Shown here in pieces: positions 1 to 64,000 of a stretch of DNA of 64,000 nucleotides. Position numbers and translations under genes: made by a program. The DNA is from Bolinopsis microptera (taxonomy: Eukaryota > Ctenophora > Tentaculata > Lobata > Bolinopsidae). The stretch covers positions 6,348,483 through 6,412,482 of the forward strand of contig NC_087077.1 of the NCBI RefSeq assembly GCF_026151205.1, written 5' to 3'. The notes beneath the pieces were generated by a model. That model was not told where the DNA came from. It made no database searches and saw only the letters and a program-made list of their open reading frames with translations. How positions within the stretch are numbered: the first letter of the stretch is position 1; each line of letters starts with the position of its first letter.

Positions 1-2490
1 TGACAAAAATTGATTCTGGTGAAGAACAACTGAAAGATGTTAATCCTTATTCACCAAATCCTGATCATCATTGGAGTCGAATATCTGGAAAATCTGATAA
101 AAAAGTGATTGAACTTCAGTATTGCAACTATTTTGAAAGCTTTCACAGTGGATTGAACTTCTTTGCTGAAAGTGATCTGGGTGAAATCTTTGAAGACAGA
201 ATTCGCTATCAAATAGAAAAAAGTGACATATTCAGTGTGAGTCAAAATTGTATTGAAAGTAAATTTTTGTTCATTGGCAGTAATTTGTGGCCTGTTTAAA
301 ATTGAATCTCCAAAAATCTCAATAATCCTTATTTTACTGGTGAAACCTCTACCATCCAGGGATTTGTCAGCATCTATGATGCAAACACAGGGTATTCTGG
401 TCTTCTTGCAGGGTTACTACCTCTTCTTGATGATGCATTTGGCAGAAAACCTAAAATGAACTTTGGAGTTGGAGCAGAAAAGCCAAGCATTTTTGAACTT
501 GAAGCTGTGACGAAGGGATCTGTTTGCTCATTTCTGAATTGGTGCAGCTTTAAAGGTAGTAATGTTGTCCTTATTTAAAGAAATGTTATGATATGCCTTA
601 TATAGCTACTAGCTGACTAGTTTGACTGGCGTGCAAATTTGATAATTAACTTCAATTGCAGATGTTTTTAGAGGATTACTTTGTCAAGACACTGACTATC
701 ACACTAGTGCTGTTTTGTCTTTATTCTTTCAACAAGTGCTACGAATTCCTCAAAAGGGCACCGAATTCAAGGATTTAACTACTTTCTTATCACCTCTCTC
801 AAGGAATATCTTCACATCAAATTTAGGTTAGTTAGTTACTCAAATAGTTACTCAAATTTCCAATCAAATAAATGCAGCTTAGGATAAATAGGACCACTTT
901 TAAAGTTCAATTTTTTAATTTTTTAAATCATCCTTTCCTTTTAACATCCTATAATTTATTTAAGTCCTTTATTTAAAGCTACTAATCTTAACGTCATTAA
1001 AGGTGTCCCATTTGATGATCCAGATGATAGAGGTTTATCAACGTTGTTCAGTTCACAATTCTTAGCTAAGAACATTACACCTCTCTCATTGTTCTGTAAG
1101 CAGGTATGTTGGGAGATGTGTTGAGAAATTAGTTTATTATTTAAAGAACGTTTATTCTTTTTTTTACAAAACTGACAAAGTTCACTTAAAAAATTCTGAT
1201 AACACTCTCCCAGATGTCCCTGCCACTCCACTATACCTATATGTCTAGCTGTGGAGTGTCCGGTATTCCAAATACCCACACATTCTTCTCTACCCTCTCC
1301 CAGCTGACCTCCACTGAGCAAGTGTTCGGAAGCACTACTCGCTACTGTTACACACCACAATCTCTACCGCTACACGCTTACTATCCACAGTTCTTTAACG
1401 ATAAAATCCTTTCCAATGGTAGGTAACCTTAGTCACTAGGTTGGGGGAGGGTAGGTAACCTTAGTAACTAGGTTGGAGGAGGGAGGGTAGGTAACCTTAG
1501 TAACTAGGTTGGGGGAGGGTAGGTAACCTTAGTAACTATGTTGGGGGAGGGTAGGTAACCTTAGTAGCTAGGTTGGGGGTGAGGGTAGGTAACCTTAGTA
1601 ACTAGGTTGGGGGAGGGAGGGTAGGTAACTAGGTTGGGGGAGGGAGGGTAGGTAACCTAAGTAACTAGGTTGGGGGAGGGTAGGTAACCTTAGTAACTAG
1701 GTTGGGGGAGGGTAGGTAACCTTAGTAGCTAGGTTGGGGGTGAGGGTAGGTAACCTTAGTAACTAGGTTGGGGGAGGGAGGGTAGGTAACTAGGTTGGGG
1801 GAGGGAGGGTAGGTAACCTAAGTAACTAGGTTGGGGGAGGGTAGGTAACCTTAGTAACTAGGTTGGGGGAGGGTAGGTAACCTTAGTAACTATGTTGGGG
1901 AGGCCGGAGGGTAGGTAACCTAAGTAACTAGGTTGGGGGGGGGGGGGGTGGGTAGGTTTATTGTTTCATCTGGTAGTATTTTAAGATGATTTTCATCTAA
2001 CTCTTAAATTGTATTATTCGTGTTGTTGCTCATGATTTAATCGTCTCTGAATTGCACTAGGACGCTTGCGAGCACCACACCAGAAAGTCAGATCTCAGCC
2101 AGTCAAGGAAATTCCTGTAGTATCTCTACTTCAAAACAATCAGGAGCCTCTACAGCTTATCGCTCAGGTAAACTGTATTTACAGAGTGCTATAATCATTG
2201 CAAAGCCCATCTTCGATTGTAAGATAAAAGATTTCGGATTTATTTATAATTCCTAAATATAAATATATATTATAAATATTTCTTCAGAGTTTAAAAAGCG
2301 ACCATAAGTAAGTAACACTACTTATGATAGTGATTAGTGCCATTATAATTAGTAACTTGTTCAGGTTTTATCAACTTCTGTTAAAGTGAGTGAAAGTCCG
2401 GAGCTCCTTACAGCTGGAATACTGCAAGATGATGTGTCCAATATCAGGCAGACTCTCAATGAACTCGCTGATAATTACTCTTTAAACTGA
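1..2490 (+). CDS. MSTO1: Misato homologue (MSTO1), 3' part, 7 exons
   Basis: Tubulin/FtsZ-related protein of the misato family, known in animals for roles in mitochondrial distribution and fusion. The window opens inside the gene. I assemble exons 3-236, 360-555, 662-826, 979-1103, 1214-1418, 2061-2167 and 2365-2490; all junctions are GT-AG and phases match throughout, giving about 385 residues ending at TGA 2488-2490. Family matches seen by eye include the segment EDRIRYQIEKSDIF followed by SIYDANTGYSGLLAG (human: glycine-rich segment after LEDRLHFYVEECD), the block DYHTSAVLSL, and the C-terminal block ending in a DDV-x(6)-LNEL pattern. Human MSTO1 has about 570 residues, so roughly 180 N-terminal residues lie upstream of the window. 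Intron 5 is filled by a minisatellite that starts at its 5' splice site. Family assignment is firm; the exact first visible codon is arbitrary because the exon is cut. Confidence 0.9.
1419..1957. repeat. Minisatellite in MSTO1 intron 5, seeded at the 5' splice site
   Basis: Around 15 imperfect copies of a 31-45 bp unit containing GGTAGGTAACCTTAGTAACT and a GGTTGGGGGAGG block. The authentic donor of exon 5 (exon end AATG, intron GTAGGTAACC) is the first GTAGGTAACC of the array, so every unit carries a donor-like site. The array ends in a poly-G run at about 1936-1950. Confidence 0.9.
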
Positions 2491-3713
2491 CTCTCATGTT
2501 AACTTTTAGGTTTTCTCGTAAAGGAAGTTATTTTCACGCAATTAATCTTGTTGGTGAAAAGAACTTGCATTATATTGCCAGTCAACAGCACATCAATTTT
2601 ACTGTCATCTTGTTTCCAAATTAAATTGAGCTTTAAAGATACAGACCTGACTGTGCTGGTTGTAACAGGGGGGGGGGGATCAGGTACCAAGTGATCCCCC
2701 GACAGGTGCTGATTAGTGGTTGTAACAGGGGGGGGGGGATCAGGTACCAAGTGATCCCCCGGCCCGACAGGTGCTGGTTGTAACAGGGGGGGGGGATCAG
2801 GTACCAAGTGATCCCCCGACAGGTGCTGATTAGTGGTTGTAACAGGGGGGGGGGGGGGATCAGGTACCAAGTGATCCCCCGACAGGTGCTGGTTGTAACA
2901 GGGGGGGGGGGGGGATCAGGTACCCAAGTGATCCCCCGACAGGTGTGGTTGTAACGGGGGGGGGGGGATTTAGGTACCAAGTGATCCCGACAGGTGCTGG
3001 TTGTAAAAAGGGGGGGGGATCAGGTACCAAGTGATCCCCCGACAGGGTGCTGGTTGACGGGGTTTTTTAACAGGGGGGGGGGGGGATCAGGTACCAAGTG
3101 ATCCCACCGACAGGTGTGGTTGACGGTTTTTAACGGGGGGGGGGGGGGGGGGGGATCAGGTACCAAGTGACCCCCCAAAAGGGATTTGTGATGAAAGGGT
3201 TTGTATTTATTGAAGTTTTTGTTTGGGTTTTTTATTTTTTCGTTATTTATTTCTTTTTTATTGGAGACTTATTGAAACACTCAAAAATTTTGTTATTTCC
3301 ATGTAACTTCAGCTGCAATGATTACAGGGAATCCGAAATTTCCCCATTTAAAATTTATGAAAAAAAATTTACAGTATATCACCGAGCTTGGGCCGCAAAT
3401 ATGGTTTAATTTTAAAGGAACTATAATCAATTGGGAGGCTATTAAACACTGACATTATGTTACTTAATTGAAGGCAAACTATTATACTACTAATAGGTAG
3501 GTACCTAGTATACGAATATTGTAGCTTTTAACAGAGCTTGTTTCATGTTCTGTAACCACGCAAGTTGTCATAAAGTGATAATTCCCTGTGCTCATGAAAC
3601 CTTTCCACATTTTGCCTCTTAAAAAGGCATGACGTGATAATACTATTATTATATCTCTAAAATAACAGAAGCCTGCTTCCTTTTATTTTAGTTAATGACC
3701 TATAACGAAGAAA
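2491..3713. other. Intergenic interval downstream of MSTO1
   Basis: After the MSTO1 stop there is short unique sequence, then the poly-G minisatellite at 2655-3165, then about 550 bases of AT-rich sequence in which I see no coding exon or RNA gene. ORFs in the minisatellite are low-complexity proline repeats and are not genes. Confidence 0.6.
2655..3165. repeat. Poly-G minisatellite, about 55-60 bp units
   Basis: About nine copies of a unit built of a G run of 8-20 bases, then GATCAGGTACCAAGTGATCC, then CCCGACAGGTGCTGGTTGTAA. The GGATCAGGTACCAAGTGATCC core is close to palindromic. G-run length differs from copy to copy. Confidence 0.9.
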
Positions 3714-6700
3714 ATGAAGTCACTCCCAAGTACAACTGGAGATATTCCTTCAGAAGTAGAGACTAGAACATCTAGTACATTATCTGTTATTTTAATACTG
3801 GGATGTCCTCCTATATCACTAAGTGGTTAAGTTTATCCCTTGTTGAATAGCACTACGTTTATTTGTTAAACCTTCATCATCCTTTCATCAATACAAGATC
3901 TCATAAAAGTGATATTATATCATATTATCATTGATAGATTCCTAAAATATTTCAGTCTGAAGGAATTTTAAAATATTGTTTCAATTTAAATTTAAAATTC
4001 AAAACGACGATATAAAACCATCATAACAATTCAGGTGAACAGGATGCGACGTTTGTTGCAAGGGTTAGAAAAGGAGCACAAGTTTATTATGATACCCCTG
4101 GGACGTAGAGTTATTGTACCTACAGGATATCAAGGAATAGGTACACATTATTGTTTATGGGGGGGGGGGGGGGGGGGGGGCCAACCATATTAAAGTATAT
4201 TAAAGTATATCCCCGGGTCAAAATCGGAAAAATCCTACATTTTAATATACTTTATATACCTACAATTAGAAGATTTATATTCTTCGTTAAGATTTACATG
4301 ATGAACTATATTTTTTACTCAGATTCGCAAGATAAGCCTGTTTAGGACTAGTACAATGAATTTCCCATCCAGATTGGTCAAAAAATTGGCTGAGCTATGA
4401 GCTTTTAAAAATATGCCCATATTTGGGCATACGCTTTTGTCCAAATTCGCTTTTGCCCAAATTCGATAAAATTTCAATATTTTTTTAATGAGACTAACTC
4501 TATGTGAAAGATATAACTCAGTGTTTGTTGGATATAGTGGATACTAAGTTAAAAAGACCTCCATGAACAAAATTGGGAAAATTGCACATAATATCTCGGT
4601 TCAGAACACTAGCCAAAAATAACTTCATTAAAATTGAAATAACTCCATCAGTTTTCAATATTTTTTCAAGAACTTTTTGGAATCGATTAAGGATTGCATT
4701 TCAAGCTTATTTTGGGCAACAATTTTTGATGTAGGCCTCCAAGGAGATAGGGATATATTAAAGTATATTAAAGTATATTAAAGTATATTAAAGTATATTA
4801 AAGTATATCCCCGGGTCAAAATCGGGAAAAATCCTACATTTTAATATACTTTAATATGGTTGGCCCCCCCCCCCCCCCCCGTTTATCTTCTTAATGATGA
4901 ATTATTGTAAGATTCAATTATTAATATTATATACAGTTATCACATTTTAATTTTTCTGACCAGGTACAAGGAATCTGAAGCTGCAGCGATGAAGACTCTA
5001 CTTTTAGAGCAGAATATAATTCTCCGATGACATAATGTTGGAAGAAGAAGCTAACTCTACTGTTCAGAACGCTATCAAATGTAATAAAATAATACCTTCT
5101 GTTATAATTATAACTGCCAAAAGGTCGGGGTCATGAATCTTTATTATGGTTCATTATTCAGTAGTACTACACTACTACACTACTACACCATTATTCAGTA
5201 GTACTACACTACTACACTACTACAGTACTAAACCATTATTTAGTAGTACTACACTACTATACTACTACACCATTATTCAGTAGTACTACACTACACTACT
5301 ACACCATGAATCCAGTAGTGCTACACTACTGCACTATGTTACCTAGCTGGTATCTATGTTACCTAGCTGGTATTTATGTTACCTAGCTGGTATATATGTT
5401 ACCTAGCTGGTATTTAAGTTACCTAGCTGGTATTTATAATTATGTTACCTTAGATCTGGTATCTATGTTACCTTAGATCTGGTATCTATGTTACCTAGCT
5501 GGTATCTATGTTACCTAGCTGGTATATATGTTACCTAGCTGGTATCTATGTTACCTAGCTGGTATCTATGTTACCTAGCTGGTATCTATGTTTTCTAGCT
5601 GGTATTTATGTTACCTAGCTGGTATTTAAGTTACCTAGCTGGTATCTATGTTACACAGCTGGTATTTAGGTTACCTAGCTGTTATCTATATTACCCAGCT
5701 GGTATCTATGTATTATAGAGTCCACTCTCAGGTCGCCAGATGGTACAAGGGCTTATGCAATCCAACACTCTAGTAAATATAATTGTGGTGACCAGCTCAT
5801 TTCATATGCAACGATCAAGGTACTGTTCCTCCCTGCTACTAGTAACTAGAGTATACTGTTACCTAGGTTACCCTGCTACTAGAGTATACTGTTACCTAGG
5901 TTACCCTGCTACTAGAGTATACTGTTACCTAGGTTACCCTGCTACTAGAGTATACTGTTACCTAGGTTACCCTGCTACTAGTATAAGTAACTAGAGTATA
6001 CTGTTACCTAGGTTACCCTGCTACTAGAGTATACTGTTACCTAGGTTACCCTGCTACTAGAGTATACTGTTACCTAGGTTACCCTGCTACTAGTATAAGT
6101 AACTAGAGTATACTGTTACCTAGGTTACCCTGCTACTAGAGTATACTGTTACCTAGGTTACCCTGCTACTAGAGTATACTGTTACCTAGGTTACCCTGCT
6201 ACTAGTATAAGTAACTAGAGTATACTGTTACCTAGGTTACCCTGCTACTAGTAACTAGAGTATACTGTTACCTAGGTTACCCTGCTACTAGAGTATACTG
6301 TTACCTAGGTTACCCTGCTACTAGTATAAGTAACTAGAGTATACTGTTACCTAGGTTACCCTGCTACTAGAGTATACTGTTACCTAGGTTTACCCTGCTA
6401 CTAGAGTATACTGTTACCTAGGTTACCCTGCTACTAGTATAAGTAACTAGAGTATACTGTTACCTAGGTTACCCTGCTACTAGAGTATACTGTTACCTAG
6501 GTTACCTAGTAGTAGGTACTGTTACTTGCTAGTTACTGTTAGTTGCTAGTGAGCTGTTGTCTAGCGTTTGACTCTTAGCAATCTTTCTCTCGACTACCTG
6601 TTAAAAATAACATATTTGTAAACTGTCCTTTGGATCAGATTGCACATTGTTTCGTGTGTTCATATGTTTGTGTGTTTACATGTTTGTGTGTTTATATGTT

Positions 6701-7038
6701 TTTGTGTTTATGTGTTTGTGTGTTTTAAATATGTTTATGTCTTTATGTGTTTGACTCTAACCATTGCCTCAATTAGTGTGCTTGAATATCCCTAACTTCA
6801 GTTGTGTTGCCACTACTACTACTGACAATTACATGATCAGTTGTTTTGCAGGTACATTTTCAGCCGTTTATTCCATTCCGAAAGTTTTCAGTTACACTTC
6901 GAGGAATCAGATAACAATGTAAAAGATAGCGTTCTTCATGATCTCTTAAAAGTAGAGGAGACAATGATAGATCGTCTCAAATCTGGGAAACATAGAATAT
7001 TTGAAGAAGCCCTGGTGAATGGGTGGGACAGTACGTAA
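3714..7038 (+). CDS. DUF218 (YdcF/SanA/ElyC-like) domain protein, frame-disrupted
   Basis: Exons 3714-3825, 4035-4140, 4964-5080, 5732-5819 and 6852-7038 with GT-AG junctions. Read together they give the DUF218 order: N-terminal strand VILILGCPP, then GAQVYYDTPGT, then VIVPTGYQG, then KESEAAAMKTLLLEQNIIL, then LEEEANSTVQNAIK, then the signature NIIVVTSSFHMQRSRYIFSR. In bacteria this family acts on envelope polysaccharides; in animals the function is unknown. The reading frame breaks inside exon 2 (around 4102-4112 and again near the exon end) and inside exon 3 at 5022-5025, where removal of one C of a CC pair restores the frame. All splice sites are intact and the last two exons are clean. 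It is therefore either a recent pseudogene or a real gene with base-call errors in homopolymers. Family call firm, integrity unresolved. Intron 2 holds a MITE 12 bases after the donor; introns 3 and 4 hold minisatellites. Confidence 0.7.
4159..4880. mobile_element. MITE-like element with poly-G/poly-C terminal inverted repeats
   Basis: The left end is a run of 22 G (4159-4180) followed by CCAACCATATTAAAGTATAT; the right end is its exact inverse followed by 17 C (4864-4880). The direct repeat GTTTAT flanks both sides (4153-4158 and 4881-4886), as expected for a target-site duplication. No coding capacity. A sub-block beginning CCCCGGGTCAAAATCGG occurs near both ends in the same orientation. 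Superfamily unknown; a 6-bp duplication fits only a few DNA transposon groups. Confidence 0.75.
5155..5335. repeat. ACT/AGT-rich tandem repeat
   Basis: Copies of a roughly 36-bp unit containing CATTATTCAGTAGTACTACA followed by ACTACTACAC, in intron 3 of the DUF218 gene. Confidence 0.85.
5336..5717. repeat. 20-bp minisatellite
   Basis: About 19 copies of the 20-mer TATGTTACCTAGCTGGTATC with point variation, directly before exon 4 of the DUF218 gene. Confidence 0.9.
5845..6510. repeat. Minisatellite with TTACCTAGGTTACC core
   Basis: About 20 copies of a 34-bp unit (GTATACTGTTACCTAGGTTA then CCCTGCTACTAGA), periodically extended by ATAAGTAACTAGA into a higher-order unit. It fills the first 690 bases of intron 4 of the DUF218 gene. 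The first bases after the donor, GTACTGTTCCTCCCTGCTAC, already resemble the unit. Confidence 0.9.
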
Positions 7039-8882
7039 CGGGAAAAGACTATGGACCAGGGTCTTTGTCTTAATTAATCGTTACTTATAGCTTGTTTAGA
7101 ATTCATGCTTCATTACTTGAGGCATACTTTCTTCCAATAAGACAGAATTGAGATGGTTTTATGTTTGACTGTGTGTTTATCCTCTTCGTTCTCTCTGTAA
7201 TGGGGGGCATGTCACCCCCCTCCTGTAATGCACACTTATTTTGTGCGTTTTTCACGAATGTTCTTCGAAACTCTAGAGTAATCTTTTGTTAGGTTTTGTA
7301 AATTAGATTTTATACTGGTTATTATAAGATTTTACGTTCTAGAACGCTTATTTCATTCTCGAATTTCTGGATGATTCAAGAATATTCTCATTTCTCTTAG
7401 TCGATTTTGCCATTGGTGTTGTAATGTAAAATGTTACACAATAAACCACTGAAACTTTAGCTGGTCCCATGAATTTGTGATTTCATTATTTTGAGTGTTT
7501 TTAATTTCACGAATGTTCTTCGAAACTTTAGAGTAATCTTTTGTTCAAGGGTTTTGTAAGTTAGATTTTACACTGAATATTATAAGATTTTATGTTCTAG
7601 AATGATTTATTATTACAGCGATATTATGTAGTTTGTATAGTAGTAGTGGTGGTGGTGGTGGTGGTGGTGGTGGTGGTGGTGGTGGTGGTGGTGGTAGCAG
7701 TAGCAGTAGCAGTAGCAGTAGCAGTAGTACTATTAGTAGTTATAGTTGTAGCTGTAGTAGTAGTAGTGGTGGTAGCAGTAGTTGTAGCATGTCTATTAGT
7801 AGTAGTAGTAGTAGTGTTGTATTAGTAGTATTCGTATTAGCATGTATATTGAACACTTTAATAAGGAGATCTAACGAATATACAGCTCATCTAATCCACC
7901 ATCATTAGCTTTATCTAGTGCATGTCAAGTAATTAGATAAGACAAGATAATATTTACAATAATGCCTCTCTGGGCATCTTATACAATAATTTGTATCGTG
8001 TACGACACTCCCGCGATATTTGATACCTGCGAATCTTTTCTGATTCTTCTTATCCATATTATGTCTCTATATAGCAACGTCTCTAGCAACGTTTTTTGCT
8101 AATAATTTCGATATTCAGAAGTAAAGTTATGACCCGTTGAAAAATATTGATTTCATCGTAAAATACACATAAAATTTCGAACACGCCAATAATTCTGACA
8201 CCCTGCTGTATCTAAAGAATATAATGTAACTGTGAAAGTTTGAAATTTGTATCTACTTCCTACGCCTTGCTACAGCCAACATTAAAAAGTGACGCGTTAC
8301 AAAGAACGTTCCTATGGGCCTCTCAACACTGTGTAAACACACAGCAGCTGTAATCATCCGAGTAGTTCCATTTTAATACGGTTTGCTTCGTCTTTCGAAT
8401 TGACTTTTGTTCGATACTTACTATTTATCGAAAGAAACAATTGAAATTGCACGTATTTTTCTATAAATGAGCATGTGAGCGTACATTGCATTGGTTAATA
8501 ACGGAAATAAAACATAATCTAGACATTTGCCTTGAAATTCATAGCCGACGATTAATACATCAGTCCATCATGGCATCATGGTACCTTTGTCAGGAAGCGT
8601 GTCTGCTGTTTATGCTCGTTCATATATTATGCTCATTTTTATATTGTGACTTGTTTTTAGTTTCTAGGCAACCTTCAAATTTTCTGTAATCGTTCGCTCT
8701 GCTAACTTAGTCATCTCCTTATCAATGTACCAATATTAAATGTACTAAGTTATCATACCTATTACTCTACTACTAATTTATCATACCTATTACTGTACTA
8801 CGCTACCACTCTAACTTAAATACTTTATTACATTATCACTGTATTGATTTAACACAGGTGAGAGAATCAGAGCGTTATCAAA
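7039..8882. other. Intergenic interval between the DUF218 gene and the protoglobin gene
   Basis: Holds a possible polyadenylation hexamer (AATAAA at about 7440), a direct repeat of about 100 bp (near 7250-7350 and 7500-7600, both containing CACGAATGTTCTTCGAAACT), a trinucleotide microsatellite at 7633-7830, and otherwise AT-rich sequence without supportable exons. Confidence 0.6.
7633..7830. repeat. GGT/AGT/AGC trinucleotide microsatellite
   Basis: About 17 GGT units, then AGC/AGT units and irregular related triplets. The overlapping Gly/Ser ORF is a by-product of the triplets and lacks any domain. Confidence 0.95.
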
Positions 8883-11380
8883 ATGACAATACCGGTTCAA
8901 CATATTGATGAAGATAAACTGTACACAGACCTTGGATATCGCTACCAATATCTTTGTGACTTTATTGGAATAACTGAAGAGGATATCACACTCATACATG
9001 GTAAGAATCGAGGAATCTTACAACTTCCACATTCACAACTTATCTCTCCCCCTATCCTCCCTTCCCGTCTCCCCCTCCCTCCTCCCCCTCCCTCCTCTCA
9101 TTCCGTCTCCCCCTCCCCCTCCCCCTCCCCCTCCCCCTTCCCCTCCCCCTCCCCCTCCCTCCTCCCCCTCCCTCCTCTTCATCCCGTCTCCCCCTCCCCC
9201 TCCCCCTCCCCCTCCCCCTCCCCCTCCCCCTCCCCCTCCCCCTCCCCCTCCCCCTCCCCCTCCCCCTCCCCCTCCCCCTCCCCCTCCCCCTCCCCCTCCC
9301 CCTCCCCCTCCCCCTCCCCCTCCCCCTCCCCCTCCCCCTCCCCCTCCCCCTCCCCCTCCCCCTCCCCCTCCCCCTCCCCCTCCCCCTTCCATCCTCTTTC
9401 TCCCCTCCCTCTTACCCCTATCCTCCCCTCCCGTCTCCCCTCCCCCTCCCCCTCCCCACTTTCTATCTACTCCACAATTGACTCAGGCTCAGCAGCTGTG
9501 CTAGGTCCTAAGGTGGAAGGATTGGTGGATGCTGTTTACGACAAACTATTCGCTTTTAGCTCTACAAAGAAGGTATATAGTATATATATTATTATATATA
9601 ATAGTAGCTGTGGTGTGGTGTGGTGTGGTGTGGTGTGGTGTGGTGTGGTGTGGTGTGGTGTGGTGTGGTGTGGTGTGGTGTGGTGTGGTGTGGTGTGGTG
9701 TGGTGTGGTGTGGTGTGGTGTGGTGTGGTGTGGTGTGGTGTGGTGTGGTGTGGTGTGGTGTGGTGTGGTAGTCTGTGTACAGTACAGTACAGTACAGTAC
9801 AGTACAGTACAGTACAGTACAGTACAGTACAGTACAGTACAGTACAGTACAGTACAGTACAGTACAGTACAGTACAGTACAGTACAGTACAGTACAGTAC
9901 AGTACAGATTCTGGTACTTATTTAATGACGTGATAAATTCCCAGATTTTCTTTAAAGAGAGATCAAAGTACGATGCACCGTCCACAGAAGAATCGTTGGA
10001 TAACTACGATTTGAACAAGCCTCAGATAGGAATGAGGAAATCATCCCTTAAAAGATTCATTGTAAGGTCAGTCCTGTTTTGGTAAATATTTGCTGACCGA
10101 ATCACTATATTTCTTGTAACTCTGTCTTTTCAAACTGTCGAGCTCAACCAAACGTAAACTCAGGGACAAAATTGGTTGCTGAGGTGAATGTAGTGAACAA
10201 GCCTCACTAATATGTTACCAGGTTGCTGAGGTTAATGTAGTGAAGAAGTCTCACTAATATGTTACCAGGTTGCTGAGGTTAATGTAGTGAAGAAGCCCCA
10301 CTAATATGTTACCAGGTTGCTGAGGTTAATGTAGTGAAGAAGCCCCACTAATATGTTACCAGGTTGCTTAGGTTAATGTAGTGAAGAAGCCTCACTAATA
10401 TGTTACCAGGTTGCTGAGGTTAATGTAGTGAAAAATCTCACTAATATGTTACCAGGTTGCTGAGGTTAATGTAATGAAGAAACCCCACTAATATGTTACC
10501 AGGTTGCTGAGGTTAATGTAGGAAGCCTCACTAATATGTTACCAGGTTGCTGAGGTTAATGTAATGAAGAAGCCCCACTAACATGTTACCAGGTTGCTGA
10601 GGTTAATGTAATGAAGAAACCCCACTAATATGTTACCAGGTTGCTGAGGTTAATGTAGTGAAAAAGCCCCACTAATATGTTACCAGGTTGCTGAGGTTAA
10701 TGTAATGAAGAAGCCCCACTAATATGTTACCAGGTTGCTGAGGTTAATGTAATGAAGAAACCCCACTAATATGTTACCAGGTTGCTGAGGTTAATGTAAT
10801 GAAGAAGCCCCACTAACATGTTACCAGGTTGCTGAGGTTAATGTAGTGAAGAAGCCCCACTAATATATTACCACTTTACCAGGTTGGTTACGAAGCCTTA
10901 TGATGGAGACATGCTAGCTGAGCTGGACCGTATGGGTAGGATACACACCCCCAAGGGAGGGAGTACCTCCATTAACGTGGAGCTTATTCACATGCAGGCT
11001 CTACTAGCTTATCTACAGGACGCACTCATTTCCACACTCTTCACCTACAAGAACTCTTGTGAAGAAGGCAAGAAACTTAATATGAACAAACTTTGGAGTG
11101 AACAAAGCAGACACTACAATAAACTGACTCCAATTTACTTGAGACCCTTTCTAATTCTTATTATTACCGACTGTGTGTTTCAGGTTCTGAAGAGTTTGAT
11201 GCGGAGGGGACAGTGCGCGCGTTCTGTAAGGTGCTAGCTGTTCAGAACCAGTTCATCTGCCGCTGGTACGAGGACCCTGCCAGTAGAGTTAACAGTCCTA
11301 CTAGGTCTACCTTTATACCACTGCTAGCTATTACTGGTGCTCTGACTGCTGCTATTACTTACCTTGCTGTATCCAAATAG
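8883..11380 (+). CDS. Protoglobin-domain protein with C-terminal membrane anchor
   Basis: Five exons, 8883-9000, 9487-9572, 9945-10066, 10883-11067 and 11184-11380, phases consistent, about 235 residues. The order of motifs follows the protoglobin family, particularly the form I know from fungi: DLGYRYQYLCDFIGITEEDI (near residue 17), LVDAVYDKLFAF, KPQIGMRKSSLKRFIVR, LVTKPYD, then LDRMGRIHTP with His130 in the position of the proximal haem ligand, then the helix NVELIHMQALLAYLQDALI and VRAFCKVLAVQNQFICRWYE. The last 25 residues contain FIPLLAITGALTAAITYLAV followed by VSK, a hydrophobic segment typical of a tail anchor, which would place the globin domain in the cytosol on a membrane. Protoglobins bind O2, CO and NO in archaea; a haem role here is inferred. 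Intron 4 begins with GC instead of GT (GCAAGA at 11068). Start chosen at the only ATG before the domain. Introns hold four separate tandem arrays. Confidence 0.85.
9031..9460. repeat. CCCCCT hexanucleotide array
   Basis: About 60 copies of CCCCCT with scattered CCCTCCT variants, filling intron 1 of the protoglobin gene. It creates long Pro or Ser-Pro ORFs on either strand that are not genes. Confidence 0.95.
9610..9906. repeat. Two adjacent pentanucleotide arrays, GGTGT and CAGTA
   Basis: About 31 copies of GGTGT (9612-9768) switch, after ten bases of TAGTCTGTGT, to about 25 copies of ACAGT (9779-9906). Both lie in intron 2 of the protoglobin gene. Confidence 0.95.
10160..10882. repeat. Minisatellite carrying the 3' splice site of protoglobin exon 4
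   Basis: About 15 copies of a unit near 47-49 bp (GTTGCTGAGGTTAATGTAGT, GAAGAAGCCCCACTAATATG, TTACCAG). Each unit ends in TTACCAG followed by GTTG, the same bases that form the authentic acceptor and first exon bases at 10879-10886 (TTTACCAG then GTTGGTTACG). Confidence 0.9.
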
Positions 11381-12372
11381 ATGTCACATTATCACACGTT
11401 CCAGAATAATGCGGTCGGAGCCCTCTTTGGGCATCCATGACAACCATGACAATACAAAACATTTTTCAAAAGAACACATCAATGCGTCATTCAGTGTTCA
11501 CTATTCAATGAAATTACAAGTTTTCAGTGTTTATCTGTCCGTGTACCAATATGAACTTATTTTTGAGGATATTGACTACTGAGACGAATGTATAAATTAT
11601 AGTATAAACTCTCAATACCTTATTGTGACTATATAAATACCTTATTGTGACTATTTAGCATATTGTCTTGGATAGCAACACACAGAACATGATATCAGCT
11701 GCTCGTTTTTTCCTATTCTTCGATTTGCCAAACATCAGTCTATTATATTTGAAGCCTTTGACAAGATGTAACCCTGTTAAGGGGGTCAACACCAAAACAG
11801 GGGTTTGTGTCGGCCAACCCAAATGACCTCACAGGAAGTTCAGCGCACCGATTCCAACCCAAAAAATTGATTTCGAGAACACTCATTTCTGTAATCGACC
11901 ATTTTATTTCCTGGTCAATTCACCACTACTGCTTAATTCCAAAATCATGCAATCAAAATCACTATACACCCACAAACATACAATCAAAACAAAAAGCTTT
12001 AAAATATTTATTTCTGTTTGAGATTTGAATAAGATTATATTACTGTAATGTTCCAAAATATATTTTAAATGTTCAAAAAAGTTTCAAATTCTATTCAGTA
12101 ATCTATATTTTGTCAAATTCAACTGTAAATTCTATATTTTTTGTTTCTGGAAAATGGAGACGCTATTACAAACAAAATCCTACTCATTTTCTTGGTATTG
12201 AAATTACAATTTAGAAACGAAGTGTGACAGTGAAAGTCTTCTGATAGATAAGTTTGAAAATATAATAAGCTAAGGCTCATTTTACCGCTCGTATTATGTG
12301 ATCAGGACTCACTGTATATCTATATAGTTACCCTAGTTACCCCCTAGTTATTCCTAGTTACCCCTATATAGC
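11381..12372. other. Intergenic interval between protoglobin and PPIE
   Basis: AT-rich single-copy-looking sequence with no supportable exon or RNA gene. A short CCTAGTTA repeat lies just before the PPIE start codon (12330-12366). Confidence 0.6.
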
Positions 12373-17717
<5,345 letters not shown>

Positions 17718-18334
17718 TGAACCTCCTCCACTACTACTAATACTGCTACTCTTCATTACCTGATAGTTCACATTTTGGTGATCTACTGACGAGAATATAT
17801 CAAGTACACCAACCCCTTGTTATTGAGTTGACTACAGTTAAACATTTTTACAATAACTGCAGAGGTTTCAGATTTGCATACTACTAGTAACTGCTAGTAA
17901 CTATTAGGAACTGCTAGTAACTACTAGTAACTGCTAGTAACTACTAGTTACTGCTAGTAACTGCTAGTAACTTGGAGATACTACTTACTATGAGAAACAG
18001 AATTCTCTGAACATTTACAACTTTGCTGGAATAATTTTAATAATATGATATATTATGATAATCTTTCGCATTTTTCGTTGTACAAAAACTTCAAGATAAT
18101 GATTCAGATAATAAATGTTCCCATGCTATTTAATGCTGTGTGACCGAAATAAACGGCGTGGTAATTAAAGATAGTACCCCCTAGTAATTAAAACTGCTAG
18201 TCCATTTATCAAGTCTTTGCCCGCTCCCACTAAATTTCTCGACCAAATTTAAAAAACATCTCTGGAAAAGGCCTTAAGGGGATGAAAAAGAAAGTGACTC
18301 GGATTCTGTTACCTTGGGACCCCAGGCCCAGGTT

Positions 18335-19110
18335 ACACACCAAGTGAACTCTACACACACCAAGTGAACTCTATACACACCAAGTGAACTCTACACACAC
18401 CAAGTGAACTCTACACACACCAAGTGAACTCCACACACACCAAGTGAACTCCACACACATCAAGTGAACTCCACACACACCAAGTGAACTCTACACACAC
18501 CAAGTGAACTCTACACACACCAAGTGAACTCTACACACACCAAGTGAACTCTACACACACCAAGTGAACTCTACACACACCAAGTGAACTCTACACACAT
18601 CAAGTGAACTCTACACAAACCAAGTGAACTCTACACACACCGAGTGAACTCTACACACACCAAGTGAACTCCACACACACCAAGTGAACTCCACACACAC
18701 ACACACACACCAAGTGAACTCTACACACACCAAGTGAACTCCACACACCAAGTGAACTCTACACACACCAAGTGAACTCTACACACACCAAGTGAACTCT
18801 ACACACACCAAGTGAACTCCACACACCAAGTGAACTCTACACACACCAAGTGAACTCTACACACACCAAGTGAACTCTACACACACCGAGTGAACTCTAC
18901 ACACACCAAGTGAACTCCACACACACCAAGTGAACTCCACACACACACACCAAGTGAACTCTACACACACCAAGTGAACTCCACACACCAAGTGAACTCT
19001 ACACACACCAAGTGAACTCTACACACACCAAGTGAACTCTACACACACCAAGTGAACTCCACACACACACCAAGTGAACTCCACACACACAAAGTGAACT
19101 CTACAAAGTG
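18335..19110. repeat. 20-bp minisatellite CACACACCAAGTGAACTCTA
   Basis: About 38 copies of CACACACCAAGTGAACTCTA with small length changes in the CA part (up to CACACACACACACACA). A higher-order duplication of several units is visible: the order of variants at 18640-18760 recurs at 18880-19000. Confidence 0.95.
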
Positions 19111-21559
19111 TTTGCAGTGATTCTAATTGGTACTGTCCGATCTTGTAGATATTATAAATCCTTCCCATTGGTCGCTGTCACAATTCAAACCTTACTGTGA
19201 ACTCCGGTGTCACGTGAGGCCGTGTCGCGTGAGTTCACAGTAAAATAGTGAGTACAGTCCAATATATGTAGCTGTAATATACCTGCAATATAGCTTCAAT
19301 ATACCTGCAATATAGCTACAATATAGCTGTAATATAGCTTCAATATAGCTGCAATATAGCTGCATTTCACAGCAGGTGTCTTATTAAACACCTCCTGCCT
19401 AGCTGTCACCTATTCGACTCAGTGACTTTATTTGTGTGTGCGGCAGTGCTTCATATTAAAACTACTGCCAATATCCTCTAATATTGCTAGTATCGGGAAT
19501 ATTACGTGTTCACTGTGATTTTACAGGTTTCATCTGTTGCAAAGTATTATCTCCAACTTCCGTTGTTTCATTCTGTCTTGTAGTCGATACATCCACCATT
19601 ATACCTTGCTTACAAATTAGAATAGTGGGCCAATATAACTAGTACACAATACTAGTTGTACACAATACCAGTTGCCATAATACACTTGCAAAATAATGAT
19701 TTTATCTGTGCAATTGCTTTGTCAATAACTCAGCCGGTATACTAGTGGTTTGTTTACTACTACTCGTAGGTGGGTGCTCTTATTTGTTGAGCCTTGTTTT
19801 TAGGCGTTTCGTCACTTCTTTAATTATTTACTGTACATCCGGACCTGTCATGAAGTTGCAGTGGCATGGGGGGGGGGGGGGGGGTGTTGCAGTGCTGCTG
19901 TCTATTCAGGTTAATTGTGTTATTGTGGGTAATCTTGCAGCTCAATTAAAATAGTGGCTAAAATTATGCACGTTAAAGATAATGCACGGTTCAATTATTA
20001 TGTATTATATTATATATATGGGGTCGTTCACATATTACGTAATCAGCCGAGGGGGGGGGGGGGGTTTCAAATGGTTACGGTTGATTGGGGGGGGGGGGGG
20101 GGGAGTTTTGGTCGTTGATTACGAAATCAAAATTTTAATTTTTTACTGATTTTCGAAATACCAATTGGACAATTTTTGTTTGGATTTCTCCAGTTGCAAG
20201 AGTGCTCTACCCGGAAGGAGCTTTATACAATTGAAACAAAGAGTTAACATACTAAAAGTTTCTTGCTATTATTACTAATGCAATCGTATGGGTTTAAGAA
20301 CTACTAAATCCATTTTCCTGTGTATAGAAAATGTTTCCAACGTTGCAAAGTGCTCAATTACAATATATTAGGAGCTATTTATAACATTCCGTTTGCTTTG
20401 TACACAATTATTGTATATTATTATTATGTATTGTATAATATATATTACAGATACGACTAATTGCGTGCAATGCAAATCATGCCAGATAAGGTTGTGAACT
20501 ATAAATACCTATACCTGTATAGAATAGTATTACTCTCTGTACCTGTAGTCACAGTGTGTGTTACCGCACAGTATATTATTATACTTATAGGCTCCTTCAT
20601 TCTGTTACATTATTCAAGCATTCAGATAATCCTCCGGGCAACAAATCAATTGTTGATTTAGAAATCAAAATATATATATATATTATATATTAGTTTTAAA
20701 CTAATTACAACAGTACAAATCTATTACATTTATTGAGGATGACTGTAAAGGTATATTTTACCAACATTGGAAGTCAAGGCGTTGTTTTACTGACAGTTGT
20801 GGCTGACTAACAATATATACATATTTATTTCAAATAAACGCTGTCAGTTTGTCTTCTCATGATAATTATTGCAGTCCTGCTGTTTGTTATTGGTGTCTGG
20901 TGATTTACTGTGTGTTATTTTTGGCTTCGATAAACGACTTCCTTCGCTACTTGTTCTGTCAAGCTGTGGCCCAGGCCCTGTAGTGTAGCGTACCGCTGTA
21001 AATATAGTTAGTTATATTCTGTACGAGCTGACTTTTATTATAGATTATGCTCAGTATAGTTAATAAATTCATTATTAACTTTAGTTATTATTAACTTAGT
21101 TTATATTGTGTAGGATTAGAAGTGGCTTCATCTTTATATAACCCTTGTTTAGAACAGTATTACACGCTAATTACTGATACAGTATTACACACTGCACGTG
21201 CTCACAGCCCCACCCATCTAGTCGGGTGACATGTAGTGCACTACACTACAGACCATGTTTACACAATATTAGGTGTGCGTGTGTTCACTTGACTGATCAG
21301 TATAGTGACTAGTGACTAATTCACTTGTCATGACTGATCAGTATAGTGACTAGTGACTAATTGCACTACACAATCGTCTAATTTGTAAATTAGCAGCATG
21401 TTTCTGTCAAGAGGGTAAATTAATTTTGAACATAAGTCTGTAAAAATATAGTGAGCAGCATGCCACTCCCTTAGTTTAGTGCTGAACAATTCTTAACAAA
21501 ATGTGGAAGTTAATTATATGGGAGCAGTATGTAAATTGGACTTGTTAAAGATTCCTTGA

Positions 21560-21629
21560 TTGAGCCTGTTTTACATTCTTTGGTACTTGAGAATGTTCTC
21601 AAGTACCAAAGAATGTAAAACAGGCTCAA
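21560..21629. repeat. 70-bp palindrome
   Basis: Arms of 34 bases (21560-21593 and 21596-21629) are exact inverse complements separated by TG. The arm begins TTGAGCCTGTTTTACATTCT. Confidence 0.95.
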
Positions 21630-21759
21630 CTACACTCTGCTACTAGAGTATAACTTCTCATTCAGTATACTTCTCTATATCAGACTATCTCTTGCAGAGT
21701 TTCAATTTCTGGTAAAATGATTTTGTAGTTCACATCCTGAGGAAGTGGCGTGTCGTTAC

Positions 21760-22066
21760 GGGTGGGCGACAATTGACCCCCCGACAAATGACCCCCCGAC
21801 AATTAACAATATAATTTAATACAATTAACCCTAACCTAGAGCCCTAACCCTAACCCGATCAATTGACCCCATTGTAATTACATGGGGGTAATTGTCGTAC
21901 TAAGCCCAAGATTTCGCGACAATTGACCCCATGGTGTAATTACATAGGGGGTCAATTGTCGGGGGTCAATTGTCGGCCGTCGGGGGTTCAATTGTCGTAC
22001 TAAGCCCTAGATTTCGCGACAATTGACCCCGGTGTAATTACATAGGGGGTCAATTGTCGCGGTACC
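21760..22066. mobile_element. hAT-like MITE, 307 bp
   Basis: Flanked by the 8-bp direct repeat GTCGTTAC (21752-21759 and 22067-22074). The terminal inverted repeats share GCGACAATTGACCCCC with small differences at the outermost bases (GGGTGG left, GGTACC right). The interior repeats the CAATTGACCCC motif in both orientations and holds a short AACCCTAACCC stretch. The 8-bp duplication fits hAT; no transposase is encoded. Confidence 0.75.
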
Positions 22067-23443
22067 GTCGTTACTCGTTATGCTTAATTGTAGAATGTCT
22101 GATTTCATAATTTATACACTAATTATGTCTTCTGAAGCCGGATTTTGTTCGTCGAAGTTTTGTTGTAGGAAAAATATCAAATATTTAGTTAAATTGGTTT
22201 ATTTGCCGTGTGATGTATTTGTCATGTGTAACAGGAGAGGAAAATGTGTAACAGGAGAGGAAAATGTAGTTCAAATTATCACCTGACGATATAGTAGACC
22301 ACTTGTAAGTGACACTATTTTATTTCGCTCAACTATTGTCACATGTCCGGCAACTCTGTAGTCTGCTACTAGAGCAGATCTACATCAGGTCTAATTCATC
22401 TCAAATATCCAGAACTTACGTCACAAATCATTGTGAAAGGAAATATGTATCACATGTGTACTGAAGGGGCCTAATAACATATAATATAATACATCGTCTT
22501 GTTAAATTCAGATTATTTATACGTAACTTTTTATGACTTCTCCGCAGTTTGCATATTTTAAAGCCCTATGTACAAAGTACAGGCTTGTATCCATCCTCTC
22601 AGTAGACGCATTAACGAGGGCCGATCTAATTTGTGGGTTGCTTGCGGAGGGTTGTTTCCAAATGAGTATTGTGAGTATAATCCAGTACTGTTCATTAACC
22701 ACCAGCTAGTATCCAGTTACACAGGATATTAGTGGTTACACAACCTCTCCTTGTTGCCAAATCGCTCACAGCTTCAGTTTAAACGCGGCTCAGCAAAGTT
22801 GTTAACAATTGTCGTTTTTTGGGCTCCATTTGACAGACGAATAACAGTTTTTCTTGTCACGGAAACAGCTGAATTTAGTCCCGGAAACTTTAGAGGGACT
22901 TGGCTGGGTCTAGTGAACAGTAGTAATACTTCCTTTACATTAGTATTCAACAAAACCACTACTTCTTGTACTTGTTATATTAACACCAGTTATTATTTTA
23001 GTAAAACTTCTTTTACATTAGTATTTAACAAAACCACTACTTCCTTTACTTGTTATATTAAACACCAGTTATTATTTTAGTAATACTTCCTTTACATTAA
23101 CAAAACCACTACTTCCTTTACTTGTTATATCGATACCAGTTATTATAATCCAGTCATACACTCCTAGGATTTGTTCTAAAAATAGAAAATTTCACTCTAG
23201 TTCTTTTTCTAGTTTGATACCTTTTGTTTGCTGGCATTGCCTTATTTTATCAAAGCTATTGAGGTTTATGATTTTTGTGATTTAATTTTAGTTACTTAAT
23301 TACGGAAATACTGAGCCACCAGAACACTTAACCCGACACTTAGCGATCCAGTACAGTGTCTGCTGCACGTGTAGATAGCTGTATCACAGCCTCATGACAC
23401 GTGCTCATATAACCATATATGGGCATATAAACACGTGCTGGTG

Positions 23444-26400
23444 ATGGACCCCAGCTATTTCGCCGCGGCGCTGGAGGATCTCTCCGAGACTCTGAAACCT
23501 TTCGTGGGAGAAGATGTAGCTGAGACGCTAGACAAACTAGTATCCAAACTACAGATAGAGTACCCCAACCTTGCTATTCAGAGGTATTTAAATAATAAAA
23601 CTGGGAAAATTCATTAGCTTTTATGATCTAAGAATATTTGTTTTATCAATACTATAACTATCCTAGCAAATTCCCTCATTTCAGATATTCGATACTCGAT
23701 GAAAAGAGCAAGCCGCACTGTGTAGCCTTCGATTTCGAGCTAGATCTTATCCTATACTTGCATTCAAGGTTAATATAACTCCATTGCATTGGGGCACAAG
23801 AGTTATGTTTTTAAAAATATTCATATCGTTTTTAGTTGTGTCATTTCATTTCCAATGTTACACTTTGTAGGAACTGATATTAACCGAGTTTCTGATTCAG
23901 GATGTTACTGAAGATAGTAATGAAAATGTTTTAACAACCTCAGTACTGTGTTTTACTACAGCTCAACCTGCTCAGTCTGACTATTTGGGAATTTAAAATC
24001 TTGATAACTCTATAACTCTCTTTCAACTGAACATCAGTAGATGTTTTAAGAATCACTTCATAAGATTTACAAAATCGTTGGGATGTTAGATATTTTAATT
24101 AATTCTTTGATTATAACCTCTCTACTCTCTAGACAGCAGAGCTTGAGGCTCTGTACAGGATGCTAACTAAATAAAACTGTGATTTAACTAGGTTCACTAT
24201 ACGATGACTACCATTAAATTAATGGTTAGCTGTATAACAGTTATATAACAATTACATTACATATCCTCAGTTGTAATTTCGACTCACTAGAGTGTTTGCG
24301 AGAGATAAAGGACATTGTCCTCACTTGGAATATATCTGATCTGGAGGATATTCACGGCGGCTTCCAATGCTTGTTTCAAGGTCCTTATCAGATACATTGT
24401 CTCATTATAGTGCTTGTCAATTACCATGAACATCTTGATAATTACACAGTTTTGTACGAGCTATGTCAGTATGTCTGTTGGAAAGTAATTCAGATGATAT
24501 AATTGCGGATAAATACTCAGTGTTACCCTGACTCAGGTGTAACAGTGAACCTTCTACTGGCACGGGACATGGTGTTATTGGAACGGAGACAACCCCGGTC
24601 TCTTAGTCACACGGAGTGGTTTCAACTAGAACAATCTGCCACCCCTGAGGTAAAGTAGAGTTGAGACACAGTTTCACCCCTGAGGTAAAGTAGAGTTGAG
24701 ACACAGTTTCACTCCTGAGGTAAAGTAGAGTTGAGACACAGTTTCGCTCCTGAGGTAAAGTAGAGTTGAGACACAGTTTCACTCCTGAGGTAAAGTAGAG
24801 TTGAGACACAGTTTCGCTCCTGAGGTAAAGTAGAGTTGAGACACAGTTTCACTTCTGAGGTAAAGTAGAGTTGAGACACAGTTTCACCCCTGAGGTAAAG
24901 TAGAGTTGAGACACAGTTTCACCCCTGAGGTAAAGTAGAGTTGAGACAGAGTTTCACTCCTGAGGTAAAGTAGAGTTGCGACACAGTTTCATTCCTGATG
25001 TAAAGTAGAGTTGAGACACAGTTTCACTCCTGAGGTAAAGTAGAGTTGAGACACAGTTTCACCCCTGAGGTATAGTAGAGTTGAGACACAGTTTCACTCC
25101 TAAGGTAAAGTAGAGTTGAGACACAGTTTCACTCCTGAGGTAATGTAGAGTTGAGAAACAGTTTCACTCCTGAGGTAAAGTAGAGTTGAGACACAGTTTC
25201 ACCCCTGAGGTAAAGTAGAGTTGAGACACAGTTTCACTCCATTCTAGGGTTGATCATCGAACTTAACTGGTAAATGTGCTTGCTATAATAATTACAAAAT
25301 TTAGATTCCATACACCAATAAATACATTTTCAGATACCACATGTACCAGACTACACCATAGCTGAAGAAGAAGCAGAGTGGCGGGAAGCAGACGCGGTAT
25401 TCTTTTTCATTTGTTCCTTTTTTATCGTTTCATGTTAACCTTGTCAAGATTGGGCGACTCCTGTCCGACTCCGAAAATAGGTTTTTCGGACAATAGTTTA
25501 TGTCAGATCCAACTATACGATTTTCTTGAAACTTTCCAGATAGTAAGATAGCTTTAAGACGAATAATCTGTGCAAGTTTGGGTGAATTTATAAATGCCAA
25601 ATTTGAGATATCACTTCAAACACCAGAAAATAGTGCTGTTGGAGTCGTGTTACCCCTTTTCAACCTTGTCAAAATTGTTAACCTTGAACAATATAAACCT
25701 TGTTAACCTTGTTAACCTTATTAACCTTGTTAACCTTGTAAACATTGTTAACCTTGTAAACATTGTTAACCTTATTAACCTTGTTAACCTTGTTAACATT
25801 GTTAACCTTGTAAACATTATTAACCTTGTAAACATTGTTAACCTTGTAAACATTGTTAACCTTGTAAACATTGTTAACCTTGTTAACATTGTTAACCTTG
25901 TAAACATTGTTAACCTTGTAAACCTTGTAAACATTGTTAACCTTGTAAACATTGTTAACCTTGTTAACATTGTTAACCTTGTAAACATTGTTAACCTTGT
26001 AAACCTTGTAAACATTGTTAACCTTGTAAACATTGTTAATCATGTAAACATTGTTAATCATGTGAACATTGTTAACATTGTTAACCTTGTAAACATTGTT
26101 AATCATGTAAACATTGTTAATCTTGTTAACATTGTTAATCATGTAAACATTGTTAATCATGTTAACATAGTTAATCTTGTAAACATTGTTAACATTGTTA
26201 ACCTTGTTAACATTGTTAATCATGTAAACATTGTTAACCTTGTAAACATTGTTAACCTTGTTAACCTTGTAAACATTGTTAACCTTGTTAACCTTGTTAA
26301 CATTGTTAACCTTGTAAACATTGTTAACCTTGTAAACATTGTTAACCTTGTAAACATTGTTAACCTTGTCAACATTGTTAACCTTGTAAACATTGTTAAC

Positions 26401-29400
26401 CTTGTAAACCTTGTAAACCTTGTAAACATTGTTAACCTTGTAAACATTGTTAATCATGTAAACATTGTTAATCATGTGAACATTGTTAACATTGTTAACC
26501 TTGTAAACATTGCTAATCATGTAAACATTGTTAACATTGTTAATCATGTAAACATTGTTAATCATGTTAACATAGTTAATCTTGTAAACATTGTTAACAT
26601 TGTTAACCTTGTTAACGTTGTTAATACTGTAAACATTGTTAACCTTGTAAACATTGTTAACCTTGTAAGGAGTCCGGAGACCCGGCGGCGGTGAATAAAG
26701 CTCATGAGTTTGAGGATGACGAGTTTGTTAAGGATGTTCTAAAACTAGCGCAGCAAACCAAAGGTTTCGTCCAACATGTTTAATTCATTCGACAAGTTAC
26801 GTACATTATAGTTATACCGCCTACAGTTTACAGTTTACTCCATTAATTTACCAGATGTTCTAGTTGTTATGAAAATGTTTAATTCTACAGGCCGGTGGGC
26901 CATGATTAATATTTCAATGCTAATACGTGTGATGGGACTAATGTATTCTACGAATGTTGTTTGCATACTTCCTGCCAATAAGCGGTATAAAACTGGAAAT
27001 AGTCTGGATTCTGGCCCAATGTGTATTTGGACTTGAGAGGTAGCTAACTTGAGAGGTTTTGAAACGTTTCCCCTCCTAGAATACTTGTCAGTGCTCCAAC
27101 TTATATACCCAGACTGCCAAAGACATTACTATGGTAACGAATATTAGTTTGATCTTACCTTTACACCCTCCTATTAAGTTTACAGAAGTCTTGTAAATTT
27201 ATTCAAAGAATACCATGAAGTTGATATTAAGCTGAATTTGAAGCACATTTAAAGGAAATCTGCTGTTTTTAGTGAGATTTTTATTATCTACTTATTTAAA
27301 ATTTTGATATTTTTATCAGCAGTTGATTCAACTGATTGCAGTTTGAACTGTCCTACAGATATTTATCCATTTAAAAACCGAACTTATTATACTTAAGAAA
27401 AAGGATGCAAGTTTTACTGAATTGTCATATTTTATGAATGGTAGTCTGAACTCTGACATATATAAGTCCACGAATTTGGTACAAGATAATCCATATCATA
27501 TAGTATAGACATATCATAGTCCGGAGTCTAGTATTTATACTGTTCAAAGATTTGTAATCACATATTTGTAATCACAGATTTGTAATCACAGATTTGTAAT
27601 CACAGATTTGTAATCACAGATTTGTAATCACATATTTTTAATCACACATTTGTAATCACAGATTTGTAATCACAGATTTGTAATCACAGATTTGTAATCA
27701 CAGATTTGTAATCACAGATTTGTAATCACAGATTTGTAATCACAGATTTGTAATCACAGATTTGTAATCACAGATTTGTAATCACAGATTTGTAATCACA
27801 GATTTGTAATCACAGATTTGTAATCACAGATTTGTAATCACAGATTTGTAATCACAGATTTGTAATCACAGATTTGTAATCACAGATTTGTAATCACAGA
27901 TTTGTAATAACAGATTTGTAATCACAGATTTGTAATCACATAGGTGTAATCACGGATTTGTAATCACAGATTTGTAATCACAGAGGTGTAATCACAGAGG
28001 TGTAATCACGGATTTGTAATCACAGATTTGTGTAGCAGCGGAGATGACATCATGTCAGGGGGAAGTGAGGTGATATTTGGCGATCAGACCCGAGACTCTG
28101 ACTCTGACTCTGACTCTGACTCGGATGTTCCTGATAATGTCCAGGAGAGTAAAGATCAGATCCACGAGTTGAGCTGTGAGCAGAATATACTGGAGGAGAT
28201 TGACAACTCCCTAGAGCAACTTAACAAGCGTCAGGTTTATTATATTACTAGTGTAACCCGACCTTATTATATTATGCTTTCCTGTCTGTTCTTTTTTCAA
28301 CGCATGCTAAGATTATTTTAAAGGCTCTAACATCTCCCAAAACGTATCTCATTTGTTACTGGCAAGTTTACTAGAGCTGTTACAGTGTGAAAATGTTATG
28401 AAGCACATAGAGGAACAAACCTCTGCTATGACAGACACGACGGACAGATTCTTTGTCATCCAGAACTTGGGTAAACGTTACAGGTAAATCAGGAGGGGGC
28501 ACATGGGGGGGGGGGGGGGGGGGGGTGGGGTTACAGGTAAATCAAGAGGGGTGTACAGGGGGGGGGGTAAAGGAAATTTGCTTGTGTGCAATGATCTGCT
28601 CCAGAAATAAAGTTATAGCTAAACTTAGTGGGAATGTTATCTAGTATTCAATAGTTCCCTCCTTCTAATGAGCACACTAATCAGACACCACCCTAACTTT
28701 ACAGTTCGTCCCTGGCCGAGTGTTATCACGACTTCTTTGCCACACAATCTACTTTCTGTGTGTCCTTCATTAGAGTGTGTAAGTTCTGGTGTCTCAAGGT
28801 CTTCCTGAACAACGTACACTTTGGCCTGCTCCGTTACGTAGAAGCTCTCGGGGTCAGTTTAAACTTTAATATCAATGTTTTTATTATCAATTTGTGTTCG
28901 AAATTGTTGAGATTATATTATCAGATTTATGTGGTACATAAATTATTGTTAAGTACTATTTAAGTATTTATCAACACTTTATAGAGCATATTGGCAGGTG
29001 TATGTCTGCTCCAGGAAACAACATTCCAGTGATTTCCACGTCATATTCCTCGACTTCCTCCTCGCACTAAAGAAGTTCAACTCAATTAAGATAGATTTCG
29101 GGTACTACATCCGAGGGAACTACGTTGGTAAGAAGTTCAAACCCCCCTATATTGCGGACGTTTCGTTCCCCTACTCTAATATCCTGGACGATATTGCTCC
29201 CAGTGACTTCGAGCGTCTGGCTGTGAGTACCTCCAGCAGCTAGAGTCTACCTATCTTTTTAAATTATCAGTTCAGTGCACTGCAAAATTACGTATTGTGA
29301 AGGTATTTTATATTGCAGCCATACCACCTATTGTTTAAGTATATTTTGTTCCAGGATGCGTCGGAAGAGTTCCTGAAGTCAATGAAAGCAGCGAGATGTT

Positions 29401-29686
29401 TCCGAACAGATCTGTTTTCTGTTTCCCCCTACCCAGCCTGGTTAACAGAAAGATTCGAGTTGTTCTACTTTGTGTTCCAGCCCTCCGACAATATGAGTAT
29501 TCAAATTAGTGTCCAGAGCAATAAGAAGGTAACTACTACTACTAAATAACTAACAAACTAACAAACTAACAAACTAACAAACTAACAAACTAACAAACTA
29601 ACAAACTAACAAACTAACAAACTAACAAACTAACGAACTAACAAACTAACGAACTAACAAACTAACAAACTAACAAACTAACTAAA

Positions 29687-29780
<94 letters not shown>

Positions 29781-31893
29781 CAGGATCTTGTACCGGACGA
29801 CTTTCTCCCCGGTCTCTCGTCTCGTCTCTATCTGTGGAGACAGTGTGCTATAGCAGATACCCGCAAACACCAGGCTAGGGAGAGCGGAGGTTTTCACCGG
29901 GCCGTGTCAGGACTTGTCATTATTGAGTTTGTCCGCGCTATGGACGCTAGGTAAAACTATGTTACTTATCGGCGTCGGTTTCTTTTTCTATTTTTTTCCA
30001 TGTAAATTATAAAAAATCTACTTCAGTTAGTTACTAATCGGTAATCCACTCCCTTCCCCCCAGGGAAGTGATAGTTACTATAACTTATCCACTCCCCTCC
30101 TCCAGGGAATTGATAGTTACTAATCCACTCCCTTCCCCCCAGGGAATTGATAGTTACTAATCCATTCCCTTCCCCCCAGGGAAGTGATAGTAACTAATCC
30201 ACTCCCTTCCCTCCAGGGAATTGATAGTTACTAATCCACTCCCTTCCCTCCAGGGAATTGATAGTTACTAATCCACTCCCTTCCCCCCAGGGAAGTGATA
30301 GTTACTAATCCACTCCCTTCCCTCCAGGGAAGTGATAGTTACTAATCCACTCCCTTCCCCCCCAGGGAATTGATAGTTACTAATCCACTCCCTTCCCCCC
30401 AGGGAATTGATAGTTACTAATCCACTCCCTTCCCCCCAGGGAATTGATAGTTACTAATCCACTCCCTTCCCCCCCCCCCCCAGGGAAGTGATAGTTACTA
30501 ATCCACTCCCTTCCCCCCAGGGAAGTAATAGTTACTAATCCACTCCCTTCCCCCCCCCCCCAGGGAATTGATAGTTACTAATCCACTCCCTTCCCCCAGG
30601 GAAATGATAGTTACTAATCCACTCCCTTCCCCCTCAGGGAAGTGATAGTTACTGAGAGTGTGGTGCAAGCTGCTCGACATAAGATTGTTATTAGTTTCCC
30701 TGACTTCTCTCACGAGGCCCAGGTAATGTTAATTAGGTACCTTTCTGATTAGTTATCTGATTTTAATGCAAATCTTTTTTAACACGTGACATCAGTTACT
30801 TTACCACGTGACATCAGTTACTTTACCTTGTGCCATCAGTTACTTTACCACGTGACATCAGTTACTTTACCACGTGCCATCAGTTACTTTACCACGTGAC
30901 ATCAGTTACTTTACCACGTGACATCAGTAAGTTGGTTTCTAGATATTCAAATGTGGCGATAGTAAGGATCAGCGGAGATCGTCGCTTTCGAACATTATGG
31001 GCTCCTTTAGGCAGTTGGGCACCAGGATTTACTTTGACAACGACTGACAACTACTACTTTATAACGTGAGATTAACGCTTTTTCACTTTAGTTTGTGTTG
31101 TTGAAAAACAAAAATGATATTTTGTCTTAGAAAAATAGTTGATTAATTTGTCACAGCATTCTACCACTATGCACTACTCTCCTTGTATCACGTGGTGACC
31201 CCCACTGTCGCTTCACTATAGTGTAGAGTTTCGACGATACAGGGGGAGCCGCGCACTCGTGCGCGGCGGGTCATACAACGTATGACAATACTCTCCCTTA
31301 TAAAGATGAAATCATGCTCTCCATATCTTGTGTTCTTGGCTAGTATATATGAAACATTTGACACGGAGTTGAGGAGTGAGCTATGTGCCTCGCCGGGCTA
31401 AAGTAGTGAATGTCCTTGCTGTACGGCAAGTTAAACAAGGAACTGAAACTACTAGGTTCCGCGCGTACAGGCTCAACTCTACACCCATGTCAATATGTTC
31501 ATATGTAAGCCTCTTGATTATTTAATAACTAATTCTAATCATCGAGAAAACTCTTTTTCATACAGATTCCCGTGTAGGTGTTCAGAAGTAGACCAAGAAA
31601 CAGGTCCCCCCCCCCCCAACTATATAGACCCTATCCCGTGTAGGTGTTCAGAAGTAGACCAAGAAACAGGTCCCCCCCCCCAACTATATAGACCCTATCC
31701 CGTGTAGGTGTTCAGAAGTAGACCAAGAAACAAGTCCCTCTTCTCCTCCTTGCTGTGCGGAGGCTGCTCAACTTCTCGGGAAGATGAGTTCAGTGAGTTT
31801 GATGTGACGGAGTCAGACCAGTTCGCAGTTCCTTCCTCCTTCAGAACACTAGACAGTAGTGCTAGGAGTAGTCGCTACTCTGACTATTACTAG
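23444..31893 (+). CDS. Unrecognised 14-exon protein, about 651 residues
   Basis: I do not recognise this protein. Exons 23444-23583, 23685-23768, 24271-24380, 24537-24649, 25334-25396, 26670-26763, about 28044-28250, 28324-28483, 28705-28852, 28998-29222, 29355-29528, 29784-29950, 30638-30722 and 31708-31893; phases agree at every junction, which supports one gene. The least certain joins are around exon 7, where the acceptor (28043) and donor (28250) were picked by phase; a second gene starting at ATG 28051 is possible. Visible features: an acidic helical N-terminus (MDPSYFAAALEDLSETLKPF), an Asp-Ser repeat (DSDSDSDSDSD) in exon 7, a hydrophobic Cys/Phe-rich stretch in exon 9 (FCVSFIRVCKFWCLKVFL), a conserved-looking basic/aromatic block (YYIRGNYVGKKFKPPYIADV) in exon 10, and a Ser-rich tail ending SSRYSDYY. 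No signal peptide. Four of its exon boundaries and its stop codon are copied into tandem arrays. Confidence 0.75.
24650..25240 (+). repeat. 35-bp minisatellite carrying the exon 4 donor
   Basis: About 17 copies of CTGAGGTAAAGTAGAGTTGA plus GACACAGTTTCACTC. The exon 4 end and donor (CCCCTGAG then GTAAAG at 24642-24655) is the first copy, so each unit contains CTGAG/GTAAAG, a usable-looking 5' splice site. Confidence 0.95.
25665..26669. repeat. 9/18-bp GTTAACCTTGTAAACATT array
   Basis: About 110 nine-base units alternating AACCTTGTT/AACATTGTT types, filling intron 5. The last unit is mutated from CTTGTAAAC to CTTGTAAG, which supplies the AG acceptor of exon 6 at 26668-26669. It is open in several frames on both strands because 9 is a multiple of 3; the resulting 366- and 295-residue ORFs are not genes. 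Confidence 0.95.
27545..28030. repeat. 14-bp minisatellite ATTTGTAATCACAG
   Basis: About 34 copies of ATTTGTAATCACAG, very uniform, ending directly at the start of exon 7. Each unit ends in CACAG, acceptor-like. Confidence 0.95.
28472..28570 (+). repeat. Duplicated exon 8 donor with poly-G
   Basis: GTTACAG/GTAAATCAGGAGGG (28477-28495, the real donor) is repeated as GTTACAGGTAAATCAAGAGG at about 28530, each copy followed by a G run of 9-21 bases. Confidence 0.85.
29548..29780. repeat. AACTAACA / CTAA array before exon 12
   Basis: Copies of AACTAACA then CTAA tetramers fill the intron and run into the acceptor CTACAG at 29778-29783. The CTAAC units resemble branch-point sequences. Confidence 0.95.
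30040..30640 (+). repeat. 37-bp minisatellite carrying the exon 13 acceptor
   Basis: About 16 copies of a unit made of a pyrimidine tract (CCACTCCCTTCCCCCC), CAG, and GGAAGTGATAGTTACT or GGAATTGATAGTTACT. The authentic exon 13 starts GGAAGTGATAGTTACTGAG at 30638, so each unit contains a full 3' splice site plus the first 16 exon bases. Confidence 0.95.
30795..30930. repeat. 22-bp minisatellite with CACGTG
   Basis: Seven copies of ACATCAGTTACTTTACCACG plus TG, each with a CACGTG E-box palindrome at the junction. Confidence 0.9.
31565..31730 (+). repeat. Triplicated exon 14 acceptor
   Basis: CCCGTGTAG followed by GTGTTCAGAAGTAGACCAAG occurs three times (AG ends at 31577, 31643 and 31707), separated by C runs. 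Only the third, at 31708, continues into the open coding exon; the earlier ones shift the frame. Confidence 0.9.
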
Positions 31894-32012
31894 ACAGTAG
31901 TGCTGGGAGTAGTCGCTACTCTGACTATTATTAGACAGTAGTGCTAGGAGTAGTCGCTACTCTGACTATTACTAGACAGTAGTGCTAGGAGTAGTCGCTA
32001 CTCTGACTATTA
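31846..32012 (+). repeat. 42-bp tandem repeat spanning the stop codon
   Basis: The last 13 codons and the TAG stop (31891-31893) recur three more times after the stop (TAGACAGTAGTGCTAGGAGT plus AGTCGCTACTCTGACTATTA). The period is 42 bp, so each copy keeps the frame and its own stop. Confidence 0.9.
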
Positions 32013-33714
32013 GGTTTATGTTTTAAATAATAATCACAAAAGGAGGCGGCTCAATCACACAAAGGACCTTACTCCTTAGTTGACTGATAAACGGTTCAGA
32101 TTGTTGGTACACTTCCCAAATATAAACTCCAGCGCTTTCTTGAAAGTAGAACTAAAACTTCATGAAAGTGAAACTAAAACTTAGAAATGCAATCACTGAT
32201 AAAAATGTGCAAAGTTAAATTAGTATTAGTATTGGGGCTTAATTGATGGTAGAGGTCGGAGTTTATCGTCAAGAAATTCGTTTTATAAAATTACATTTAA
32301 AGATCTTGAATAATTATTTTAGTTTCGTGGTTAAATTATTGAAAAGGAAATTGTTTGAAATTGATGTATTTGGTATTATTTCTTAACTTAAATCAAATTC
32401 TGTGTTGTGTGTAATTGTTTAGTTTCACTTTAAAAAAGGCATGTCATCTGTGAGTGTGATCTGAAGGAATAATTGACAGTAGTACATATTATTAATTATG
32501 GGAGGCCGACTAAGGCATAAGGGGGACCCCCAATTATTAGGGGTCAGATCCACCCTTCGGGTGTGAAATTGATCTGAATCGGTGTATTTTTGGACGCTAA
32601 TTCCGAATTACCCCACATGACGTAAGGTAAAATTGCTTCCACGGAGAGTTATGGGCAAAAAACCGGTTTGGTCACGTGACAGGCTAGTAAAATATGAATT
32701 CGATTGTTTGTTGTTTAGGGCTCGGGTTAGGGTTGTGGTAAGGGTTATGGTTAGCTTTGGGGTTATGGTTAGGGCTAGGGTTGGGATTAGGGTTAATGTA
32801 AAACCGTTTTGTACGGCTGCAAGACCATAAAAACCAAAGTCACGTGAAATTTTTGGGCGAGCGAATTAGTAAGATGTAAGAGCCACAGGAATGTGGTGCC
32901 TAATTATGACTTAATTATCCACAAGAAAGAACTGATTATGCGATTATGTTAAATACTACCTTACAAGACTTTTTTGTGGCGGACCAATTTGCGACGACCG
33001 AAATTTTGGCGGTCCGAAAATATGGCGAAATTGAACAAAAACCGTCACATTTCGGACGTCACAGAAAATAAGGGTATTTTTCATCATTTTTGTGACAGCT
33101 GTAAGCAGTAAGGAAATTTCTGAAATTCGGTAAAATCATGTTCAAACTTAGTCTGTATTAAGACTGTAAGACTTTCATGTTAGCACATACATGTATTTTA
33201 ATGCAAATTTAAACTGTATTGCTTGACATTCAATTCGTCATTGGTGTGGTGATAATTTGTCCCAAGATGCCAGAATTTATTTATTTATTTTACTTGATAT
33301 TACTTTTTAGAAACAAAATAAAGCAGTGAAGGCACAGTCATTTAAATAAGCTAAAAGATAATGCGACGGATTCTATTACGACGACCGAAATTTTGGCGGT
33401 CCGAAAATATGGCGAAATTTTCGGAAAACCGCCACATTTCGTACGTTATAAATATGTCTTGTAAGGTATTGGAGGGCACTCCGAATCGGAATAGAATTGC
33501 TCACCTAATGCGGGTTTTGACTCAGCGGGTAAGTACTCCTACCCTTTTTAACTTTTAACGGGTGATACTCGTAGAATATTTGTTCCATAATATATATTAT
33601 GGACCGTCGACGAGTCCAACTCGGCGCGCGTCCTGGTAGGTTGTAAACCTACAATCAACAATTTAATCGATCATCAATTTGTAATTGACCATTGTTAATG
33701 GTCTGGCCCGGCGC

Positions 33715-33846
33715 CCGCTACTTCGTAGCTCGTGCCATTTCGAGAAGAAAGCGGCGCACGCTACTTCGAAGAAATTTTGACGAGTAACATCCGTCAACAA
33801 TTTAACTGTGGCAGTGAAATCCCGGTCGAAGGCCGGGTTAAACTAG
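33715..33846 (+). mobile_element. Helitron-like 3' terminus
   Basis: GCAGTGAAATCCCGGTCGAA, then the hairpin partner CCGGG, then TTAAACTAG before a host T. It closely matches the end of the element at 13501-14008 (same spacing, CCCGG/CCGGG stem, CTAG end). I could not find its 5' end. Confidence 0.5.
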
Positions 33847-34003
33847 TATTACATTGGCACTCAACAACTATGATGACATAGTATCTTGCTGTCCTGCATC
33901 GTCAAAGTTTTTATATAGTATTACATAATATCAATCATAAATTTAGCTAGAAGATCATGCCGCGCCGCGAGCGATCCGGCCGGCCGCGCGAGCTAGCTAC
34001 TCT

Positions 34004-35195
34004 AGTAGCAGAGAGTAGTTGAGTGTGCACTTCAATGTCCACAATTTTTGACCACACAGGGTATTTCATTAGGTCATTTCAAACCAAAATCATCTAGGTA
34101 CCCATTTTGTATCGCTAGTCCCAGTCCTACAGGGCGAAATTTCAAAATTGCCCTCAGGCGCAAATTTGGGATTTTTGTATCTCGGCTTCTAAACGACTTA
34201 GAGACTTGATCATTAGCTTAAAATAACCGCAATAGCCTTATTTATATACAAGTTATGAAGCAATATAAGGTCTCAAGTGCCTAGTTTTTAAGATATTCAC
34301 GAAAAACTGTCTTTTAGCTCATCGCAGCCTGAATTACCGGATTATTTTTATATCTCGAGCTAGAAAGGTCGTTAAAACTTCTCCAATATTGATAAATATT
34401 CGCAATGAGCACATTTATATAAGACTTATGAATCATTGTATGCTCTAAAATGCTTATTTGTAAAGATATTGGCAAAAATCGGTAATTTTGGGTACAGCAA
34501 TACAAATTTGGTAATTCGTTTTGTCTTTTTGTTGCAAATTTTCACGTTGCAATTTTCAAGATGCGGTTTGTGGCTATCGATAGGGCTTTAAATATGCTAT
34601 TGTATGGTTTTGATACAATCCTTCAGCACCTGACATAGGCAATAGGGGTCACAAACCCTGAAATGTCAGGAACTGGGCAGTGGCTGAGATGAATATTTGA
34701 TAATTACTTGGACTCTTGACTCACATACATCTTTTCAACGGTTAGTTAGACATCTGAAACCAGTATTGAACGTGGAGTAAAACTTCTCATCCATTGCGAA
34801 TATTTATCATTATTGGAGAAGTTTTAACGACCTTTCTAGCTCGAGATATAAAAATAATCCGGTAATTCAGGCTGCGATGAGCTAAAAGACAGTTTTTCGT
34901 GAATATCTTAAAAACTAGGCACTTGCGACCTTATATTGCTTCATAACTTGTATATAGATAATGCTATTGCGGTTATTTTAAGCTAATGATCAAGTCTCTA
35001 AGTCGTTTAGAAGCCGAGATACAAAAATCCCAAATTTGCGCCTGAGGGCAATTTTGAAATTTCGCCCTGTAGGACTGGGACTAGCGATACAAAATGGGTA
35101 CCTAGATGATTTTGGTTTGGAATGACCTAATGAAAGACCCTGTGTGGTCAAAAATTGTGGACATTGAAGTGCATACTCAACTACTCTCTGCTACT
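34004..35195. mobile_element. Fold-back element with 403-bp inverted repeats
   Basis: 34004-34406 and 34793-35195 are inverse copies with few differences, separated by about 386 bases of unrelated sequence. The ends share AGTAGCAGAGAGTAGTTGAG. No ORF of note. A target duplication is not clear. Confidence 0.85.
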
Positions 35196-36654
35196 CGATC
35201 TATATAGTAAGCGCAGCCTTCTAAATGCAATTCATGAAACTTTATACATTAATATCTCTTTGCGCGCTACGTTTCAGCCATAAATTTGGTCAGAATTGTT
35301 GAGAATAATCTAAAAACGTGATTTTGGGTGATTATTTGATCTCCAACTTTCACTTAAAAATGAATACAGTAGGTAGTTTATGGTAGGTTTTACTTAGTTT
35401 GTTCATGATATGAACTGTAATTGAGTACCAGTAAGCCCCGGTCCCCTCGGTGTTCTATAATGGATATACATGTAGGGGCCATCGAAAGTCGCACAGAATG
35501 ATCCAGGTTCATGGAATAAACAAAAATGAATGTTCTCCTAAAAGTGCTCAGAATGGCCCAACATTGGTCGGAAAATGTTTGTGTTGATCCACTCCAGCCA
35601 AGTCTAGCGTATAACTTGCTACATCACGCACCCCTCCAATCTCCATAGCTTAAATCTTGTTCAAGTTCGCCAGGTCCCAAAATAGAAAAATGAAATGTTA
35701 ACTTTTATCTGAAAGTATAATGTAAAACATAGCAGACAGTCTCACAAGTTGCTCTAGTAGTTCTTAAATTCAATAAATAGGGTAAAAATGCAGACCCCCG
35801 CTAATTGAGTTCTACTTCTTTTAGTGGTTTCTAAATCATAACGAAATCGTGTTAAATTAAAAATATCCTCAATATAGACATTCCGACGATTCAGCTAAAT
35901 GGTAATAAGCAATGCCGCACAGTGTTCAGTTCAAACTCAAAGTTCAATAATTCGCTTAGCTCTCTTTCTAATAAGTCTATCAATGAACTGCTATCGTGAG
36001 AATATATCCATTGTCCACCAACGAAATCGTACCTGTTTTGATAAAGTTGTAGCGATTATAATGAAACAAAAACAAAACATGTAAGCTATTTTAGATTAAT
36101 TTGAATTATTGAAGACTCACAAAATGAAGGATATTTTAAGATTTGAGCTTTCCGAGACTCAAATTTCACTACTTTGACTGAATATTACTTGAATGACCTA
36201 TCAATGAGTTCACTGGGTATGGCACGAGACACAATTGAGGTACTGAAAGTTGGATTACTAAAGAAAGCTCTGATAAACGGAAATTCATCAGAATACAATA
36301 CATTTTGGAAGATTTTTGAATAGAAGCTTTTCTGTCGTTTCCTTCACCGAAATTTCACAGTTTTGACTAAATTTTTGACCAGTAATCAATCAGTAAGGTC
36401 AGTGTGTGTGACAAGAGTCACCATCAAGATACTGGAAGCTAATTTAATTAATAAAAAACCGTTTAGGTCCAGATATAGGGGAGGAGAGCCATATCTGCTG
36501 ATTAGGGGTCTGTTTATTAATAACATAAGTGCAGTCCTCTCTTATCTTCAAAGTTAACACTTCCCCATTATATTCAACCTTGTAAAATACTTAATTATCA
36601 ATAAGTTCGAAGTAACTGGTTACAGTACAGACTACAGATGATCCAGTAGTGGTA

Positions 36655-37196
36655 AACTTTGCAAACTCACGTCAAATACAGTAGTTTAGTGGTAAACTTT
36701 GCAAACTCACGTCAAATACAGTAGTTTAGTGCTAAACTTTGCAAACTCACGTCAAATACAGTAGTTTAGTGGTAAACTTTGCAAACTCACGTCAAATACA
36801 GTAGTTTAGTGGTAAACTTTGCAAACTCACGTCAAATACAGTAGTTTAGTGGTAAACTTTGCAAACTCACGTCAAATACAGTAGTTTAGTGCTAAACTTT
36901 GCAAACTCACGTCAAATACAGTAGTTTAGTGCTAAACTTTGCAAACTCACGTCAAATACAGTAGTTTAGTGGTAAACTTTGCAAACTCACGTCAAATACA
37001 GTAGTTTAGTGGTAAACTTTGCAAACTCACGTCAAATACAGTAGTTTAGTGGTAAACTTTGCAAACTCACGTCAAATACAGTAGTTTAGTGCTAAACTTT
37101 GCAAACTCACGTCAAATACAGTAGTTTAGTGGTAAACTTTGCAAACTCGCGTCAAATACAGTAGTTTAGTGCTAAACTTTGCAAACTCACGTCAAA
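36655..37196 (-). repeat. 40-bp minisatellite carrying a minus-strand donor
   Basis: About 13.5 copies of GTCAAATACAGTAGTTTAGT plus GGTAAACTTTGCAAACTCAC. On the minus strand each unit reads GTATTTGAC/GTGAGTTTGC, identical to the exon end and donor of the minus-strand exon at 37191-37350 (ATATTTGAC/GTGAGTTTGC). Confidence 0.95.
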
Positions 37197-37350
37197 TATT
37201 TCCGGCACGTCAGGAATGAAATCAGGCAGTTCCTCTAACGCCTCAGTTAATGTTTCTAACGTCTCAGAAACAATATTATCAAACCCTGGTACTTGCATTG
37301 TTAACTGTCTTGTTAAAAGCGAGTAGTTGTGGACGTGGTTTACATTCAAT
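37191..37350 (-). CDS. Orphan coding exon, product unknown
   Basis: Good acceptor (TTATTTTCAG at 37351-37360, minus strand) and donor (GAC/GTGAGT), open in one frame for 53 codons with biased, non-repetitive content (LTMQVPGFDNIVSETLETLT then an acidic ELPDFIPDVPEIFD). I could not find its partner exons in the flanking sequence, and its phase does not fit TBC1D20. It could belong to a gene whose other exons I missed, or be a relic. An in-exon ATG at 37295-37297 could also be a start. Confidence 0.45.
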
Positions 37351-38342
37351 CTGAAAATAATATTCTTTCATCGTCTTATCTCTGGTAGAAAATGTAACCC
37401 GACAATATTAAGTTAATAATATAAAGATTATTAAACAATATATATAATATATTAAATACTTTGTAATTAGAGAATTACAAAGTATTTAAAAGATAAGGAA
37501 CCTACACTGGTACTGGAGAGAAGTGTGATATAAGAGAGTGTCTACTGGTAGTAGTAGTAGTATACATCCTACTGGTAGTAGTAGCCACCCTCCTACAGTA
37601 CTGCGCTCCTCTTAACACCTGACTTAGCTTTAGTGGCATCCTTTAAGTAAAGTGTTATTAAGTGTTAAGTGTTATGGTGTTGCACAACAGCCATGCTTCT
37701 GTAGGACATTACGTATAAACATGGAAATTTGTTTCATTTTCTTTCAGAATTCCATTTTTACGGTTATTGTGTACACGATAGCAATGCTTTAGCTATTCTA
37801 CGTTTGCTTTAGCTATTCTAAGTTTGTTCGGGCAAAATTAAAATTAATATAATTTGCTGCCGTTTTCGAAGGCCATTCAGTTAAAATCTTTAGTCAAAGC
37901 TTTAAGAGAGCTCGATGATTGTCCTACTTAGATATAAAAATAATAAACATCATAGGATCAAATCTGAAAGTACAACAGGTGAAACCTTAGCAGAAAACAA
38001 AAACTTCAAATGAATTGAAAAAATTATACTGTACCATCACAAAACCCACATCAAAATTAGAGGATTATAAAAATTAGCTGATAAATTACCTGATAATATA
38101 ATAGGCTGTAATTCTGAAAAATCAGTATCAGGTTTGAATAAATCTTGTCAACGTTACATACAATAAACTGATAGAAATAAGGTAGTTTTTAAGAAAGTTT
38201 AGCTTTTTCCCCGTGAAAATCGAGTACAAGACAGTTTCTGTCACTTCTCACTTTTAAAATAATTCAAATTTTTGAAAAGAACTTATCTACCTTAAAAATG
38301 ATTGATTCATACAGATAAACATTTTGTTAGGGTCAAAGCGCG
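37351..38342. other. Gap before the TBC1D20 3' end
   Basis: AT-rich; a short GTAGTAGTA repeat at 37545-37585 and a 16-bp inverted repeat near 37455-37490 (AATACTTTGTAATT / AATTACAAAGTATT). No supportable exon. Confidence 0.5.
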
Positions 38343-41300
38343 TCACATTTGAAAACGTCCCGAATAGACAGATAAAGCGAAGGCAGCAAAACCCACAAGA
38401 AAACTGGAGGAAATGGCAATCCCGGCGGGAGTGTTAGCGTACTCCAACAGCTTCCCTCCCCAGTTCCTGCTCCAGTCCAGATAACCAAACCTGGGTACCT
38501 GTAGGTTGCAGTGTTACAACAAGATAACCAAACTATTCACTTTGTCTAAACTATACACTGTGTATATACACTGTGTCTAAACTATACACTGTGTCTATAC
38601 TATACACTGTGTCTATACTATACACTGTGTCTATACTATACACGGTGTCTATACTATACACTGTGTCTATACTATACACTGTGTCTATACTATACACTGT
38701 GTATATACTATACACTGTGTCTATATTATACACTGTGTCTATACTATACACTGTGTATATACTATACACTGTGTATATACTATACACTGTGTCTATACTA
38801 TGCACTGTGTCTATACTATACACTGTGTCTATATTATATGGTACCTGGAGCATTATTTGGTGTTGTTTTATCGGCAGTGTCTTTATTATTTCTGGAGGGA
38901 ATTCGTCCAACAATTCCACGGCGTTCTTTATCTGCAATGTAACATGTTACATATATACAAGTTATCTGCAATACAAGATCTAAACTAACAATCTTTTAAT
39001 TAACCTCGATTGTAAATGTCCGTGATACAGAGGAGCAGAGGACACACTTTTCTAATAGTATAATTATATATAATTAATTATATAATATAAACAGAATACT
39101 AATTAAATGTGTATAAGAAGAAGTTGTTACCAGAAGGTCGAATGGAAGATGTTGAGGCAGGTTGTGTAGGACCTGGTGCACCGAACTTAGCTCACATTCT
39201 ACTTCCAAAATCCGATGTTTTCTATAAAGTACTATAGCAGCAGACAAGTAGACCGGCATGAGGGGTGGGGATGTTATAAATACGTCGTACAACCTGAACA
39301 TGGTGCAGTTAGCATGTGAATTGTACGGTACAATTCGTTATCACAATTCACTAATATATTATATTAATATCACTAATAACTATTTAACATACCTGTAAAT
39401 AGTGTCCTCCGAATTTACCACATAAGCAAACCAAGTTATGATCCAGGATAAACTAAACATAGTTCCAGCTTCAGACTGCAGGATAAAGTCTGCTAACTCC
39501 ACACTTTTCTGTAAAAACCAGGAGTTAAGGGGGCCGGCGCGAAGGGGGGGGGGGGGGGGGGGGGGGGGGTGGGGGGGGGGGGGGGGGCGGTCCTTAGAAC
39601 CAGGAGTTAAGGGGGCCGGGGCCCAGGTCAAGATTCATGCGAGATTGCGAGCTAGACTCATCGCACAAAATTTGTAAATAAATGAGAAAACAGAAAAAGT
39701 TTAACTTAAAAGTTGAGGGACACAATAATTAGGAACTTAACGTGTATTTTATACACTTAACGTGTATTTTATCACTTGTTTATAGCGTGAAAACTTCGAC
39801 GTAACGCGCGGGAGATTCGGCGAGATTTTGGTGAGTTTCCCATAAATCTCGCACTTAAACTCGTGATGACGCGAGTTTAAGTGCGAGTCTAAGGTATGCT
39901 TTTTTCAGCATTATTGGTGGCCTAGTGGTTAGAGCACCCACCCTCTGCGCAGAAGGTTCAGGGTTCGAATCACAGTGTCACCTAGTTTATGGAGTAGCTA
40001 AGGATCCATTGAATCTATGCGATCTCCCTGGTTTACTCAGCCGAATGATAGGAAACTTAATTTACGGTTAAATGAGAAGGGGTACCTGTTAAAAATCAAG
40101 AAACTTCCTAGGATACGTATACCCCGTCAGTGCATACTGTAAACAATAAACAAAGAGCTATTGGCTACTAACTATTATCAACTATTTACTTGGTCATTGG
40201 CCTTTTGCAGAAGGTTACTTTTCAATGAAAAATATTCTGGAAATTCTCGGGAATCTTGGAGTAGTTTTTCGAATCAAGCAATTAGCATGAACGCGCGAAT
40301 ATATATACACAAATATTATAGCACCTATATATTCCGTGGCGCGATGAGTAGGCCTATTGGTGCCGACAGCTGATGGTGGTTCGAAACCAGTCCAATACCG
40401 TTTTATTGGTACTTATTTTCGCAATGAAAAATTTGGCGATAGAGATAATCTCAGAATGAGAAAGGGCGCAAGGAGGAAGGATCTGGAACAATTTTTGAAA
40501 CACGTGTTTTAACTTTTTAAGGAATGAATTCTAGTACTGGTATTTGGACTACAATACAAGCGGCGAATTTCGTGCAGTTATACTGCAGTTTGACAGGGTA
40601 TGCTGAACGAGGCCAAAAATCCCCCCCCCCCCCCCCCCGTGACACGTGACAATCGTACTTTCAAATGCCCAAAATCCAGTCTCACTGCACTTTCTCAGCA
40701 ATCTTGATAGGGGGGCCGGGGGGGGGGGGGGGTCCTTAGAAACAGGAGTTAAGGGGGCCGGGGGGGGGGGTCGAGGTCCTTAGAACCAGGAGTTCAGGGG
40801 GCCGGCGCGGGGGGGGGGGGGGGGGGGGGGTCCTTAGAACCAGGAGTTAAGGGGGCCGGGGGGGGGGGGGGGGGGGTTGTCCTTAGAACCAGGAGTTAAG
40901 GGGGCCGGGGGGGGGGGGGGGGGGGGTTGTCCTTAGAACAAGGAGTTCAGACTGCAGGATAAAGTCTGCTAACTCCACACTTTTCTGTAAAAGGAGATGA
41001 AATAAATAAACATTGATATAGTACAGGATATTATATAGCTAGACTATACGTTATAATGGACTGGGTATAATGCAGCTCTAATATACCTGGCTAACAAGTG
41101 GAACAATAAGCTTCATCTGCTGAGAGGTCTCGTCAAGGTTCTCCCTGATGTGGGAGGCGAGGTGCGCGCGACACAAGCACGACATTAGAGCTGCTGCGCG
41201 TCGCTCACCCAGCACATACAACATCGTCAGACTCACGTCGTGATAGCCCTGCAATGTAATATAGTGTATACATGTCCTGCAATGTATAGTGTATACATGT

Positions 41301-42056
41301 CCTGCAATGTATATTGTATAGTGTATACATGTCCTGCAATGTCAGGTTAATTTCAAGCATGATTACCTGGTGCTAAACAAGTATTGTAAACAATCAAAAT
41401 TGACCGCAGTTTCCCCCCTCTGCAGTATTACTGCACCTGGTAATAATGTTGATTAGGAGCCTCAGCCAAGGATTTGATAATCACATTCCTGAGTCTGTTC
41501 TTAATGGCAAGTATTTGTTGGGATAGTGTACCGGTCTTTATCCTGGAGTTGCACCTGTGCACATCCAGACACACTTGCGTGTAATCTCTGAACTCGGTAA
41601 TGTCACACTCTGTTACACATGTCTTCTCATCTACCCCCAAGTATTGTAGCCACAACACTTTTCTGTACTCGTTGCTAAGGAGACCACCCTCTGTCATGGC
41701 TAGAGATCTTATTTCTTCTCGCGAGATATCCTGACCTGACAAATAGCGGGGATGTGTAGTTACTTATGGACCATTGCCATCCTCACGCAATTAAATATCT
41801 ATGGACTGTTAACTGGAAAAAACAATAACGCTGCCTTAATGTTACAATAAAAGCTGCTGTTTTATATCCAGATAAAAGTGTCACCTCTTTTCAAGAGAGC
41901 GCTGATGTGAGCAGCTTTCTCCTTCCTCCACTCCGCCGAGTCCTGCTCAGACCTCCTTCTCTTTCTCACGTGACTAATCTGCCCACGTGGGCGCGCTAAG
42001 TCACGTGGTTTAGAGGTCACGTGATCAGCTATGTAACCACGTGACTTTGTAGACAT
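38343..42056 (-). CDS. TBC1D20: TBC1 domain family member 20 (Rab GTPase-activating protein)
   Basis: ER-membrane GAP for Rab1/Rab18-type GTPases. Exons, 5' to 3': 41885-42056, 41437-41735, 41087-41248, 39393-39508, 39131-39293, 38845-38931 and 38343-38498; all phases match; 384 residues (human 403). The TBC domain shows TEGGLLSNEYRKVLWLQYLG, the DxxR motif (VCLDVHR) and the YQG motif split across exons 2/3 (HYYQ-GYHD), both needed for dual-finger catalysis, then GTMFSLSWIITWFAYV and LMPVYLSAAIVLYRKH. The last exon ends in a hydrophobic segment (AGIAISSSFLVGFAAFALSV) a few residues from the stop, the tail anchor seen in the vertebrate protein. Exon 1 is basic and contains five CACGTG hexamers. 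The acceptor of exon 3 is repeated four times upstream, and a fragment of exon 4 with its acceptor is duplicated 1.4 kb upstream. Confidence 0.95.
38540..38840. repeat. 18-bp minisatellite ACACTGTGTCTATACTAT
   Basis: About 16 copies of ACACTGTGTCTATACTAT in the last intron of TBC1D20. It is open in several frames and creates two overlapping ORFs of about 130 residues that are not genes. Confidence 0.95.
39530..39620. repeat. Poly-G block next to TBC1D20 exon 4
   Basis: AACCAGGAGTTAAGGGGGCC followed by about 45 G with one T, then TCCTTAGAACCAGGAGTTAA again. Same family as 40700-40945 and 42705-42826. Confidence 0.9.
39916..40090 (+). mobile_element. tRNA-derived SINE
   Basis: The head has a polymerase III A box (TGGCCTAGTGGTTAGAGCA) and B box (GGTTCGAATCA) with tRNA spacing. 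The body contains AGCTAAGGATCC, GGTTTACTCAGCCGAAT and GGTTAAATGAGAAG, all shared with the SINE at 46836-47105. Lies in TBC1D20 intron 3, antisense to the gene. Confidence 0.75.
40700..40945. repeat. Poly-G minisatellite, TCCTTAGAACCAGGAGTTAA unit
   Basis: Five units of TCCTTAGAACCAGGAGTTAA, GGGGGCCG and a G run of 10-24. It directly abuts the duplicated exon 4 fragment at 40946-40992. Confidence 0.9.
40946..40992 (-). other. Truncated copy of TBC1D20 exon 4 start with acceptor
   Basis: 47 bases identical to 39470-39516: the 3' splice site (TTTTACAG) and the first 39 bases of exon 4, located upstream of exon 4 in the same intron and the same orientation. The copy has no 5' splice site of its own. 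Confidence 0.9.
41249..41345 (-). repeat. Repeated acceptor of TBC1D20 exon 3
   Basis: On the minus strand CATTGCAGGACATGTATACA is repeated, and the last CATTGCAG is the real acceptor at 41249-41256. Four CATTGCAG copies in about 100 bases. Confidence 0.85.
41961..42045. promoter_or_regulatory. Cluster of five CACGTG E-boxes in TBC1D20 exon 1
   Basis: CACGTG at 41967, 41984, 42002, 42018 and 42038, three in the context TCACGTG. They sit inside the first coding exon, directly after the start codon. CACGTG is the core recognised by bHLH-Zip factors (Myc/Max, USF, TFEB class). Regulatory function is inference. Confidence 0.45.
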
Positions 42057-42704
42057 CAACTAACGCTGTAACCCGGTAACACTGTCATGTTGTCATGGTA
42101 ACGCTGTCATGGTTAGCGTCATAGCAGATCTATGGAAATGTACTTGAAGTGCTGTTCTTAATATTTGAACGACGAGATTTGCTACATTATATTGTCCTAA
42201 TATTATAACAATAATATTATATTTCTCCAGATTTAATGCATGAGATTAATGATGTACAGATTAAGACTGAGTTGTTTTTATAAATGGTGATAAATATTAC
42301 TTTTATACAAATTAAAGATCCAGCAGAATACAAAATGTACACACAATAATGTGGACTGTCAAAACCACACCAAATCAGCAAAATGCCAGGTGTTTACACA
42401 AAGGCCCCATAATATCAGACTGTTTTTATCGATTATACCACTGTTATCTTTTCGAAAGAAGCGATTATACCATAGACGAATATCACAATTCACAATATTA
42501 GCGAAATATATACAAATGTTACAAAACCCAGTGAAAAAGAAGGAGAGTAAAGAAACATTGTTACCATAACAACTGTTACCTTGTCAACGGTAAAGCATTA
42601 AATATCACCCTCAGTGAATTATTATATTCTATCTCAGTATAAAATCTGATGGTCTCTAAGTATATTCTTCTACCAGAACTGTTCATATTATGTACCATGG
42701 ATTA

Positions 42705-42826
42705 TGGGGGGGGGGGGGGGGGGGGGGGTCCTTAAAACCAGGAGTTAAAGGGGGCGGGGGGGGTCCTTAGAACCAGGCGTTAAGGGGGCCGGGGGGGGGG
42801 AGGGGTCCTTAGAACCAGAAGTTAAG
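42705..42826. repeat. Third poly-G / TCCTTAGAACCAGG block
   Basis: Three units of the same family as 39530-39620 and 40700-40945, with G runs of 7-22. It directly abuts the 28-bp-arm hairpin. Confidence 0.9.
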
Positions 42827-42830
42827 GCCA

Positions 42831-42900
42831 GATAGAGCTGCTGGATACGAACAAGTAGGAAAAACTGCTTCTCTACTTGTTCGTCTCCAGCAACTCTATC
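42831..42900. repeat. Hairpin with 28-bp arms
   Basis: Arms 42831-42858 and 42873-42900 pair at 26 of 28 positions across a 14-base loop. The arm begins GATAGAGCTGCTGGATACGA. Size resembles a small hairpin RNA precursor, but no function is shown. Confidence 0.85.
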
Positions 42901-43293
42901 CAGCAACTCATCATCGTACCACTGCAAACAGCTAGCATAATATTATGTATAATTAATAATGAATTTAGGAATTATTATCGTAATATATTTTATCGGCAAT
43001 ATCTAACTTTAATTTGCAATGCATCTATTTAAAATCCGTTAGCAAATATGATTCATATTATAATTGTTATAATAAAATGTATGTCAAAATGCCACAGTTC
43101 ACACTTCCAAACCCAAAAATATCTAACAGTCATCACTACTGTAACAATCTAACTACTTATTTATAATTTTAAATTACTCTTAGTAACACCTGTGTTAAAT
43201 TACTCTTAGTAACACCTATAAACACTTAAGTAACACCTTTCTTCAATATATTTATATGGAATCAAGATTCGTTAAACAGTGTGTTATTACAGA

Positions 43294-46200
43294 CTACTCT
43301 GGTCGTCTGCGCGGCAGTGTGTTTGCTTTTCTGATGAAGTTGCGCTGGAAGGGGCGTGCACTTTCGTCGTCACTATTCACTGGTGTGGTACTAGGCGAGT
43401 TTGGTGCACTAGGCGACGTGTGCGCGCTAGGCGAAATGTGCGTGCTAGGTGATCTCTGCACGCGACTTGGACCTGTATTTGTAAATATGTGAATATCAGG
43501 GACTAACAATATATCTAATATCAGTAATAAGGCAATAAATGTTAAATGAGAAATGTATTTGAACAATAACAGTGCTCGTTTATACTTATACACCTCGGGG
43601 CTAGGTTATTACTTACTAGGAAATGATAACCCCACGTCTACTGGCAGAGAGTTTCTTCCTTTTCTTATCATCTCATAATCATGGTGTAGAGGACCTTGCA
43701 TTCTGAAGTATAACAATGTTAAATTGTTACTGCCACAATCCAATAATAGATTCTTTTTGTATGTCTATATGTATGTCTGTGCGACCGCCCACGTGCAAAT
43801 TTGATGAGAAATAAGAAGTTACATAGTAACCATAGTGACGAGGGTTGATACTCGCACGTGCAAAGATTTACAAGCGACGTTTTGATCGGTTTTTATTTGA
43901 TCGGATTTTATTTGATCGGTTTTTGTTTGATCGGTTTTATTTGATCGGTTTTTATTTGATCGGTTTTGAACGGTTTTATTGTGGTCATTATTATGTCTGT
44001 ATTTCTGTACGAACAACCGGGATAACAATAATTTTACACAGAATACATTACAACAATGCGACTCATAAATAATACTCCAATCCGGATTTTACATGAAATA
44101 CAGACATGTATATGTGTATTTATTATATAATATATATAAAGATTAATTAAAGATTAACTGTCTAGCCTATATAACTGTTGATTTGTAAGTTTTAAAAGCT
44201 CACTTTAGCGTAAACAGGTAGGTACTAACATTTATAAACTTGTTAATTGAGTATAATTTACACGTCGTACATACTAACATTTATAGTGCAGTGTTTGTCA
44301 CGTGACACGCACACAGACACGTGACCACAGTAAAACTACACGAGTCTACAGAAGTCACATGATCAATTAGCGCACACCAGTGAACAGTTTTCCCATGACA
44401 ACGGAATGCCAATCAACTTGTTTTGAAAATAATAAAGTGACGTTAGAAGTGGTGTAAGTTTCAAAACACACGAATGTATCTATGAAATAGAATGTATCTA
44501 TGAAATAGAATGTATCTATGAAATAGCGGGATATTGACAGCGAGTCTATCAGTTTATAACCTGGGTCATCCTTTGATTTGCCACTAATTGACTAATTGTC
44601 ACTAATTGTCACTAATTGTCAGTAATCTATACACACGTAACATTTATTACACAATAACACTTGCACTAGATCCAGCTTCATGGCTATAATAAAGCTTGTG
44701 TACAGTATACACTGTGCACTGTACACTGTACATTGTACACTTGCACTGTACACTTGCACTGTACACTGTACACTTTTTGTTTTGACGAATTTAATTATAA
44801 TTAAATTCATACAAATTCTAGAATACAGATGTGGGGGTAATACTTTGGGAATTTTTAATTGTGGGAGAAATTGAAGACAAATTTAATGTCAAGATGAGCC
44901 CCTCTTTAAGCAAAATGAAAGGTTAAACTGAGATCAGAGCTAATCCAAACTAATTTGTACAAATTGTACATGATTTAAACTAACGTATTATCGTCATCAC
45001 TGTGGTCAGTAATACTGAGAGAGGAACTGAAGGGAGAGGTGGAGGAGGAGGTAGAGAGACAGGCCTGTAGGTCACAGTGGTTCATCAGTCGTAGTAACTC
45101 AACCTGACACATAATACAGTTAATTATCAATCAATTAACCCTGTTACTTTGTTATCTAGCGGCTAGCAACCTTGTTACCCAGCAACCTTGTTACCTAGCA
45201 ACCTTGTTACCTAGCAACCTTGTTACCCATCAACCTTGTTACCTAGCAACCCTGTTAACTAGCAACCTTGTTACCTAGCAACCTTGTTACCTAGCAACCC
45301 GTTTACCTAGCAATTGTTTTCATGTTACCTGAGTAACGCCTGTTTGACCAGTGGAGCTATCAGTACTGTACAGGTCTTTAGGTGCTCTGTCAAACGCAGT
45401 TGTTAGATCCCACATCTGTATCGAACCATCATCGTGACCTGAGGTCACATTGTCACCCGATTAGCAATGACAAATAGCACTGGAATAGTTTGTGATTTTC
45501 CTTGACTTAGTTGAGTTTATTGATAGGAGATGACTCTAATTAACTAACTTACTAACCAACTAATTAACTAATTAACTAATTAACTAATTAACTAATTAAC
45601 CGACCTGTAAGAATGTATCGCCTCATCCTGGTTCTAGTAGAGCTGTCACACTCGTGTAGAGAGTGAGATGTAATGTTCGTACCGTCCACACTCCTTAGGG
45701 AACACAGTCTCTTCCCTGTACTCGCTACACAGATGAACATCTCATTACTCGTCTGTACCACCTAGTTAGACAGGGTCATTAGTAGCTAATTAGCTAATTA
45801 GTAAAATAACTAAATTTTATTGATTATCATGAATTTACGACGTGTATACATTCAGCAAGGGATTGTAATGAACACTAGAAATTATTTTGAAGTAAAAAAG
45901 GAAACTATACTTTTTGCATGAAGACAGCCCAGTCGTCCTTGTCCCCGTAAGGCCCGACCCCATTACTTGACATAGGAGAGTAGGGCTCGTCAAGCTCGAT
46001 CACGTTAAATGAGGCGAGGGGCGTGGAACTGGGCTGGGTGAGAATCCGCCCCCGGAACCTGCAGAGAAGGGAGGGAGTTACTACTCTTAAACAATAGACG
46101 TGGGGGGTCAGTACACATACGTTTGGGCTTGTTTCTCACTCGCTGAGTGCCCGATTGAAATAATCCATTGACTCGCTGAATACACTGTACCTGGTGACAG

Positions 46201-49200
46201 TCCAGCTCCTAACATGGTTACTCTCACTACACACGCTGATAAGATGGTTCTCACTCAGCATCACCCTGGTTACTGCCTCTCTGTGTACGTTAAACGTCTG
46301 GAGTACTTGAGGTCCTGTAGGAATGTGTATAACTGCATTAATTAGAACCACATATTCTCTTTGTGGGTGAGGGTCTACTGAAATAGACTTGAGTTTTCAC
46401 GGTTTTGTAGCCGAAAAACGGTCCTACCTAAACTCTAACCCCAACTCTAACCATAACTCTAACCCCAACTCTAACCATAACTCTAACCATAACTCTAACC
46501 CCAACTTTATCCATAACTCTAACCCCAACTCTAACCATAACTCTAACCCCAACTCTAACCATAACTCCAACCCCAACTCTAACACCAACTCTAACCATAA
46601 CTCTAACCATAACTCTAACCATAACCCCAACTCTAACCATAACTCTAACCATAACTCTAACCCCAACTCTAACCCCAACTCTAACCCCAACTCTAACCAT
46701 AACTCTAACCCCAACTCTAACCCCAACTCTAACCATAACTCTAACCCCAACTCTAACCATAACTCTAACTATAACTCTAACCATAACCCCAACTCCAACC
46801 ATAACTCTAACCATAGCTCTAACCCCAACTCTAACGGCCAGGTAGCGTAGTTGGTTAATCATCGGATTTGTAATCGTGAGATTGCGAGTTCGAAACCCAC
46901 TGCCTGCCTAGTCGTGGGGTGAGTGTCGTCGACATTCAGCTAAAGATCCTGAGTGGTCTATGCAGCCCCCCGGTCTACTCAGCCGAATATTCGAGAAATC
47001 GTGTGTGAGGGTTAAATGAGAAGCTGTCCATTGCAGCGAAGTCTCGGGCGAAGAAAGTATGGTACACACTACCTTAACCGTCACTGGCCTAATTAAATCC
47101 TTCGGCTTCCTGTAATTGGCTAGTTACACTTGTGTAACAATGTGGCTGTTGGAATACTCCGAAGTAAAATAAGTGTGAGATAAAAAAACCATAACTCTAA
47201 CCCCAACTCTAACCATAACTCTAACCCCAACTCTAACCATAACTCTAACCCCAACTCTAACCCCAACTCTAACCATAACTCTAACCCCAACTTTAACCAT
47301 AACTCTAACCATAACTCTAACCCCAACTCTAACCATAACTCTAACCCCAACTCTAACCATAACTCCAACCCAAACTCTAACACCAACTCTAACCATAACT
47401 CTAACCATAACCCCAACTCTAACCATAACTCTAACCATAACTCTAACCCCAACTCTAACCATAACTCTAACCCCAACTCTAACCATAACTCTAACCCCAA
47501 CTCTAACCATAACTCTAACCCCAACTCTAACCCCAACTCTAACCATAACTCTAACCCCAACTCTAACCATAACTCTAACCCCAACTCTAACCATAATTTA
47601 ACTCTAACCATAACTCTAATATCCCCAACTTACACTCATACAATTTCTGATACATTAATGTATAACTGGCGTATCTATAGATATCTGACTAAAGTGACAC
47701 AATTTGAATCTGTTGGGGATTGCGCCAGATTGCGATCAACATTGATGAGTTGTTGTTCGTTTGCAGCCACGTTTCTCCTTCTCTTGTTTTGTATTAAATA
47801 TCAATTATCAATTATATCATAATATCGATTATCGATCTTATGTCTTTAGTACTTACTAGTTACTACCCAGGGCAAAAATATACCAACTTTCTAAATTTAT
47901 AAAAACTATAATACAGAATCGTAAATTCCGTAAAACAACCGAAAGTGCGGATATCGCCGAATGGTGCAAACAAAGTTCTGTAACTGGTAAAAAGTGCGAT
48001 TCCGCACCTAAATGTTGCCCCTACCATGTCACGTGACCAAAAACGTTTTAAACTATAATTTCTCAGGGGCAGGGGAGTAGGAAGAGGGGGGGGCAGGGGG
48101 AGCAGCAGGGGTGTAGGAAGAGGGGGGGGGCAGGGGAAGCAGCAGGGGTGTAGGAAGAGGGGGGCAGGGGGAGCAGCAGGGAAGTAGGAAGAGGGGTGTA
48201 GGAAGAGGGGGGGCAGGGGGAGCAGCAGGGGTGTAGGAAGAGGGGGGGGCAGGGCAGGGGTGTAGGAAGAGGGGGCAGGGGAGCAGGGGTGTAGGAAGAG
48301 GGGGGGGGGGGGGGCAGGGGGAGCAGCAGGGCTGTAGGAAGAGGGGATGCACTACATATTTGTGAAATCCATTACATTAATATGAGAAACTTTTTACAGA
48401 TACTGTAGATAGATAACTTATTACTTTATTATTAAAACTGAAGTTTTTAGTGAAAACTGTGAGATGGTTACCTTGTCCGACAGTCTCAGGGTGCTGAAAT
48501 ATGATCCTAACCATTCCTCTGTTGGTTCCGTACGCTATCTCAATCCACTCCCCGCACTGCTGCCCTACACACTGCTTAGGGGTCAGGTACACACTGAGGG
48601 CGAGTGCTATTTAGGTGACAAATATAGCTGAGAGGAGGAGAGGGATTAAGTGACAAGAGAAGAGAGTGGGGGGGTGTTCTAGTAGCATAGCAATCTAGTG
48701 GGGGGGGGGGGGGGAGGGGGTGTTCTAGTAGCAACCTAGTGGGGGGGAGGGTGTCCTAGTATCAATCTAGTGGGGGGGGGGGGGTTCTAGTAGGCAATCT
48801 AGTGGGGGGGGGGGGGTGTTCTAGTAGTAATTTAGTGGGGGGGGGGGGTAGTATGTACCTGAAAGCAATCTAGTGGGAGAGCGGTAGTATGTACCTAGTG
48901 GGGGAGGGGTAGTATGAACCCCTCTAGTGGGGGAGGGGTAGTATGTACTATGTATCTAGTAGGGGAGGGGTAGCATGTACCCCTCTAGTGGGGGAGGGGT
49001 AGCATGTACCCCTCTAGTGGGGGAGGGGAAGTATGTAGTACGTAGTATGTAGTATGTAGTATGTAGTATGTAGTATGTGGTATGTGGTATGTAGTATGTA
49101 GTATGTAGTATGTACCTGATAGCAGTGATAGAGATTCCCTTGTTCCTCTCCGGATCACAGTATAGCTTACTGACCAACAAATCGTTATCTTTCATTCGGA

Positions 49201-52200
49201 GAGGGAACTTAGCCATGTCCACGCAGTAAATACACCCGTCCCCACAGCCAATAAACAGCATACAACCTGCAGCATTACAGTTAAAAATGTTTTATAGTAT
49301 AATATTATAGTGTATCTATTAAATTACACTTTAAGGTTATAACTTAACTTTTGGCCTATTTGTCGACCACTTACATTTTTAATAATCGCACTGGATTTTT
49401 TGTCGGTTTTTCCTCCTCCAGGCTAAACAAAACTTGTGACCGGACAGGGAGTGCGATTGCAAAATTAGGGGTATTTTTGGGTACTTTGGAATATTATAGG
49501 GACTTTATTATGGGGGATTCCCAAAACCCATTCAGGCATTCCCAAAAATACCCCTTGGCTTCCCCCAAAATCGCACTCATTTCTGAAAAGTATTGTAATA
49601 CTGTGTTATTTGACGTACCAGCAACATCGAAACTGGAGACGGGTTGTACTTGCTGCACCTTCCAGGTCTGGGTCATGGTGTTCCAGACTCCAATCAGACC
49701 ACTGGAACTCAGAGCTACTAGACCTGTTGTTTTTAGAAGTTAATTCAGAACATAGTGTGGATAGCAAGTGAGCAAAATATTGTAAAAGACAAATAGTTAG
49801 GGACAATTAACATTAATACACGACCATCTGGGAAAAAATTTGCAACAAGCTGATTTTTACAGGAATGTGTTGTCCATAGTGTCAGGAACCACCCCAAAGA
49901 GTTTTCAATCTGGATCTGTTGAGCAAAAAAAGTTACAGCCAATTTTCTTCAGGCGCGTATGTCAGCCTGAGGACCGCACTTGAAAAAATCGTAACTATCG
50001 TAATAAATATGATCCTAACCATTCCTCTGTTGGTTCCGTACGCTATCTCAATCCACTCCCCGCACTGCTGCCCTACACACTGCTTAGGGGTCAGGTACAC
50101 ACTGAGGGCGAGTGCTATTTAGGTGAGTTTTCAATCTGGATCTGTTGAGCAAAAAAAGTTACAGCCAATTTTCTTCAGGCGCGTATGTCAGCCTGAGGAC
50201 CGCACTTGAAAAAATCGTAACTATCGTAATAAAGACCCCCAGGAGCACCATAGGGGGTGCAAAATGACCGCAATAGTGACATTATGTGGGGCGAATCAGT
50301 GTTTTAGGGTCGTCAGATCTTTACTTATTGAGATAATTCCATTTTTATAGGCTAACCTCTCAAAAATTTACTAAAATTTTGAAATTTTACTTAAATTTGG
50401 AAATTTAGTAAAATTGTTGTACAATTAAAACATTGTCTAGTTATCAGTATTCAAATTCTAAAATTTACTTTCAATTTTCAATTGATCCTTATTTTAGTAT
50501 AGTAAATAATATACATATCACATCAAATTCTGTAAAAAAAGGTCCTGAATTATTAGCATGGTGTCTTTGATTGGCAACTATTAGGTCACTTCTGGCTATC
50601 CTATTTCCTCAGAGTTGTTTGATTCTCCTGAATCGTCCTGTCTTTCGGGTGCATTAGTGCAACTTAATCCATGACATTGGCCACATGCAGGTAGACATTT
50701 AAAGCCATACTTCCGGCAGGAACACCTTAAGTACTTACAAGGGTTCTCAACCTCCACCGAGCAATTGCAGCAAATGAGGTTGAGCATCCCTGCCGGGGCA
50801 ATCGCAGCTTTAGTCGGGATTGGCCGGTAGTATCCTTCAGAACTCATCTCCCATCCATAATGTAGTGGATTTAGACTTGCAGTGTCGAGTGTCACCCAGT
50901 TATGGTACTGAAGATATGATATTAATATATGCTCAGTTGCAGAGGATTTAGACGGTGGTAGCCTTGATGGGTTGAGTTTTTTCTTTGCTATCATTCTACT
51001 GTAGCTGAGAAATCTGAGAGTTTCAAGTTCCTTGGTTTTATCTCCATAGATATGTTGAAACAAGGAGAGGCCAGCTTCAATTACTTCATTTGTTGAAACT
51101 CTCACAGAGATTAATGATGCTAAATGACCCTCCTCATGAAAAGAAACTGCATTTTTCAATATCTTCACCTTACCAAAGCCATACATATACTGCTGACCGT
51201 GTCACATCCTGAGAAACTGTGAACAAACAGTAATATGCGTTTTATGTTGGCATCAAGAGCATTTACTATTTTACTGATCGAGTGTGAGCCGTTTCTGGTC
51301 GTCATCACAATTTCATTGTGATTCTAAGCAAAATGATGAATAAGGAGGCAAAGTATATCAGTATCCTCTGCTTTTACCTCAACATCTTCGTAGAAGGACA
51401 AGTTTAAAGCTTTACTAGCTACCATGGTATCAGCATCATCAGTAGCTACATGTACTTCAATTTCATGTTCTGTAAAAACGTTCGACAGAAGCTTTATAAG
51501 CTCATGCTTGTTCTTTGAGTTGCTGAACAGTTTTTTCATCGGAACTGTGCACACAGTAGTACTTTTAATAGCTATATCAGAGCAGTATGCCTTGATTTTT
51601 CGCTGATGCTCATGATCTTTTGTTGATCGGGCATAGCAATCAAACACAACAATCACTTTCCGCTGTTCGGATTTCGGAACTAGCTTAAAGTATTCATTAG
51701 CTATGTCGCCGTATGGTTCAAAGCCTGTGAACTAGGTAACTTGATAGAGTAGCCATCGACCATCAATTATTAATGGGGAGGATGGGTTGCTAAATGTCAC
51801 AGTACAATCAACAAAATTCTTGAGGTATTGCCCAAGGGCTGCCTTGTTTGCCTTTCTCATCATCTGCTCATTGTTAAAAAGACTCATCGGCATTGCTGTG
51901 AGCTCATATTGCAAGCTTTCCTCCAGTGTAGACTCTCGTTCAGATGCGAAGACAAGCCGATTAAAAATTGTCAATGAGTCTATAACAATGTCTTTTTCGT
52001 TCACCCTCACTGTCCTCTTTAGAAGGGTCAAGTTTCCGACTTTGCCTTTAACTCGAAACTTATCGATAAAGCTTTTGCCATCCAGCTCTTTCTGGAGGGC
52101 AGTACCAACTGAAATGCAATCTTCTGGGTTGACATTATCCTTCTCTTTCTGTGATATGAGACCCGTTGAGTACGATACCATTTTAGTCTTGTCTTCAGAT

Positions 52201-55200
52201 TCGTCGAAATCAGCTGTATCTTTAAACCAACACAACAGCTTGGTAAACACTGCAATATTTTTCTGTACAGAAGATTTGCTAAGATCTGAGTGATTAGCAC
52301 TAGAGGCTTTTGTTGTTGTTCTTTTATTGGATAAGTCTGCAATAGCTTCATCGACACTCTCGTTTATCAACGCCATTTGATTGAGGGTTGCAGTCCATAA
52401 CTTATGGGCAGATTCATGAGTTCGCATTCTCCCTCCAGACAAACCCCCTGATGACTTTGCAGCCTTCATTAGTCGCTGTTCGATCGACAGGTTTGTCCAC
52501 ACACCAGACCACTCGTGTTCATTATATCGAACTGTGTGCAGACCTACGACCTTGAACGTTTTGACTAGTGCCCCATACTGAATCTCATAAGTACGGTAAT
52601 CTGCTCAAGATACAGCCGTAGAGCTTTGGAGTACTGACCTCGACCTGCTGCTGCAAAGATAGGCAACATCTTAGCCACAATTGCAAGATGTAGATCGAAG
52701 TCATGTAACCGTTCTGCTCTTATAAAATCTTTAATTAAGCAAATGAAACCATGATAAGTTGTACAAAGAGCAGCTGTGCGGCTGTTCGACGATAACATCT
52801 CGAACTTCAGTTTCTTTTCATGAGGAGGGTCATTTAGCATCATTACTCTCTGTGAGAGTTTCAACAAATGAAGTAATTGAAGCTGGCCTCTCCTTGTTTC
52901 AACATATCTATGGAGATAAAACCAAGGCACTTGAAACTCTCAGATTTCTCAGCTACAGTAGAATGATAGCAAAGAAAAAACTCAACCCATCAAGGCTACC
53001 ACCGTGTAAATCCTCTGCAACTGAGCATATATTAATATCATATCTTCAGTACCATAACTGGGTGACACTCGACACTGCAAGTCTAAATCCACTACATTAT
53101 GGATGGGAGATGAGTTCTGAAGGATACTACCGGCCAATCCCGACTAAAGCTGCGATTGCCCCGGCAGGGATGCTCAACCTCATTTGCTGCAATTGCTCGG
53201 TGGAGGTTGAGAACCCTTGTAAGTACTTAAGGTGTTCCTGCCGGAAGTATGGCTTTAAATGTCTACCTGCATGTGGCCAATGTCATGGATTAAGTTGCAC
53301 TAATGCACCCGAAAGACAGGACGATTCAGGAGAATCAAACAACTCTGAGGAAATGGGATAGCCAGAAGTGACCTAATAGTTGCCAATCAAAGACACCATG
53401 CTAATAATTCAGGACCTTTTTTTACAGAATTTGATGTGATATGTATATTATTTACTATACTAATATAAGGATCAATTGAAAATTGAAAGTAAATTTTAGA
53501 ATTTGAATACTGATAACTAGACAATGTTTTAATTGTACAACAATTTTGCTAAATTTCCAAATTTAAGTAAAATTTCAAAATTTTAGTAAATTTTTGAGAG
53601 GTTAGCCTATAAAAATTAAATTATCTCAATAAGTAAAGATCTGACGACCCTAAAACATTGATTCGCCCCACATAATGTCACTATTGCGGTCGTTTTGCAC
53701 CCCCTATGGTGCTCCTGGGGGTCTTTATTACGATAGTTACGAGTTTTTCAAGTGCGGTCCTCAGGCTGACATACGCGCCTGAAGAAAATTGGCTGTAACT
53801 TTTTTTGCTCAACAGATCCAGATTGAAAACTCTTTGGGGTGGTTCCTGACACTATGGACAACACATTCCTGTAAAAATCAGCTTGTTGCAAATTTTTTCC
53901 CAGACATTTTGCATTATTCCCTAACTAAAACAAAAAAAACTGACAAACCTGAAGCAATAAAGAGTAGAGTCTCCACATGAACTTCCAGGTCGTAGTTAGC
54001 TACTTCACTCTGGTCTGACACGTTCCACAAGTGAATATGAGAACCACTGCTTACTGCTATCAGTACCTACATTCAGTGTATCAGTACCTTCATTCAGAAT
54101 TTCAGTGTTTCAGTCATTAGTTAGGCCTGATCCCCCCGCCTGGAGTCAGTTAAATCCGGACTTCATTGGTCCGAGTTACTTAAACTAGAATCATAAAAAT
54201 ACACGTTTTGCTTCAATAAAGCCATGCATCTTATATCCGGTCCGGCGACAATTTTTAAGACGTTGCATTTCATTCCGGCACCCCCGAATTTTTCCATAAA
54301 AGTTGTGGCGGAACTTTGCTGGTCCAGAGCTGGCTGGTCCGGAGCTGGCTGGTTCGGAGCTGGCTGGTCCGGAGCTGGCTGGTCCGGAGCTGGCTGGTCC
54401 GGAGCTGGCTGGTCCGGAGCTGGCTGGTCCGGAACTGGCTGGTCCGGAGCTGGCTGGTCCGGAGCTGGCTGGTCCGGAGCTGGCTGGTCCGGAGCTGGCT
54501 GGTCCGGAGCTGGCTGGTCCGGAGCTGGCTGGTCCGGAGCTGGCTGGTCGAGAGCTGGCTGGTCCGGAGCTGGCTGGTCCGGAGCTGGCTGGTCCGGAGC
54601 TGGCTGGTCCGGAGCTGGCTGGTCCGGAGCTGGCTGGTCCGGAGCTGGCTGGTCCGGAGCTGGCTGGTCCGGAGCTGGCTGGTCCGGAGCTGGCTGGTCG
54701 AGAGCTGGCTGGTCCGGAGCTAGCTGGTCCGGAGCTAGCTGGTCCGGTCACGTTTCACTGTACATAGTTTACAACTACTATAAAATTATCATAATATGTG
54801 TGTACTTTCTGCTGAATACTATTTCTCCTACCTCTTTGCTGTTAGGACCGGATACAGGGACTCTTGAATTGAAGGCCATCAGGTCAACATGATAATCCAG
54901 TTTAGTGGTGAAAATAGACCTCCACTCACTGTACTCCCCCAGCTTGTAGCACGACAGAGCGTTGTGGTAAGCTACTGCTATGAAGTTGTGTGATCCTATC
55001 ACATGTTGCACCTGGGTAATAGTTTTATTAATAACTTTTATTAATGACTGTTATAAAGAACTAAGGTAGCCTAAAATGATCATTGTTAACTAAAACTTAG
55101 TGTCTATATATACTCCTAACCTATCAGACTGCAAGAGAACCGATTATTCAGCGCAGGGCTATCTTACTCTATATTATAAAGCGAAATATTTTATATATAC

Positions 55201-57071
55201 AGGGTGATTCAAAATAAATGTTATGGCCATTCAATAACAATTTCTGAGATAAATTAAAAATCACTCCATTTTTTCATATTAAGGTTATAAAAATATATGA
55301 AAATAATATATCTGTTGCCACTTTACTGACACCACGACAAATTTTAACACAACTTTCCGAGAAAACCGTGACACTATTGAAACTTCTTTGGCTTGGTCGA
55401 ATGATTTAATGGTCTTTTGAGCAGTATGAAGAAATATAAATAAATAATTTAGGTCCCGAAATTAAGGTCCCCAGCAGTGGGCGGGGCAGTGGGAGTCGGG
55501 CGGAGTGAGTCACACTGGTGGTGTAAGAGCTATGACACTATTACATCAGAACTGTATTACACCTTGATATTGATGGGCTTCCCTGACAACAAAAACCCTA
55601 ATAAGCAATAGTAATACATCGATATAGTATATATATAATATATATATAGTATATATATTATATAGTATAGTACTATCCAGTGTAGCGATATGATCTCATT
55701 GCTCAGATAGCAGCTGTATTAGAGTTAGGAGTTCAGCTATATAGTCAGATAGCAGCTGAATTAGAGTTAGGAGTTCAGCTATATAGTCAGATAGCAGCTG
55801 AATTAGAGTTAGGAGTTCAGCTATATAGTCAGATAGCAGCTGAATTAGAGTTAGGAGTTCAGCTATATAGTCAGATAGCAGCTATATAGTTCGAGGAGTA
55901 CCGGTTCGATTGGATATGACTAAATTTTTGCAGAATGTTGAATAAATATAGCGAATAGTGTATAGTATAATAGTGTTATCATTTATTTACATTTTACATC
56001 TTGATGCTTTAAATGCCTCAAGAGAAGGAAAGTACCTGAAGGCGGACTGACTCTCGGCCGCGCCGTCTCATAACAACAGGAGAGTTATCTCTGCTAGTGA
56101 GTTGGGGAGGTGGTGGGAGCAGCGCGTGGAACAGTAGATCTCCGCAGCTGCACTGGTCGAGGGACGCGCACACTCCAATACGCCGTATTAGTGGTGTTAT
56201 ACCGAAGTACTCTGCTTCATGCAGTAACCTGACAATAGCACAATAGTTTGGAATAGTTTAGTGTGTTTTAATACACCTTTTACATGGAAAATCTCAAGTA
56301 CATCTTGTCAGACACTTACGACAAGGGGCCAACTTATCGGACACTTACGCGGTCAGATTCACACCATCCATGTTCACATTCTTAGTTCTTAGAAAGTTAA
56401 GAATAACAGAGAAGAGGTCGGGATCCCTGTCGATGAAGAAAGCACCATTCTCATCAACAACACTCGGTATTCGGTTACTCAACAATCCTGGGAGTTAGTC
56501 AGATAAGAGGAAAGTAAGGAGGTGACTGGTGTTTAAATATACACTGCTGTATTATCTCAATCTCCTACATGTATGATTGTATGATAATGTGTATGTAAAA
56601 GACCCCCAGCCCCACCCCGACCTCCTTAACATGTCGTGTACCTTTGTCAAAGTTTCGTGCTGTTGTTTAAGTATAATCATCATTGTAGATGAGAATCAAC
56701 TCATTCATTGTCTATTTACAGTCTTTAACGTTACATAGTGACTAGTGTTATTATATATAATCATTCGTATTGTACTGCGTGTACATTTTGTTACAGATCC
56801 TGCAAATTGCAGGACATTTACCAGTAAAGAAAGTATCGTTAATCCAAATGAGAGTAGTTCTGCTGGTGGTAAACAACCTCCCTCCCACATTTAACTTTAT
56901 TATTTCCGATGTTCTGAAGTGGTGGTTGTCGCGCAGAGAGCGGGGCGGCTGCCGGGACCCATTTACCCGCCTCCCTCGCATGTTACGCTCATACACATGT
57001 TCTCGTTGCGCGGGACACGAAATCTCGTAGTAGTGGTTTGACTGCTGATTCCTATTATATCCACTTGACAT
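43294..57071 (-). CDS. KCTD3: BTB/WD40 protein of the KCTD3/SHKBP1 family
   Basis: Fifteen exons, 5' to 3': 56822-57071, 56349-56487, 56036-56228, 54832-55011, 53949-54066, 49619-49723, 49116-49266, 48472-48593, 46191-46314, 45911-46058, 45605-45761, 45329-45438, 44985-45103, 43617-43702 and 43294-43472. Phases match at every join; 726 residues (human SHKBP1 707, KCTD3 815). N-terminal BTB/T1 domain from about residue 56 ([55 protein letters not shown]), then WD repeats with family blocks [42 protein letters not shown] and [10 protein letters not shown], then [13 protein letters not shown] and a Ser/Pro-rich basic tail. Vertebrate members bind HCN3 (KCTD3) or SH3KBP1 (SHKBP1); one ancestral gene is likely here, so the paralogue symbol is nominal. 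Intron 5 carries a 4.1-kb mobile element. Confidence 0.93.
43880..43985. repeat. TTTATTTGATCGGTTT repeat
   Basis: Six to seven copies of TTTGATCGGTTTTTA-type units, 15-17 bp, in intron 13 of the KCTD3-type gene. Confidence 0.85.
44695..44775. repeat. ACTGTACACTGTAC low-complexity repeat
   Basis: Irregular copies of CACTGTACACTGTACA and TTGCACTGTACA, self-complementary in part. Confidence 0.8.
45165..45320 (-). repeat. 16-bp minisatellite beside exon 12 donor
   Basis: About nine copies of CTAGCAACCTTGTTAC. On the minus strand each unit contains GTAACAAGG, echoing the donor of exon 12 (CAG/GTAACATG at 45329). Confidence 0.9.
46436..46835. repeat. Telomere-like 12-bp array AACTCTAACC(C/A)(C/T)
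   Basis: About 33 copies alternating CTAACCCCAACT and CTAACCATAACT. The complement resembles GGGGTTAGAGTT, a degenerate telomere-like motif. Ends at a SINE; an identical array resumes at 47189. Confidence 0.95.
46836..47105 (+). mobile_element. tRNA-derived SINE between two halves of a minisatellite
   Basis: A box TAGCGTAGTTGG and B box GAGTTCGAAACCC with tRNA spacing; a CAGGTAG / CTGCCTG acceptor-stem-like pair. The body shares AGCTAAAGATCC, GGTCTACTCAGCCGAAT and GGTTAAATGAGAAG with the SINE at 39916-40090, but the tRNA head differs. Confidence 0.75.
47189..47630. repeat. Second half of the telomere-like array
   Basis: About 36 copies of the same CTAACCCCAACT / CTAACCATAACT units, in the same orientation as 46436-46835. 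ORFs of 150-160 residues across it (Glu-Leu or Val-Arg repeats) are not genes. Confidence 0.95.
48062..48350. repeat. G-rich minisatellite GCAGGGGTGTAGGAAGAGGG
   Basis: About nine units of GGAGCAGCAGGGGTGTAGGA, AGAGG and a G run, variable length, in intron 8 of the KCTD3-type gene. Confidence 0.9.
48660..49112 (-). repeat. Minisatellite carrying the exon 7 donor
   Basis: Units of TAGTATGTACCCCTCTAGTG plus a G run. On the minus strand they read GTACATACTAC, the same as the donor of exon 7 (ATCAG/GTACATACTACATAC at 49116). A TAGTATG heptamer run lies between array and exon. Confidence 0.85.
50005..50126 (-). other. 122-bp copy of KCTD3-type exon 8 start inside the mobile element
   Basis: Apparently identical to 48497-48618: 97 bases of exon 8, its acceptor and 25 intron bases, same orientation. 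It lies between two copies of a roughly 105-bp stretch of the element's left arm (about 49898-50004 and 50127-50233). It lacks the exon's donor. Confidence 0.92.
50596..52930 (-). pseudogene. Decayed TE-type protein with PIN-like region and CXC C-terminus
   Basis: Read on the minus strand: [20 protein letters not shown] (52565-52930); then after a frameshift [20 protein letters not shown], an in-frame TAG at 51729-51731 after [10 protein letters not shown], then [18 protein letters not shown] and [11 protein letters not shown] with [13 protein letters not shown] (51324-51656); then YGFGK and a Cys-rich end with [20 protein letters not shown] (50596-51186). This domain order matches a family of transposon-like proteins abundant in cnidarian and other invertebrate genomes (PIN/FEN-like acidic motif region plus tesmin/CXC-like zinc cluster). 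At least one frameshift and one stop break it, so it is not an intact gene. Exact class uncertain. Confidence 0.7.
52807..53361 (+). pseudogene. Inverted copy of the element's CXC C-terminal coding segment
   Basis: Nearly identical in protein to 50596-51160 but on the opposite strand, starting at [12 protein letters not shown] and ending in the same stop. It is part of the right inverted repeat, not an independent gene. Confidence 0.85.
54315..54750. repeat. 15-bp minisatellite GCTGGCTGGTCCGGA
   Basis: About 29 nearly perfect copies of GCTGGCTGGTCCGGA in intron 4 of the KCTD3-type gene. Open in all frames on both strands because 15 is a multiple of 3 and no unit frame has a stop; the four overlapping ORFs here are not genes. 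Confidence 0.95.
55700..55880. repeat. 42-bp minisatellite
   Basis: Four to five copies of AGATAGCAGCTGAATTAGAG, TTAGGAGTTCAGCTATATAG and TC, in intron 3 of the KCTD3-type gene. A TATATA tract lies just upstream (55626-55665). Confidence 0.9.
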
Positions 57072-57616
57072 TCACCAATTACCTTCCTGATATAATGAGG
57101 AAATTACCATTAATTTATTTCGGTAAAGAAATTGAAAAATTTGTATTTTTTTATGCATCTAACAAAATCACCAATATTTTATTGAAAATATACTGACTTT
57201 GGTCTTTGAGTTCGTTTTCAAACTTGGATAATTTTCAGTTATAGTCGTTTGTGAAGCAGGTCTAACCTTTACAACAACATAAATGAGTGATTCAAAGAAT
57301 TAACATACTTTAAAAACTTTTTACCCAATAAATTAGAAACTCTAATTAACAATTCTTAATCTGTTTTGTCAATATTATTAATGATGTACGTGACGTTTCA
57401 AGAAAATTAACATATTTACGTAAACACCACCAAATCTGAACATTTCAATTACTAAACTATTTAACTGAAAATCAAATTATATTGCCATCAAAACTACCGA
57501 TTTGATCAGACATAAACAATATCTCTAGTCATTACAAGTTGGGGTACATTACCATGATCAATATGCAGAATGTAACATTTATCTCCAAAATATGCAACTT
57601 TATATATATCTATTAT
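57072..57616. other. Gap between KCTD3-type gene 5' end and UFL1 3' end
   Basis: AT-rich, no supportable feature beyond serving as promoter of the KCTD3-type gene and 3' flank of UFL1, which lie tandemly on the minus strand. Confidence 0.5.
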
Positions 57617-59824
57617 CTATAGTTCAGTCACCTCATTGACCTGTTTTCCGAAGAGGATTTCAGAAACTAAGTCTCTTAAAGCCTGTTTGTCTTCCCCTGA
57701 CATTGCACCCTCCCCTTTTAGCTCCGTCACAACACTACTCAGACTTCTGTTTATTGTCTCCAGTTGGGGTCCAGTAAAGTCTTTAGAGATCAGTTTAACG
57801 ACGGATGAAATACACCGGCCCGGTACATGGAGTAAAGTAGAGTGCTGCTTGATGAAGATTAAATTACATGAGATGTTTAATAGATCAGCCGAGTTCTGTT
57901 CAGTTTTCAGTTGTTCTAGAAGTGCCTGTTTTTTGCTGAAGACCATGTTTCGCTCCTTCTTCTTGTCCAGCTTTCTGACAAGAAGTTGGGTAAATTGAGG
58001 GTCAGTCAGCTCTGTGTAGCTCTGTATAAACTCTTCAACGTCAGTTCCTGAAGTAACCGATGTAATGATAGATGTAGCAAACTGCTTCGCATTTTTAGGC
58101 AAGTAACCAACAATTGAGTCCAGTTTTAAGTTATCCCCCTGAAACGGACAGCCCGTTTCTTCAGCAAGTTTGGAAAATGTGGCTTTAGTCAGTTCTAGAC
58201 AGAGAGTCTTTAGTATGTGCTTCTCGATCTGGGCCCTGATCGTAGGATCTTCAAATACTTTGAGACCTTTTTCACAGAGTATAACAGTGTTGTAGAGAAT
58301 ATTGATTGTGTCCTCGTCTGCTTTCTGTTGAGACTTGCTCGATTTCATGGTTTTCTTCCTCACTTCTTCGTCGAGTGCTTTACAGTATTTATCATTGAGT
58401 TCTTTCTTCAGTAGTTCGCTTATCTCGGCAAGAGTAGTATCCTCCTTTGGCTCATTGTCCATGAAAAACTGCAGATCTTTGATGTCATCCTCTATTTGTT
58501 GAGCACTGAGATAAGTTGGGCCAAGTGCTGGTTTGGGAGGTGTAAATTCTTCATCATCATCGTCTCTGGCACGTCCTTTCTTCCCTTTCTTACCACCTTT
58601 TGCTTTCTTTACGGTCTTTATCTCAGCAGAAGCTGCAGCATTATCGAACTTTTTAAAAGTTGCCAAGATTTTTGGATTTACAGCATCTGACTTGACTTGT
58701 TCAGCAATCTTACTATCAAACGAAGATAATAATTTATTAAGAAGGCTCACGGAGACCACTGCTTTGCTGGGTAGTATTCTAAACAAGTCAGCTGTAGAGT
58801 TGGCAAGCACTAAACCCAACACCTCCTCTTCGTCAGCTTCATTACACCAATCAAACATCCAATCTATAAGCTCAATGTAGGTGTCTGTTGCGACAGCCTC
58901 CTCAACAATGGATTGAACACCAACTATAGCACCTTCACTTACACACCCTGATGAAAGACTAACAGAGTCCACAAACCTAGCGATAACAGAGTGAGGATTA
59001 TCAATACCCTTGTTCTGCATCATCTCAAACGTTATGTATCCATTCTGTTTGTAGAAACTATCAGCCCACTGATTTTGAGCGGAGGTATACAGAGATGGTA
59101 TAAAGACTGGGTTAGTGCTGTGACCCTGTAGTTGTCCTTTAAGACGTCCTGAGCTTATCATATCTTTTACACAACTATGACCAAGGGATGCAGTTATTCC
59201 GTGAACTTCCATTATTTTCCCCAAATGTACTGGTCGAGTCGCAGCACTACAGGCTCCCCGCAGCTTTGCAGCTTGTCGATCAACAAATGCAGTTGTGAAG
59301 AGAGTGTCGGTCTTCTTGTCGTATGTTCCGATGATAAGGTCACCTACCCTGGGAACCAGCTCCTTTGCAAGAGTTGACACCGGCAGGGAGACCTCCCTAC
59401 TCAACTGGGTCAAAGGAAGTAGCCCTGTTTCTTGCAGAGTTTCATTAATTTCAATGGCAAGGTTATCGAAGAATTGCTTGCTTATCAGCTCTCCATAGTG
59501 AATAGAGAGCTTAGTGTCATGGGACAACAACTCATTTACTTTCTTCTCCACGTGAGAGTAGTCCACATTAAGGGTTTGAGCTAAGTCAGTCATTGCAACT
59601 CTTCCACCACACACGTACAGCTCATCTAGGATATCTTTCTCCAGCTGTTTGGGAGTGATGTACTCTTTACCATCACACGAGTAAACCACTTCCAGCCAAC
59701 CTAGATTAATGAGACGCTGTATCACTGCCACACAGTTCCGTTCAGACAGTTTGTTTTTGGTTGCCTCAAGTTGTACATTGTAGAGCTCTTCCTGTAGTTG
59801 TCTTACCTCAGCCCAAGCAGACAT
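57617..59824 (-). CDS. UFL1: E3 UFM1-protein ligase 1
   Basis: Scaffold-type ligase that transfers UFM1 to substrates at the ER with DDRGK1 and the E2 UFC1. Intronless, 735 residues (human 794). Family blocks: N-terminal LSERNCVAVIQRLINLGWLE and DGKEYITPKQLEKDILDEL, GGRVAMTDLAQTLNVDYSHV, then AFVDRQAAKLRGACSAATRP, WADSFYKQNGYITFEMM, a Lys-rich low-complexity stretch (KKAKGGKKGKKGRARDDDDE, about residues 440-460), an LYNTVILCEKGLKVF block and LLHVPGRCISSVV near the C-terminus. I start at ATG 59822-59824 (MSAWAEVRQLQEE), which aligns with the family N-terminus; 25 more in-frame codons upstream look non-conserved. ACAG directly precedes that ATG (TTATACAG/GATG), so a 5' leader intron or trans-splice acceptor is possible. 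All other multi-exon genes here contrast with this single-exon structure. Confidence 0.96.
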   Translation of the reverse strand: MSAWAEVRQLQEELYNVQLEATKNKLSERNCVAVIQRLINLGWLEVVYSCDGKEYITPKQLEKDILDELYVCGGRVAMTDLAQTLNVDYSHVEKKVNELLSHDTKLSIHYGELISKQFFDNLAIEINETLQETGLLPLTQLSREVSLPVSTLAKELVPRVGDLIIGTYDKKTDTLFTTAFVDRQAAKLRGACSAATRPVHLGKIMEVHGITASLGHSCVKDMISSGRLKGQLQGHSTNPVFIPSLYTSAQNQWADSFYKQNGYITFEMMQNKGIDNPHSVIARFVDSVSLSSGCVSEGAIVGVQSIVEEAVATDTYIELIDWMFDWCNEADEEEVLGLVLANSTADLFRILPSKAVVSVSLLNKLLSSFDSKIAEQVKSDAVNPKILATFKKFDNAAASAEIKTVKKAKGGKKGKKGRARDDDDEEFTPPKPALGPTYLSAQQIEDDIKDLQFFMDNEPKEDTTLAEISELLKKELNDKYCKALDEEVRKKTMKSSKSQQKADEDTINILYNTVILCEKGLKVFEDPTIRAQIEKHILKTLCLELTKATFSKLAEETGCPFQGDNLKLDSIVGYLPKNAKQFATSIITSVTSGTDVEEFIQSYTELTDPQFTQLLVRKLDKKKERNMVFSKKQALLEQLKTEQNSADLLNISCNLIFIKQHSTLLHVPGRCISSVVKLISKDFTGPQLETINRSLSSVVTELKGEGAMSGEDKQALRDLVSEILFGKQVNEVTEL

Positions 59825-61094
59825 CCTGTATAACGATAACTTTTTTAGAGCTAATTTAGAGTAGGAAAATATCTTCATACAATTCAAATCTTGTTTCATT
59901 AAAAGAAAATGAGTTCGTTATCCAAGCTCAGCATCAGAAGATCTTCATTTTAAGACCAAACCCAACCGATAACATAAAAAATGGAAATTTTTTTCACCAA
60001 CTCGGGAGGTCACATCCTACAGTCAATGATAATGATAAATCTGCCGTTTTCTGACAAAATTGCTTAAGTAACACAAGTTTCATTTTGTGCAAATTGACTT
60101 TAAAGATTTCAATTCTGTAATTGCTCTGGGCTAGCTGCTGTCCAATTTAAACTGCACCCACTATGTTTCTAAGGTACTTTGTCGACTTTTGAGACTTATG
60201 ACAAGGTTTCATCATCCTAACTTCTCGGAAAGTGCCTCAAAATCACAAATTATAGTTTGAATTTCTTAGAAAAGTGCTTAAGTACAATAAATTGTTTATT
60301 TCCAGGCTAAAAGACCCACAATCACCAAATTGCCGCCAATAGGCCAGTTTTGGACGTAGAAAACAATGCCACCATTTTCAGTTCCCAAAATAGCACCATT
60401 TTTGAGATAAACGGCACCCGTTTTCCAAAATGTTACTTAAGCACTTTTCTCAGAAAAATGACAATTTTTTGCATTTTAGGGGGTTCCAAAAAGGGGGTTT
60501 CGGGGGGTCGGCGAATGTATCCAATGGTCCTCAGGGATAGTTCTTGATCCAAAAACAAAAGTTAGACCAAAAAACCCGAAATTTCCAAAATATTACTTAA
60601 GCACTTTTGTCAGAAAACTGCAGAAATGATGTTATCAAACCATTCTTGAGTTATTGACATAGGTCACTTGAAATCAGACAGTTAATCATGATCGATGCTC
60701 TTTGTAAAAATATTATGCCTTTGATAAGTACAAGATATGTAAGAAATAATTTATTTTAATCTGGTCATTATATTGTAGTTTGCATGACATGTTAACACGA
60801 AATTTCTCACTTAGTTTCCTGGTTTGGATATATACCTTCGCATCATAGCATTGTTGTCATTTTGAAATCTAGATTTTGCCAACTAAATAATTTGTTGAAT
60901 TATTTCTTGACTTAAATCAGATTAAGCCAATTTTTTCCTTGAATGAAGTAAAGATAACTTTACGTAGGCCTATGTAAAGTAAATTTCAACCCTACAGTAT
61001 ATAGGGAACTTGAAATTTAGTTTCTAGATTGTTTTATCTGATTGTTTATTCCAGATAATGGAATTATTCCAACAAAATATTTCTTAGGTTATTG
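59825..61094. other. Divergent intergenic region between UFL1 and HSP70
   Basis: Shared upstream region of two divergently transcribed genes. Contains inverted-repeat sequence at 60043-60621 and a single GAAATTTC (60799-60806) that fits one heat-shock-element pair; no convincing cluster of heat-shock elements seen. Confidence 0.5.
60043..60621. repeat. Inverted repeat family with GTGCTTAAGTAA motif
   Basis: Outer arms 60043-60074 and 60591-60621 are inverse copies (TTTTCTGACAAAA, TGCTTAAGTAA). Two inner copies (near 60265-60290 and 60430-60460) repeat AAAAGTGCTTAAGTA in either orientation. It may be a small fold-back element. Confidence 0.65.
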
Positions 61095-63014
61095 ATGGCA
61101 GCCAAACAACCACCAATTGGCATTGACCTTGGAACAACTTACAGTTGTGTTGGAGTGTATCAAAATGGGAAGGTAGAGATCATAGCAAATGACATGGGAT
61201 ATCGAACTACTCCAAGTTATGTTTCTTTCTCTTCTGAAGACCGCCTTGTTGGAGAAACAGCAAAGCAGCAAAGTGCTGTCGACCCACAGAACACTGTGTT
61301 TGATGCCAAGAGATTAATTGGGAGGAAATTTGATGATGCAGCAATTCAGGAGGACATGGCACATTGGCCTTTCAAAGTTACCTCAGATGGCGACAAACCA
61401 CGTATTGAGGTAACATATAAAGGGCAAAAAAGGTCATTCCATCCAGAAGAAATTTCAGCCATGGTTTTAGTAAGGATGAAAGAAACAGCTGAATCTTATT
61501 TAGGTGGGTCCTGTGAGGATGCTGTAGTCACTGTTCCTGCCTACTTTAATGACTCACAACGTCAAGCCACAAAAGATGCTGGAGTGATAGCTGGGCTAAA
61601 TGTTATGAGAATTATCAATGAGCCCACAGCAGCAGCGATTGCTTATGGACTGGATAAGAAGACAGGTGGGAAAAGTAAAGAGAGAAATGTTCTCATATTT
61701 GATCTAGGTGGTGGCACATTTGACGTTTCTATCTTGACTATTGATGATGGTATATTTGAGGTCAAGTCAACATCTGGCAACACTCACTTGGGGGGTGAAG
61801 ATTTTGATAACAGAATGGTTGACTTTCTTATTCAGGAATTCCAACGGAATGCAGGTGAAGATATTGGAAATAACAAGCGAGCTATGAGACGTTTGCGGAC
61901 TGCTGCGGAAAAGGCAAAAAGAGTTCTTTCATCAAGCACACAAGCATCCATAGAGCTTGATTCACTTCAAAATGGCATGGACTTTTATACAACAATTTCA
62001 CGAGCAAAATTTGAGGACCTCTGTATAGACTTGTTCAAAGGTACGCTTGACCCAGTACAGAAGGCTCTTGATGATGCAGGATACAAAAGTGAAAATATCC
62101 ATGATATTGTTTTAGTTGGTGGCTCAACTAGAATCCCCAAAGTACAACAACTTCTGGCACAAATGTTTGAAAACAGAGAGCTGAATAAAAGTATTAATCC
62201 CGACGAAGCAGTTGCATATGGAGCAGCAGTTCAAGGTGCAATATTATCTGGGAACAAAAGTCAAGAAATCCAAGAGATGCTTCTCATTGATGTAACACCC
62301 CTATCTCTTGGAATAGAAACTGCTGGTGGGGTTATGACAACACTCATCAAAAGGAACTCTGCTATTCCAATCAATGAAACAAAGATATTTACAACTTATC
62401 AGGATAGACAACCTAGTGTCTGTATTCAAGTGTACGAAGGAGAGCGTGCGATGACAAAAGATAACCATCTTTTGGGACAGTTTCACCTACATGGCATTCT
62501 ACCAGCACCACGGGGAATCCCTCAGGTAGAGGTTACTTTTGATGTTAATGCTAATGGGATTATGGAAGTTTCTGCCTATGACAAAAGCACTGATCGTGGA
62601 CACACAATCCAAATAAAGAATGACAAAGGAAGGTTGACAAAAGCACAAATAGATAAAATGTGCCAGGATGCCATTTTATTTGCAGATGATGACAGATCAG
62701 CAAAAGCCCGAATTGAGGCAAAGTCACAACTAGAAAACTATGTGCATGGAATTCAAATGAACTTAGATAACTCTAATCCTCACTTAATGATACCACCACA
62801 AGATCTTGATATTCTAAAACAAACTTGTGAAGAGACTCAGCGTTGGATAAATGTAAATTCTGATGCAAGTGAGCAACAGTTTACAAACAAACTTAAAGAC
62901 ATGGAAAGAAAATGTGCACCAATTATTACTAGAGTTTATCAGAACATGACTTCAAGAGGTGGTTCAGAGACATTGAAAGTTCCAGAAACCAAAAAAATGG
63001 ATGAGGTTGATTAA
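61095..63014 (+). CDS. Cytosolic HSP70 chaperone
   Basis: ATP-dependent chaperone of the cytosolic/nuclear HSP70 (HSPA) group. Intronless, 639 residues. The ATPase domain has [14 protein letters not shown] near residue 8, [35 protein letters not shown] and [17 protein letters not shown]; the linker [16 protein letters not shown] follows; the substrate-binding domain has the arch [15 protein letters not shown] and the lid. The C-terminus ends MDEVD rather than the usual EEVD, and there is no GGMP-repeat linker; the EVD part still fits TPR co-chaperone binding. Start taken at ATG 61095. CTTAG ends seven bases before the ATG (TTTCTTAG/GTTATTGATG), so a 5'-leader intron or trans-splice acceptor is possible. 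Intronless structure suits inducible expression. Confidence 0.96.
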
Positions 63015-64000
63015 TGTAATATGGCAAACAGAACATAGTCATAAAATTCTATCAACTGATCGAACGTGAATTTCAAAAGAAATGTGGAGCAGAAGACATG
63101 GCAATGAACCTGAGAGAGCTTTTTATTCTCACTAAAAAAGAGAAAGCTCATGGTTAAATTCATGAAATAGTAGAACATTCTTTGCAGATTGATACACTAC
63201 CTTCAACATACGTTGTGGATCCGTTTCAGTTTATAAAAATACAGTTAAAAAAAAAGAATACAGTTCAGGAATTCTTAACATAAAATTTATTACCATGTCA
63301 AAGTGAGTTCATTAAATAATAATAGTTTATTTTTCTGGGCTTTGGCAAAAATGATTTATTTGCTATTGCACAATTAAGAATAAAAATAAAATGATTGGGA
63401 ACTGGGTTTTACTACCCCAGTTAATGTTTACTAAAAATAGATATTGAACAGCAATTTAATTAATCGATCAAAATGTTTTTAACCTTGTGTGTGTAGACAT
63501 ATTCATTTAATTTGCAGTATGACTGGTATGCAAAAATTATTTTCATATCAATTGCTTTCCTTTGTATAATTGATAATAAAGATTTCCAATACTAATGCAT
63601 ACAATTTTAAACAAAAATCTAATCCCAACCCTCCAGAATTATAATGATAATAATAAATCTATACAGCTACAGCTATTGATTGACGATGTCAATTCATCGC
63701 ATGTCGGCGCGGCACAGCAGCGCATCTCGCTGATCTAGCGTTGTATCACGTTGTGACTCCCACGGTCGTCCTGACGATACATGGGGAGCCGCGCACTCTA
63801 GCGCCGATATCGCTGTGAGAAGCCTCATCGAGTGCGCGGCGCGGCACAGTAACGCATCGCGCTACAACTACAGCTACACCATACATTGAAATAATTATGA
63901 CCCCTTATTGTGGGTAAAATATGTGTCCTGTCGACAATCAATGAAAATGCTTTTCGTTGAAGTGTCCTGGTTTAAATTAAAGCATATTCAAGTTAAATAG
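63015..64000. other. 3' flank of HSP70
   Basis: AT-rich 3' flank with polyadenylation-like AATAAA hexamers near 63380-63390 and 63577. At 63740-63850 is a GC-rich dispersed repeat (GACGATACATGGGGAGCCGC and GCGCACTC) related to a copy at about 31190-31290. No gene seen. Confidence 0.5.

What the first reader, a model, noticed from the sequence alone, without database searches (positions are those of the whole stretch)
1419..49115. Minisatellites seeded at exon-intron boundaries across the window
In at least ten independent places the tandem unit contains the authentic splice site next to the array, in register. Donors: MSTO1 exon 5, the 23.4-kb gene exons 4 and 8, the orphan minus exon, KCTD3-type exon 7, PPIE exon 5. 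Acceptors: protoglobin exon 4, PPIE exons 2 and 3, the 23.4-kb gene exons 13 and 14, TBC1D20 exon 3. Several units include 4-16 exon bases. Random intronic slippage would not favour junctions so consistently. Unit lengths (31-66 bp) and sequences differ, so this is a process acting at junctions and not one repeat family. Possible causes: repair of breaks at splice sites or R-loops, re-insertion of splicing by-products, or selection for redundant splice sites.
Basis: seen in the sequence. Interest (0 to 1): 0.92.

Follow-up and report, generated by a model that had tools for sequence, protein, structure and literature searches.

The report
Tandem repeats spanning splice junctions
In a comb jelly genome many short tandem repeats include a working exon-intron boundary; the same oddity is known from lancelets, the genes checked still splice at the copy beside the exon, and most of it looks like tolerated local DNA duplication and not a junction-specific machine.

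Summary
The observation largely holds. Of 12 named junctions, 10 have a neighbouring repeat copy matching across the boundary, one is weak (KCTD3 exon 7), one fails (29784); I add three. Transcript-sized contigs encode my spliced KCTD3, PPIE and 23.4-kb models, so the copy beside the exon is used there. The organism is a ctenophore close to Mnemiopsis. In 163 homology-defined introns elsewhere in its 264.65-Mb genome, 10 of 60 arrays span a junction by at least 3 exon bases. Window plus sample: 17 of 100, against 10.2 expected if duplications start anywhere in an intron or across its ends (P 0.015). The excess vanishes if ancestral introns are capped at 200-300 bp. Exon share of the unit is consistent with uniform. 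So tolerance of junction-spanning duplication explains most cases; a 1.7-1.9-fold preference is possible, not shown. Lancelet 'mirages' are the same kind; the papers listed in my searches show no ctenophore case. New detail: a 24-bp word has only 3 exact copies in the genome, at two PPIE junctions, and a 29-bp word only 7 near-exact copies, at three places in or just upstream of TBC1D20, pointing to local templated copying.

The parts
1418..1947 (+). MSTO1-type exon 5 donor (exon ends 1418) at the head of a 32-bp array
   Evidence: gene name recalled, no Pfam hit
10174..10882 (+). 47-bp array ending near protoglobin exon 4 acceptor (exon starts 10883; TRF edge 9 bp short)
   Evidence: PF11563
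12712..12801 (+). PPIE exon 2 acceptor (12774): 42-bp unit x2.1, exon bases included
   Evidence: a 293-aa relative fits use of the exon-side acceptor
15853..15930 (+). PPIE exon 3 acceptor (15925): 39-bp unit x2; holds two of the genome's three exact copies of the 24-bp core
16839..16887 (+). PPIE exon 5 donor (exon ends 16846): 13-bp duplication with a 23-bp filler identical to the exon 3 unit 951-990 bp upstream
24640..25240 (+). 23.4-kb gene exon 4 donor (exon ends 24649): 35-bp unit x17, 10 exon bases
25662..26668 (+). 18-bp array ending 1 bp before exon 6 acceptor (26670); abuts, not in register
27544..28031 (+). 23.4-kb gene exon 7 acceptor (28026): 14-bp unit x35; not in the finding
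28477..28551 (+). 23.4-kb gene exon 8 donor (exon ends 28483): 22-bp duplication plus 31-bp G-rich filler
29548..29778 (+).
31568..31738 (+). last exon acceptor (31708): 64-bp unit x2.7, about 31 exon bases; not in the finding
31848..32012 (+). 41-bp unit x4 over the last codons and stop codon of the same gene
36647..37198 (-). orphan minus exon donor (exon 37350-37191): 40-bp unit x14, 8 exon bases
38532..38838 (-). 18-bp array 6 bp from TBC1D20 exon 6 donor (38845); abuts only
39589..42790 (+). 29-mer GGTCCTTAGAACCAGGAGTTAAGGGGGCC at three places: 39589, 40731-40906 (both TBC1D20 intron 3) and 42727-42790 (about 0.7 kb upstream of the TBC1D20 start codon); written on the + strand, the gene is on -
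41260..41342 (-). 25-bp array reaching TBC1D20 exon 3 acceptor (41248; TRF edge 11 bp short)
45536..45600 (-). 8-bp array 4 bp from KCTD3 exon 11 donor (45605); abuts only
48709..49114 (-). arrays from KCTD3 exon 7 donor (49116); weak in-register evidence
54058..54106 (-). KCTD3 exon 5 acceptor (54066): 21-bp unit x2.3, 9 exon bases; not in the finding

Best explanation
These are minisatellites begun by short tandem duplications that happen to cross an exon-intron boundary, the structure called 'mirage' in lancelets. Step 1 (inferred): a break or replication slip duplicates 20-80 bp, with or without microhomology, sometimes with a filler copied from nearby sequence in the same gene. Step 2 (shown for three genes at protein level): the duplication is harmless because splicing uses the copy that touches the exon. 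Step 3 (inferred from copy numbers of 2 to over 50): unequal exchange or slippage amplifies some of them. Junctions are not needed as a target: seeds lying anywhere in a short intron, ends included, give most of the observed cases; a preference of up to about twofold is not excluded.
For: Exon share of the unit is spread over 0.03-0.86 and consistent with uniform (18 arrays, KS P 0.58). Donors and acceptors are hit alike (8 and 9). Young cases show the first step: 7 of 11 examined are plain tandem duplications, 4 carry a filler. Transcript-sized contigs (2,714, 2,101 and 961 bp; the genes span 13.8, 8.5 and 5.3 kb) encode the spliced KCTD3, 23.4-kb and PPIE products. The exon parts of four units look ancestral: relatives keep the residues without a gap there (EVxV and VFR; FVEFE; [11 protein letters not shown]), so the exon seeded the array and not the reverse. 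Array words recur locally: 21 of 159 arrays share an exact 18-mer 30-5000 bp away (1.15 Mb searched), 9 of 159 share one with other sampled loci (46.8 Mb searched).
Against: With uncapped intron lengths both tests show an excess at junctions: 17 of 100 against 10.2; a TRF-free test gives 19 of 424 junctions duplicated against 9.9 expected. Array edges within -2 to +10 bp of a junction: 17 against 8.1; at 26-50 bp 7 against 14.7. Introns with more than 250 bp of non-array sequence: 12 spanning against 3.4. The ancestral intron length needed to remove the excess is assumed, not measured.
Confidence: 0.68

Rival explanations
1. A process acting at junctions: breaks, R-loops or template switching at the shared word CAG|GT make splice junctions duplication hot spots.
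For: 1.7-1.9-fold excess of junction-spanning arrays; edges pile up within 25 bp of junctions and are thin at 26-50 bp. The PPIE exon 5 donor carries a filler whose only other exact copies in the genome are at the exon 3 acceptor of the same gene.
Against: Excess vanishes with ancestral introns capped at 200-300 bp, and spanning is at expectation in introns with under 250 bp of non-array sequence. Breakpoints spread over the unit. AGGT is not enriched in array units (45 of 197 against 38.9 in shuffles).
Confidence: 0.22
2. Selection keeps redundant splice sites near exons.
For: Pooled over 9 arrays, splice motif positions differ from the unit in 2.1% of sites, other positions in 4.8% (Fisher P 8e-5).
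Against: Only 6 of 9 arrays show it; copies are not independent. Unit length is a multiple of 3 in 5 of 17 spanning arrays, as by chance. The proteins found use the exon-side copy.
Confidence: 0.05
3. Re-insertion of splicing by-products or introner-like mobile introns.
For: Some units hold both AG and GT; one 21-bp satellite is genome-wide.
Against: The PPIE core has no exact copy outside PPIE and the TBC1D20 29-mer none, within 3 mismatches, outside its 3.2-kb stretch; 9 of 159 arrays share 18-mers with other sampled loci; the traceable filler lacks its source's AG.
Confidence: 0.03
4. Misplaced exon boundaries make arrays look junctional.
For: Two exon edges of the 23.4-kb gene (exons 7 and 8) were first placed wrongly by me.
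Against: 33 of 49 introns are now supported by proteins of transcript-sized contigs; PPIE and TBC1D20 models align to the human proteins.
Confidence: 0.02

Closest known systems
'Mirages' of lancelets (Branchiostoma Adh3, globin BflGb6 and BflGb9, troponin C, PGBD5); PMC3087553 and PMC3902484, passages seen
   Same: Minisatellite-like tandem duplications spanning donors or acceptors, different units at each place, AG/GT in many copies, splicing undisturbed
   Different: Here a ctenophore; many genes at once (19 of 424 junctions against 9.9 expected); a null model; rare words shared between separate places of one locus. Length variation between haplotypes was shown there, not tested here
Intron gain by tandem duplication of AGGT (Rogers model, cited in PMC3087553; PMC4974935, title and abstract start in the search listing only)
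   Same: Tandem duplication carrying splice signals
   Different: Here existing introns are enlarged; no gained intron was shown
Introner elements (recalled)
   Same: Repeats that carry splice signals
   Different: Not dispersed: the two words tested are confined to one locus each
Templated insertions of polymerase-theta end joining, and tandem duplications from adjacent nicks (recalled; only listings seen)
   Same: Short duplication with a filler copied from nearby
   Different: The enzyme is not identified here

Membership tests
Mirage (lancelet junction minisatellite) | Tandem duplication spans the exon-intron boundary | tested here: met
   10 of 12 named junctions plus 3 new ones; 10 of 60 arrays in a genome sample
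Mirage (lancelet junction minisatellite) | Both 5' and 3' boundaries are affected, units differ in length and sequence | tested here: met
   8 donors and 9 acceptors among 17; units 11-64 bp
Mirage (lancelet junction minisatellite) | Regular splicing is not disturbed | tested here: met
   Transcript-sized contigs encode KCTD3, PPIE and the 23.4-kb product with exon-side sites; protein level only, three genes
Mirage (lancelet junction minisatellite) | Copy number varies between haplotypes or somatically | not testable with these tools
   No reads or second haplotype at hand
Introner element | Same element in introns of unrelated genes | tested here: not met
   PPIE core: 3 exact copies, all in PPIE (8 others have 3 mismatches); TBC1D20 29-mer: 7 copies within 3.2 kb; of 264.65 Mb
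Intron gain by AGGT duplication | A new intron lies between the duplicated AGGT copies | not tested
   Needs orthologous gene structures of other ctenophores

The most novel reading that the evidence does not exclude
Splice junctions of one gene exchange sequence: template switching anchored on the shared CAG|GT copies repeat units from one junction to another within a gene, making junctions the sites where intron length and minisatellites are renewed. PPIE (exon 3 acceptor to exon 5 donor, 951-990 bp apart) would be a direct trace.
Probability: 0.14. Interest if true: 0.75.

Novelty: new member of a known kind. Interest (0 to 1): 0.48.

Why it matters
It carries a structure known from a few lancelet genes to a ctenophore and to 19 of 424 tested junctions (4.5%, about 2.3% expected), and gives a null model against which a junction bias can be judged. 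Young two-copy cases let the seeding step be read directly. If a junction bias survives a genome-wide test, splice sites would be mutation hot spots that feed intron growth and possibly intron gain.

Tried and rejected
Tried: testing bias by TRF edges alone (depends on assumed intron length, kept with its sensitivity test); per-copy conservation of splice motifs, first with a fuzzy regex that only caught near-perfect copies (discarded) and then with wraparound alignment on 9 arrays (a tenth listed case was skipped for want of a unit). Myosin genes for a larger sample: found but not fetched. Cullin genes: profile covered too little, dropped before counting. Of 239 introns aligned in the sample, 163 were kept (no cullins; flanking exons with at least 8 matched codons and mean score 2); the splice matrices were trained on the 49 window introns. 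L028 was first taken as a private filler like PPIE; one search showed its 21-bp unit is a genome-wide satellite, so it is not counted as private. Not upheld: one repeat family for all arrays. Open: an X-box-like palindrome as common seed; a strict pattern is in 0 of 197 units, a loose one in 24 against 14.8 in shuffles, and GGTAAC in 18 against 4.0.
Full report
What the window is. The window lies in a 264.65-Mb assembly of 232 contigs at C6:6348483-6412482. The KCTD3 model's best match is a protein from a 2,714-bp contig (listed at 100% identity over 100% of the query; one residue differs on reading it), then Mnemiopsis leidyi at 90% and one unnamed protein at 70%; the other listed animal proteins are near 45-52%. 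Gene names: protoglobin PF11563, PPIE RRM and cyclophilin domains, KCTD3 BTB and WD-type matches, TBC1D20 RabGAP-TBC; PPIE and TBC1D20 align to the human chains.

Gene models. Six genes give 49 introns with open spliced frames. The 23.4-kb gene was checked against a 635-aa protein from a 2,101-bp contig: 621 of 635 columns identical, one 4-residue indel inside exon 7, none at a junction, after correcting exons 7 and 8. PPIE's relative from contigs of up to 961 bp has the same length of 293 residues at 99% identity (listing only). These contigs are shorter than the genes, so they should come from spliced RNA; that is an inference from length. In all, 14 + 13 + 6 = 33 of 49 introns have this support. 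PPIE exon 2 has two in-frame acceptors 42 bp apart; the relative's length fits use of the exon-side one.

The arrays. TRF gives 118 rows, merged to 70 arrays, 40 of them touching introns and covering 9,171 of 28,263 intron bases. Boundary matches are listed in the observation check: 10 of 12 named cases hold, one is weak, one fails, three are added. Eight window arrays have an edge between 10 bp inside the intron and 2 bp into the exon, among them MSTO1 exon 5, protoglobin exon 4 and KCTD3 exon 7 of the finding.

Is the junction favoured? Null: each array began as one duplicated unit of length u whose start is uniform over the intron's non-array sequence plus u, ends included. Junction-spanning arrays (3 or more exon bases): window 7 observed of 40, 4.6 expected, P 0.15. 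Independent sample: kinesin and CCT genes located by Pfam search, fetched, and spliced with a profile aligner that ignores repeats; 163 introns, 60 arrays, 10 spanning, 5.6 expected, P 0.038. Together 17 of 100 against 10.2, P 0.015. The aligner's splice matrices came from the window introns. Two near-identical gene pairs are in the sample; dropping one of each leaves 10 of 58 against 5.5, P 0.035. By non-array intron length: under 250 bp 5 against 6.8; 250-600 bp 5 against 1.75 (P 0.020); 600-1500 bp 4 against 0.98 (P 0.014); longer 3 against 0.64 (P 0.019). Long introns may have grown by transposons after the array was born, which would make the expectation too low; this is assumed. Capping the length at 200, 300, 400 or 600 bp gives 18.6, 15.3, 13.7 or 12.1 expected, P 0.72, 0.35, 0.19, 0.07. 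Counting arrays within 10 bp as well: 34 of 100 against 18.4 uncapped (P 0.00001), 26.9 at a 300-bp cap (P 0.055), 32.7 at 200 bp (P 0.42). A test without TRF asked how often a 16-mer centred on the junction has a copy within 400 bp in the intron, with intron positions that are leading copies as control: donors 10 of 212 against 4.9, acceptors 9 of 212 against 5.0; in introns up to 600 bp 6 of 169 against 1.9 and 1 of 169 against 3.0 (no P computed, control positions are clustered). So a bias of up to about twofold is possible but hangs on intron history.

How seeds form. Eleven cases, ten with two or three copies and one (TBC1D20 exon 3) slightly more, were dissected. Seven are direct duplications, overlapping by 1 to 11 bp of (near-)homology. 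Four carry a filler: PPIE exon 5 (13-bp duplication, 23-bp filler), 23.4-kb exon 8 (22 and 31 bp, G-rich, no local source found), TBC1D20 exon 3 (13 and 15 bp, its own unit), and L028 (83-bp duplication with 59 exon bases, 75-bp filler). The PPIE filler is exact in the exon 3 acceptor array upstream. Its 24-bp core has 3 exact matches in the whole genome, all in PPIE; 8 more matches have 3 mismatches, against 1 for the reversed control, so the core belongs to a loose motif family. The TBC1D20 29-mer has 7 matches with up to 3 mismatches, all within 3.2 kb: two places in intron 3 and one about 0.7 kb upstream of my start codon; 18-mers of these arrays, whose content I did not examine, also occur in L017 and L039. 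The L028 filler is a genome-wide 21-bp satellite (837 + 937 matches of a 40-mer), so its source is open. More broadly 21 of 159 arrays share an exact 18-mer with a place 30-5000 bp away and 9 of 159 with other loci, in 1.15 and 46.8 Mb searched; some local pairs are one array split in two or an inverted transposon pair. Local copying is therefore well supported; which repair enzyme does it is not known.

Direction and use. Relatives keep the exon residues coded by the units at 30638 (EVxV), 31708 (VFR), 54066 (VLIAV) and PPIE exon 2 (FVEFE) without a gap, so there exon sequence seeded the arrays. Unit length is a multiple of 3 in 5 of 17 spanning arrays. Splice motifs are better kept than the rest of the unit in 6 of 9 arrays (pooled 2.1% against 4.8% mismatches, Fisher P 8e-5; copies not independent). 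This is weak evidence for selection on spare sites at most.

Literature. [quoted passage not shown] PMC3902484 (one passage) adds troponin C and PGBD5. Searches, in the open-licence library only, listed no ctenophore case; I saw titles and abstract starts, and the lists were cut at 10-12 of 33 to 346 papers. PMC12221973 (passages) reports ctenophore loop anchors with a GC-rich motif; the passages seen say nothing of these arrays.

Verdict. Real, wider than the finding says, and the same kind as the lancelet mirages. The strong claim of a junction-directed process is not established.

Noticed in passing
L028:2390-3012 and 3365-3446; whole genome: A 21-bp X-box-like satellite unit (GTAGTGTAACTATGGTAACTA): 1,774 matches of a 40-mer with up to 3 mismatches; only the first hundred or so places are listed, many of them within 1 Mb of contig starts. 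The word GGTAAC is in 18 of 197 array units against 4.0 in shuffles.
   Followed up: partly
48380-48610 and 49936-50118: KCTD3 exon 8 and flanks are present twice on the minus strand beside a transposon-rich intron.
   Followed up: no
50599-53358: Two facing copies of a transposon-like reading frame inside KCTD3 intron 5.
   Followed up: no
15771-15852 and about 33600: A roughly 80-bp MITE-like insert with a 10-bp direct repeat (CTCTAGTTGT) splits one unit of the PPIE exon 3 array; a reversed relative lies at 33.6 kb. Read by eye.
   Followed up: no
39508 and 40985: Start of TBC1D20 exon 4 with its acceptor is duplicated about 1.5 kb upstream, the C-rich array between the copies.
   Followed up: partly
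23444-31893: The 23.4-kb gene had no Pfam hit; the weakest of its 5 listed relatives carries PF10421 (recalled as OAS1_C; E 4e-4), a faint hint of an OAS-like protein.
   Followed up: no
8883-11380: An animal gene with a full protoglobin domain (E 2.2e-31) and a hydrophobic C-terminal tail.
   Followed up: no
L011/L012, L014/L015, L043/L044: Very similar gene pairs about 40-120 kb apart on one contig, recent duplicates or assembly copies, differing in intron length.
   Followed up: no
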